Assembly (NCBI GenBank): GCA_937861115.1
Contig: CALMBD010000013.1
Coordinates: forward strand, 1-40,911
Source: an uncultured Bacteroidota bacterium
Lineage (GTDB): Bacteria; Bacteroidota; Bacteroidia; Chitinophagales; Saprospiraceae
Direction: 5' to 3'
DNA: 40,911 nucleotides
The first letter of the stretch is position 1. Every line of letters begins with the position of its first letter. Below are positions 1 through 40,911 of this stretch, piece after piece. Under the pieces are notes generated by a model that searched no databases, was not told the DNA's origin, and saw nothing but the letters and a program-made list of their open reading frames with translations. The translations under genes and the position numbers were made by a program.

Positions 1-1
1 G

Positions 2-292
2 GTATCGAGAAACGACCGCAAAGAGCGGTCGCTGAAAATCCTGGAACAGGTGGGCGAGAACATCAAATTGGCGCGGAAAAGGAGAGGTTTAACAACCATT
101 CAGGTCGCGGAACGTGCCGATATCAACCGGACAACACTTTATCAGCTGGAAAAAGGGAACCCGGGGGTATCCATAGGCGCTTATTTTAACGTGCTGCGGG
201 TACTGGGCTTGCAAGACGATTTCTTAAAATTGGCTTCGGACGATGAGTTAGGGAGGAAACTCCAGGACTTAAGCTTGTTGCAGGGGAAATAA
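2..292 (+). CDS. HipB-like XRE-family antitoxin/repressor, 5' partial
   Basis: The reading frame is open from the left edge of the window, so the true start may lie upstream; GTG at 50 is only an internal candidate. The visible 96 residues hold one helix-turn-helix of the XRE/Cro type: the stretch GENIKLARKRRGLT, then TIQVAERADINRTTLYQLEKG, which gives the typical second and third helices. The gene ends one base before the start of a HipA-like kinase, the classic HipB-HipA order. By family knowledge the protein should bind operators upstream of the pair, repress it, and hold the kinase inactive. The operator cannot be seen because the promoter is outside the window. A plain XRE regulator is the alternative, but the tight coupling to hipA makes the antitoxin role likely. 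Confidence 0.85.
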   Translation, partial: VSRNDRKERSLKILEQVGENIKLARKRRGLTTIQVAERADINRTTLYQLEKGNPGVSIGAYFNVLRVLGLQDDFLKLASDDELGRKLQDLSLLQGK

Positions 293-293
293 A

Positions 294-1544
294 ATGGCTT
301 CAAACAAAACAGATATTTGGGTCTATGCACATTGGGTGGGGATGGACACCCCTAAATGTGTCGGCATCCTTTCCGCCCATCAGGCAAAAGGAAGGAAGGC
401 CTTTGGATTCGAATACGACCCTGATTGGATTCGTTCGAAAAGGCAGTTATTGCTCGACCCTGACATTGGCTGGTTTCCCGGCCCACAGTTTCCTAACGGG
501 AAAGAAAACTTTGGAGTATTTCTCGACGCTATGCCCGACCGTTGGGGTCGTACCCTTTTGAAAAGACGGGCTGCGCAGATTGCAAGAGAAGCAGGTCAGC
601 GGGTCCCTACGCTCTACGACATTGATTTCCTGCTGGGAGTACAAGATGAGAGCCGAATGGGGGGACTACGCTTCAAACTAGACCCCAATGGCCCGTTTTT
701 GAACGATGATGCCGTCCATCCAGTGCCCCCTATATCATCCATCCGGGAATTGCAGCATGCGGCGAGCATCATTGAGTCTGATGTTGATGATAAAGCCATC
801 AAAAAATGGTTGGCCATTCTGGTAGCGCCCGGTTCCTCCCTGGGTGGGGCTCGACCCAAGGCCAATGTCCTGGATGTACAAGGCAATCCCTGGATTGCAA
901 AATTTCCCTCCCAAAATGATTCGCTCGACAAAGGCGCCTGGGAGTTCCTTCTCTATAAATTGGCGTTAGATGCCGGGGTTGTCATGGCAGCATCCAAAAT
1001 ATTGAAAGTGAGTGGCAATCGACATACCTTTCTGACAAAACGATTTGACCGCGTCGGGGGTGAAAGGGTACATTTCGCTTCGGCCATGACTATGACCGGC
1101 AATAACGAGGATACTTTAAAGGAGCATCCTGCAAGTTATCTCGACCTGGCTGAGTTTATCCGTTTTTCAGGGTCAAACATCAAAGCTGATTTGCAGCAAT
1201 TGTGGCGGCGCATTGTATTCCATATTGCCGTTTCCAACACCGACGATCACTTGCGCAATCATGGATTTCTTTTGTCATCAACCGGATGGAATTTGGCGCC
1301 TGCCTATGATTTAAACCCTTCCAATGACAAAGACGGACTGGCTTTAAATATAGACATGGATAACAATGCGCTCGATTTTCAACTGGCCATGAGCACAGGG
1401 CAATATTTCCAGTTGAATAATAAAGAAATGCTTGACATATTGGAACAGGTAAAAAAAGTGGTGAGCCAATGGAGATTCGTTGCGAATAATATCGGCATTT
1501 CAAGGCATGAGCAAGAACTTATGGAGGCCGCATTCAGGTGGTGA
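294..1544 (+). CDS. HipA-like serine/threonine kinase toxin
   Basis: 416 residues, close to the usual HipA length of about 440. The N-terminal part (roughly 1-125) matches the HipA N1 type (FGVFLDAMPDRWGRTLLKRR). The kinase core follows: a Gly-rich loop SSLGGARPKA at 181-190, a likely ATP-binding lysine K203 in WIAKFPS, a catalytic loop SNTDDHLRNHGF with N315, D317 and H319, and a metal-binding YDL aspartate D339. Known HipA proteins phosphorylate glutamyl-tRNA synthetase or other targets and induce growth arrest; the target here is unknown. All expected catalytic residues are present, so the toxin appears intact. ATG at 294 is one base after the antitoxin stop, so the two are translated from one mRNA. 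No terminator is evident before the sulfatase. Confidence 0.9.
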   Translation: MASNKTDIWVYAHWVGMDTPKCVGILSAHQAKGRKAFGFEYDPDWIRSKRQLLLDPDIGWFPGPQFPNGKENFGVFLDAMPDRWGRTLLKRRAAQIAREAGQRVPTLYDIDFLLGVQDESRMGGLRFKLDPNGPFLNDDAVHPVPPISSIRELQHAASIIESDVDDKAIKKWLAILVAPGSSLGGARPKANVLDVQGNPWIAKFPSQNDSLDKGAWEFLLYKLALDAGVVMAASKILKVSGNRHTFLTKRFDRVGGERVHFASAMTMTGNNEDTLKEHPASYLDLAEFIRFSGSNIKADLQQLWRRIVFHIAVSNTDDHLRNHGFLLSSTGWNLAPAYDLNPSNDKDGLALNIDMDNNALDFQLAMSTGQYFQLNNKEMLDILEQVKKVVSQWRFVANNIGISRHEQELMEAAFRW

Positions 1545-1562
1545 TTTCCGGCCGTGTTTTGT

Positions 1563-1570
1563 TACATTTG
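1563..1570 (+). promoter_or_regulatory. Candidate -7 element for the sulfatase
   Basis: TACATTTG fits the Bacteroidota -7 consensus TAnnTTTG and lies 23 bases before the chosen sulfatase start. A good -33 TTTG is not visible at the usual spacing, so this is only a half-match. Confidence 0.35.
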
Positions 1571-1593
1571 TTTGGACACAAAAATCGATTGAT

Positions 1594-3156
1594 ATGGCTA
1601 TTCGCATTTTTTTCATCCTGACCCTTTCCGGCGCGGCCACCCTATTTGCCCAAACCACACGGCCCAACATCGTCTTCATCATGACCGACGACCATGCCCG
1701 CCGCGCGGTAAGCGCTTACGATACTGCGCTGATCCGTACGCCCAATATCGACCGCATCGGCCGGGAAGGCATTGTCTTTCACAATGCCTTCGTCACCAAT
1801 TCGATCTGCGGACCAAGCCGGGCAGTACTGCTGACGGGGAAGTACAGCCACATCAACGGTTTTCGCGACAACCGCAGCCGCTTCGACGGTTCGCAGCAGA
1901 CATTTCCCAAAATCCTGCACGCCGAAGGCTACTACACGGCCATGATCGGGAAATGGCACCTGGTCTCCGAACCCGTCGGTTTCGATTACTGGAATGTGCT
2001 GATCGATCAGGGCGAATATTACAACCCCGACATGATCGAGATGGGCGACACCATCCGGCGCGAAGGCTACGCCACCACCATTATCACCGACCTGGCCATC
2101 GAGACCCTCGAAAAACGCAAGCCGCAGGGCCAGCCGTTTTGCATTTTTGTCCACCAGAAGGCGCCGCACCGCAACTGGATGCCCGATACCACGCACTTCG
2201 ACCTGTTCAACGACCGCGATGTGCCCATGCCGTCCAGTTTTTACGACGATTATGAAGGCCGCTCCCGCGCTGCGCGCGAGCAGGACATGCGGGTGGAGGA
2301 TATGTGGCTGGGCTACGACCTGAAGCTGTTCCTGAACGAGGAGAGCGACGAGACGGGCACCGGCGGTAAAAAGACAACCGACCGGCCGTTGCGCATCGAA
2401 CCCTCGCTCCAGCGCCTGAATGTGGCGCAGCGCAAATCCTGGGACGGCTACTACCGGCCCATCAGCGAAGCGTTTTATCGCGAGAAACCGGAAGGTACGG
2501 CCTTGTCGAAATGGAAGTACCAGCGTTATATAAAAGACTACCTGCGCTGCATTGCCTCCGTCGACGACAATGTGGGGCGCCTGCTGGAATACCTGGAACA
2601 GAAGGGCCTGCTGGACAATACCATCATCGTGTACACGTCGGATCAGGGTTTTTTCCTGGGTGAGCACGGCTGGTACGACAAGCGGTTCATGTACGAACCG
2701 TCGCTGGCCATTCCATTGCTCATGCGTTTTCCGCCCAAGATACCCGCAGGCACGGTCAGCGATGCCATTGCGCTCAATCTCGATTTTGCGCCCACCCTGC
2801 TCCAGGTGGCCGGCGTGGCGCCACCGGCCGATATGCAGGGCAAGTCCCTGATCCCTTTATTTCGCAACGGCAAGGCCAAAGGCTGGCGCAAATCCATGTA
2901 CTATCATTACTACGAATACCCCTATGGCTGGCATTATGTAAAAAAACACTACGGCGTGCGCACCGGACGATATAAATTGATCCATTTTTACAACGACAAC
3001 GACGAATGGGAACTGTACGACCTGAAACGCGATGCCGGAGAAATGCACAACCTGTACGGGCAGCCGAAGTATGACAAGACAGTAAAAAAACTCAGGAAAG
3101 AACTGGCGCGCCTGCAGGCGGTATACGGGGATACTACAGCAGAGGAAAAACCCTGA
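1594..3156 (+). CDS. Secreted formylglycine-dependent sulfatase
   Basis: 520 residues from ATG 1594. This start is chosen because it gives a clean Sec signal peptide (MAIRIFFILTLSGAATLFAQ) followed by the mature RPNIVFIMTDDH; an upstream in-frame ATG at 1480 would overlap the hipA 3' end and destroy the signal. Alkaline-phosphatase fold sulfatase: metal aspartates D32-D33, the modification motif C72-G-P-S-R (Cys to formylglycine by an FGE enzyme), K120/H122 in IGKWHL, D350-Q351, H358 and K363 in the second metal/sulfate site. The C-terminal part (YYHYYEYPYGWH... to LYDLKRDAGEMHNL) is the typical DUF4976-type sub-domain. It should act in the periplasm or outside on sulfated glycans or small sulfate esters; specificity cannot be read. 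It is not beside SusC/D genes here. Confidence 0.93.
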   Translation: MAIRIFFILTLSGAATLFAQTTRPNIVFIMTDDHARRAVSAYDTALIRTPNIDRIGREGIVFHNAFVTNSICGPSRAVLLTGKYSHINGFRDNRSRFDGSQQTFPKILHAEGYYTAMIGKWHLVSEPVGFDYWNVLIDQGEYYNPDMIEMGDTIRREGYATTIITDLAIETLEKRKPQGQPFCIFVHQKAPHRNWMPDTTHFDLFNDRDVPMPSSFYDDYEGRSRAAREQDMRVEDMWLGYDLKLFLNEESDETGTGGKKTTDRPLRIEPSLQRLNVAQRKSWDGYYRPISEAFYREKPEGTALSKWKYQRYIKDYLRCIASVDDNVGRLLEYLEQKGLLDNTIIVYTSDQGFFLGEHGWYDKRFMYEPSLAIPLLMRFPPKIPAGTVSDAIALNLDFAPTLLQVAGVAPPADMQGKSLIPLFRNGKAKGWRKSMYYHYYEYPYGWHYVKKHYGVRTGRYKLIHFYNDNDEWELYDLKRDAGEMHNLYGQPKYDKTVKKLRKELARLQAVYGDTTAEEKP

Positions 3157-3180
3157 AAGATCGGGGTTGGCATGTAGATG

Positions 3181-3340
3181 ATGGCACGCTGATGACGCAG
3201 ATTAAGCAGATTTTCACGGATGAAGTTTGATTTGGGATGGCACGCTGATGACGCTGATTAGGCAGATTTTCACGGATGAAGTTTGATTTGGGATGGCACG
3301 CTGATGACGCTGATCAAACTGATTTTCACAGATAAAACTT
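3181..3340 (+). repeat. Three direct repeats of 56 bp
   Basis: Units begin at 3181, 3237 and 3293, each with ATGGCACGCTGATGACGC, then a variable A/T stretch, then GATTTTCACGGATGAA. The first two are nearly identical over 56 bp; the third diverges in its second half (GATCAAACTGATTTTCACAG). They fill the gap after the sulfatase. Repeats of this wording are common dispersed elements in Bacteroidota genomes; no coding capacity is apparent. Confidence 0.9.
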
Positions 3341-3347
3341 TATAAAA

Positions 3348-3436
3348 ATCAGCGTTAATCTGCTTAATCTGCGTCATCAGCGTGCCATTTTGCCATTATG
3401 CGTTAATCTGCCTAATCAGTGTCATCAGCGTGCCAT
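3348..3436 (-). repeat. Inverted copies of the 56-bp repeat core
   Basis: Two copies in the opposite orientation (3348-3388 and 3401-3436) read, on the minus strand, ATGGCACGCTGATGACGC followed by AGATTAAGCAGATTAACG, or the close variant ATGACACTGATTAGGC. Together with the direct copies at 3181-3340 they could fold into a long hairpin in RNA. They end about 43 bp before the receiver gene, so they sit in its promoter/leader region. Confidence 0.85.
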
Positions 3437-3479
3437 CCTCTACAGACGAGCGTGCCATTAACCAACATTGCCGACAACT

Positions 3480-3854
3480 ATGAAGATACTAGTAGTAGAC
3501 GACGAACAAGACATCAGGCTGTTATTCGAACAGCGATTCCGCCGGGAGATACGCGAAGGCGCCTTTTCCTTCGCATTTTGTTATTCTGGCGAGGAGGCGC
3601 TGACCTTCCTCCGGGAACACCCCTCAGAAGCCATTCTGATCCTGTCCGATATCAACATGCCGGGCATGAGCGGATTGGAGCTATTGAGCCGGATACGGGA
3701 AAACAACCCTGCTCCTCCACCGTTTATTGTTATGATCACCGCTTACGGCGATCCGGAAAAACAGGCGGAAGCCATGCGCCTCGGCGCCAATGATTTTCTG
3801 CACAAACCGCTGGATTTCAGCGTCCTCAAACAAAAACTAACGCAACTGCCATGA
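3480..3854 (+). CDS. Stand-alone response-regulator receiver protein
   Basis: 124 residues consisting of a single CheY-like receiver domain. ATG 3480 is preferred over TTG 3468 because it begins directly with the first beta strand (MKILVVDDEQD). Acidic pocket D7-D8, phospho-acceptor D57 in LSDINMPGMSG, switch threonine in MITAYGD and the conserved lysine in HKPLDF are all present. No output domain. The stop codon overlaps the start of the next gene by 4 bases (ATGA), so the two are translationally coupled. As a single-domain receiver it could act as a phosphate sink or partner for the cyclase next door. No histidine kinase is encoded in the window. Confidence 0.92.
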   Translation: MKILVVDDEQDIRLLFEQRFRREIREGAFSFAFCYSGEEALTFLREHPSEAILILSDINMPGMSGLELLSRIRENNPAPPPFIVMITAYGDPEKQAEAMRLGANDFLHKPLDFSVLKQKLTQLP

Positions 3855-4903
3855 GTGCCAAATACAAAATACTGGTCGTGGACGATGAAGACGACGTGGC
3901 CCAACTCATCCGCCAGAAATTCCGCCGGCAGATACGGGATGGCGAGTTTGAATTCATCTTTGCCCAAAACGGCAGGGAAGCCCTGGCCAAATTGCAGGAA
4001 AACCCGGACACCGAAATGGTGTTCAGCGACATCAACATGCCTGAAATGGACGGCCTGACGCTGCTCGAAAAATTAACGGAGAATAGTCCGCTGCTCAAAA
4101 CCGTGATTATTTCCGCCTACAGCGACATGGCCAATATCCGGGTGGCCATGAACCGCGGCGCCTTCGATTTTATTTGCAAACCGCTTGATTTTCAGGACCT
4201 TGAACAAACGATGTTGAAAACGCTGAAGGCTTGCCGACAGATCAGGGATACTATTCGGGCCGTTCAGGAGAACAACATTCTGAAAATGTATGTCGACGAC
4301 AGCGTGCTGCGGTTTATGTGTTGCAAAGAGTATGAGTCCTCCCTGCTGGTCAGCGAGACGTTGGAGGCTACCATCGTTTTTGTCGACATCAACGGCTTTA
4401 CCTCCATTTCGGAGCGGGAAGCACCCGATGTGGTCATCAACCTGCTCAACAAATATTTCGACATCATCGTAAAGGCGATCATTGCGGAGGGAGGATATGT
4501 CGACAAGTTTATGGGCGATGCCGTGTTGGCCGTTTTTAAAAATGAGCAACACCTCGAACGGGCCATTCGGGCGGCTTTGTCGGTCAATGAATCGATCCAG
4601 TCTATTGAAGACCCGCTGTCCGGCGCACTTACGTTCTACCCCAAGGTCTCCATCGGGATCAATACAGGGGAGGTCATTTCCGGGAATGTCGGGTCGGCCA
4701 CCCTGCGGCGCTTCGACTTTACCGTTATCGGCGACGTGGTCAATACCGCCCAGCGCCTTCAGTCGGCGGCCGGCCCCGGTTGCATTCTGATCAACCAGGA
4801 TACTTTTGAAAAGGCCGGCGCATCCTTCCAATACCAGAAAATCGGGGAAATAGCGCTGAAAAACAAGTCGAATCCCGTTACGGTGTTTGAAGTGGTGGGA
4901 TAA
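3851..4903 (+). CDS. Receiver-class III adenylate cyclase fusion
   Basis: 350 residues. N-terminal receiver (about 5-125) with phospho-acceptor D60 in FSDINMPEMDG and KPLDF; a helical linker (about 125-165); then a class III nucleotide cyclase domain. Catalytic signs: metal aspartates D179 (FVDINGFTSIS) and D223 (MGDAVLAVF), purine-selecting K219 and D295 (VDKF and VIGDVVNTAQRL), and transition-state N298 and R302. The K/D pair is the adenylate-type signature, so the product is expected to be cAMP, made in the cytoplasm in response to phosphorylation. It follows the single receiver with a 4-base overlap. A Crp/Fnr-family protein occurs at 29465, but that one lies in the AT-rich block and may be unrelated. 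Confidence 0.92.
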   Translation: MSAKYKILVVDDEDDVAQLIRQKFRRQIRDGEFEFIFAQNGREALAKLQENPDTEMVFSDINMPEMDGLTLLEKLTENSPLLKTVIISAYSDMANIRVAMNRGAFDFICKPLDFQDLEQTMLKTLKACRQIRDTIRAVQENNILKMYVDDSVLRFMCCKEYESSLLVSETLEATIVFVDINGFTSISEREAPDVVINLLNKYFDIIVKAIIAEGGYVDKFMGDAVLAVFKNEQHLERAIRAALSVNESIQSIEDPLSGALTFYPKVSIGINTGEVISGNVGSATLRRFDFTVIGDVVNTAQRLQSAAGPGCILINQDTFEKAGASFQYQKIGEIALKNKSNPVTVFEVVG

Positions 4904-4960
4904 GGAGGTTGCGGAGGTTGGGGGTTACGGAGGTTTCGGGTTGCGGGTTTCGGGTTGCGC
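4904..4960 (+). repeat. G-rich inverted partner of the 16-bp array
   Basis: Directly after the cyclase stop the plus strand carries units such as GGAGGTTGCGGAGGTT and GGGGGTTACGGAGG, the reverse complement of the C-rich units at 5061-5361. The two blocks are about 100 bases apart, so a transcript crossing both could pair them. Confidence 0.8.
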
Positions 4961-5060
4961 GATAGCGAGACTCTGAGGAGACTTTTAGGTTCCAGACTCT
5001 TGAAAACCGACAGGCCCCTTCGGAATCTCACTGGCGAATTGATAAAGACCTACGACTCAC

Positions 5061-5361
5061 AACCTCCGTAACCCGCAACCTCCGCAACCCGTAACCTGCG
5101 CAACCCGCAACCTCCGTAACCCGTAACCTCCCCAACCCGCAACCTGCGCAACCCGCAACCTCCGTAACCCGCAACCTGCGCAACCCGCAACCTCCGTAAC
5201 CCGTAACCTCCCCAACCCGCAACCTCCCCAACCCGCAACCTCCGTAACCCGCAACCTCCGCAACCCGCAACCTCCGTAACCCGTAACCTCCCCAACCCGC
5301 AACCTCCCCAACCCGCAACCTCCGTAACCCGCAACCTCCGCAACCCGCAACCTCCCGAACC
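5061..5361 (-). repeat. 16-bp tandem repeat array, 18 units plus a partial
   Basis: Unit AACCTCCGTAACCCGC on the plus strand, with variants at positions 6-9 (CCGT, CCGC, GCGC, CCCC) and at the last base. Eighteen full units run from 5061 to 5348, then a degenerate partial unit up to the next gene. Units 9-13 (5189-5268) and 14-18 (5269-5348) are identical over 80 bp, so there is a higher-order duplication. The array has no stops on the minus strand, which creates long but meaningless Val/Gly/Arg/Leu-rich reading frames in all three phases. It fills the space between two convergent genes and touches the stop codon of the DUF2911 gene. Confidence 0.95.
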
Positions 5362-6450
5362 TCACATCGCCCCCAACTGCTTCAGGTACTTCTCGGAATT
5401 GACTTTGACGTTGGCCGGCGGGTTCAGGCTCAGCGATTTTTTAAAACTTTTGATGGCATTGTCCTTATCCCCTTTGGTGGCATAGGCTTCTCCGAGACTA
5501 TCCCAGGCATTTGCGCTTTCGGGATGTTGTCCGGTATTGATGGCGAACACCTTGATGGCTTCGTCGTGATTGCCTGCGCCGAGCAGTTGATAGCCGTATT
5601 GGTTGAGTTCAGCCTCCGTTGCAATTGTCATGGCGTCGGCACTGATCTTGTCGGCCTCGGCTTTTTTGCCCAGTTGCCGCAGCAATCCCGCTTTGGTATT
5701 CAGGGTAGTGAAATTCTTGTTCTGCGCGATGGCCTTGTCGATCCAGGCCAGGGCCTTTTCATGATTGATGTTGTTTTGGAGGGCATAAGCGGCTGCGCTC
5801 GAAAATCCCTGCCAGGTGAAACCAACCTGTCCTTTCAGTTCTTCTGCGGCATTGTCCATGACGATATTGTCTACGGCAAACTCGATCTTGACGGGGAATT
5901 GTTTCTTTTCCCAGTTGAGCACCAGTTCGGCGGTATTTTTCGTAAGGTTGATAAAATCGTAGGTGAGCTGTTCCGTGTGTGTTACCGGGCGCAGCCGGAT
6001 GTTGGCGCGCAGTTGATCCTGCGCGGGGTCGTACCAGAAACTTCCCCAGGAACGGTAATCTTTCGACAGGATCACCTCCCCGGTGTCGTCTTTGTTGATC
6101 ACGAAAAACAGGCCGTAACTGCCGGCCGGTACCTCCTTCCCTTCCACTTTGGCAGGGTGTGAAAACGTGATCACGGTATTCTCATTGGCGCCGGCACGCC
6201 AGGGCGCTTCCCTGCCGGCGCCGAACGACTGGATATTCCATCCGTAAGGCACCAGAGCGCCCCAGATGTCGCGGTCGCGCACCGACGGGCGCGAGTAGTT
6301 CACGGTTACTTTTGATATCCCGATGCTTTGTGATACCTCGGCGGCAGGGCTTGGGGTTCGGGGGATGGTAATTCCCTGTGTCCATGCAGGAACAGATAGC
6401 AGTACCGACAATAGCAGCGCTGCAAAGCGGAGGGCGAACATTTTTTTCAT
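5362..6450 (-). CDS. Exported DUF2911 protein with TPR C-terminus
   Basis: 362 residues. Signal peptide MKKMFALRFAALLLSVLLSVPAWTQ. Residues about 28-190 form a DUF2911 domain: SPAAEVSQSIGISKVTVNYSRPSVRDRDIWG, then the NENTVITFSHPAKVEGK and PAGSYGLFFV segments. The C-terminal half has tetratricopeptide-like helices (HEKALAWIDKAIAQNKN, AWDSLGEAYATKGDKDNAIKSFKKSLSLNP), usually protein-protein contact surfaces. DUF2911 proteins are frequent exported Bacteroidota proteins of unknown biochemical role; no catalytic residues are apparent. The gene is 139 bp beyond the stop of the first permease and probably has its own promoter (CATTTTTG-like -7 in that gap). Its stop codon abuts the 16-bp repeat array. 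Confidence 0.88.
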   Translation of the reverse strand: MKKMFALRFAALLLSVLLSVPAWTQGITIPRTPSPAAEVSQSIGISKVTVNYSRPSVRDRDIWGALVPYGWNIQSFGAGREAPWRAGANENTVITFSHPAKVEGKEVPAGSYGLFFVINKDDTGEVILSKDYRSWGSFWYDPAQDQLRANIRLRPVTHTEQLTYDFINLTKNTAELVLNWEKKQFPVKIEFAVDNIVMDNAAEELKGQVGFTWQGFSSAAAYALQNNINHEKALAWIDKAIAQNKNFTTLNTKAGLLRQLGKKAEADKISADAMTIATEAELNQYGYQLLGAGNHDEAIKVFAINTGQHPESANAWDSLGEAYATKGDKDNAIKSFKKSLSLNPPANVKVNSEKYLKQLGAM

Positions 6451-6589
6451 TTTTTCTGTATTGGTTAACGATGAATAATCTGTTTACGCAATCCATCAAA
6501 AATGTAAAAAAAACGCCCGTATTTGAGCAGTTTATAGATCAACAAGGCATTCGTGCCAGCCAACGGCAGGCCACGGCGTACCGGCTGCA

Positions 6590-8950
6590 TCACTCGCTGC
6601 GCAACGACCTGACGGGGTTCACCATCGCTGCCCTGATTCCCTGGTAACTCACCGTCAGCATGGCAACGACCAGAGCCACAACACCCGCCGCAGCAAACAT
6701 CCACCACGACAGTTCAATGCGGTATTCAAAGGTATCGAGCAACTTTTGCATGGCCCAGCCTGCCAGTGGCGCCGCCAGCAGAAAGGCCAGCACGACGGGC
6801 TGCAGGAAGTCGCGGGACAGGAAAAGCCAGATGCTTGCCACGGTGGCGCCCAGTACTTTACGGATACCGATCTCCTTGTTGCGCCGCTCGGCTACGAATG
6901 CGGAAAGGCCGAACAACCCGAGGCAGCAAATGAAAATCGCGAGACCGCCGAATACATTGCCCAGTTGACCGATGGAGCGCATCTCGTCAAAGTTTCTCTG
7001 GTATTCCGCTTTGGTGAAGCGGAACTCAAACGGGTAGGTCGGGTTGTGTGTTTTCACCACCTGCTCGATCCGGGCGAGGCTCTGACGCCAGTGTTCGTCG
7101 TTGCGGATGCGGATGAAGAAATGACTGAGCCCCTGGTTTCCCAGCCGGACCACCATGGGCGCCGGGGAAGAGAAGGGATTGTTGTACACAAAATCTTCCA
7201 CGATGCCGATGATGGTATATGTCGTATCGTGTCGCAGCACGGTGCCGATGACGGGTTCCTTCAGGCCCATGCGCTTGACGGCGCAGCGGTTGACCAGGCA
7301 TGCCATCGAGTCGCCGCCGTATTCCGGGCTAAAATCCCGCCCTTCGATGATGTTTAGTCCGGCGGTTTTCGACCAGTTATACTGGACGCTGGTTATGGTG
7401 ATCAGAAAATCCTGGTCGTCGGTTCTGCCCGGCCATGAAATACCGGAGGTGTTGCTGCCGAACTGGATCAGGTTGTCCGAGCCGGCCGACACACTTTCGA
7501 TCCCCGGGATCTGCGTCAGGTCGTTTTTGATCACGTCAAATTTGTCGATCATACTGCCGCGGGCGGGGATTTCGATCAGGTTTTCGGCGTCGTATCCCAG
7601 CGGGCGACTTTGCGCGTGATTGATCTGGCGATAGATGACAATAGTGCTGATGATCAGGAAAATGGAAATGATAAACTGGAACGTGACCAGTCCTTTTCGC
7701 AATGCCGCCCCGCCCCTGCCGCTGGAAATGGCGCCTTTTAATACCCGGATCGGCTGAAAGGAACTGAGGTAAAATGCCGGATAACTGCCTGCAACCAGTC
7801 CGGTGATCATGCCCAGCGCAAGCAGCGCCGACCACAGTTGCCAGTTGGAGAAATCAAGCACAAGGGTTTTTTCAAAAAAATTATTAAACGGCGGCAAGGC
7901 CAGTTTTACCAGTAAAATGCTCAATATCAGGGCCAGGAAGGTCATGATGAGCGCTTCGCTCAGGAATTGGCCGATGATGAGGCTGCGTTGGGCTCCTACC
8001 ACCTTGCGCACGCCCACCTCGCGGGCGCGGTGCTCCGAACGGGCGGTGGCAAGGTTCATGAAATTGATGCAGGCAATCAGCAGCACGAAAGCGCCTATGA
8101 TGGCAAGCATCATCACAACGTCGATGCGGCCGCCGCTTGGTTTGCCTTCTTCGAATTTACCCCAGAGCCGCCAGCGGTCGAGCGGATAGGCCAGGGCATG
8201 CGCCGACGACTCCGGCGACCGGGCCTGAATGAAGTTTTCCAGTTTGCGGTTCAGGGCGACAGGGTCGGCGCCGGGCTGAAGTTCGAGCCACATGGGCAGG
8301 GAATTGTCGTCCCAGGCGCTGTTGATCCATTCGCTGTTCATCTGCTCGTAAATTCGGAAGGGCAATACCACATCGAACCTGACCGTACTGGCCGACGGCA
8401 CATCCGCCACGACGGCGGCCACGCGCAGGTCGATCTGACCGTTTACTTTCAGCACCTTGCCAATCGGGTCGTCGTCGCCAAAAAATTTGTCGGCCGTGCG
8501 TTTGGTGAGCACAATGGAGCCGGCATCTTCGAGCGCCTTCACCGGGTCGCCTTTCAGCGCCGGGAAAGTGAAAATATTGAATAAATCGGGTTCGGCGTAC
8601 AGGCCCTTTTCGTAGGTACTTTTGTCGCCAAAGTTGAGCAGATACCGGTCGTCCCAGCTGCAGCGGATCGCCCGTTTTACTTCCGGAATTTCTGCGCGTA
8701 TGGCAGCCGCCAACGGACCGGGCATGGCTTCGAAGGTGTAGGTCACGCCGCCCTGGGTCTGGTTTTGCAACACCTTGAAAATTTGCGGCAGGTTGCCATG
8801 GAATTTGTTGTAACTGAACTCATCGGCTACCCAAAGCAGTACCAGCACGCCTGCCGCCAGGCCAACCGCCAGTCCGGCGATATTAAGGAAAGAATACAGG
8901 CGGTTGTTCCGGAGGTTGCGGAGGGCGAGGACGATATAATTTCGAAGCAT
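6590..8950 (-). CDS. FtsX/MacB-type ABC permease, paralog 1
   Basis: 786 residues from ATG 8950, chosen over the upstream TTG 8965 because all paralogs start with a short M-x-x-N-Y motif (MLRNYIVLALRNL). Topology by hydropathy: TM1 at about 18-40, a large periplasmic domain (MacB_PCD type), TM2-4 (VVMMLAIIGAFVLLIACINFM and following), then a second unit with TM5 (FQFIISIFLIISTIVIY), a second periplasmic region and TM6-8 ending NPVRSLRSE. Two FtsX cytoplasmic signatures are present: REVGVRKVVGA and KEIGIRKVLGA. No ATPase domain is fused or encoded nearby, so it must borrow one. It lies 88 bp after paralog 2 and is probably co-transcribed with it. Substrate unknown. Confidence 0.92.
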   Translation of the reverse strand: MLRNYIVLALRNLRNNRLYSFLNIAGLAVGLAAGVLVLLWVADEFSYNKFHGNLPQIFKVLQNQTQGGVTYTFEAMPGPLAAAIRAEIPEVKRAIRCSWDDRYLLNFGDKSTYEKGLYAEPDLFNIFTFPALKGDPVKALEDAGSIVLTKRTADKFFGDDDPIGKVLKVNGQIDLRVAAVVADVPSASTVRFDVVLPFRIYEQMNSEWINSAWDDNSLPMWLELQPGADPVALNRKLENFIQARSPESSAHALAYPLDRWRLWGKFEEGKPSGGRIDVVMMLAIIGAFVLLIACINFMNLATARSEHRAREVGVRKVVGAQRSLIIGQFLSEALIMTFLALILSILLVKLALPPFNNFFEKTLVLDFSNWQLWSALLALGMITGLVAGSYPAFYLSSFQPIRVLKGAISSGRGGAALRKGLVTFQFIISIFLIISTIVIYRQINHAQSRPLGYDAENLIEIPARGSMIDKFDVIKNDLTQIPGIESVSAGSDNLIQFGSNTSGISWPGRTDDQDFLITITSVQYNWSKTAGLNIIEGRDFSPEYGGDSMACLVNRCAVKRMGLKEPVIGTVLRHDTTYTIIGIVEDFVYNNPFSSPAPMVVRLGNQGLSHFFIRIRNDEHWRQSLARIEQVVKTHNPTYPFEFRFTKAEYQRNFDEMRSIGQLGNVFGGLAIFICCLGLFGLSAFVAERRNKEIGIRKVLGATVASIWLFLSRDFLQPVVLAFLLAAPLAGWAMQKLLDTFEYRIELSWWMFAAAGVVALVVAMLTVSYQGIRAAMVNPVRSLRSE

Positions 8951-9038
8951 AATATGATAAGTCAATGGTTTATCTCAAGAAAAACGCTTGTGTCGCGTAA
9001 GCGGTGCAAGGGGGAAATACTGGTGCCCGGACAAGCCT

Positions 9039-11423
9039 TTACTCCGACCGCAGGCTGTCGACGGGGTTTGCCAGAGCAGCCCGGGCCGATTGGAAACCAA
9101 CCGTCAGAGCGGCTACCAAAAAGGTCGTGAGCAGCGAAACGGCAAAGATGCCCGCACCCAGCGAAATGCGGTAGGCATAATCCTGAAGCCATGATTCCAT
9201 TGCCCACCATGCAATCGGAGCAGCCACAAAAAATGCCACGGCGATCAGCCGGATATACTCCTTGCTGAATAACCAGAGGATGCCCGCCACGGACGCGCCA
9301 AGTGTTTTTCGGATGCCGATTTCTTTGTTTTTACGGGCCACCATGAAGGCCGAAAGGCCATAAAGCCCCAGACAGCCGATGAAGATGGCGATGCCGGCAA
9401 AGGCGCGGACGAGGCGCAGTATCGTGTTCTCCGCCTCCAGAAACCTGGCGGTCTGGTCATCCATGAATTCGTGCTCGTAATAGTATTCCGGGTAAATGCT
9501 TTCCCAGATGGTCTTCACCTGGTCGAGTATTGGTGCAGGATTGCCGGGGTTTAACTCGATGGCGCAATTGGAATATGCCTGCGATTCCGAACCGATGGAA
9601 ATGGCTGATATTTGCTCCGAAAGTCCCCAGTTATGGTAATCGCGGATTACGCCTACGATCGGGGCCCTGACCTCGTTGATGGCAACTATTTTATTGAGTA
9701 TTTCTTCCGGAGAAGCCAGGTTGAGTTTTTTTACAAACGTTTCATTGACCAGGTATTCGCGAATGGTATCGCTGTGCTGGAGGTTGCGACCTGCGACCAG
9801 TTGCAGTCCGAATGTCTCGAGATAATGTTCGTCGGCGGGTTTGTTGTTCACGATCCAGGGTTCTCCTTCGGGTCGGTTGTCGTATTTGACGCCTGTCTGG
9901 TTGTTCAAGCCTGACGCGGGCGGCTGGAAGCAGAGCGACACGTTTTTTATGCCCGCAATACCCGTCAGTTGCTGCCGCAGGGTATTCATTTTGGTGGCAT
10001 CGGACACAGGTACGGGCACCGTCATTACCACACCGGGACGAAAGCCCCAGTCGACCTCCTGAGCATACCGCGTTTGGGCAGTGATCACCACCGCGCCGAT
10101 GATCAGGATTTGCGAAATGGCAAATTGAGTGGTCACCAGCACCCGGCGCAGGGAAAACCCGCCTGCCTGCCGCGCCTCGATCTGGCCCTTGAGCGAGGTG
10201 ACCGGCTGAAAACGGGCCTGCAACACACCCGGATAGGCGCCCGCAAGAAAGGCCAGTATCAGGCTCAGCAGCAGCAGAAAACCGGCCATGGGCAGGATGC
10301 CCGGCTCGGTCAGGGTCAGTTGCTGGTTTGTCCAGTCGTTCAGGTACGGGATGGCGAGTTTGGCCAGTACGATTCCTATGGCTACGGCGGCCAGCACGAT
10401 CATGCCGGTCTCGAACATGAACTGCCAGAAGATTTGCCCGCGGGTGCTGCCGAGCGATTTGCGGATGCCCACTTCGCGCACGCGGTTGAGCGCCTGGGCG
10501 GTAGCCATATTGATAAAGTTGACGCAGGCAGTGATCAACAGGAAAACGCCGATAAGCCCGAGCGCCCACAGGTAGCGTTTTTCGATGCCGGCTCCATACC
10601 CCCCGTCGAAGTGCAGTCCCGTCATCATTTTGGCTTGATATTGAAACAGTTCTTCGCTGTCCGGGTGCCGGTATTTTTTGCGAAATGCCGGCATAACTGC
10701 CTGTAACTCGTCGACTTTATGGCCTTTTTGCAGCAGCGCAAAACAATAGGTACTGCTGTTGATGCCACCCCAATGTTCAAGGTCGTCGCCGTCTTCCATC
10801 GTTTTTCGGGTTATCCAGGAGGCCAGTATCTCGCGCCCGTAATCGGTGTTTTTAGGCGGATTGCGCAACACGCCGGCGATCCGAAAATCCACCCGGTTGT
10901 CGAACCGGAATGTCTTGCCGATCACATCGGTGGTGTTGAAGTACTTGTTTGCTATTTTTTCGCTGATAAAGGCGGTATTGGGCTCGCGCAATGCCCCGGG
11001 GTCGCCCTGCAACAAGGGAATGTCCATGATGTCAAACACTTCCGGCTCGGCCCAGGCGAAGGCAGATTCTTCCTTGTATTTGTCGGGCAACCCCGTTGTA
11101 TTCGGAACACTGATCAGCACCTCGTCGCGCGCTGCGTACATCGCTGTTTTTTCCAAAAATGCATATTCCGTACGCAAGGCCTGCGACATCGGGTTGGGTA
11201 CGCCCGAGAGGGGCGTGACCGTCTGCAAGTGTACGTCCGTGACCATCCGGACGATGCGGTCTTTATTGGTATGGTAACTGTCGTAACTCAGGTGGTGGCG
11301 TACCAGCAGGAAGATCAGCACACTGCATGCCACGCTCAGCCCGAGGCCGAGTACGTTGAGCAGGGTGTATACACGTTGGTTGCGGAGGTTGCGCAGCGCA
11401 ATAATCAGATAGTTTCGTATCAT
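9039..11423 (-). CDS. FtsX/MacB-type ABC permease, paralog 2
   Basis: 794 residues from ATG 11423 (MIRNYLIIALRNLRNQRVYTLLNVLGLGL); an extension to 11453 would run into a sigma-54-like promoter, which argues for the shorter start. Same eight-helix plan with two periplasmic regions. FtsX signatures REVGIRKSLGS in the first half and KEIGIRKTLGA in the second; C-terminal NPVDSLRSE. Among the paralogs it has the clearest upstream control region: a GG-N10-GC promoter at 11448-11463 and two palindromic sites further up. It leads the pair with paralog 1. Confidence 0.92.
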   Translation of the reverse strand: MIRNYLIIALRNLRNQRVYTLLNVLGLGLSVACSVLIFLLVRHHLSYDSYHTNKDRIVRMVTDVHLQTVTPLSGVPNPMSQALRTEYAFLEKTAMYAARDEVLISVPNTTGLPDKYKEESAFAWAEPEVFDIMDIPLLQGDPGALREPNTAFISEKIANKYFNTTDVIGKTFRFDNRVDFRIAGVLRNPPKNTDYGREILASWITRKTMEDGDDLEHWGGINSSTYCFALLQKGHKVDELQAVMPAFRKKYRHPDSEELFQYQAKMMTGLHFDGGYGAGIEKRYLWALGLIGVFLLITACVNFINMATAQALNRVREVGIRKSLGSTRGQIFWQFMFETGMIVLAAVAIGIVLAKLAIPYLNDWTNQQLTLTEPGILPMAGFLLLLSLILAFLAGAYPGVLQARFQPVTSLKGQIEARQAGGFSLRRVLVTTQFAISQILIIGAVVITAQTRYAQEVDWGFRPGVVMTVPVPVSDATKMNTLRQQLTGIAGIKNVSLCFQPPASGLNNQTGVKYDNRPEGEPWIVNNKPADEHYLETFGLQLVAGRNLQHSDTIREYLVNETFVKKLNLASPEEILNKIVAINEVRAPIVGVIRDYHNWGLSEQISAISIGSESQAYSNCAIELNPGNPAPILDQVKTIWESIYPEYYYEHEFMDDQTARFLEAENTILRLVRAFAGIAIFIGCLGLYGLSAFMVARKNKEIGIRKTLGASVAGILWLFSKEYIRLIAVAFFVAAPIAWWAMESWLQDYAYRISLGAGIFAVSLLTTFLVAALTVGFQSARAALANPVDSLRSE

Positions 11424-11447
11424 GGTTTGTCGTATAGCATTAGTCGT

Positions 11448-11463
11448 CGCCAAAGCCGTACCA
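11448..11463 (-). promoter_or_regulatory. Sigma-54-like promoter of permease 2
   Basis: On the minus strand TGGTACGGCTTTGGCG fits the sigma-54 consensus TGGCACG-N4-TTGCA with the invariant GG-N10-GC spacing. It lies 25 bases upstream of the ATG at 11423. Confidence 0.65.
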
Positions 11464-11507
11464 AAAGACTAATTATTTGATTATCAGAATAATAAGGAAT
11501 ACAGAGG

Positions 11508-11543
11508 TGTACGGAAACGGACACGATTGTGCGGAGGTGGACG
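11508..11543 (-). promoter_or_regulatory. Two tandem enhancer-type sites of permease 2
   Basis: Plus-strand reading: site 1 TGTACGGAAACGGACA (11508-11523), an imperfect palindrome; site 2 TGTGCGGAGGTGGACG (11528-11543), degenerate in its right arm. Centres are 20 bp apart and 60 and 80 bp from the promoter centre. The same layout recurs before permeases 3 and 6. Confidence 0.6.
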
Positions 11544-11653
11544 CCCCGGGCGGTATTTGAAACCGGGTCAAAACCTTACCCTGACGAACACCGTACCGGC
11601 GGGATATTTCATAAAGGGCTCTTTCAGTACAATTCTTGCGGTTTCCATTGTTT

Positions 11654-12103
11654 TCAGCGTTTCAGGAAGGCAATAAGGGCGCTAATCAGGGTCGGATATC
11701 CGATCAGGCACATGGCAGTACCAAATATGCCGAACACTACGGGAAATATCCAGGCATCCACGCCATCGAGGGTCGCCTGTTTGGGGTCGTCGGCCAGGTA
11801 CCAGATCGCTACCCTTTCCCCCACCTGAAAAGTGGCGGGGGTAGTGTACGTCTGCGAATAGTATTGCACCGTCAGGCCATCCGGGGTGACAAACTGTACA
11901 ACAGGCGCCACGGAAGTGGGTCTTGCTTCCAGCCCCCGTGCAGGGCGCCTGCGGTTTTCCAGCACCATACCTTCCGTTTGGATGCCGTTGCGGATAATGC
12001 GATAGGTCGACCGCCAACTGTTCCACGCGATAATGGCGAAAAGGGTGCCGCCCAGGGCAAGCATAATGCAGACGCCGAGCCAGATTTTATCCCGAAATTC
12101 CAT
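11654..12103 (-). CDS. DUF3592-like membrane protein
   Basis: 149 residues from ATG 12103. A longer in-frame reading up to 12433 is rejected because it would cover the separate gene at 12106-12387. N-terminal TM helix (KIWLGVCIMLALGGTLFAIIAW), a beta-rich extracytoplasmic domain with VAPVVQFVTPDGLTVQYYSQTYTTPATFQVGERVAIWYLADDPKQATLDG, and a C-terminal TM helix (IFPVVFGIFGTAMCLIGYPTLISALIAFL). The VGE-x-V-x-V/I-x-Y-x-x-x-x-P pattern is typical of DUF3592 proteins, whose function is unknown. The start is 2 bases after the stop of the preceding small membrane protein, so the two form an operon. Confidence 0.85.
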   Translation of the reverse strand: MEFRDKIWLGVCIMLALGGTLFAIIAWNSWRSTYRIIRNGIQTEGMVLENRRRPARGLEARPTSVAPVVQFVTPDGLTVQYYSQTYTTPATFQVGERVAIWYLADDPKQATLDGVDAWIFPVVFGIFGTAMCLIGYPTLISALIAFLKR

Positions 12104-12105
12104 TG

Positions 12106-12387
12106 TTACTTGAAATCGGGTTTTAAAATAAGGAACAACAGCATCAAAATGCCATAGCCAAGCAAGGGTACGGCAGGAACCCAGGCCAGGGTATTGCCCA
12201 GCCGCGGGTATCCGCCGGACTGCAGAAAATAGCACAGCGCTATCCACAGGCACATGCCGATGGTGACCATTGACAGCGACCCGTTGTCCGACGATGAAGC
12301 GCGCATCGAATCGGTTATGATAAAATACAAGGCCACAACGACGGCAATGCAGTCGACCGCAATGGCGATTTTGAATGACCAACTCAT
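12106..12387 (-). CDS. Small membrane protein, unknown function
   Basis: 93 residues, three predicted TM helices: FKIAIAVDCIAVVVALYFII, MVTIGMCLWIALCYFL and NTLAWVPAVPLLGYGILMLLFLIL. No family recognised. ATG 12387 is the only reasonable start. Its stop is directly before the ATG of the DUF3592-like gene. A TATTTGCAGG stretch in the 85-bp gap upstream may be a -7 element. Coding status is supported by the hydrophobic pattern and the tight junction. Confidence 0.75.
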   Translation of the reverse strand: MSWSFKIAIAVDCIAVVVALYFIITDSMRASSSDNGSLSMVTIGMCLWIALCYFLQSGGYPRLGNTLAWVPAVPLLGYGILMLLFLILKPDFK

Positions 12388-12472
12388 ATTTTGTCAGGCT
12401 TGATGAATAAGGAAGCAGTGATGCCCTGTACATTATTACACCTGCAAATATTGAATTATTTTGTTCAAAAAC

Positions 12473-14893
12473 TCACTCGTTGCGCAGCGTATCTACCGGA
12501 TTGGCCAGGGCAGCGCGCAGGCTCTGAAAACTGATCGTCAGCAGGGACATCCCCGCAGCCGCCAGGCCGGTTGCCGCAAACATCCACCATTGTATTTCGA
12601 TGCGGTAGGCATAGTGCTCCAGCCATTGCTGCAACAGGTACCAGGCAACAGGCGCCGACAAGGCAAAAGCCACCAAAACCAGCAGGAGAAAGTCGCCCGA
12701 TAACAGCCGCAGGACAGAGGCTACGGACGCCCCCATCACTTTCCGGATGCCGATCTCCTTGGTGCGCCGCTGGGCCATAAATGCCGCCAAACCAAACAGG
12801 CCGAGGCAACTGATGAACAGGGCAACGCCTGTGGCCAGGTTTATGATTCGCGCCAGGCCGGTCTCCGACTCATAGGTCGCTTTAAGGGTTTCATCATAAA
12901 AACTGTATTTGAACGGCTCGGAAGGATAGAACGCCTTCCAGCCGGCTTCCAGGTCGCGCAACACAGGTTGCCAGTCGGCCGGCCGGCGCGAAGCGAGTTT
13001 TATGTTGAGGTTCCCCAGGCCCTCTTTGTCGCACATAAAGGCCACAGGCTCGATCTTTTCAGAGAAAGACAGGGTGTGAAAGTCGGTGACAACACCCACT
13101 ACCGGTACGGCGTGGTCGCTTCCCGCTTCTTTCAAAAACTGGCCGACAGCCGCCTGTGGCGAGGCAAATCCGAACTCCTTTACGGCGGTCTCGTTGATCA
13201 CATACTCCTGCACCGTATCACTCATCCGAAGGTTGCGCCCGGCGAGCAGCGGTATGTTGTACAGGGGAATAACGCCCGGGTCAGCGTATTTGCGGTACAA
13301 ATTGCGCATGACTTCTTCCCCTTTTTCATTGACCCGGGAGTGGGTATTGCTCGAATAAGACCCGGAGAACAGGGGCTCACCCAGGGCAATGCCGGCCACA
13401 CCCGGCAGTTTTTTCCATTCTTCAGCCAGGGTGAAGTGCTTTTCCCGATATTCCGGTTGGCGCATCAGTTTCCAGGGCGCCTCCACCAGCACGACAGCCT
13501 CACGCTCGAAACCGAGGTCTTTGTGGAGCATAAAATGGAGCTGCTGTCCGACGATGACGGCGCCGGCAATGAAGAGTTGTGCAATGCCAAACTGGAACAC
13601 GATGAGGCTTTTGCGCAAGGTGATACCGCCTGAGCCCCGCCGGGTGTCCGTATGGCCGCGCAGTACCTGTACCGGCTGGGCGCGCATGGTGAGCCAGGCG
13701 GGGTAAATCCCGGACACCAGGCTCACTGCCAGCACCAGTCCCGCGAGGAAAAGCACCGTTTTTTCCGGCCGGGCATATTTCAGAACCTCTTCGGGCAACA
13801 TGTCGGCGTAATAATGAAAAAACACGCGGGTAAGTACCACAGAGAGCGCAGCAGCAAGGGAGGTCACTACCACCGTTTCACCAAGAAAATCGCGCAGGAT
13901 GGCCGCCCTGCTGCTGCCCAGCGTTTTGCGTATGCCAATTTCGCGGGCGCGTTGCGGAATCTGTGCGGTGGCCAGGTTGATATAATTGATACAGGCCAGC
14001 AGCAACAGGAACCCGGCAATGCCGGTCAATACGAACAATACTTTTTTGTCTGCCGTGCGCGCCGAACCGCCATAGTCGACGGCGAAATGGATATCGCCCA
14101 TCGGCAGCAGCACGTGCCAGCGTTTCATGTTCCACTTGGCCAGCCTTTCGCGGCTGTTGTCGTCGGAGAGCCGGTTGATGCGATCCAGTACGTCGGAGGG
14201 GCTGGCGTTTTCAGCCAGCAGGAGGAATAATTCGTTGTTGGAACTGACCCCGCCCCAGGCATCGTCGACGATCTTTTCCGGCTTCCAGCGGCGGAACTCC
14301 TGGCCCGTGAAATGACTGGGATAGTCCAGGTCGGCTACTATTCCGCTTACCCGGTAAACCAGGGTATCATTGTAGGTCAGCATTCTTCCGCTCACCTGCT
14401 CCGGTGTAAGCCCCGGAAAATAACGGGCTGCCCGGCTTTGTGTCAACACCACCTGATCGGGTTGGGCCAGCGCCGTAGCGGGATTGCCTGCAAGCCATTG
14501 ATAGCGAACAAATTGAAAATACTGAGGCGAGGTGGCCACCATGTTTTTGGGATTTTCCACCATCGTGCCGTTTTCCGGGAGCGCACTGCTCATGCCCTGT
14601 TCAAAAACAGGTATGGCCAATTCGACACCCGGTATCTCCGGCGCGCGTTTGGCCAGTGGCATCGGCGCGCCGGTATTACCCGATTCGGAACCGTCCATCA
14701 GGAAACGGCTCGATACCCTGTACATCCGGTCGGCGTGCTCATGGCCGGTATCATAACTGAATTCGTAAGTGGTGTACTGGTACATGATCCATGCGGCGCT
14801 CAGACCAATGGAAAGCCCCAGAACGTTCAGCAGGGTGAATATGCGGTTGCGCCAAAACAGGCGCAGGGTGAGTTTGATAAAGTTGGACAGCAT
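12473..14893 (-). CDS. FtsX/MacB-type ABC permease, paralog 3
   Basis: 806 residues, start MLSNFIKLTLRLFWRNRIFTLLNVLGLSIG. Standard two-unit plan: TM1, periplasmic domain (MYRVSSRFLMDGSESGNTGAPM...), TM2-4 with REIGIRKTLGS, second unit with TM5 (IVFQFGIAQLFIAGAVIVGQQ) and KEIGIRKVMGA, C-terminal NPVDTLRNE (slightly different from the SLRSE ending of the others). No ATPase. Upstream it has the most symmetrical member of the shared palindromic sites at 14990-15025. The gene after it (12387) is 85 bp away. Confidence 0.92.
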   Translation of the reverse strand: MLSNFIKLTLRLFWRNRIFTLLNVLGLSIGLSAAWIMYQYTTYEFSYDTGHEHADRMYRVSSRFLMDGSESGNTGAPMPLAKRAPEIPGVELAIPVFEQGMSSALPENGTMVENPKNMVATSPQYFQFVRYQWLAGNPATALAQPDQVVLTQSRAARYFPGLTPEQVSGRMLTYNDTLVYRVSGIVADLDYPSHFTGQEFRRWKPEKIVDDAWGGVSSNNELFLLLAENASPSDVLDRINRLSDDNSRERLAKWNMKRWHVLLPMGDIHFAVDYGGSARTADKKVLFVLTGIAGFLLLLACINYINLATAQIPQRAREIGIRKTLGSSRAAILRDFLGETVVVTSLAAALSVVLTRVFFHYYADMLPEEVLKYARPEKTVLFLAGLVLAVSLVSGIYPAWLTMRAQPVQVLRGHTDTRRGSGGITLRKSLIVFQFGIAQLFIAGAVIVGQQLHFMLHKDLGFEREAVVLVEAPWKLMRQPEYREKHFTLAEEWKKLPGVAGIALGEPLFSGSYSSNTHSRVNEKGEEVMRNLYRKYADPGVIPLYNIPLLAGRNLRMSDTVQEYVINETAVKEFGFASPQAAVGQFLKEAGSDHAVPVVGVVTDFHTLSFSEKIEPVAFMCDKEGLGNLNIKLASRRPADWQPVLRDLEAGWKAFYPSEPFKYSFYDETLKATYESETGLARIINLATGVALFISCLGLFGLAAFMAQRRTKEIGIRKVMGASVASVLRLLSGDFLLLVLVAFALSAPVAWYLLQQWLEHYAYRIEIQWWMFAATGLAAAGMSLLTISFQSLRAALANPVDTLRNE

Positions 14894-14919
14894 GGAACAG
14901 AAGGTTGTTGCTGCAATTG

Positions 14920-14935
14920 TCCATACACTATGCCG
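14920..14935 (-). promoter_or_regulatory. Weak sigma-54-like promoter of permease 3
   Basis: Minus-strand CGGCATAGTGTATGGA keeps the -24 GGCA but has GG instead of GC at -12. It is listed because its distance to the palindromic sites (70 and 90 bp, centre to centre) equals that of permease 6 and its distance to the ATG (27 bases) fits. Confidence 0.4.
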
Positions 14936-14989
14936 AATTTTCTATGCATTGATTTTCAGTAATTTACATGCATAAATGAAAAAACGGGC

Positions 14990-15025
14990 TGTACGATACC
15001 GTACACCCTCGTGCGGAATCGTACG
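14990..15025 (-). promoter_or_regulatory. Two tandem enhancer-type sites of permease 3
   Basis: Plus-strand reading: site 1 TGTACGATACCGTACA (14990-15005), perfect TGTACG/CGTACA arms; site 2 CGTGCGGAATCGTACG (15010-15025). Centres are 20 bp apart, two helical turns. The two sites are also inverted copies of each other, so a hairpin is possible; the position next to the GNAT stop at 15052 would allow a second role as terminator. Confidence 0.65.
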
Positions 15026-15051
15026 GCGCTTTGGGGTGCCTGTTAATCCTG

Positions 15052-15582
15052 TCAGGAAACCGCTGCGGCCAGGGTCTTTTCCATGATGAGGAAAACGAGC
15101 GGCTCCGTCGGCGTACCGAATTGGGGTGGACCGTCATAGGGCTGGGTATCGCCGGTCTGGTAGTAACCGTGCCGTTCGTACCAGGCGATGAGTTCGGTGC
15201 GTTTCGACAGCACACGCATATAGATGGAGCGGCAGCCGGTATGTTTGGCCTGTGCTTCCGACGCAAAGAGGAGTTGCTTGCCGATGCCTCCGGCCTGTTT
15301 TTCAGGGTAAACGGAGAGCATGCCGAGGTACAGCCGGTCGCCGTGCTTGTCGAGGAAAACGCAGCCGGCCAGTCCTCCGGAGTCATCGCTGCATTTCAAA
15401 ATGACGGCGGTTTCCTTGTCGAGCAGGGTTCGCAGGTTTTCCGCGTCGGTGCGCAGTTCGCCCAGAAGAAAATCTGCCTCGGTCGTCCAGCCTTTGCGGG
15501 ATGCCTCACCCCGGTAAGCGGCATTGATCAGCAGGAGTAATTGAGGGATGTCGTCGGCAGTGGCAGTACCAATGTGCAGCAT
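15052..15582 (-). CDS. GNAT-family N-acetyltransferase
   Basis: 176 residues. Typical GNAT fold: N-terminal IGTATADDIPQLLLLINAAYRG, motif with LYLGMLSVYPEKQAGGIGKQLL (acetyl-CoA pyrophosphate loop Q-x-x-G-I-G), and the C-terminal segment ELIAWYERHGYYQTGD. Substrate cannot be told; the ITADDxxQLxxLxNxAYRGE start occurs in small-molecule acetyltransferases. It lies 75 bp downstream of the outer-membrane barrel gene on the same strand and may be read from it. Confidence 0.9.
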   Translation of the reverse strand: MLHIGTATADDIPQLLLLINAAYRGEASRKGWTTEADFLLGELRTDAENLRTLLDKETAVILKCSDDSGGLAGCVFLDKHGDRLYLGMLSVYPEKQAGGIGKQLLFASEAQAKHTGCRSIYMRVLSKRTELIAWYERHGYYQTGDTQPYDGPPQFGTPTEPLVFLIMEKTLAAAVS

Positions 15583-15657
15583 GTAATCGCAGAGGTTGTG
15601 GTATTAGAGTATTTTAAAGAAGCAGGAACAAACCGGCAGGTTATATGTTTGCAACCA

Positions 15658-16359
15658 TCAATTGGCCGGCTTTATTTTTATCCTGAACTGGTACACCAGT
15701 CCGACCATAAAATCCATCCTGTCTTCCACGTCAATATTCGTCACCCGGTCGCCGAAATCGACACGAAGCCTGCCGGCTGTTGCGCGGGCATTCAGTCCTT
15801 TCCAGAGCTGCGTTTCCACCCCAAGACCGTATTTGAGCATGCCCTGCTTGTCTTTTTGCCGGTACGATTGAGCGCCGTCCATGACCGTGACATCAAAATT
15901 CCGCTTTGTTTCGTTTCCGTAGCCGAACAGCAAAATGTTTTTCCGTTTGCCGAGCGCTACGCCGAGCGTCAGCCCCAGCCCGCTTTGCGTGCTGTTTTCG
16001 TACTTTATGCTGCGCTGTGCTGCCGGTTCCGCATAAGCCAGGTCGCCATCCGTAAAACCGACCTGAAACTCGACACCCGCCAATATCCTGTCCCGAAAAA
16101 ACTGCTTGCGAAACCCGGCCGCCCAGTCGAGCACAAAACGGGAATCCTGCGCCAGAATATCGACACCGTCTACAAAAGAGCCGCCGAATATGTTTTGCGA
16201 ACCTGCAGCGACGCCGAGGTAAATACCGTCAAAAAACCTGACGCTGGTATCCTGCCGGACCGTTTGGCGCCGGTCGGCGGGGCTCGCAATGGCTTGTTGC
16301 GTCAATATAAAGGCCAGCATCGGCAGGAGGTACGTCGTATAACGATTCAATCGGATCAT
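15658..16359 (-). CDS. Outer-membrane beta-barrel protein
   Basis: 233 residues from ATG 16359 (MIRLNRYTTYLLPMLAFILTQQAIASPAD), a Sec signal peptide with cleavage near ASA/IAS. The mature part alternates hydrophobic and polar residues with many Gly/aromatic pairs: FFDGIYLGVAAGSQNIFGG, FVLDWAAGFRKQFFRDRILAGVEFQVGF, LGLTLGVALGKRKNILLFGYG, and a C-terminal strand FMVGLVYQFRIKIKPAN. This is the pattern of small OmpA/OmpW-like barrels. A longer frame up to 17712 is only an antisense shadow of the permease 4 gene. It starts 74 bp after permease 4 stops, so the two may share a transcript, possibly linking an inner- and an outer-membrane function. Confidence 0.85.
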   Translation of the reverse strand: MIRLNRYTTYLLPMLAFILTQQAIASPADRRQTVRQDTSVRFFDGIYLGVAAGSQNIFGGSFVDGVDILAQDSRFVLDWAAGFRKQFFRDRILAGVEFQVGFTDGDLAYAEPAAQRSIKYENSTQSGLGLTLGVALGKRKNILLFGYGNETKRNFDVTVMDGAQSYRQKDKQGMLKYGLGVETQLWKGLNARATAGRLRVDFGDRVTNIDVEDRMDFMVGLVYQFRIKIKPAN

Positions 16360-16433
16360 ATCGTGGACAGGTTTAAATGGGTAAACTGCGTCTCGGTTTT
16401 TCGGACCTGATTTTCCCTGTAAACAGTGTATCG

Positions 16434-18869
16434 CTACTCGCTCCGCAGCGACCGTACGGGATTCATCAGCGCCGCCTTCACGCTTTGGAAGCCCACCGTA
16501 AAGAAGGCAATGCAAACAGAAATGGCCCCGGCTGCTGCGAATACTTGCCAGCCGATGGCTATGCGATACGGGAAATCGGCCAGCCACGCCCGCATGATGT
16601 ACCAGGCAACGGGTGAAGCGATGACAATGGCCAGTCCGACCAGTTTGAGAAAATCTTTGGCCAGGAGGCCCGTTATTCCCGTCACGGAGGCGCCCAGCAC
16701 CTTGCGGATGCCGATCTCCTTGGTGCGCTTGTGCGCGGCGAAGGTAGCCAGCCCGAAAAGCCCTAGGCAGGCGATCAGAATAGCCAGTCCGGAAAATACC
16801 GTAAAGAGTTGCCCCTGCCGCATTTCCGCCTCGTAAAGCCGCCCGAAGTCCTCGTCGAGGAAACTGTATTCGAAGGGGTTGTCGGGGTTGAATCGCTTCC
16901 AGGTGCTTTCGATATGCGCGAGTGCGGCCTGCACATTCGTCCCGGTTTTGATAGAAATGCGGAACAGGTTGTTGCGTTGCCGCGGGATGAAAAATATCAT
17001 CGGAATGATCTCCGAGTGCAGGCTTTCGAAGTGGAAATCTTTCAGGATACCCACTACCTGCGCATCCTCCCGGCCGCCGTACACCAGTTTTTTGCCGATG
17101 GCATCGCCGGGTGTTTTCCAGCCGATGGCGCGTGCGGCCGTTTCGTTGAGCAGAAAACTCTGCGTGGAATCCGTGGCAAAATCGCGCGAAAAACTGCGCC
17201 CTGCAGCCAACGGAATATTGTAGGTCGGCACAAAATCCATGTCCACGGCGATCATTTTCAGTGTTGTCGTCAGGGGCGACATCGTATCGCCGATCTGCAC
17301 GCTGGTGCCGCCCACATCGTCGAGCAGTTGCCCGGCGGGCAGGCGCGAAGAGCGGCAGGCGTTCAGTACATTGGGGTTGTTCAGCAGTTCGGCGCGGAAG
17401 GTTTCCCATTTGGGGATCAGGTCGCGGTTCTGGACCATCGTGACGACGTGTTCCTTGTCGAGCCCGAGTTCTTTGTGCTGTAAAAAATTCAACTGCCGGT
17501 ATATGACGCCGGTACCCACCAGCAGTACGATGGAAATGCAGAATTGGGCCACTACCAGCACCTTGCGCATGGAAACATTCCGGCTTCCGGTTTGCAGATT
17601 GCCCTTCAAGGCCTCGACGGGCCGGAACGAGGAAAGGAAAAAAGCGGGGTACAGCCCGGCCAGCACGCCCGTCGCCAGGGCAACGCCGAGCAGCAATAAC
17701 GGGATGTACCATACCGACAACAGCGAAGGTATCAACACAATACCCAGGGTCTGCTTCAACAAAGGGATTGCCCCGGCAGCAAGGATCATGGCCAGGACGG
17801 TGGCGCCAATGGTCAGGAGCACGCTTTCGCTGAGGAACTGACCCGCGATCTGTATGCGCAACGCGCCGGCAGACTTCCGCACCCCGATCTCGCGTGCGCG
17901 GGAGAGGGAAAATGCCGTGGAAAGGTTGACGTAGTTGATACCTGCAATCAAAAGGATGATCAGCGCGATGATACCGAACATGCGCACTCCGGCATAGTCG
18001 CCGCCCGGTTCTATCTCGTCGTCGTGGTGACTGCGCAGGTGGATGTCGGTCAGGCGCTGGAGGTGCAGTTGGGTCCAGGACGAAGGTTTGGGCGCCTGCG
18101 GATTGTTGCGTTCCGGAAATACCTTGTCCAGAAAATCCGGGAACCGCGCAGCCATCTTTTCGGGATCAAAGCCCTCATTAACAAGCAGGTAAGTATAAAA
18201 AGCATTGTTGCTAAAGTTGTTTTGAAGGTTGTCGTCGCCGTACAGCACCGAATCGCGCAGCGACGGGAACGATATCAGCGCATCGGGGTAAAAATGAGAG
18301 GTGCCCTCCCGGAAATCGCGGAATACGCCCGCCACCTTGAACTCAAACTGGTTGTTCAGGCGCAGCGACTGATCGAGCGGGTCCCTGTCGCCGAAATACC
18401 GCTTTGCCGTCCGCTCCGACAGCAATACCTGCCAGGGCGCCGCAAGGCCTTTTTCCGCATTTCCGCGCAGAACAGGAACGGTAAAGACCCGTGTAAAGTT
18501 GGAATCGGCGAAGAAAAAATTGCTTTCCTGGAACAGATTGTCGCCTGAACGCACCGAAACCGTCGTCTGCAGCAGGCGGGTGATGCGGTCTATCTCGCTG
18601 AACTCTTGCTTCAGCAGTCCCGCAAAGGGTGGCGCGACGGCGCTCAGGTGCAGGTTTTCGGAACCGTCGGGGTCGTGGAAGGTGCGCGTGACGCGCCAGG
18701 TGCGGTCGGCATTGGCATGCTGGCGATCGTAACGCAGTTCTCCTGCCACATAAAGGGCGATGAGAAGGCAGCAAGCCAGTCCGATGCCCAGACCGGCGAG
18801 GTTGAGCATGGCCTGGAGTTTATGGCGACTGAGGTTCCGGAGGGCTGTTTTGATGTAGTTCTGGATCAT
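16434..18869 (-). CDS. FtsX/MacB-type ABC permease, paralog 4
   Basis: 811 residues, start MIQNYIKTALRNLSRHKLQAMLNLAGLGIGLACCLLIALYVAGE. Two-unit permease plan with REIGVRKSAGA and KEIGIRKVLGA signatures and a NPVRSLRSE end. No ATPase. The upstream region (18870-19191, shared with the divergent AraC gene) shows neither the palindromic sites nor a GG-N10-GC promoter, so this paralog is probably controlled differently from 2, 3 and 6. The outer-membrane barrel and GNAT genes follow on the same strand. Confidence 0.92.
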   Translation of the reverse strand: MIQNYIKTALRNLSRHKLQAMLNLAGLGIGLACCLLIALYVAGELRYDRQHANADRTWRVTRTFHDPDGSENLHLSAVAPPFAGLLKQEFSEIDRITRLLQTTVSVRSGDNLFQESNFFFADSNFTRVFTVPVLRGNAEKGLAAPWQVLLSERTAKRYFGDRDPLDQSLRLNNQFEFKVAGVFRDFREGTSHFYPDALISFPSLRDSVLYGDDNLQNNFSNNAFYTYLLVNEGFDPEKMAARFPDFLDKVFPERNNPQAPKPSSWTQLHLQRLTDIHLRSHHDDEIEPGGDYAGVRMFGIIALIILLIAGINYVNLSTAFSLSRAREIGVRKSAGALRIQIAGQFLSESVLLTIGATVLAMILAAGAIPLLKQTLGIVLIPSLLSVWYIPLLLLGVALATGVLAGLYPAFFLSSFRPVEALKGNLQTGSRNVSMRKVLVVAQFCISIVLLVGTGVIYRQLNFLQHKELGLDKEHVVTMVQNRDLIPKWETFRAELLNNPNVLNACRSSRLPAGQLLDDVGGTSVQIGDTMSPLTTTLKMIAVDMDFVPTYNIPLAAGRSFSRDFATDSTQSFLLNETAARAIGWKTPGDAIGKKLVYGGREDAQVVGILKDFHFESLHSEIIPMIFFIPRQRNNLFRISIKTGTNVQAALAHIESTWKRFNPDNPFEYSFLDEDFGRLYEAEMRQGQLFTVFSGLAILIACLGLFGLATFAAHKRTKEIGIRKVLGASVTGITGLLAKDFLKLVGLAIVIASPVAWYIMRAWLADFPYRIAIGWQVFAAAGAISVCIAFFTVGFQSVKAALMNPVRSLRSE

Positions 18870-19191
18870 GGCCTGATCTTTTTAGTGTGGAGCGGCACTT
18901 CAAATAGATCGACTTTTTGTAGCGCCGTTGCAGCAGGGTGCTTCTTTTTTTTACCGGAAATCCCGGAAAGGCAAGGTTTGACCTTGGGCTCCTATTGGCG
19001 ACTCCTTATTAAATTATTGATATTCATGTAGTTAAATGGAGGTTGTGCCAATTAAAATCGCGGAATCGAAACCGTTTCATAAACACAATTTTGACAGTTT
19101 TTCCGACCAATAATTATTTATAAGGCTACCAAAGGTCGCATTTATTCAATTTTCAGTTGACCACCCTCCCGTATCTTTGTCCTGTCAAAAA
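18870..19191. promoter_or_regulatory. Divergent intergenic region, permease 4 / AraC
   Basis: 322 bp without a gene. It holds a perfect -7 element TATCTTTG at 19172-19179 for the AraC gene and a weak candidate (TCTATTTG, minus strand, 18901-18908) for the permease. No clear palindrome or terminator is seen. An AraC protein encoded here could act on both directions, but no direct-repeat operator can be pointed out. Confidence 0.45.
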
Positions 19192-20001
19192 ATGGAAATG
19201 GCATACCGGATCATACAACCTTGTGCAGCCTTGCAGCCCTATGTACAAATGTACTGGGCTTTCGACAGCCAGTTGGATACACCGGTGCGCAAGCGGGTAC
19301 CCGACGGCATGGCATCGGCGGTGATCAATATAGAGAATTTCTCGTGGATCGACCGCGGCGACAGCAGAGAAGCGCCCTACGGTGCACAGTTGCAGGGCCT
19401 TTGCACCCGACCGTACACCCTGTATGCGCAGCAAAAAACGGCTTCGTTCGGCGTCATCTTCAGGCCGGAGGCGTCAGGCCTCCTGTTCGGACTGCCGCTG
19501 CGCGACATGACGGATAGTGCCGCCGACCTGGAGGGGGTAATGGGTTTGCCGGCAAAAAACTGGATCGAGCAGATCCGGAACGCTGCCGACGACAGGGAGC
19601 GGGGCTGCATTGCCGACGCTTTCTTCCTGCGCCGGCTTCAACGCCGGGCGATCGCGCATCCCTACCTCGATAACGCCCTGTCGCTGATCCGGAAAAGCAG
19701 GGGCAATATCGAGGTGGAGCAGTTGAGCCGTCAATTGTTTGTCGGCCGGCGCCAACTGGAACGTCAGTTCAGGGCGCACCTGGGTCTGAGCCCCAAAATG
19801 GTGCTGCGCATCGAGCGGTTTCGCAATGCCCTGCAATCGCCACAGGCGTCTGCGGGGCGGGGCAACCTGACCGCCATTGCACATGCCAGCGGCTATGCCG
19901 ATCAGGCGCATTTTATCCGGGACTGCCGCGAACTGGCCGGCGAAACGCCCTCGCAACTGTTCGCGTTGTCGCGCGGACTGGACTCGGGGGTGTTGTTCTG
20001 A
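19192..20001 (+). CDS. AraC-family transcriptional regulator
   Basis: 269 residues from ATG 19192; ATG 19198 is equally possible, while TTG 19177 falls inside the -7 element and is rejected. N-terminal sensory part (MAYRIIQPCAALQPYVQMYWAFDSQ, then a beta-rich region with VPDGMASAVINIE and FGVIFRPEASGLLFGLP) resembles the DUF6597 type sensor. C-terminal double helix-turn-helix from about 160: GNIEVEQLSRQLFVGRRQLERQFRAHLGLSPK and LTAIAHASGYADQAHFIRDCRELAGETPSQL, the latter a standard second HTH. It is followed after 23 bp by a cupin gene, its most likely target. Confidence 0.9.
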   Translation: MEMAYRIIQPCAALQPYVQMYWAFDSQLDTPVRKRVPDGMASAVINIENFSWIDRGDSREAPYGAQLQGLCTRPYTLYAQQKTASFGVIFRPEASGLLFGLPLRDMTDSAADLEGVMGLPAKNWIEQIRNAADDRERGCIADAFFLRRLQRRAIAHPYLDNALSLIRKSRGNIEVEQLSRQLFVGRRQLERQFRAHLGLSPKMVLRIERFRNALQSPQASAGRGNLTAIAHASGYADQAHFIRDCRELAGETPSQLFALSRGLDSGVLF

Positions 20002-20024
20002 TTTTTTACTCAAATCAATTTCAT

Positions 20025-20501
20025 ATGTCAATACCACAGCCGCTTGCATGGCAGGCAGGGGAGGGGCAACGTTTGTCCTTCGCCAACATCAGTCTGGATA
20101 TGAAGGCAGACAGCGCAGCCACCAACGGCCGCTGCAGCGCCTTCGAGTACACCGCACCGGCCGCCTTCAGCGGACCGCCGCCGCATTACCACCGCAGCAC
20201 GGAGGAGATTTTTTACGTGCTGGAGGGCAGCCTCCTGTTTCAACTGGGCCCACGGCAATTCGAGGCGCGCGCAGGCGCGTTCGTGTATGTGCCTGCCGGC
20301 TCCGTACACACCTTCAGCAACCCTGCACCCGTGCCCGCGCGGGTACTGGTGGTCAATACACCGGGTGGTTTCGAAGGTTATTTCAGTGAAGTCGCCCGGC
20401 TCATGGCGACGGAAGCCGCATGGCCTCCGTCGGACCGGGCCGGCTTGCTGGCCCTGATGGCTAAATACGACACCTTCCCTGCCGAACGCCAGCCTGCATA
20501 A
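20025..20501 (+). CDS. Cupin-domain protein
   Basis: 158 residues, one cupin_2 barrel. Motif 1: PPHYHRSTEEIFYVLEGSL gives two His and a Glu; motif 2: YVPAGSVHTFSNPAP gives the third His, so a metal site is intact. Such single-domain cupins act as dioxygenases, isomerases or small-ligand sensors; the exact reaction is unknown. Downstream of the AraC gene by 23 bp, same strand. Its stop codon is one base from the stop codon of the convergent permease 5, leaving no room for a separate terminator. Confidence 0.88.
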   Translation: MSIPQPLAWQAGEGQRLSFANISLDMKADSAATNGRCSAFEYTAPAAFSGPPPHYHRSTEEIFYVLEGSLLFQLGPRQFEARAGAFVYVPAGSVHTFSNPAPVPARVLVVNTPGGFEGYFSEVARLMATEAAWPPSDRAGLLALMAKYDTFPAERQPA

Positions 20502-20502
20502 A

Positions 20503-23001
20503 CTACTCGCTGTGCAGCGCCTTTACCGGGTTGGCCAGGGATGCGCGCAGCGATTCGTAGCCCACCGTGAGGATCGTGACAAGTGCGATCAGCGCGATGG
20601 AGCCGGCAAACATGAAGAAGGTCAGGGTGGTCTGGTATTCAAAGTTTTTCAGCCACCTGCCCGACAGGTAAACGGCAATGGGGATGCCGATGAAGCAGGC
20701 GATCACCAGAATCCGGGCAAAAACGCGCAGCAGTAGCAGCAATATCTGCCGGTTGCTGGCGCCCAGTGTCTTGCGGATGCCGATCTCGCGGATGCGCTGC
20801 CTGGCCAGGAACGCAGCCAGCCCGTACAGTCCCACACAGGTGATCAACATGGCCAGTATGGAAAACTGTTTGGTGAGTTGCGCAACCTGGGTCTCGTTTT
20901 CATACATGCGGCCAAATTCCTCGTCGACAAACCAGTAGTCGAAGCCGAAATCGGGAAACGTCTGCTTCCACGCTTTTTCGATCGACGCGATCTTTTCACC
21001 CATTTTTTCAGCCGGCAGCCGCACATGTATGATCCTGTCGATGGGGTGGGGTTTGGCGCTGATGGCCAACGGCTCGATCTTGTGGTGCATGGATCGGTAG
21101 GGAAAATCTTCCACGACGCCCACGACGAGCCCGCTGACCGGCGCCCGGGTGGAGTCGGGCGGACCATAGCCCATGGAAAAATCGGGTCGTATAATCGTTT
21201 TGCCCACGGCTTCTTCCGGTTTCAGGTGCAGGGCATTTACGGCCGACTGGTTTAGCAATACCGCGCTGGAATCGGTCACGCGGCCCGGTTCAAAATCGCG
21301 GCCCGCAATGATCTTCATATCGAAGGTTCTGGGAAAGTCAAAGTCGCCGTTCAACTGGAACCACTCGTGCTGGTCGGTGTTGATCTCGGGAAACTGCATC
21401 TGCATGTTGATGGGGCCGAAGTAGTCGAGCCGGGGCAGGTGGTTGGCCAGGGTCATGGCCTGGATGTCGCGGTCCTGAAGCACCAGGTTTTTGAATATCG
21501 AAAACTGGCTGTCGGTAGCGGGGCCGGAAAAGCCGCCGTAGCGGATCGACAGGATCTGTTTGCCGGCCTCGTTGAGTTTGGAGTTGCGCATGAGGTTCAT
21601 CTGCCGCACCACCACGATCGACCCGACCAGCAGGGTAATGGCCACGGTGAACTGCACCGTTGTCAGGAACTGACGGAAGGTATTGGAGCCTTTGCGGAAC
21701 GCGAATTTCCCCTTGAGCACCACCGCCGGTTGGAAGCCGGAAACGAACAGGGCGGGATAACTGCCGGCCATGATCGTGACCAGTACAACCACGGCGCCCG
21801 TGATGAGCAGCATGGGGCCGTTGAACAGGTGACCCAGGGAAAAGGTCTTGCCGGTCATCTCGTTGAAAGGCGACAGGAACAGCGCGACGATGAGCAGGGC
21901 CAGTACGGTGGCGCCCAGCACCATCAGGAACGACTCGGCCATGAACTGGAAAAACAACTGGAGCCTGACGCCGCCGAAGGTTTTGCGCAGGCCGATCTCG
22001 CGGGCGCGGGTGACGGAGCGCGCCGTTGCGAGGTTGATGTAGTTGATGCAAGCCACCACGAGGATCAGACCGGCAATGGTGATGAATACCGAGATGTATT
22101 TGCGGTTGGCTGATTTGTGGTTGGTCGCCCAGTCGATCTCCTGGTCGAAGTGGATGTCGGTGATCTTCCGGATGACGACGCTGCCCTTGATATCGGGAGC
22201 GAACCGCGCGAGCATGTCACTGGCGCGCTTTTGAAGGTCGGCCTGGATGAGCGGGATCTGCTTGTCGTCGCGACATACGAAGAATGAACTGGTCCAGTAA
22301 CCCTGGTCGCCGTCGCCCATGGCAGTATTCAGCAGGTTCTCCAGGTTCGGGACGATTGGCTTGAGGGCGAGGATGTTGCAAATGTATTTGGGATGCACGT
22401 GCGTGTTGGAAGGAAAGTCTTCATACACTGCACTGACCAGCATGTTGATCTTTTGTCCCCGAGTGGTCCAGGTATGCGACACCTCGACCGTTTTGTTGAT
22501 CGGGTCCTCGTTGCCGAACAGTTCCGAGGCTGCGCTCTCGCTCAGGATGATGCTGTTGACCTCCTTCAGGGGTGCTACCGGACTGCCTTTGATCACCTTG
22601 ACATCGAGGATATCGGTCAGTGCCGACTCGGACCAGATGATATCTTCCGTCAGGATTTTTTTGTCTTTGGGCGCGTAGTGCACCGTGGTGGGCATGCCCT
22701 GGGCGTCGTAACTGGCGATAGCCCCGATGCCGGGGTAATTCTCCTTGATGTAATTGTCCCAGCCCGCCGGTGTTGCCGGGAAAGCATTGGTTTCTCCGTT
22801 CGGCATGACCGACCTCCAGCCCATGCGGTAGGTATGTGCCGCGTCGGGATGGTGGGTGTCGAAGGTGAGTTCGTCGCGCACATACAGGAAAATGAACAGG
22901 GCAGATGCGAGGCCGATAGCCAGCCCGAGGGTATTGACCAGCGCGTAGCCGCGTTGACGGGCAATGTTCCGGCTGGCGAGCAGGAAATAATTAAGCAGCA
23001 T
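20503..23001 (-). CDS. FtsX/MacB-type ABC permease, paralog 5
   Basis: 832 residues, the longest of the six, start MLLNYFLLASRNIARQRGYALVNTLGLAIG. The first periplasmic domain is slightly longer, and the second carries extra sequence around GPINMQMQFPEINTDQHEW. FtsX signatures REIGLRKTFGG and REIGIRKTLGA; C-terminal NPVKALHSE departs from the NPVRSLRSE seen in 1, 4 and 6. No ATPase. Upstream (23002-23115) there is a small palindrome TACAAAACGTTGTA at 23071-23084 but not the paired sites of paralogs 2, 3 and 6. Confidence 0.92.
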   Translation of the reverse strand: MLLNYFLLASRNIARQRGYALVNTLGLAIGLASALFIFLYVRDELTFDTHHPDAAHTYRMGWRSVMPNGETNAFPATPAGWDNYIKENYPGIGAIASYDAQGMPTTVHYAPKDKKILTEDIIWSESALTDILDVKVIKGSPVAPLKEVNSIILSESAASELFGNEDPINKTVEVSHTWTTRGQKINMLVSAVYEDFPSNTHVHPKYICNILALKPIVPNLENLLNTAMGDGDQGYWTSSFFVCRDDKQIPLIQADLQKRASDMLARFAPDIKGSVVIRKITDIHFDQEIDWATNHKSANRKYISVFITIAGLILVVACINYINLATARSVTRAREIGLRKTFGGVRLQLFFQFMAESFLMVLGATVLALLIVALFLSPFNEMTGKTFSLGHLFNGPMLLITGAVVVLVTIMAGSYPALFVSGFQPAVVLKGKFAFRKGSNTFRQFLTTVQFTVAITLLVGSIVVVRQMNLMRNSKLNEAGKQILSIRYGGFSGPATDSQFSIFKNLVLQDRDIQAMTLANHLPRLDYFGPINMQMQFPEINTDQHEWFQLNGDFDFPRTFDMKIIAGRDFEPGRVTDSSAVLLNQSAVNALHLKPEEAVGKTIIRPDFSMGYGPPDSTRAPVSGLVVGVVEDFPYRSMHHKIEPLAISAKPHPIDRIIHVRLPAEKMGEKIASIEKAWKQTFPDFGFDYWFVDEEFGRMYENETQVAQLTKQFSILAMLITCVGLYGLAAFLARQRIREIGIRKTLGASNRQILLLLLRVFARILVIACFIGIPIAVYLSGRWLKNFEYQTTLTFFMFAGSIALIALVTILTVGYESLRASLANPVKALHSE

Positions 23002-23115
23002 GGAAGAGGTGTTGATTCAACGGTTAAGTCTCCTGATTCGGAAATATGCGACCTGAAAGACATTGCATTCTACAAAACGTTGTACGGTTGAATCAGGATG
23101 TTTCTGAAAACGCAT

Positions 23116-23140
23116 GCCATCGGGTTAAATCCCGTATGGC
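23116..23140 (-). terminator. Hairpin after the exported DinB-like gene
   Basis: GCCAT-CGGG-TTAAAT-CCCG-T-ATGGC forms a 9-bp stem with one bulge, 6 bases beyond the stop codon at 23147. On the minus strand it is followed by ATGCGTTTTC, a short T run, so termination is plausible but weak. Confidence 0.45.
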
Positions 23141-23146
23141 TGCCAC

Positions 23147-23761
23147 CTATTCCCTGACTTTTCCCGAGAAAACACTCACTTTGGAGTTAAATGGATTGCC
23201 CGACGATCTGCGGAAAGAAACGACCTGCCCCACATGCCACAGGGCATCGGCAATCGGGCCGTTCAGCATGTTCCAGAACGGGAATTCGGTGGTCTTCTCT
23301 CCATTGACAAAAACGATGACATCCTCTTCCAGCCGTGCATTCGGCTGCTTGAGCAGGTCGCTGGCCTCCTTCAGGTTGTCCAGCGTCATTTTTCTTTTTT
23401 CGTCAAACGACAAAGGCGATGTCTCCTCTCCGCTGCGCACGTTGGGCTGGTGCTTCACCGCATTGACAACGATGACCGAAAGCCCCATAATATGATCGAT
23501 GGTCTCTTCGCTGGTTCTGGCCTCTGGTGTGGGGCGGAAGGCCAGGTCTTCCTGACGCAAACCTTCGGTTGCCCAGTAAAACCGGAATCCCAGTCCGTCG
23601 ATCATGCGGGCGACCACGTTTTCTGCTGTAAAGGAATCCGGATAGGCGGGTATTTCGCGGTAGGGCAAAGGAATGGATGGAGCGGAGGTGTCTGCTGCGG
23701 ACTGGGCGCCGAGCGGGACAGACAACGCAAGGGTCAGGGCAAAAATCAGTTGTATTTTCAT
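23147..23761 (-). CDS. Exported DinB-like protein
   Basis: 204 residues. Signal peptide MKIQLIFALTLALSVPLGAQ. Mature part is a four-helix DinB-like fold: YWATEGLRQEDLAFRPTPEARTSEETIDHIMGLSVIVVNAVKHQ, and DALWHVGQVVSFRRSSGNPFNSKVSVFSGK near the C-terminus. His residues in DHIMGLS and WHVGQVV are in the positions that usually bind metal; the third is less clear. DinB/YfiT proteins are mostly cytoplasmic thiol-dependent transferases, while exported versions occur in Bacteroidota with unknown role. It stands alone between two permease genes, with a repeat remnant upstream. Confidence 0.85.
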   Translation of the reverse strand: MKIQLIFALTLALSVPLGAQSAADTSAPSIPLPYREIPAYPDSFTAENVVARMIDGLGFRFYWATEGLRQEDLAFRPTPEARTSEETIDHIMGLSVIVVNAVKHQPNVRSGEETSPLSFDEKRKMTLDNLKEASDLLKQPNARLEEDVIVFVNGEKTTEFPFWNMLNGPIADALWHVGQVVSFRRSSGNPFNSKVSVFSGKVRE

Positions 23762-23808
23762 GTTTTTGATTTCAAAAGTAGGGCATCCGGGGTGGGGCGT
23801 AGGGCGTT

Positions 23809-23916
23809 TCCCGCAGATTGCCGCAGAAAAAATTCGCAGGTTGTCGCAGAATGGCCTGATAAGGTCGAAGATTCAAGGTCTTTTTCGGATGATTGATCTG
23901 CGCGAATCAGCGGGAA
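23809..23916. repeat. Dispersed repeat remnant (CGCAGATT type)
   Basis: Left part CCGCAGATTGCCGCAGAAAA and TTCGCAGGTTGTCGCAGAAT, right part GATCTGCGCGAATCAGCGGG in the other orientation. It is related in wording to the repeats at 3181-3436 and fills most of the 184-bp gap between the DinB-like gene and permease 6. Confidence 0.5.
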
Positions 23917-23945
23917 CTCCTCTCCATGTGCCGGGCCAAAATGCC

Positions 23946-26417
23946 CTACTCGCTCCGCAATGACTGCACCGGGTTTGCCAGCGCGGCCCGCAGGGCATGG
24001 AAGCCCACCGTCAGGAACGCTACCGCTATGGCCGCAGCGCCGGCCAGGGCAAACACCTGCCAGCCCGGTTCGATGCGGTAGGCGAAACCTGCCAGCCACT
24101 TGTTTGTCGCCCACCAGGCCAGCGGAGAAGCGATGAGGATGGCCAGCAACACCAGTTTCAAAAAATCCTTCGACAACATCCCGACCACCGAGCCGGCGGT
24201 CGCTCCCAGCACTTTTCGGATGCCGATCTCCCGGGTGCGCCGCTCGGCGGTAAATGCCGCCAGGGCAAACAGGCCGAGGCAGCCGATAAACAGCGCCAGA
24301 CCCGTGAAGATACCCAGTACGGCGCCCGTTTTGGCCTCCGTGCGGTACAGCCGCGCGAACGAAGCGTCCAGAAAATCGTGGTCGAACGGGGCGCCGGGGG
24401 CTGCCGCCTTCCAGAGCAGGCCGGCTTTTGCAATGGCCTGTTTTTCCGAACCCGCCCGAAGGCGCACGGCGATATAAGAGCCCCAGGTCTGGTAGGTTTT
24501 GGACGATTCGTGGAACAGCGCCATCGGCTCGATCGGCATTTTGACCGAACCGGTGTGGAAATCGCGCATCACACCCACCACCTGGAAGCGCTGGTTGGCG
24601 TTGCCGGGGTAGCGCATCCATTTGCCCACGGGACGCTCCCAGCCGATGGCCTTGACGGCCGTCTCGTTCAGGATCACGGAAGTCGAATCGACCGGGGAGT
24701 TGGGCATGAAATTCCGCCCTTCCAGTATTTCAATACCCAGCGCAGGCACAAAATCGGCGTCGGTCAGGAACGAACCGATGGGCAGGTTCTGCACGACCGG
24801 GTGACTTTGATCGCCCTGTTCCGGCTCGTAGAAATCGCCGAAACTTCCCAGCGAGGGTAAAAACGTGGAGTGTGTTGCCGCAATGGCTTCGGGTATTTGC
24901 AGCAGTTGCTGGCGAAAAGTCTCCCGCGCGGCGGGGTTCTCCAAATGCTGTGTGTTCCGGATGATCAACACGTTTTCGCGTTGCAGGCCCGGCGCCTGCT
25001 TCCGGGCGAATTCCAGTTGGCGGTACACGACCATAGCGCCGAGCATGAGGGCAATCGAAACGGAAAACTGGAATACCACCAGTCCGCTGCGGAGGCCTGC
25101 CTGCCCCCCGCCTGTTGAACCGGCGGCCGTTTTAAAAATATCCGCCGTTCGGAATTTGGACAAATAAAAGGCCGGGTACAAGCCACCGAGCAGCCCGGTC
25201 AGCAGCGGCAGGGCCAGCACGAAGCCCATGGTGTTGCGGGAAAACAGGTCGTCGGCAACCCATTCAAGGTCTGTCATCCGGTTGAACACCGGCAATGCCG
25301 CAATGGCCAGCACGGTCGCCAGCAGCATGGCCACCACGCTCAGCAGCAGCGATTCTGCCATGAACTGGCCGATCAGCGTACCGCGCTGGGAGCCGAGCGC
25401 CTTGCGCACGCCTACTTCGCGGGCGCGCTGCATCGAGCGGGCCGTGGAAAGGTTCATGAAGTTGATGCAGGCCAGCAGCAGGATCAGCAGCGCCACGATG
25501 CCGAATATCCGGACCTGCTGTCCGTCGCCAAGCGTGGAAAGCCGGGAAGCGAGGTTTTCATAGCCTAGGTGCAGGCTGGTCAGGGGCAGCAATTTGATGT
25601 CGTAGCGGTCGCCTTTGGCGAGTTGCGCCTCGAAGTTCTGGCCGATGCGTTCGTAGGCAGACGGCGCGTAGCGGTGCACCATCGCCGGGAACTGCGCCTC
25701 AAGGCCGGCCAGGCTTTCAGCGCCGGGCTTCTGCCGGAGCCTTACCCAGGTATCCACCTGCAGCCAGATCCAGCTCCAGGAAAAATGCTCCACTACCCGG
25801 AAATTGGCCATCGGTACGAGAAAGTCGAAACGCAGGGTCGAATTGGCAGGCAGGTTTTGCAGCACGCCTGTGACGGTGAAGACACGGTCGTTCAGCAGCA
25901 GCGGCTGCCCAAGAGGCGATGTATTTCCGAAGTATCGCTCCGCAGCCTGACGGGTCAGCACCATGCTTCCGGGCCGGTCGAGCGCCGAATGCACATCGCC
26001 TTCCTGCATGGGGAATCCGAACAGTTCGAGAAATGTCGTATCGACGGCCAGGGCCCTGTTTTCATTGAACAGCAGGGGTGCGTGTCCCGGCTGGTTGCGG
26101 CGCATGACCACATCGCCGAGGTCGAAGGAGCGCGCCATTATTTCGATTTCAGGGTAGTCGGCCGCAAGCCGGGGCCCGAGGGGCGGCGGTGTGTTGGTGG
26201 TGCGTTCCTCCTGGTCGCCCATTTTCAGGTCGAGCGCCACGGCGCAAATACGATCGGCGTCGGGCAGGAAGCGGTCGTAACTTTTCTCGTGCCAGACAAA
26301 CAGCATGATAAGCCAGCAGGCTGCCAGCCCGATGCCGAGACCGGCTATATTGACGAAAGAGAAAAACAATTGCCGCCGGAAATTGCGGAGGGCTATTTTG
26401 ATATAGTTGTAGAGCAT
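23946..26417 (-). CDS. FtsX/MacB-type ABC permease, paralog 6
   Basis: 823 residues from ATG 26417 (MLYNYIKIALRNFRRQLFFSFVNIAGLGIG). A 14-codon upstream extension to 26459 would overlap the sigma-54-like promoter at 26454-26469 and has no counterpart in the paralogs. Two-unit plan with REVGVRKALGS and REIGIRKVLGA, ending NPVQSLRSE. No ATPase. It carries the full shared control region: promoter plus two sites at 26524-26559. Confidence 0.92.
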   Translation of the reverse strand: MLYNYIKIALRNFRRQLFFSFVNIAGLGIGLAACWLIMLFVWHEKSYDRFLPDADRICAVALDLKMGDQEERTTNTPPPLGPRLAADYPEIEIMARSFDLGDVVMRRNQPGHAPLLFNENRALAVDTTFLELFGFPMQEGDVHSALDRPGSMVLTRQAAERYFGNTSPLGQPLLLNDRVFTVTGVLQNLPANSTLRFDFLVPMANFRVVEHFSWSWIWLQVDTWVRLRQKPGAESLAGLEAQFPAMVHRYAPSAYERIGQNFEAQLAKGDRYDIKLLPLTSLHLGYENLASRLSTLGDGQQVRIFGIVALLILLLACINFMNLSTARSMQRAREVGVRKALGSQRGTLIGQFMAESLLLSVVAMLLATVLAIAALPVFNRMTDLEWVADDLFSRNTMGFVLALPLLTGLLGGLYPAFYLSKFRTADIFKTAAGSTGGGQAGLRSGLVVFQFSVSIALMLGAMVVYRQLEFARKQAPGLQRENVLIIRNTQHLENPAARETFRQQLLQIPEAIAATHSTFLPSLGSFGDFYEPEQGDQSHPVVQNLPIGSFLTDADFVPALGIEILEGRNFMPNSPVDSTSVILNETAVKAIGWERPVGKWMRYPGNANQRFQVVGVMRDFHTGSVKMPIEPMALFHESSKTYQTWGSYIAVRLRAGSEKQAIAKAGLLWKAAAPGAPFDHDFLDASFARLYRTEAKTGAVLGIFTGLALFIGCLGLFALAAFTAERRTREIGIRKVLGATAGSVVGMLSKDFLKLVLLAILIASPLAWWATNKWLAGFAYRIEPGWQVFALAGAAAIAVAFLTVGFHALRAALANPVQSLRSE

Positions 26418-26453
26418 GGACGATCTGGTTGGGACTGGATAGTCGTTCATCTG

Positions 26454-26469
26454 CGCCAACCGCGTGCCG
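26454..26469 (-). promoter_or_regulatory. Sigma-54-like promoter of permease 6
   Basis: Minus-strand CGGCACGCGGTTGGCG has the full -24 core GGCACG, the GG-N10-GC spacing and a TGGC -12 core. It ends 37 bases before the ATG at 26417. Confidence 0.65.
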
Positions 26470-26523
26470 AAATTACATTGTTTTGATTGTCAGTATTTTA
26501 GAGGCAGGTAAAAAGAGGCGGGT

Positions 26524-26559
26524 TGTTCGGTTTCGGACACGGGTGCGCGGGAATGAACG
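26524..26559 (-). promoter_or_regulatory. Two tandem enhancer-type sites of permease 6
   Basis: Plus-strand reading: site 1 TGTTCGGTTTCGGACA (26524-26539); site 2 TGCGCGGGAATGAACG (26544-26559). Centres are 20 bp apart and 70 and 90 bp from the promoter centre, the same numbers as for permease 3. Confidence 0.6.
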
Positions 26560-26743
26560 GATGAACGGGGCGGGGTTCGGCCTGAGTGGGTGTCATTGTC
26601 CGGTATTGGTTCTACACTGAGTGCTGCAGTAATAAAGCGCCGGTTTGCAGAGGTGAGATGACTGGACCTGAGCGCGGGCAAAGCCCGATGAGATCGTTCG
26701 AGCAAGGTATGGCCCGGGACCAGACAAAAAGCCCGTTTGATGA

Positions 26744-26775
26744 TTTGGATATTTGAAAGGGTGGCGATACATTTG
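26744..26775 (+). promoter_or_regulatory. Consensus Bacteroidota promoter with overlapping operator
   Basis: -33 TTTG at 26744-26747, 20-base spacer, -7 TACATTTG at 26768-26775: a full match to TTTG-N19-21-TAnnTTTG. A perfect 10-bp inverted repeat, ATACATTTGG (26767-26776) and CCAAATGTAT (26790-26799), covers the -7 element and the expected start site near 26782, as a repressor operator would. Confidence 0.6.
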
Positions 26776-26781
26776 GGAGCA

Positions 26782-26900
26782 TTCTCTGTCCAAATGTATT
26801 GTTATATGACTGCAAAACACCTTCTATCCATTGCCGGCACCTTACCGTGCCCGATTGCGTAAAACCTGCCGGAGACGGCGGTTTTACGCAATTGTTTTTT
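26782..26900 (+). ncRNA. Candidate small RNA or leader RNA, ~115-120 nt
   Basis: No recognised protein gene lies here, yet a consensus promoter upstream and an intrinsic terminator at 26854-26900 define a short plus-strand transcript. It contains an 18-codon reading frame, ATG 26806 to TAA 26860-26862 (MTAKHLLSIAGTLPCPIA), whose stop codon falls in the left arm of the terminator stem; a frame this short can occur by chance. The 3' end would be a 17-bp GNRA-capped hairpin. It may be a free small RNA, or an attenuated leader for the methyltransferase gene that starts at 27089. No known RNA family was recognised. Ends are estimates. Confidence 0.45.
26854..26900 (+). terminator. Strong intrinsic terminator
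   Basis: ATTGCGTAAAACC (26854-26866) pairs perfectly with GGTTTTACGCAAT (26880-26892); inside, GCCG pairs with CGGC around a GAGA (GNRA-type) loop, with a single bulged T. The stem is followed by TGTTTTTTG. There is no plus-strand protein gene directly before it. Confidence 0.75.
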
Positions 26901-27076
26901 GAGGCAGCGGGTTGCGCCGTTTTGTGTTGTCAGCTGTGGTTATTCAACCTGTTTGGCCGGGTTGCTGCGATAGGGGAAGGGGCAAAGCGGGTTATGAGGT
27001 AATTGGGTCTATGTAGGGAGGAAGAACAGCCTTAGTTGTGCCTTATGAAGTAAAATCAATTTCATCAATAAAAAAG

Positions 27077-27084
27077 TATTTTTG
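27077..27084 (+). promoter_or_regulatory. Candidate -7 element before the methyltransferase
   Basis: TATTTTTG fits TAnnTTTG but lies only 4 bases before the ATG at 27089, which would imply a leaderless or near-leaderless transcript. No -33 match at the usual distance. Confidence 0.3.
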
Positions 27085-27088
27085 CAGA

Positions 27089-28387
27089 ATGAATATATAT
27101 CAAGGAACATTATTTGACGTACCTGAAGTGGGAAAAAAAAATGGCAACGACTTGTCTGCCACATTTGCCGACAATATGAAAATGCCTATTCACAAGTGGT
27201 ATAGATATACAGCAGGGTTTTCAGCAGCTTGGGTGAACGAACTCATAAAAGAAGAAAGAAAAAAAGGACGAACAAGAATAATTGACCCATTTGCAGGTTC
27301 AGGAACTGTATTGATTGAAAGCGAATTTGCAGGTGTTGAATCTTTTGGAGTTGAAGCACATCCATACATTTATCGAATTGCAAAAGCAAAATTAAATTGG
27401 AATTATCCTACCGAGAAATTCAAAAAAGAAGCACTTGCTTTATTGAAAATTGCAAAGGGCAAGAAGATAACACAAACTGAATTTCCAAAACTGATAATGA
27501 GTTGCTATCCTTTAGAAATAATTCAAAAACTGGAAGCGCTCAAGCAAACTTGGCTTGACATGAATCAGGAAGAAGAAATTAAAAACTTTAATTGGTTCAT
27601 TATTACTACAATTCTCAGAACTACTTCACCCGTTGGAACTGCACAATGGCAGTACATTCAGCCCAATAAAACAAAATCAAAGGTAATAGACCCTTTTGTA
27701 GCTTTTGAATTGAAAGTGAATGAAATGTATTTGGACATGAAACAAACTCAAAACCGTTTCAAAAATGTGATCGATTCAATTATTTTAAATGAAGATGCAA
27801 GAAACATTGAGTCTATTCCTCACGGTTGGGGTGACATTGTGATTACTTCGCCACCTTATGCGAATAATTACGACTATGCTGATGCTACAAGACTTGAAAT
27901 GACTTTTTGGGGCGACATAAGCGGTTGGGCAGACTTGCAAGACAATGTAAGAAAACATTTGGTGAGAGCCTGTACACAACACGTTTCTAAACTTGGCGAC
28001 AGTATTGACAGCATTTTATCAAATCCGAGATTAGAAGTTATTAAATCAGAACTTATGGAAGTGTTTGAAACACTAAAAGAAGAACGCTTAAAACATGGAG
28101 GTAAAAAGAATTATCATTTAATGATTGCCGCATACTTCAATGACCTTGCAGACGTATTCCATTCATTAAGACGAGTTACAAATGAGAATTGCAAAATGTG
28201 TTTTGTTGTAGGCGATTCAGCACCTTATGGAATTTATGTTCCGGTTGACAAATGGCTTGGAAAACTAGCAGTGTCTGCAGGTTTTAGCGATTACTCTTTT
28301 GAAAAATTGCGAGACAGGAATATTAAATGGAAAAATAGAAAACACACAGTCCCCTTGCACGAAGGCAGGCTTTGGATAAATAGTTAA
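27089..28387 (+). CDS. DNA modification methyltransferase (amino-MTase)
   Basis: 432 residues from ATG 27089; the in-frame start at 27038 is less likely because the extra 17 residues have no domain and cross a -7-like element. AdoMet motif I: D66-P-F-A-G-S-G-T (IIDPFAGSGTVLIESEF). Catalytic motif IV: S254-P-P-Y (DIVITSPPYANNYDYADATRLEM), the S/TPPY form usual for N4-cytosine enzymes. The order motif I, about 180 residues, motif IV corresponds to the alpha-type arrangement, with the target-recognition region in between. It should protect host DNA. The next gene begins 3 bases after its stop and is a candidate restriction enzyme. AT-rich compared with the permease region. Confidence 0.88.
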   Translation: MNIYQGTLFDVPEVGKKNGNDLSATFADNMKMPIHKWYRYTAGFSAAWVNELIKEERKKGRTRIIDPFAGSGTVLIESEFAGVESFGVEAHPYIYRIAKAKLNWNYPTEKFKKEALALLKIAKGKKITQTEFPKLIMSCYPLEIIQKLEALKQTWLDMNQEEEIKNFNWFIITTILRTTSPVGTAQWQYIQPNKTKSKVIDPFVAFELKVNEMYLDMKQTQNRFKNVIDSIILNEDARNIESIPHGWGDIVITSPPYANNYDYADATRLEMTFWGDISGWADLQDNVRKHLVRACTQHVSKLGDSIDSILSNPRLEVIKSELMEVFETLKEERLKHGGKKNYHLMIAAYFNDLADVFHSLRRVTNENCKMCFVVGDSAPYGIYVPVDKWLGKLAVSAGFSDYSFEKLRDRNIKWKNRKHTVPLHEGRLWINS

Positions 28388-28390
28388 GAA

Positions 28391-29245
28391 ATGGCGGAAT
28401 CACCAGCACATAAATTCGGACAAATAATTGGCGACCTTTTAGAATTGGCTTTGGAGCCACACTTACAGAAGTTTGCCCGAAAACACAAACTTTACCTCGA
28501 TAAGAAAGGTGAACGCAAAGCTCGCTCAGGGAAAAAAGTTTCTTGGACTGATGCCAACGGGAACAAACATGATTTAGACTTTGTACTTGAACGTGGCGGA
28601 ACTGAAAACAAGATCGGTGTTCCAGTTGCGTTTATTGAATCTGCTTGGAGGCGATACACCAGGCATTCACGAAACAAAGCACAGGAAATTCAAAGTGCAG
28701 TTTTGCCATTGGCTATCAAATATAAAAATTCGTCGCCTTTTGTTGGTGTTGTGTTGGCAGGCGTATTTACAGAAGGAGCATTGACACAATTAAAATCACT
28801 TGGTTTTGGTGTACTTTATTTCCCTTATGAATCGGTTGTAAAAGCATTCACAAGGTTTGGCATTAATGCAGTATTTGACGAGAAAACAGCAGAAACCGAT
28901 TTCAGAAAGAAAATTGAGAGTTGGAATAAATTGCCAAACAAAGAAGATGTTGCCAAGGAATTATTGAAACTAAACAAAAAAAGTGTTGACGAATTTATGA
29001 GTTCGCTTTCGGATTCTGTTTCACGCTTCATTGAAAAAATTATCATTTTACCACTTCACGGACAAGAGAATGTTTCAAATAGAGTAACTGAAGCAATCGA
29101 CTATCTGCAAAAGTATTCAGAAGACAATCTCAATCTTCCTTTGAGTAAGTATGAAATCATTGTCATATACAACACAGGTGACAGAATCGAAGCGAGTTTT
29201 AAGGATAAGAAGGACGGCATTAATTTTTTAGAAATCTATTCGTAA
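28391..29245 (+). CDS. Candidate restriction endonuclease of the R-M pair
   Basis: 284 residues. I do not recognise a named enzyme. A PD-(D/E)xK-like core is suggested by H60-D-L-D63-FVLE, then after about 20 residues a beta strand PVAFIE83-S-A-W and a basic helix RRYTRHSRNKAQEIQ. The usual E-x-K lysine is replaced by alanine (E83-S-A85), so the basic residue would have to come from the following helix. The flanking pattern VGVVLAGVFTEGALTQLKSLGFGVLYFPYESVV fits a nuclease core sheet. Position 3 bases behind a methyltransferase strongly suggests a type II-like pair. Alternatively it is a non-nucleolytic accessory protein of the methyltransferase. Confidence 0.65.
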   Translation: MAESPAHKFGQIIGDLLELALEPHLQKFARKHKLYLDKKGERKARSGKKVSWTDANGNKHDLDFVLERGGTENKIGVPVAFIESAWRRYTRHSRNKAQEIQSAVLPLAIKYKNSSPFVGVVLAGVFTEGALTQLKSLGFGVLYFPYESVVKAFTRFGINAVFDEKTAETDFRKKIESWNKLPNKEDVAKELLKLNKKSVDEFMSSLSDSVSRFIEKIIILPLHGQENVSNRVTEAIDYLQKYSEDNLNLPLSKYEIIVIYNTGDRIEASFKDKKDGINFLEIYS

Positions 29246-29464
29246 AACGAATCACGAAGACGCGACATTGTATATGCGATAACACTCCATTTCAATTATA
29301 CTACACATGTGCTAACCGTTATGCATTCTGCACATCTCAATTTAAATCCTTACATTGAATAATTATGAAAAGGATAAATCCACTGCGTCAATCGCCTTAT
29401 TCGAGGCGACTCGGCATACACCCGACCGCCACTTGTATACCATTTTGACCCAACAAAACGAATA

Positions 29465-30028
29465 ATGACAGAACTTGAAAAATACATAAACACATTCTTC
29501 GGCGTAAAGAAAGGCGACTTGCCAAAGATCAGTTCCTTTTTCAAACCTCTCTTAATAAAGAAGGGCGATTATTTTCTGAAGACCGGCAGGCAATCAGAGC
29601 GTTTTGGTTTTGTACAGTCAGGTATAATACGAGAGTTTGTTTTTACTGAAGATAAAGAAATAACTAAATGGATTTCAACGAAAGGCTATTTTGTGCTTGA
29701 CCTGGCAAGTTTTATGTTTAAAACTCCCGCCAGATGGAATATGCAGGCTTTGACGGATTGCGAACTATTTGTTATTGATCAAAAGGACTACCAAAAAATC
29801 GGGCAGATCATTCCACAATGGACCGTTTTGGAAAAGCTGTTTATCGCAAAATGCTTTATCGTTCTGGAAGACAGAATTATCACGCATCTTTCGATGACCG
29901 CGGAAGAAAGGTATAATCATTTATTCAATTTTAACATGGAATTATTCAACCAGGTGCCCCTGCAATACCTTGCTTCGATGCTCGGAATGACCCCTGAAAC
30001 ACTTAGCAGAATAAGAAAAAAGCGGTGA
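29465..30028 (+). CDS. Crp/Fnr-family transcriptional regulator
   Basis: 187 residues. N-terminal cyclic-nucleotide-binding type beta-roll (ISSFFKPLLIKKGDYFLKTGRQSERFGFVQSGIIREFVF... KWISTKGYFVLDLASFM), then the dimer helix and a C-terminal helix-turn-helix PLQYLASMLGMTPETLSRIRKKR. No cysteine cluster for an Fe-S centre is present in the N-terminus, and the cAMP-contact residues are not recognisable, so the ligand is open. Many Bacteroidota proteins of this kind are short (about 190) as here. A perfect CTTGA-N6-TCAAG site lies 10 bases after the stop and upstream of the SRPBCC gene, its probable target. Confidence 0.9.
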   Translation: MTELEKYINTFFGVKKGDLPKISSFFKPLLIKKGDYFLKTGRQSERFGFVQSGIIREFVFTEDKEITKWISTKGYFVLDLASFMFKTPARWNMQALTDCELFVIDQKDYQKIGQIIPQWTVLEKLFIAKCFIVLEDRIITHLSMTAEERYNHLFNFNMELFNQVPLQYLASMLGMTPETLSRIRKKR

Positions 30029-30037
30029 ATAAAACTT

Positions 30038-30053
30038 CTTGATTTATGTCAAG
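30038..30053 (+). promoter_or_regulatory. FNR/CRP-like operator
   Basis: CTTGATTTATGTCAAG has perfect arms CTTGA/TCAAG and resembles the FNR box TTGAT-N4-ATCAA. Its centre lies about 33 bases before a -7-like GACCTTTG (30075-30082), so roughly 43 bases before the expected start site, the class II activator position. Confidence 0.55.
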
Positions 30054-30074
30054 AGGGAGGATTGATTTCGTACA

Positions 30075-30082
30075 GACCTTTG
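30075..30082 (+). promoter_or_regulatory. Candidate -7 element of the SRPBCC gene
   Basis: GACCTTTG keeps A and TTTG of TAnnTTTG; the first T is missing and no -33 is seen. This suits an activator-dependent promoter next to the palindrome at 30038-30053. Confidence 0.35.
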
Positions 30083-30096
30083 CATTGTCAATTGAG

Positions 30097-30128
30097 AGCG
30101 TGATTAGGAATTGATTCCCGAACACGCT
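30097..30128 (+). promoter_or_regulatory. Nested inverted repeat in the SRPBCC leader
   Basis: Outer arms AGCGTG (30097-30102) and CACGCT (30123-30128) enclose an inner GGAAT-TG-ATTCC. It ends 15 bases before the ATG at 30144 and could form a leader hairpin or bind a protein. No known riboswitch matches. Confidence 0.35.
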
Positions 30129-30143
30129 ATAAAAGGAAGGACA

Positions 30144-30686
30144 ATGTTTACAAAATCAATTTTACTAACCGCGATGAGCTTGACTATTTCTACAGGTTCA
30201 TTTGGTCAATTGAATTCAAAAATGAAAAGTATCAATGAAAATGCACCCGTTAAATGTAGCAAGACAATCACCATCGACGCACCTGGCAAAACAGTTTGGG
30301 CTGTGCTATCCAACATCAACAATTGGGCAACATGGCAAACGGATATCAGTAAACCACGACTGAATGGAGAACTAAAACCAGCAACAACCTTTGACTGGAA
30401 AACCGGCGGAGCAAAAATTCATTCGACCCTGCACACTGTTGAGCCTAACAAAGAACTTGGCTGGACAGGTAAGACCCTTGGAATGTTCGCCATTCATAAC
30501 TGGACACTGACCGAAACAAACGGTATAACAAATGTCCGGGTAGATGAAAGTATGGAAGGGTTTTTAGCAGGCTTATTCAAAAAATCGTTTAACAAAAATC
30601 TTGAGAACGGAATGCTAAACTGGCTTGACTTATTGAAAAAAGAATGTGAAAAACAGCCAAAACCTGTATCGAATAAAGAACACTAG
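30144..30686 (+). CDS. Exported SRPBCC/START-like protein
   Basis: 180 residues from ATG 30144, which has a good Shine-Dalgarno-like AAGGAAGGA and starts a signal peptide MFTKSILLTAMSLTISTGSFGQ; the in-frame start at 30111 would bury that signal. The mature part is a Polyketide_cyc2/SRPBCC fold: KCSKTITIDAPGKTVWAVLSNINNWATWQTDISKPRLNG, the ...FDWKTGGAKIHSTLHTVEPNKELGWTGK strand set and a C-terminal long helix LFKKSFNKNLENGMLNWLDLLKKECEK. Such proteins bind hydrophobic ligands; the ligand is unknown. An FNR-like site and a nested inverted repeat precede it, so it is probably under the Crp/Fnr protein next door. Confidence 0.85.
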   Translation: MFTKSILLTAMSLTISTGSFGQLNSKMKSINENAPVKCSKTITIDAPGKTVWAVLSNINNWATWQTDISKPRLNGELKPATTFDWKTGGAKIHSTLHTVEPNKELGWTGKTLGMFAIHNWTLTETNGITNVRVDESMEGFLAGLFKKSFNKNLENGMLNWLDLLKKECEKQPKPVSNKEH

Positions 30687-30852
30687 CAGGTGACCAATTT
30701 AGGGTGTGTCTGTTCCAAATGCGAGAATCAGCGGTTTTCTAAACACGCTCTAAAAAATTGCACTACTATGTACTCAACGCCGCCCAAAGAAGTCCTCATC
30801 AATTCACATCTATCTCCTCTGTTACATCAACCGTTATAAAAAAATCATAGTC

Positions 30853-32487
30853 ATGCTAAATGTAAATCAAATCTCAATGACCCTTAGTGGCAAAATAATA
30901 AGAAAGCAAATTTATAAACAGAACAGGTATCTGAAAAAAGTCTCTTTTATCATTTTTGCTTTTTTGACAATTACAATAGTGCAAGCTCAACCAGATATTA
31001 TCGACCAAACCTCCTTCGGCGGCGCCTTCAATGACCTGGCATACTCATTTCAGCCCACTAATGACAATGGCTATGTATTGGCAAGTACCAGCAATTCTAA
31101 AGACGGTGATGTGAGTGGCAATCACGGTGGATACGACTTTTGGGTGGTAAAATTATCTGCTCTGAAAACCATACAATGGCAAAAATCTTTGGGTGGCAGT
31201 TCTGACGATGAGATCCGTTCTATCCAGCAAACGACTGACGGTGGTTTTATTTTAGCAGGTTTTACGTATTCAAATGACGGGGATGTCTCTGGCAATCATG
31301 GGAGCGGAGATTGTTGGGTGGTAAAATTGGATATGTTTGGAGGAATAGAGTGGGAAAAAACCTTAGGTGGCAGCAACTTTGATGAAGCGCGGTCGGTACA
31401 GCAAACAAGCGACGGCGGGTTTATTGTTGCCGGCACTTCTAGTTCAAACAACGGAGATTTGACAAATAACTACGGAGATTTTGATTGCTGGATCGTTAAG
31501 TTAAGCGGCACAGGGTCCATACAGTGGCAAAAAACACTGGGAGGGAGTAAGGTAGACAAGGCTTCCGTCGTCAAGTTAACGAGTGACGGCGGGTTTATCA
31601 TCGCAGGATTTACCGAGTCTTCGGATGAAGATGTCACGTTCCTCCACGGCGGATCAGATATGTGGATTGTGAAATTGAATGAGAACGGTCAGATGCAATG
31701 GCAAAAAACATTTGGCGGAAGTAATTCCGAAGAAGTTGTTTCGATGATTCCTACAAATGATGGCAATTATATCGCCGCAGGCTACACACAATCAGAAGAC
31801 GGTGATGTATCAGGGTTTCATGGCAATGTGGATATTTGGGTTGTGAAATTCAGTGATTTCGGGGCAATTCTATGGGAAAAATCCTTAGGAGGAACTTCTC
31901 AGGATGTTGTTGGTGATATTCGACAATCAAACGATGGTGGATACATCGTAGCGGGCTCATCATCCTCAAACGACGGTGATATTTCGAGCAATCAGGGTCA
32001 ATATGATTGCTGGATTGTCCAACTGAGCAATATTGGAAATATTCAATGGCAAAAAAGCCTTGGCGGTATGTATGACGATTTGGCCAACACCATTTTGCAA
32101 ATAGATGACGGCAGCTTTATCTTGGCAGGAACTACGGCATCGAATGATGGCGACGTTTCGGGCAATCATGGCTCTTTTGATAGCTGGATCGTTACATTAA
32201 ATGCAGTCTCAACGGGAAATGTTGATCTTCCCTTTTACAGTAATGAAGAATACTCTTTAAAGGTGTCTCCCAACCCGGCTTATTCTCATATTTATTTGAC
32301 AATTGAGCCTGATCAATCCCTAACAACGGTTCGAATAATTGATGTCATGGGGAGAACAAGTTTGGTGAGAGATGTTATTCCTTACCAGCATATTGACATT
32401 TCTGATCTGCATAATGGTTTATATTGGCTATTTGCATATAACACTTCCGGCAAAAGTTATGTGTGTAAATTCAGAAAACAGGAATAG
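30853..32487 (+). CDS. T9SS-secreted seven-repeat beta-propeller protein
   Basis: 544 residues. The start may be 30853 or 30877; the signal sequence is KKVSFIIFAFLTITIVQAQ (about 29-47). The body has seven repeats of about 58 residues with the pattern DD-x(6)-Q-T-DGGFI-AG-x-SNDGDVSGNHG-x-DCWIVKL-x(5)-IQWQKSLGGS. Seven such blades would close a beta-propeller. The NDGDVSGNHG loops carry Asp/Asn in positions that could bind calcium (inference). C-terminal 75 residues (YSLKVSPNPAYSHIYLTI... LHNGLYWLFAYNTSGKSYVCKF) are a type A T9SS sorting domain. The product should be released or attached at the cell surface. AT-rich, plus strand, alone on its transcript. Confidence 0.9.
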   Translation: MLNVNQISMTLSGKIIRKQIYKQNRYLKKVSFIIFAFLTITIVQAQPDIIDQTSFGGAFNDLAYSFQPTNDNGYVLASTSNSKDGDVSGNHGGYDFWVVKLSALKTIQWQKSLGGSSDDEIRSIQQTTDGGFILAGFTYSNDGDVSGNHGSGDCWVVKLDMFGGIEWEKTLGGSNFDEARSVQQTSDGGFIVAGTSSSNNGDLTNNYGDFDCWIVKLSGTGSIQWQKTLGGSKVDKASVVKLTSDGGFIIAGFTESSDEDVTFLHGGSDMWIVKLNENGQMQWQKTFGGSNSEEVVSMIPTNDGNYIAAGYTQSEDGDVSGFHGNVDIWVVKFSDFGAILWEKSLGGTSQDVVGDIRQSNDGGYIVAGSSSSNDGDISSNQGQYDCWIVQLSNIGNIQWQKSLGGMYDDLANTILQIDDGSFILAGTTASNDGDVSGNHGSFDSWIVTLNAVSTGNVDLPFYSNEEYSLKVSPNPAYSHIYLTIEPDQSLTTVRIIDVMGRTSLVRDVIPYQHIDISDLHNGLYWLFAYNTSGKSYVCKFRKQE

Positions 32488-32520
32488 TTTGTAATAACTT
32501 ACGACTTGAGTGGCGAGGAG

Positions 32521-33317
32521 TCATCTCTTTTGATATGTGGCCGGTCGATCGGTCTCTTTTCTGGTTAGTATACCTGCTTCAACACCTTTTCTAAGGTCTC
32601 TTGTAGACGTTGCCGTTGATATTGCAGGAAACATTTTAAGGTAGTCTTTTCTTGTAAACACTGATACGTCTGGCTGGTCCAGAAAATAGTTTAAACGCTC
32701 CATAAATATTCAAAAACAGGGTTCGCTCGCATCAATATCAGGGTCTGCCACAATCGACCCATTCTTCCGTTTCCATCCAGGAAAGGATGAATAAATTCCA
32801 TTTCATAATGGAATACACAACTCTTGATGATCAGATTATCTGCCCCATGTTCGAGATACCCAAACAGGTTTGTCATCAAATTATCGACGTTCCATCCCGG
32901 TGGCGCCAAATGCGCTATTCTGTTGCCTTGAATTACTCCGACTGAACCGGTTCTGAATTGACCTGGTGTATCCATCAGGCCGGCCATTAACTGCCGGTGC
33001 GCTTCCAGATAAGATGCTTTGGAGAAAGGGTCAAAATTGGGTAGATTGTCATACACATGAATTGCATTCTCCACTTCCGTTATATCTTTAGCGGGGCCGA
33101 TTACGCGTTTATTGTCAATTATAGCGGTGATCTGATCTTCACTTAATGTATTCCCTTCTATTGCTAATGACGCACGAATGGTCCTGACTTTGTTTTTTTT
33201 TCTCAGTTCTGTCGGCGGCTTCCTCAGGTGGGTTGTATCTACAACACCTAACAACCGGCCTATCTCGATCGATAAATTGATTATTTGGGGCGTTCCTTCG
33301 TAGTATTTGTAAACCAT
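32521..33317 (-). pseudogene. Fic protein gene with internal deletion and frameshift
   Basis: Frame 1 (33317-32691, 208 residues) holds an intact Fic core: class II-type inhibitory motif S50-LAI-E54-G and the catalytic motif H177-P-F-L-D-G-N-G-R-M-G-R. It breaks off at NPVFEYL, where normal relatives continue for roughly 80 residues. Frame 2 (32703-32521) then gives the C-terminal winged-helix part, MERLNYFLDQPDVSVFTRKDYLKMF and STATSTRDLRKGVEAGIL, in a different phase and overlapping by 13 bases. An internal piece is therefore missing and the frame is shifted. The N-terminal fragment might still fold as a Fic domain. Fic enzymes transfer AMP to Ser/Thr/Tyr of target proteins. MVYKY at 33317 is preferred because a -7-like element lies directly upstream. 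Confidence 0.8.
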
Positions 33318-33338
33318 GATGCCATCGTTTGATCGCAT

Positions 33339-33346
33339 CAAAGATA
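33339..33346 (-). promoter_or_regulatory. Candidate -7 element of the Fic gene
   Basis: Minus-strand TATCTTTG matches TAnnTTTG exactly, 21 bases before the ATG at 33317. The longer start at 33341 would fall inside it. Confidence 0.4.
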
Positions 33347-33420
33347 TAATTTTGATAGAAAATATCCAATATCAAATCAAATTTGCATCATTTGTGCGGT
33401 TGACCTGATTTGGGTCAAAT

Positions 33421-33500
33421 GTCGAGCCTGGCGAAGCCCGATAGATAGTTCAAACGAGGCACAGCCTCGCTCGAGCAGGTGCACAGCTTCGCTCTGGCAG
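33421..33500. repeat. Dispersed repeat with self-complementary GAGGC/GCCTC core
   Basis: Contains GCGAAGCCCGATAGATAG, then ACGAGGCACAGCCTCGCTCG. A related copy with the same order of elements is at 36595-36671. The GAGGC...GCCTC arms can form a small hairpin. Confidence 0.6.
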
Positions 33501-33518
33501 AGTCACATCCAGTATTTT

Positions 33519-33986
33519 TTACTTTAATTTTTTCCAATAGATCACCTTATCATCTCCTTCTTTCCAGAAGTCTCTAATGACAGCTTCTTTGTAGTAATCA
33601 AGTTTTTCATAAAACTTCCTGGTCGGTTCAAAGTCGTTGGTTCCTGATGTTTCTACAATTAGTATTCTGTGCCCGTTTTGCTTTAAAAGTTCTTCAAGGT
33701 ACAGCATCATTTTCCTCCCGATTCCTTTTCCCTGAATATCAGATCTTACACCAATCGCATAGAGGTTAAATGTTCCCGAAGTTAATTTTTCCGGCGCACA
33801 ATAACCAATGGATATGGGGACATCGTTTTCAGTTGCTGTAAACCAAAGTTCTTCTGTATCCGGATTGTCAAAGAAATCTGAAATCATATCTTCAAGAATT
33901 TCTGATGGAAATAACTCAATTGAATCCAAAACGCGTTTCAGGTGCTGGATGTCGTCTTTTGTAATTTTTCTGATTGATGGATTCAT
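33519..33986 (-). CDS. GNAT-family N-acetyltransferase
   Basis: 155 residues, full-length GNAT fold: MNPSIRKITKDDIQHLKRVLDSIELFP, strand NLYAIGVRSDIQGKGIGRKMMLYLEELL (acetyl-CoA loop Q-G-K-G-I-G), and TRKFYEKLDYYKEAVIRDFWKEGDDKVIYWKKL at the end. The last part, DFW-x-EGDDK-x-YWKK, is often seen in acetyltransferases of small amines or antibiotics, but substrate prediction is not possible. Minus strand, 51 bp from the AraC gene, both AT-rich. Confidence 0.88.
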   Translation of the reverse strand: MNPSIRKITKDDIQHLKRVLDSIELFPSEILEDMISDFFDNPDTEELWFTATENDVPISIGYCAPEKLTSGTFNLYAIGVRSDIQGKGIGRKMMLYLEELLKQNGHRILIVETSGTNDFEPTRKFYEKLDYYKEAVIRDFWKEGDDKVIYWKKLK

Positions 33987-34036
33987 TTTGTTGATTTTTG
34001 TGAAAAAATATCACAAATGTACTGCCGCCGTATTCA

Positions 34037-34750
34037 TTAAACTTGTAACATTCTGCTATTATAAACATCGGAGGGACTTATCCCAAGCATTTGCTTAAAA
34101 GATTTACTTAGATGCGCCTGGTCATAAAAACCGCTTTCAATTGAGACTTCGTACATGTTCATATTTTTATATAATACACCTTCAAATGCTCTCTTTAGTT
34201 TGCTCCACACCAGGTATTTTTTTATTGAAATACCCATTTCTTTTTTAAAAAGATGTGATAATCGACTTTCAGAAAGATTTGTTTCCGATCTTAAAACTTC
34301 CAGCATCACCTTGTATTCAGCGGATGTACTATTCAGGTAATTCAAACACTTTTGAATTCTTTTATTAGCAGTAATTGGAATGATTGACCTGTTATGTGTG
34401 CCGGCTATCTCTTCAATTATTTCTGCGCGGTCTGTATTATTGGCTTCGACATATATTCCATCAAGTAGTGAGATGTCAAAATTTGATATCAACTTTTGAA
34501 AATGGCTTAAATTACACTCCATCATTAACAGTAAAACATTCCCCTTTTTAGATTTTATCTTGTGGAGTATGTTGTGTTCAATAACTGCAAAGGAAATATT
34601 TATATATTTGGACGTGGGTGTTTCTAATTCAATATTTCCATTTTCAGAGAATATAATTTCAACAGCAGGATGAGCGTGAAATTCAGTTTCAATTTCATTT
34701 AACTCAAATTTGTATACGCCTTTTTCATTGTTAAATTCGTGTATTTTCAT
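34037..34750 (-). CDS. AraC-family transcriptional regulator
   Basis: 237 residues from ATG 34750 (MKIHEFNNEKGVYKFELNEIETEFHAHPAVEIIFSENG). N-terminal cupin-like sensor with the HAHPAVEI strand; C-terminal double HTH: MLEVLRSETNLSESRLSHLFKKEMGISIKKY and MNMYEVSIESGFYDQAHLSKSFKQMLGISPSDVY, which carries the usual G-F-x-D-Q-A-H-L-S-x-x-F-K signature. It lies head-to-tail between two GNAT genes. The target is not evident; the acetyltransferase genes around it are candidates. Confidence 0.9.
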   Translation of the reverse strand: MKIHEFNNEKGVYKFELNEIETEFHAHPAVEIIFSENGNIELETPTSKYINISFAVIEHNILHKIKSKKGNVLLLMMECNLSHFQKLISNFDISLLDGIYVEANNTDRAEIIEEIAGTHNRSIIPITANKRIQKCLNYLNSTSAEYKVMLEVLRSETNLSESRLSHLFKKEMGISIKKYLVWSKLKRAFEGVLYKNMNMYEVSIESGFYDQAHLSKSFKQMLGISPSDVYNSRMLQV

Positions 34751-34840
34751 TTCTCCATTATTGCATGCCACGGCTGTATGTGTGAGTCCATTCCGCTCTC
34801 GTGCGTTGGACCCTGGTGGCGGTTAGTGTAGATGATGTGT

Positions 34841-35149
34841 TTATGGCGTTCTTTTATATTCGGGCAGTTTATTGTGTATATAATTTGTTATGCTTTCCAT
34901 GATTAATTTTCCTATTCCTTTCCCCTGCTTTTCAGGGATCACACATATGTCCACAACCTGACAAAAGCATCCCCCGTCGCCAATGATTCTTCCCATTCCG
35001 ATTACCTCGTCTTCTTCCATTACCATTATTGAATACAATGAATTTTTAAGCCCGATCTTGCCTGCTTCATCTGTTTTAGGCGATAGCCCGCAAGCGACTC
35101 TCATGTTTTGATATATTTTCAGGGGTATTTCTGCTTCAACAATTTTCAT
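34841..35149 (-). pseudogene. GNAT acetyltransferase, C-terminally truncated
   Basis: 102 residues. The N-terminal two thirds of a GNAT are clear: AGKIGLKNSLYSIMVMEEDEVIGMGRIIGDGGCFCQVVDICVIPEKQGKGIGKLIMESITNYIHNKLPE. After KLPE relatives normally continue with a strand such as SAYVSL and a Y-x-x-F-GF-x-x-x helix of about 40 residues; here the frame ends in YKRTP. The acetyl-CoA loop Q-G-K-G-I-G is kept but the last strand and helix are missing, so activity is doubtful. It starts 8 bases after the DinB gene stop and was probably in one operon with it. Confidence 0.7.
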
Positions 35150-35157
35150 CCTGTTCT

Positions 35158-35700
35158 TTATCTTTTTAAAATTCCCAAATATTCTATCCAGGGGCCAACT
35201 TCAGATGTATATTGTTTGGCCATAACCCTCGAAATTTGGGCAATATGGCCCAGGTCGTGCACTACCCACGTTGATAAAAGTTGTTTTAAATTAACCTCTC
35301 CCAATTCAGGGTGTATCCCTTTCTCTTCCAGTTTAAGGCCATTGATTTGAAGAGATATTAGTTCATTTATGTTTCTTTCTCTGATCTCTTTAAATTCTTT
35401 CAGCAACGCTTCTATTGATTTTTCTCCGGCCTCTTCCATCTGGGCATACCTGTCAAACGGCACGAAAGTTTTATTTTCTGAATCGGATAAAATGATCCTT
35501 GCTCTGGGAATCCAGTCGGTTTTTTCTCCGTGAATCAGATGGCCAACTATATCGTACGGGCTCCAGGTGTTGACTCCTTCGTTGACTTTTAACCACTCGT
35601 CGGATAAACCGCCAAGCATGTGTTCCAATACAGCAGGGGTCTTTTGCAGAATTTCTATGGCTTGATCTATCTGAAAGGTCATTTCAAGGACTTTTATCAT
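35158..35700 (-). CDS. DinB-family protein
   Basis: 180 residues from ATG 35700; ATG 35682 is also possible. Four-helix DinB fold with histidines in the metal positions: WSPYDIVGHLIHGEKTDWIPRA and LLSTWVVHDLGHIAQISRVMAKQY (His in GHLIHGE, and the pair in HDLGH). These proteins are often thiol-dependent transferases; a cofactor cannot be named. No signal peptide, in contrast to the DinB-like gene at 23147. Followed after 8 bases by the truncated GNAT. Confidence 0.88.
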   Translation of the reverse strand: MIKVLEMTFQIDQAIEILQKTPAVLEHMLGGLSDEWLKVNEGVNTWSPYDIVGHLIHGEKTDWIPRARIILSDSENKTFVPFDRYAQMEEAGEKSIEALLKEFKEIRERNINELISLQINGLKLEEKGIHPELGEVNLKQLLSTWVVHDLGHIAQISRVMAKQYTSEVGPWIEYLGILKR

Positions 35701-35747
35701 GATATACAACAACCGGTCTGCCTGTTGTTGTATTATCGGTTAGGCTT

Positions 35748-36290
35748 CTATTTTATATACTCGGCGTACAACCTGGAAAACAGGATGGAGTCCTCGTATT
35801 TGCCGGAGGCGTAATAATGCTGTCTCAACACTCCCTCCCTTGTAAAGTTATATTTTTCCATCAGCCTCAGGGAAGGAATGTTTCCGATACCGACAATCGC
35901 CTCCATCCTGTTCAAATTCATTTTAGTAAACCCGTATTCAATGATCACCCCAAGTGCTTCGGTCATCAGCCCTTTTCTTTTATAATCCTCGTCTGCCATG
36001 GCATAACCTATTTCCGCCCGGTTGTGTTCGACATTCCAGTTGTGTATTCCGCACCTCCCGATAATAGTGTCGGATGCTTTATCGATCATTAGAAACAGTT
36101 CAAAACTTCTGTTGTAGCTGGAGTATCCGTTTTTGTGCTTGTATTCTTCTTTTTGATAGTCCTCCTCCGAACGGTGACCCAAAATTCTCTTTATTTCATC
36201 TTTTGAGCAGTTTTCAAAAAGATACTTCATACTGTCCGGTGAAAGCCCTTTAAGGATCAGCCTTTCTGTTTCAATTATTTCGAAATCCAT
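35748..36290 (-). CDS. RimJ/RimL-type GNAT acetyltransferase
   Basis: 180 residues from ATG 36290 (MDFEIIETERLILKGLSPDSMKYLF); an upstream TTG at 36320 gives no extra domain. Typical RimJ/RimL features: ETERLIL start, DTIIGRCGIHNWNVEHNRAEIGYAMADEDYKRKGLMTEALGVIIEYGF (acetyl-CoA loop R-K-G-L-M) and NRMEAIVGIGNIPSLRLMEKYNFTREGVLRQHYYASGKYEDSILFSRL. Such enzymes acetylate N-termini of ribosomal proteins or small amines. AT-rich, minus strand, 47 bp before the DinB gene. Confidence 0.9.
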   Translation of the reverse strand: MDFEIIETERLILKGLSPDSMKYLFENCSKDEIKRILGHRSEEDYQKEEYKHKNGYSSYNRSFELFLMIDKASDTIIGRCGIHNWNVEHNRAEIGYAMADEDYKRKGLMTEALGVIIEYGFTKMNLNRMEAIVGIGNIPSLRLMEKYNFTREGVLRQHYYASGKYEDSILFSRLYAEYIK

Positions 36291-36320
36291 TTCGTAAAAA
36301 TTCTTTAATCCGACCTTCAA

Positions 36321-36434
36321 TTATTGCAATACCACAACGAACGATTTCCCCGCACAGTTCCTTTTTATTATCGCTGAACCAATCTTGTCATAAAGGTAGG
36401 TCCTGGACATGCCGGTATGTGATTTCTCAACCAT
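36321..36434 (-). other. 37-codon frame starting in repeat copy A
   Basis: Begins with the same MVEK as the unknown protein at 37508 because the repeat supplies its start, then reads SHTGMSRTYLYDKIGS and ends at TAA 36321-36323. The MSRTYLYDKIGS part faintly recalls the HTH of excisionase-type proteins. It may be a decayed gene remnant; expression is unproven. Confidence 0.3.
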
Positions 36435-36538
36435 TTTTTGGACAGCATTGGTGTGCAACAAAAGGGCCGTTTTCGGGCGAAAATTGTTTTAGCGCGAGCG
36501 ATAGCGTGACCGGTTTATTGTTGGCCTGAGCGGACTGG
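36423..36538 (+). repeat. Direct repeat copy A (116 bp)
   Basis: Matches copy B at 37497-37623 with few substitutions; copy B has 11 extra bases (GTTTGGCAATT) after AGCGCG. Both include, on the minus strand, the segment that supplies the MVEK start codon. Confidence 0.9.
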
Positions 36539-36594
36539 AATGATGGATTAAGTCCGATGGACTGATCAAACTTGTGGAGCCTTGCGGGAGCGGG

Positions 36595-36671
36595 AGGAGG
36601 GTAAAGCCCATAGGATTGGTCAATTGAGGCGAAGTCTCGCTCGAGCGGGGCACAGACTTGCACGAGCGGGT
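36595..36671. repeat. Dispersed repeat, relative of 33421-33500
   Basis: GTAAAGCCCATAGGATTGG, then TTGAGGCGAAGTCTCGCTCG and a GGGCACAG...GAGCGGG tail, in the same order as at 33421-33500. No coding capacity is seen. Confidence 0.55.
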
Positions 36672-36683
36672 ATTGCAACAAAG

Positions 36684-37508
36684 TTATTTCATAAACCAAT
36701 TGATTATCCTGTGTAATAAGGACTTGTTTTGATCTGGGTTCAATAGCTTTTTGTACTTGTCCGACATCCAACTTCTGGGATTAACTCTTACATGGTTTTC
36801 CATGGCGCTACGTATTTCTCCTTCCTCACCGAGATACTCCGCAAAGTTCACATATTCATAGGCATTTCGCTTGTCTGTCAAGTCGGTTTCTGATTTCCAG
36901 GTTTCAAAGGCTGCTTTAAAATATTCCTTTTCGTGTAGCCGCATATAAAACCCGAGCGGGATTCCGACAGGCTTTTTGAGTCCAAAATAGGCTATTTGTT
37001 GTTCCTTGTATGCCTTGCCGCTATCCTCTGAATACAACGTTTCATCACTAAAAACCGTTTCTATTATTCTGGTCTGCAACCTGTGGTTTGAACTCGTCAC
37101 ATAATGCCTGAGTTTTTCCTTTCCATAAGTCAGAAAAAAACCGGTTTCAAATCCTGAATCGGCATCCATTGTCCCATCGAATTTAAGTGCTGCGAAGTCC
37201 CAGATATCCTCTATTACGCCAAACTCCGACAGGAAATAGCAATACATATAGATCACTTCAAAATCGTAATTGTCCGTATTGGCATGCCGGTGTTTTACTT
37301 CCTCTTCAAAGAGTCTACGGACAATGGAATAGTCATCGGGAACCCTTAAATCATTAAACAATCCTACGCCAATTGTGAATCGGTTGAATTGGTTTAAGTC
37401 TCTCTTCCCATCCTCAGACAGTGTATAGGTATATTTTTTAAACTCGCGCTCGTCCTCCCGAAGCCGGTTCAGGTCTTGAATATACTTGTGTATGATTTTC
37501 TCAACCAT
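36684..37508 (-). CDS. Protein of unknown function
   Basis: 274 residues from ATG 37508 (MVEKIIHKYIQDLNRLRED); a TTG at 37532 is an alternative. I recognise no family. Mostly alpha-helical and charged: EDEREFKKYTYTLSEDGKRDLNQFNRFTIGVGLF, a Tyr/Phe-rich middle (VIYMYCYFLSEFGVIEDIWDFAALKFDG), and a basic C-terminus SLLHRIINWFMK. No signal peptide or TM helix. Its start codon and upstream sequence lie in repeat copy B, which recurs 1.07 kb downstream as copy A, so the gene's 5' region is duplicated. AT-rich coding sequence, at the right edge of the accessory block. Confidence 0.75.
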   Translation of the reverse strand: MVEKIIHKYIQDLNRLREDEREFKKYTYTLSEDGKRDLNQFNRFTIGVGLFNDLRVPDDYSIVRRLFEEEVKHRHANTDNYDFEVIYMYCYFLSEFGVIEDIWDFAALKFDGTMDADSGFETGFFLTYGKEKLRHYVTSSNHRLQTRIIETVFSDETLYSEDSGKAYKEQQIAYFGLKKPVGIPLGFYMRLHEKEYFKAAFETWKSETDLTDKRNAYEYVNFAEYLGEEGEIRSAMENHVRVNPRSWMSDKYKKLLNPDQNKSLLHRIINWFMK

Positions 37509-37623
37509 TTTTTGGATAGCATTGGTGTGCAACCAAACGGCTGTTTTCGGGCGAAAATTGTTTTAGCGCGGTTTGGCAATTGAGCGATAGGGTGCCGGTT
37601 TATTGTTGACCTGAGCGGACTGG
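37497..37623 (+). repeat. Direct repeat copy B (127 bp)
   Basis: Partner of 36423-36538. It overlaps the first codons of the unknown gene and marks the change from AT-rich to GC-rich sequence. After it, 37624-37846 is GC-rich and holds nothing recognisable except a CACCTTTG stretch at about 37790 that may be a -7 element for the peptidase. Confidence 0.9.
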
Positions 37624-37846
37624 GCGGCTGTCGCTGCCATGCGCAGACGCCCCAAGTGCTCGTATCCTCACGTTGAGCCGCTGTTCTCATCCCAATCCTC
37701 CCATACCCCGCGCCCCGCAGCACTTGAATCGCCGTCACCCCGATAAATTAAACCCCCTCCTACCTATTGCCGGAACAAAAAAACCTGCACACCTTTGTCA
37801 CATTGTACCGGAATGCCAGCTTGTTTATTCCGAAACCCTTACAGTA

Positions 37847-39340
37847 ATGAACACACCCCCTCCGCAGAAACCCGGGTACTGGATACCCGTCTGTACCGCT
37901 CTGCTATTTGTATGCAGTCCGTTGCTTCAGGCGCAACGCAATGCGCCGTATTACAACGCCAACGCGGCCACTCTCCGCCAACAACTTGCCGAAAAAACGA
38001 CGGCTTCCATCCAGGCCACCTTCCGGGAACCGGATCAGTTCAACAAGGAAGCAAGGGAGGCCTACCGGTCTGCCCGCGACCGCATCGGACTGGATGTATC
38101 CGAAGAGATCAGCGAATCTGCCCTCGTGGATGATGTGCTGTGGCCTTTTGTCCAAAAGACACACGCTGCCATTGTCGCCGCCAATCCTGAAGGCGCCGCT
38201 ACCAAGGTCATCCTGACCATCAACCCTACCCCCAACGCCTACTCGGTGGGCGACGGTACCCTTTTCGTGTATTGCGGACTGCTGGCCGGTCTGGAAAATG
38301 AAGACCAACTGGCCTTTGTCCTGTGCCACGAAATCGCACACTACCTGCTGGAGCACGCCACCAACGGATTGGTCAGGGAAATCGCGACCTTTCACGACAA
38401 GGCTTTCAAGGCAAAGGTTAAAGCGGCGAGCAAGCAGGAGTTTAACCGGAATGAACAGTTGGCCAATATCTATAAAAATGTGCTGTTCAAGTCCAGGTAC
38501 CACCGCCGCGACCTGGAGCGGCAGGCCGATTCGCTGGCTTACCGCATGTTCCTGAAAACGAACTACGCGCCGGGACAGGCGCAGCGCCTGTGCGCGCTCT
38601 TCGAAACCATCGACGAGCCGCTGCGCGATTCGAGCCTGAATGTGGAAACCCACTTCGGGTGCGCGCGGCATCCGTTTCAGGCGGGTTGGCTGGAAAAGGC
38701 AAAAGGCTCCGTCTGGGCCGACGCACAGGCGCTGAACGCCGCCGCCGAAAAACAAATGCAGGATTCCCTGCGCACCCACCCCGACTGGCGCAACCGGATG
38801 CAATGGCTCGAAGAGATGGCGCAACAGTTGTTGGTCGGCACATCAACCAAAACGGTTTCCGGCGACCCGTATGCGCCGATCCGCTACCTGAGCGTCCTGG
38901 AATCGGTTGATGCCTGGTTCAGCGTGGAGCGCTACGACAAGGCGCTTTTCTATGCGGTGCAATACCAGCAGGTCTATCCCGATTGCAGTTATTTTAAAGA
39001 AATGGAGGCGCTGGCGCTCAATGGCTTGTACACGCATTTGCAAGACCACTCCCTGTCGGACGTGTTGTCGCAAAGTGCGCCCGACAACCCCGGCAAGTAC
39101 AACCGCTTCCTCGACTTTCTCAACAACCTCCGGCTGAAAGACCTGCTGGCCTTGCAAGTTTGCAGCCTCGACGCGGCCTTGGCGTCGACAACCGAAAAAA
39201 CAGAACACGGCCTGATGGCAGCCTATTTTGTTGCCCTGGCGCAGGACGATCGCAGCGCCATGCTCGCAGCCAAAAAAGAATACCTGTCGAAATACCGGAA
39301 GGGGCGTTTTGCCGATGTTTTTCAACAGGCCAAGAAGTAA
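37847..39340 (+). CDS. Exported M48-family metallopeptidase
   Basis: 497 residues from ATG 37847; the frame is open further upstream to 37673, but only this start gives a signal peptide (KPGYWIPVCTALLFVCSPLLQAQ). Zinc site: H161-E-I-A-H165 (FVLCHEIAHYLLEHA) and third ligand E224 in DLE224-RQAD228-SLAYRMF, the M48 signature. Preceding it is the conserved N-P-x-x-N-A-Y-x-x-G-D/G-x-x-x-V stretch (INPTPNAYSVGDGTLFVYCGLLAGLENEDQLA). The C-terminal half (from about 300) is helical and may be a TPR-like accessory part. It should act in the periplasm as a BepA/Oma1-like protease, possibly in quality control. The next gene begins 56 bases downstream. Confidence 0.92.
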   Translation: MNTPPPQKPGYWIPVCTALLFVCSPLLQAQRNAPYYNANAATLRQQLAEKTTASIQATFREPDQFNKEAREAYRSARDRIGLDVSEEISESALVDDVLWPFVQKTHAAIVAANPEGAATKVILTINPTPNAYSVGDGTLFVYCGLLAGLENEDQLAFVLCHEIAHYLLEHATNGLVREIATFHDKAFKAKVKAASKQEFNRNEQLANIYKNVLFKSRYHRRDLERQADSLAYRMFLKTNYAPGQAQRLCALFETIDEPLRDSSLNVETHFGCARHPFQAGWLEKAKGSVWADAQALNAAAEKQMQDSLRTHPDWRNRMQWLEEMAQQLLVGTSTKTVSGDPYAPIRYLSVLESVDAWFSVERYDKALFYAVQYQQVYPDCSYFKEMEALALNGLYTHLQDHSLSDVLSQSAPDNPGKYNRFLDFLNNLRLKDLLALQVCSLDAALASTTEKTEHGLMAAYFVALAQDDRSAMLAAKKEYLSKYRKGRFADVFQQAKK

Positions 39341-39360
39341 GGAGGGCACTCCTTCATACA

Positions 39361-39394
39361 CATCAAACAACCACTTTTCACATCAAACAACCAC
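39361..39394 (+). repeat. Short direct repeat before the last gene
   Basis: CATCAAACAACCAC occurs at 39361-39374 and 39381-39394 with a 20-base period, ending two bases before the ATG at 39397. It lies in the leader and could bind a protein or be slippage. Confidence 0.7.
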
Positions 39395-39396
39395 CT

Positions 39397-40911
39397 ATGC
39401 GTTCCAAAACCCTCGTGTTGTTGCTTTTTGCAGCACAATTATCGCTCGGGCTCCAGGCCCAAACGTATGCCCTCAAAGGCATCAATTCCTTTTCTTCCAA
39501 CGGCATCAAAGCCATTCTGAACAACAAGGAAGTAGTCGGCTACGTCCTGTTTTACAAAACCGACAAAGCCGATTCCAAAAATGACAATTACGGATTCGAT
39601 CTCCTCGATGAGAACCTGAATAAAGTCAGCACCGTTAAGGTTATTCTTCCGCGCAATGCCATGTTGCTGCAGCCGGTGTACAACGGCGAAGTGCTGGGCC
39701 TGATGTTTTACGACCAGGGCAAGGGCAACTATATCTTCCGCTCCTACGACAAAACGCTGAAACAAGTAGGCTCCCTCAGCACCGAAAAGCCCCACAAATA
39801 CGAGCGGGCCGGTCTGGCACAAATGGACGGCGATGCGGCGGCTTCGTTTTACGGCCTGCACCCGGTGCCCGGCAAAGGGTTTGTACGTGCCGGATACGGT
39901 GAAGACAAGGACAAGTTCAAGGTCACTTTTTACGACAACAATTTCAAAACCAAGTGGTCGTACCAGACTCCCGAGTCGAGCAAGGAGTACGAAACCTTCC
40001 TGTTGTCGGACGTCAATGAATCCTACGCCACGGGCATCACCCTGCGAAGGGATGGCCTGATGTCGCGCAAGGTGGAATACTTCCTGACGGTATTCGATAT
40101 CGAAAGCGGCAAAAAGATCATTGATGTCTCCGCCGAGCAACCCAAGGAGCAACTCTCGATTTCGTCGATCACCCTGCAGGAAGGCAATGAGCAGGTGGTC
40201 CTGCAAGGCGAGTACTACGACCTCGACGACAAGCCCGGCGTCAGCAAGAGCAAGGGTTTTTACCTGAAAATGTACGACCTGAAAACGGGCAAGGAGATCA
40301 GTGAAAAACTGTTTTCCTGGACCAAAGACATCGGTAAAATGTTCAATGCCAAGGGCAAGGAAAGCATCGAGGACAAATATCTCAACTTCCCCCATACGAT
40401 GTTTAAGGCCGCCAACGGGCACTATTACATCGTTTTCGAGCAATTCAAAAAGGTGGCCGACGGCGCCGGTATCGCGTTCGCAGTATTGGGCGGCGGCGGT
40501 TCCGCTTTGGTGAAAGTTAAAGTGGGCAACCTGTGGGTGCTTGAACTCGACGGCGATTACAAGCCGGTCGCCCTGCAGTATTACGAAAAGGACGGCAGCG
40601 ATGTGGGCTTGCCCCCCGGCGCCGGCACATTGGGCGCCGGACTGCTGGGTTATTTCGTGAGTTCGATCGGCGGATTCGACTACCAGTTTCTACAGCAAAG
40701 CCAGGATAAAAGCACGTTTAACATCGCTTATATCAATTACGACCGCGAAAAAGGGGAAAAAACGAAAACCATTGCCGGCAATATCTTCCTGGCCAAAGAC
40801 GGCACGCTCAACTTTGACAAGGTGGATATCACCGCCGCCAAGCGCACGGTACTTTCCCTGTATCCCGGTCAGGGGAGCAACATTATGCTTGCCGAATACA
40901 ACTCGAAAGAG
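39397..40911 (+). CDS. Exported protein of unknown function, 3' partial
   Basis: 505 codons visible with no stop before the window end. Signal peptide MRSKTLVLLLFAAQLSLGLQAQ. The mature protein is rich in beta structure, with repeated strand-turn units (VVGYVLFYKTDKADSKNDNYGFDLLDENLNKV, GLMFYDQGKGNYIFRSYDKTLKQVG, FKVTFYDNNFKTKWSYQTPE) that could build a propeller-like fold. A glycine-rich stretch FAVLGGGGSALVKVKVGNLW lies near residue 365 and a second glycine-rich segment (PPGAGTLGAGLLGYF) near 407. No catalytic motif is recognised. It follows the M48 peptidase by 56 bp on the same strand and may be co-expressed. Confidence 0.85.
   Translation, partial: MRSKTLVLLLFAAQLSLGLQAQTYALKGINSFSSNGIKAILNNKEVVGYVLFYKTDKADSKNDNYGFDLLDENLNKVSTVKVILPRNAMLLQPVYNGEVLGLMFYDQGKGNYIFRSYDKTLKQVGSLSTEKPHKYERAGLAQMDGDAAASFYGLHPVPGKGFVRAGYGEDKDKFKVTFYDNNFKTKWSYQTPESSKEYETFLLSDVNESYATGITLRRDGLMSRKVEYFLTVFDIESGKKIIDVSAEQPKEQLSISSITLQEGNEQVVLQGEYYDLDDKPGVSKSKGFYLKMYDLKTGKEISEKLFSWTKDIGKMFNAKGKESIEDKYLNFPHTMFKAANGHYYIVFEQFKKVADGAGIAFAVLGGGGSALVKVKVGNLWVLELDGDYKPVALQYYEKDGSDVGLPPGAGTLGAGLLGYFVSSIGGFDYQFLQQSQDKSTFNIAYINYDREKGEKTKTIAGNIFLAKDGTLNFDKVDITAAKRTVLSLYPGQGSNIMLAEYNSKE

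Follow-up and report, generated by a model that had tools for sequence, protein, structure and literature searches.

A repeated sigma-54 promoter module before scattered FtsX/MacB-type permease genes in a Saprospiraceae genome, and its candidate two-component activator

Permease genes and control regions in the window

The window analyzed is a 40,911-bp stretch of contig CALMBD010000013.1 from an uncultured Saprospiraceae bacterium (assembly GCA_937861115.1), and it carries six permease genes, all on the minus strand. Permeases 2 (9039..11423), 3 (12473..14893) and 6 (23946..26417) are duplicated FtsX/MacB_PCD permeases, each preceded by a control region that the first-pass annotation had described as two palindromic sites and a sigma-54-type promoter. 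Site 1, TGTNCG-N4-CGNACA, was confirmed at 11508-11523, 14990-15005 and 26524-26539, with site 2 lying exactly 20 bp outward (11528-11543, 15010-15025 and 26544-26559), where the looser pattern proposed for it fits all three copies. These pairs of 16-bp inverted repeats form tandem activator sites (UAS) on the minus strand at 11508..11543, 14990..15025 and 26524..26559.

The GG-N10-GC promoters were also found where they had been placed on the minus strand: TGGTACGGCTTTGGCG before permease 2 (11463-11448), whose box starts 45 bp past the UAS, and CGGCATAGTGTATGGA before permease 3 (14935-14920) and CGGCACGCGGTTGGCG before permease 6 (26469-26454), both 55 bp past the UAS. The permease 3 promoter, already called weak, has GG rather than GC at -12. 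While the palindromes and promoter were listed correctly, a third element had been overlooked, namely an IHF-like site on the same strand. The IHF consensus is WATCARNNNNTTR plus an upstream A-tract, and its positions are matched 9/9 by AATCAAATAATTA before permease 2 (11470..11482, starting 19 bp 5' of the -24 box) and 8/9 by both AATCAATGCATAG before permease 3 (14942..14954) and AATCAAAACAATG before permease 6 (26476..26488). The R1 profile matched all three regions (11448-11543, 60.6 bits; 14920-15025, 69.3 bits; 26454-26559, 67.2 bits), which were confirmed as copies of one rigid promoter module that is commoner than had been stated.

Permeases 1, 4 and 5 had been reported to lack the sites. 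This holds for permease 4 (16434..18869), which has no module and a divergent AraC-type regulator upstream, whereas permeases 1 and 5 lack only a site of their own; since they sit behind the module-headed permeases 2 and 6, both may use the upstream modules. Permease 1 (6590..8950) lies 88 bp behind permease 2 and is probably the second gene of its unit, and permease 5 (20503..23001) possibly belongs to the permease 6 unit, with one 204-aa ORF between them (23147..23761, minus strand, no Pfam match). Directly 3' of permease 3, a minus-strand ORF with a DUF3592 match (11654..12433) could be a further member of that unit.

Genome-wide distribution and geometry of the module

The first-pass annotation had made the frequency of the motif pair a test of its proposal, and both patterns exceeded chance. 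Eleven matches to TGTNCG-N4-CGNACA were counted genome-wide, compared to 2 for a reversed-pattern control; six lie in promoter modules and the remaining five all fall within ORFs. Allowing up to 3 mismatches, the tandem pattern gave 12 matches per strand compared to 3 in the control, and its 15 distinct places comprise 10 promoter modules and five others with 3 mismatches each. The annotation had also called for a scan of the full genome listing downstream genes and sigma-54 regulators, which recovered 12 module copies and an activator locus: a module profile run on the 5.7-Mb genome returned 12 strong matches (E-values down to 5.6e-19), with matches below about 21 bits (on C169 and others) left uncounted as they mainly matched the AT-rich middle. 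Eleven of the 12 head duplicated FtsX/MacB-type permease units; two of these came from outside the training set (E 1.7e-14 and 5.8e-9) and lie directly 5' of duplicated permeases. The remaining copy is flanked on one side by a divergent sigma-54 response regulator, accompanied by a histidine kinase, and on the other by a MacA-like adaptor with two ATPases.

Duplicated FtsX permeases that lack an ATPase of their own number 19 in this genome and are spread over five contigs. This count leaves out a 915-aa frame with one MacB_PCD match (C327:5942) as well as seven shorter frames, which at about 410-450 aa are half the usual size. Seventeen of the 19 are in presumed module-headed units; the module is absent from permease 4, a 70% relative of which does carry it in genome G022, and from C247:40967-43402. 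Eleven ATPases of the LolD/MacB type were detected at E 1e-25, none of them on the five permease contigs.

In each module, a pair of palindromes spaced by 20-22 bp is followed by a linker belonging to one of three length classes, an IHF-like site and a sigma-54 promoter. In a scan permitting a palindrome spacing of 19-22, 10 of the 12 modules of this genome had a spacing of 20, one had 21 and one had 22. The distance from the UAS to the start of the -24 box was 55-56 bp in 11 of these modules and 45 bp in that of permease 2, 54-56 bp in 42/42 modules of relatives, and 62-66 bp in 13/13 more distant loci; thus, the classes are about one helical turn apart.

Removing 11 near-duplicates (>80% identical) from 52 GG-bearing modules left 41 non-redundant ones. 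Judged by GG at -24, 10 bp between the boxes and GC at -12, of which the G is essential, these modules, selected for their GG, carry sigma-54 promoters: the GG is followed by C in 95% and then A in 98%, and G stands at -12 in 95%, although C follows that G in only 32%. In this genome, 11/12 promoters have G at -12 (GC in five, GG in four, GA in two), and the last reads AC. The adaptor-side promoter on C12 is weak, with GG at -24 and no G at -12, and adaptor-side boxes are weak in relatives as well.

The IHF-like site scored at least 8/9 in 26 of the 41 modules compared to 6% of shuffles, and it was best at -19 relative to the -24 box in 38, with an A-tract at -30 to -28. Since only 5/41 modules fit the strict pattern (A at position six) and 26/41 fit a relaxed one (R at position six, one mismatch permitted), we refer to the element as IHF-like and to its binding protein as putative. 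An alternative inverted-repeat reading, TGANNNTCA, fits 25/41 modules and could conceivably mark a site for a separate protein.

A candidate activator and its co-occurrence with the module

A single sigma-54 factor was detected in the genome (one PF04552 match, C304, E 1.3e-50), together with three strong sigma-54 activators (E <1e-67) on C12, C277 and C307, and only the C12 activator has a module at its gene in the profile scan. This response regulator (C12:12507-13883) has receiver, sigma-54 AAA+ and Fis-type HTH domains (PF00072, PF00158 and PF02954, all above cut-off), the layout of an NtrC-type enhancer-binding protein, and it adjoins a histidine kinase gene (C12:11118-12458) with a HATPase_c domain and an H-box-like HEIMN motif. 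Its sigma-54-contacting loop reads GAFTDA where NtrC-type proteins have GAFTGA. A simple pattern search over 59 loci found GAFTDA in 34 and GSFTDA in five of 41 loops (39/41), and the accessible part of one study lists GAFTDA among variants that would maintain activation (PMC4641369). Also encoded at this locus are a single MacA/HlyD-like adaptor and a pair of ATPases of the LolD/MacB type.

Among 37 same-genus genomes, module and adaptor are both present in 26 and both absent from 11, and the same counts hold for module and permeases; module and regulator are both present in 25 and both absent from 11, with one module-bearing genome lacking the regulator. Including other families, module and C12-type regulator agree in 59/60 genomes. 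Two genomes from other families, G046 and G052, have weak single module matches with 42-43% regulator relatives; since neither adaptor nor permease was detected in them at E 1e-60, they were counted as disagreements with both. Permease counts in relatives draw on at most 17 scored candidates per genome, or on 6 in one comparison, and genome size correlates with the number of modules (rho 0.66) and of permeases (0.56). The presence/absence pattern, counted genome by genome, may reflect few evolutionary events. The first-pass annotation had proposed that one sigma-54 activator is linked to the transport genes, and the sequence evidence supports this, since only the C12 activator carries the module and the two agree in 36/37 same-genus genomes and 59/60 overall. 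The C12 response regulator is thus very likely the missing activator of the modules.

Of 42 modules fetched from four relatives (4/6 in genome G027), 34 precede a permease, which in one case is broken, and four precede the adaptor, 38 in all; two of the others lead to a 162-aa ORF and two to no clear gene. The module lies just 5' of the adaptor in 34/39 named adaptor loci (E up to 0.01). Phylum-wide, a divergent adaptor adjoins the regulator in 27/29 regulator loci, and in 12 clusters read further, adaptor and ATPase are followed by permeases in 11, with no permease behind the ATPase in L281. One neighbor gene at L166, in a relative, encodes an OmpA-type protein. The adaptor, ATPase and FtsX/MacB_PCD permease of a MacAB-type exporter, whose outer-membrane partner is TolC, are present, and in relatives they lie in a single cluster. 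The usual layout in the phylum is a kinase-regulator pair beside adaptor, ATPase and several permeases, whereas here the permeases are scattered, most of them under the same module. This suggests that the modules reflect an ancestral operon that was broken up, its parts retaining the three-element sigma-54 promoter.

Proposed regulon, alternatives and known systems

We consider it probable that a single sigma-54 two-component system governs a MacAB-type exporter with a common adaptor and ATPase pair and up to 19 alternative permeases. What is observed is the module with its targets, its joint occurrence with regulator, adaptor and permeases, and the phylum-wide grouping of adaptor, ATPase and permeases; from this we infer binding, phosphorylation, an IHF role and the transcription units. 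The histidine kinase would phosphorylate the response regulator, dimers of which would occupy the paired 16-bp palindromes. With the DNA between palindromes and promoter bent by an IHF-like protein, the AAA+ ring of the regulator could then act on sigma-54 polymerase at the -24/-12 box and open it. The exporter would be split over the genome, with adaptor and ATPases at the regulator locus and permeases elsewhere under modules. Each permease half would recruit one ATPase, possibly with ATPase 1 serving one half and ATPase 2 the other as a heterodimer, as well as the common adaptor, so that one signal, probably envelope damage, could deploy many alternative transporters. The regulon itself is well supported by sequence, while motor sharing, signal and substrate are proposals.

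For motor sharing the balance is about even: a single adaptor and ATPase pair may power up to 19 orphan permeases, one motor with interchangeable permeases, the dispersed parts being tied together as a regulon by their modules. A less likely but serious alternative is that only regulation is shared, the permeases being co-induced with the adaptor/ATPase locus as part of a general envelope-stress set and working alone or with other ATPases. The nine further LolD/MacB-type ATPases found at E 1e-25 would fit this, as would unrelated small genes in some module units (a 99-aa protein, a lipoprotein-like one) and the sigma-54 regulon of F. psychrophilum, which, in the accessible text, includes envelope stress as well as the quality control of proteins (PMC9723704). 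However, permeases follow adaptor and ATPase in 11 of the 12 phylum clusters, where further ATPases, compared with the proteins of this genome, are only ATPase 2-like (L284, L287), and no permeases were found in any of the 11 genomes of the genus that lack the adaptor. In the same clusters, ATPase 1 is 74-83% identical, as might be expected of a hub, compared to 41-60% for the adaptor and 54-61% for the regulator.

It is improbable that the C277 or C307 activator reads the module, with the C12 regulator as one of its targets. Although the genome has three strong activators and transcription of the regulator gene could be driven from the module near C12, the C277 activator has no HTH domain in Pfam, the C307 activator has no receiver domain, and neither has a module in the genome scan. 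The C12 regulator, the only one compared, tracks the module across genomes and adjoins module or adaptor in related genera. Even more doubtful is the idea that the control regions were simply copied along in recent gene duplications rather than maintained by selection. The permeases are paralogues, and two units in genome G007 are 99.96% identical over 5,610 bp, but 17 other permeases of this genome are only 26-38% identical to permease 1 (18 of the 19 aligned), and the palindromes, the IHF-like site and the promoter keep their positions amid linkers of differing sequence. Chance palindromes in intergenic DNA, or a simple-pattern origin, can be dismissed despite the five occurrences within ORFs, having been rejected by the reversed-pattern control and by the whole-genome profile with its strong matches outside the training set.

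Returning to the proposed regulon, no description of it was found in the literature searched, which mostly excluded subscription journals; the words "Bacteroid" and "permease" are both absent from the main text of PMC3162934. A general link between sigma-54 and FtsX permeases is already known from a 2025 survey reporting, in its accessible part, that sigma-54 promoters in Bacteroidia are enriched before COG0577 FtsX-like permeases (PMC12316311), although enhancer, activator, adaptor and shared ATPase are not named in that part. Like the NtrC-family regulons AtoSC, ZraSR and NtrBC, the system combines a REC-AAA-HTH_8 regulator and partner kinase with upstream inverted-repeat enhancers, an IHF-type bending site and -24/-12 promoters; unlike them, it has a GAFTDA/GSFTDA loop and scattered exporter permeases as targets.

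With MacAB and DarBCD-type ABC exporters it shares a MacA/HlyD-like adaptor, LolD/MacB-type ATPases and FtsX/MacB_PCD permeases, but differs in having a duplicated permease that stands apart from the ATPase, and many permease genes per adaptor. Against the NCBIfam models of the darobactin exporter DarB/C/D, scores fell below the cut-offs for the adaptor (223/450), ATPase 1 (278/375) and the six window permeases (at most 142 compared to 700). The permeases resemble ADOP (duplicated orphan permease, TIGR03434) in their length of about 800 aa and in forming a large paralogous set without an adjacent ATPase, the match covering the whole length of 5/6 window permeases and the C-terminal two thirds of permease 5; at 245-331 bits compared to a curated cut-off of 622, this is a resemblance rather than membership. 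Dyadobacter genomes have 28 and 33 ADOP genes, according to the accessible text of PMC11573002. No partner or control is assigned to large duplicated orphan FtsX permease families in the literature we found, whereas the present analysis points to an ATPase/adaptor locus and a regulator, which supply candidates for activator, motor and adaptor, and to a precise DNA address. If this is correct, ADOP-like orphan permeases would gain a motor and a switch. The multitask ATPases MsmX and MsmK, each of which powers several separate permeases (PMC7658222, accessible part), belong to type I importers, whereas the sharing proposed here concerns an FtsX/MacB-type exporter and, if true, would mean that exporters as well as importers can share ATPases.

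Control modules at the permease units

The first-pass annotation had described tandem 16-bp sites and a sigma-54-type promoter ahead of three of the six duplicated FtsX/MacB-type permeases of the window, and its positions matched exactly when read back from the sequence. On the minus strand, the tandem sites lie at 11543-11508 with box TGGTACGGCTTTGGCG at 11463-11448 (permease 2), at 15025-14990 with box CGGCATAGTGTATGGA at 14935-14920 (permease 3), and at 26559-26524 with box CGGCACGCGGTTGGCG at 26469-26454 (permease 6). Over the whole genome (5.71 Mb in 348 contigs, the window being contig C13) the 16-bp pattern was commoner than a reversed-pattern control (11 places versus 2); five of these 11 places fall inside ORFs and look like background. 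The tandem pattern occurred without mismatches at five places genome-wide, three of them in the window, and the original observation is confirmed.

When contigs around further copies were read for neighbouring genes, modules were found ahead of two permeases on contig C284, ahead of permease units at 2906, 14811 and 25433 on C41, and ahead of one permease on C87. On C12, the module lies between a sigma-54 response regulator (REC, Sigma54_activat, HTH_8; 12507-13883, minus) and a divergent HlyD/MacA-like adaptor (14282-15532, plus), with a histidine kinase behind the regulator (11118-12458) and two ABC ATPases behind the adaptor (15596-16273 and 16454-17137). A 108-position profile (R1) built from ten regions on the window, C12, C284, C41 and C87 was run over the whole genome and recovered all ten, together with C247:24306-24412 (E 1.7e-14) and C41:8404-8508 (E 5.8e-9), each immediately 5' of a duplicated permease. 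Ranked next were the C12 site read in reverse, then a 21-bit match without complete activator sites. The earlier proposal of one sigma-54 activator linked to transport genes was thus supported and extended by the genome scan, with downstream genes and regulators listed, to 11 permease-unit modules plus the C12 regulator/adaptor module, and the case for a regulon defined by the module is strong.

Permeases 2, 3 and 6 have two FtsX stretches each. Against TIGR03434 (ADOP, duplicated orphan permease), each of the six window permeases gives a match that falls short of the model's cut-off; for permease 5 the match covers only the C-terminal two thirds. The genome holds 19 duplicated permeases spread over five contigs, 11 of which have the module at the unit head; in three of these units a small ORF intervenes (C41:3066, 99 aa; C41:14961, 160 aa, lipoprotein-like; L038:12082-12549, 155 aa). 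Six further permeases lie downstream on the same strand: two in the window (1 and 5) and four on C41. The scan found no module at permease 4 or at C247:40967-43402, where the contig extends just 546 bp upstream. Permease 4, the window permease clearly without a module, has a divergent AraC-type gene (19177-20001), and the regulator may have been switched there. In genome G022, the relative of permease 4 (70%) has a module directly 5' of its ORF and that of permease 1 (73%) has a module of its own, so relatives trade an own module against a position behind a module-bearing gene.

Several neighbouring genes were also recorded. The stretch 19177-20501, divergent from permease 4, encodes the AraC-type regulator (DUF6597 + HTH_18) and a cupin protein, and at 3468-4903 a receiver-like protein (by eye) adjoins a receiver and guanylate cyclase-domain protein (PF00072 + PF00211). 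The 99-aa protein is conserved in another genome (L230:745-1044), a copy for which a Pfam search gave no match. Small ORFs that appear lipoprotein-like by eye stand first behind the module at C41:14961, L223:7344-7850, L207:3289-3777 and L216, with no permease afterwards at L207 and L216.

Module anatomy and candidate activator

We compared 41 non-redundant modules, selected for GG at -24, from this genome and four relatives (G007, G009, G022, G027). The elements follow the order UAS (the palindrome pair), A-tract, TGA-N-AATCA-R-N4-T-W-R and YGGCAC-N6-TG. The IHF consensus is WATCARNNNNTTR; its best fit lay at -19 from the box in 38/41 modules, and sites scoring 8-9 of 9 positions occurred in 26/41 modules versus 6% of shuffles. 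With palindrome spacings of 19-22 bp permitted, the UAS-to-box start measured 55-56 bp in 11/12 own modules (45 in permease 2), 54-56 in 42/42 modules of the four relatives and 62-66 in 13/13 loci of more distant relatives, counts biased towards good matches because box and palindrome pair were picked by score within range. These three length classes differ by about one helical turn. Since the IHF-like site of permease 2 keeps its distance from the box, the missing 10 bp fall between UAS and IHF-like site. As read from sequence, the predicted order is that of the textbook sigma-54 layout, with an upstream enhancer and an IHF-assisted loop (PMC7057263).

The genome encodes one sigma-54 factor and three strong sigma-54 activators. 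In a survey of 60 genomes from the window's genus and order, 28 gave module hits, 27 had the C12 regulator (E 1e-100), and 26 each had the adaptor and the duplicated permeases (both E 1e-60). Module, adaptor and permeases were concordant in all 37 same-genus genomes, being present together in 26 and absent together in 11; the regulator agreed in 36/37. Fisher tests gave p values of 1e-8 to 1e-9 that ignore shared descent. The exception, G027, has the other three, with no regulator found at E 1e-100. At the survey thresholds, G001, G002, G004, G005, G011, G013, G015, G018, G019, G035 and G036 lacked all four; ten of these genomes measure 3.2-4.6 Mb and G005 5.8 Mb. Module number followed permease number across the 26 genomes (rho 0.84; best 17 permease candidates scored per genome), and genome size correlated with both (0.66 and 0.56, respectively). 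G046 and G052 each have one weak module match and a 42-43% regulator relative, with no adaptor or permeases at E 1e-60.

Most sigma-54 activators carry the loop GAFTGA. In the regulator family (L035:12507-13883 and loci L135-L164, L251-L279), GAFTDA or GSFTDA accounted for 39/41 loops caught across 59 loci by a simple pattern that would miss other variants. A second regulator family, 42-45% related (L158, L159, L160, L162, L163, L164), directly adjoins an FtsX-like permease with 24-26% identity to the window permeases, with a kinase in 5/6 loci, and is possibly a sister system.

Relatives and phylum-wide layout

Modules were read in relatives (all listed in G007, G009 and G022; 4/6 in G027). 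Of the 42, 34 precede a permease, which in three cases follows a small ORF and in one is broken; another four lead to the adaptor, two to a 162-aa ORF and two to no clear gene. The broken case, L228 (G022:C4), has the module followed by a permease in pieces. Two module-permease units of G007 (L209 and L210; C3:530429-530534 and C6:64950-65055) are 99.96% identical over 5,610 bp, reflecting either a recent duplication or an assembly artefact. By profile at E up to 0.01, the module stands directly 5' of the adaptor in 34/39 named adaptor loci and was not found at L194, L197, L199, L200 or L203, at L199 because the contig cuts the adaptor.

Regulator relatives at E 1e-95 occurred in 89/247 genomes sampled over the phylum (58/122 genera). 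Among the matches listed, own excluded, the kinase was present in 29/29 loci and an adjacent divergent adaptor in 27/29; the genus-built profile gave one strong match there (L260), the rest being weak or none. In 12 loci read further, an ATPase followed the adaptor in every case, and duplicated permeases followed in 11, up to six in a row; none stood behind the ATPase in the cluster read at L281. Across these 12 clusters, identities were 74-83% for ATPase 1, 41-60% for the adaptor and 54-61% for the regulator. The common layout is thus one cluster, kinase-regulator / adaptor-ATPase-permeases.

A possible shared motor and known systems

Within the lineage of the window, the majority of permeases are found apart from this cluster, yet carry its switch. 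None of the 11 ATPases of the same type in the genome (E 1e-25) is on a permease contig, so it is economical to suppose that the adaptor and ATPases of C12 work with every duplicated permease, a plausible proposal whose chances we consider roughly balanced. A duplicated permease, with two unlike halves, would require two ATPase sites; together with the adjacent pair of dissimilar ATPases on C12 (~51% identical), this leads us to conjecture an ATPase 1/ATPase 2 heterodimer. A kinase-regulator pair of AtoSC/ZraSR type with an exporter suggests that the inducing signal may be envelope damage or toxic compounds.

A literature search of incomplete coverage found no account of the enhancer, activator or shared-motor idea. 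Dyadobacter genomes are reported to contain 28 and 33 genes for an 'acidobacterial duplicated orphan permease' (PMC11573002), and functions in envelope stress are among those of the sigma-54 regulon in F. psychrophilum (PMC9723704). A 2025 survey reports that, in classes that include Bacteroidia, sigma-54 promoters are enriched 5' of FtsX-like permeases of COG0577, and presents this as the first evidence for such a link (PMC12316311). For sugar importers, ATPase sharing is established (PMC7658222).
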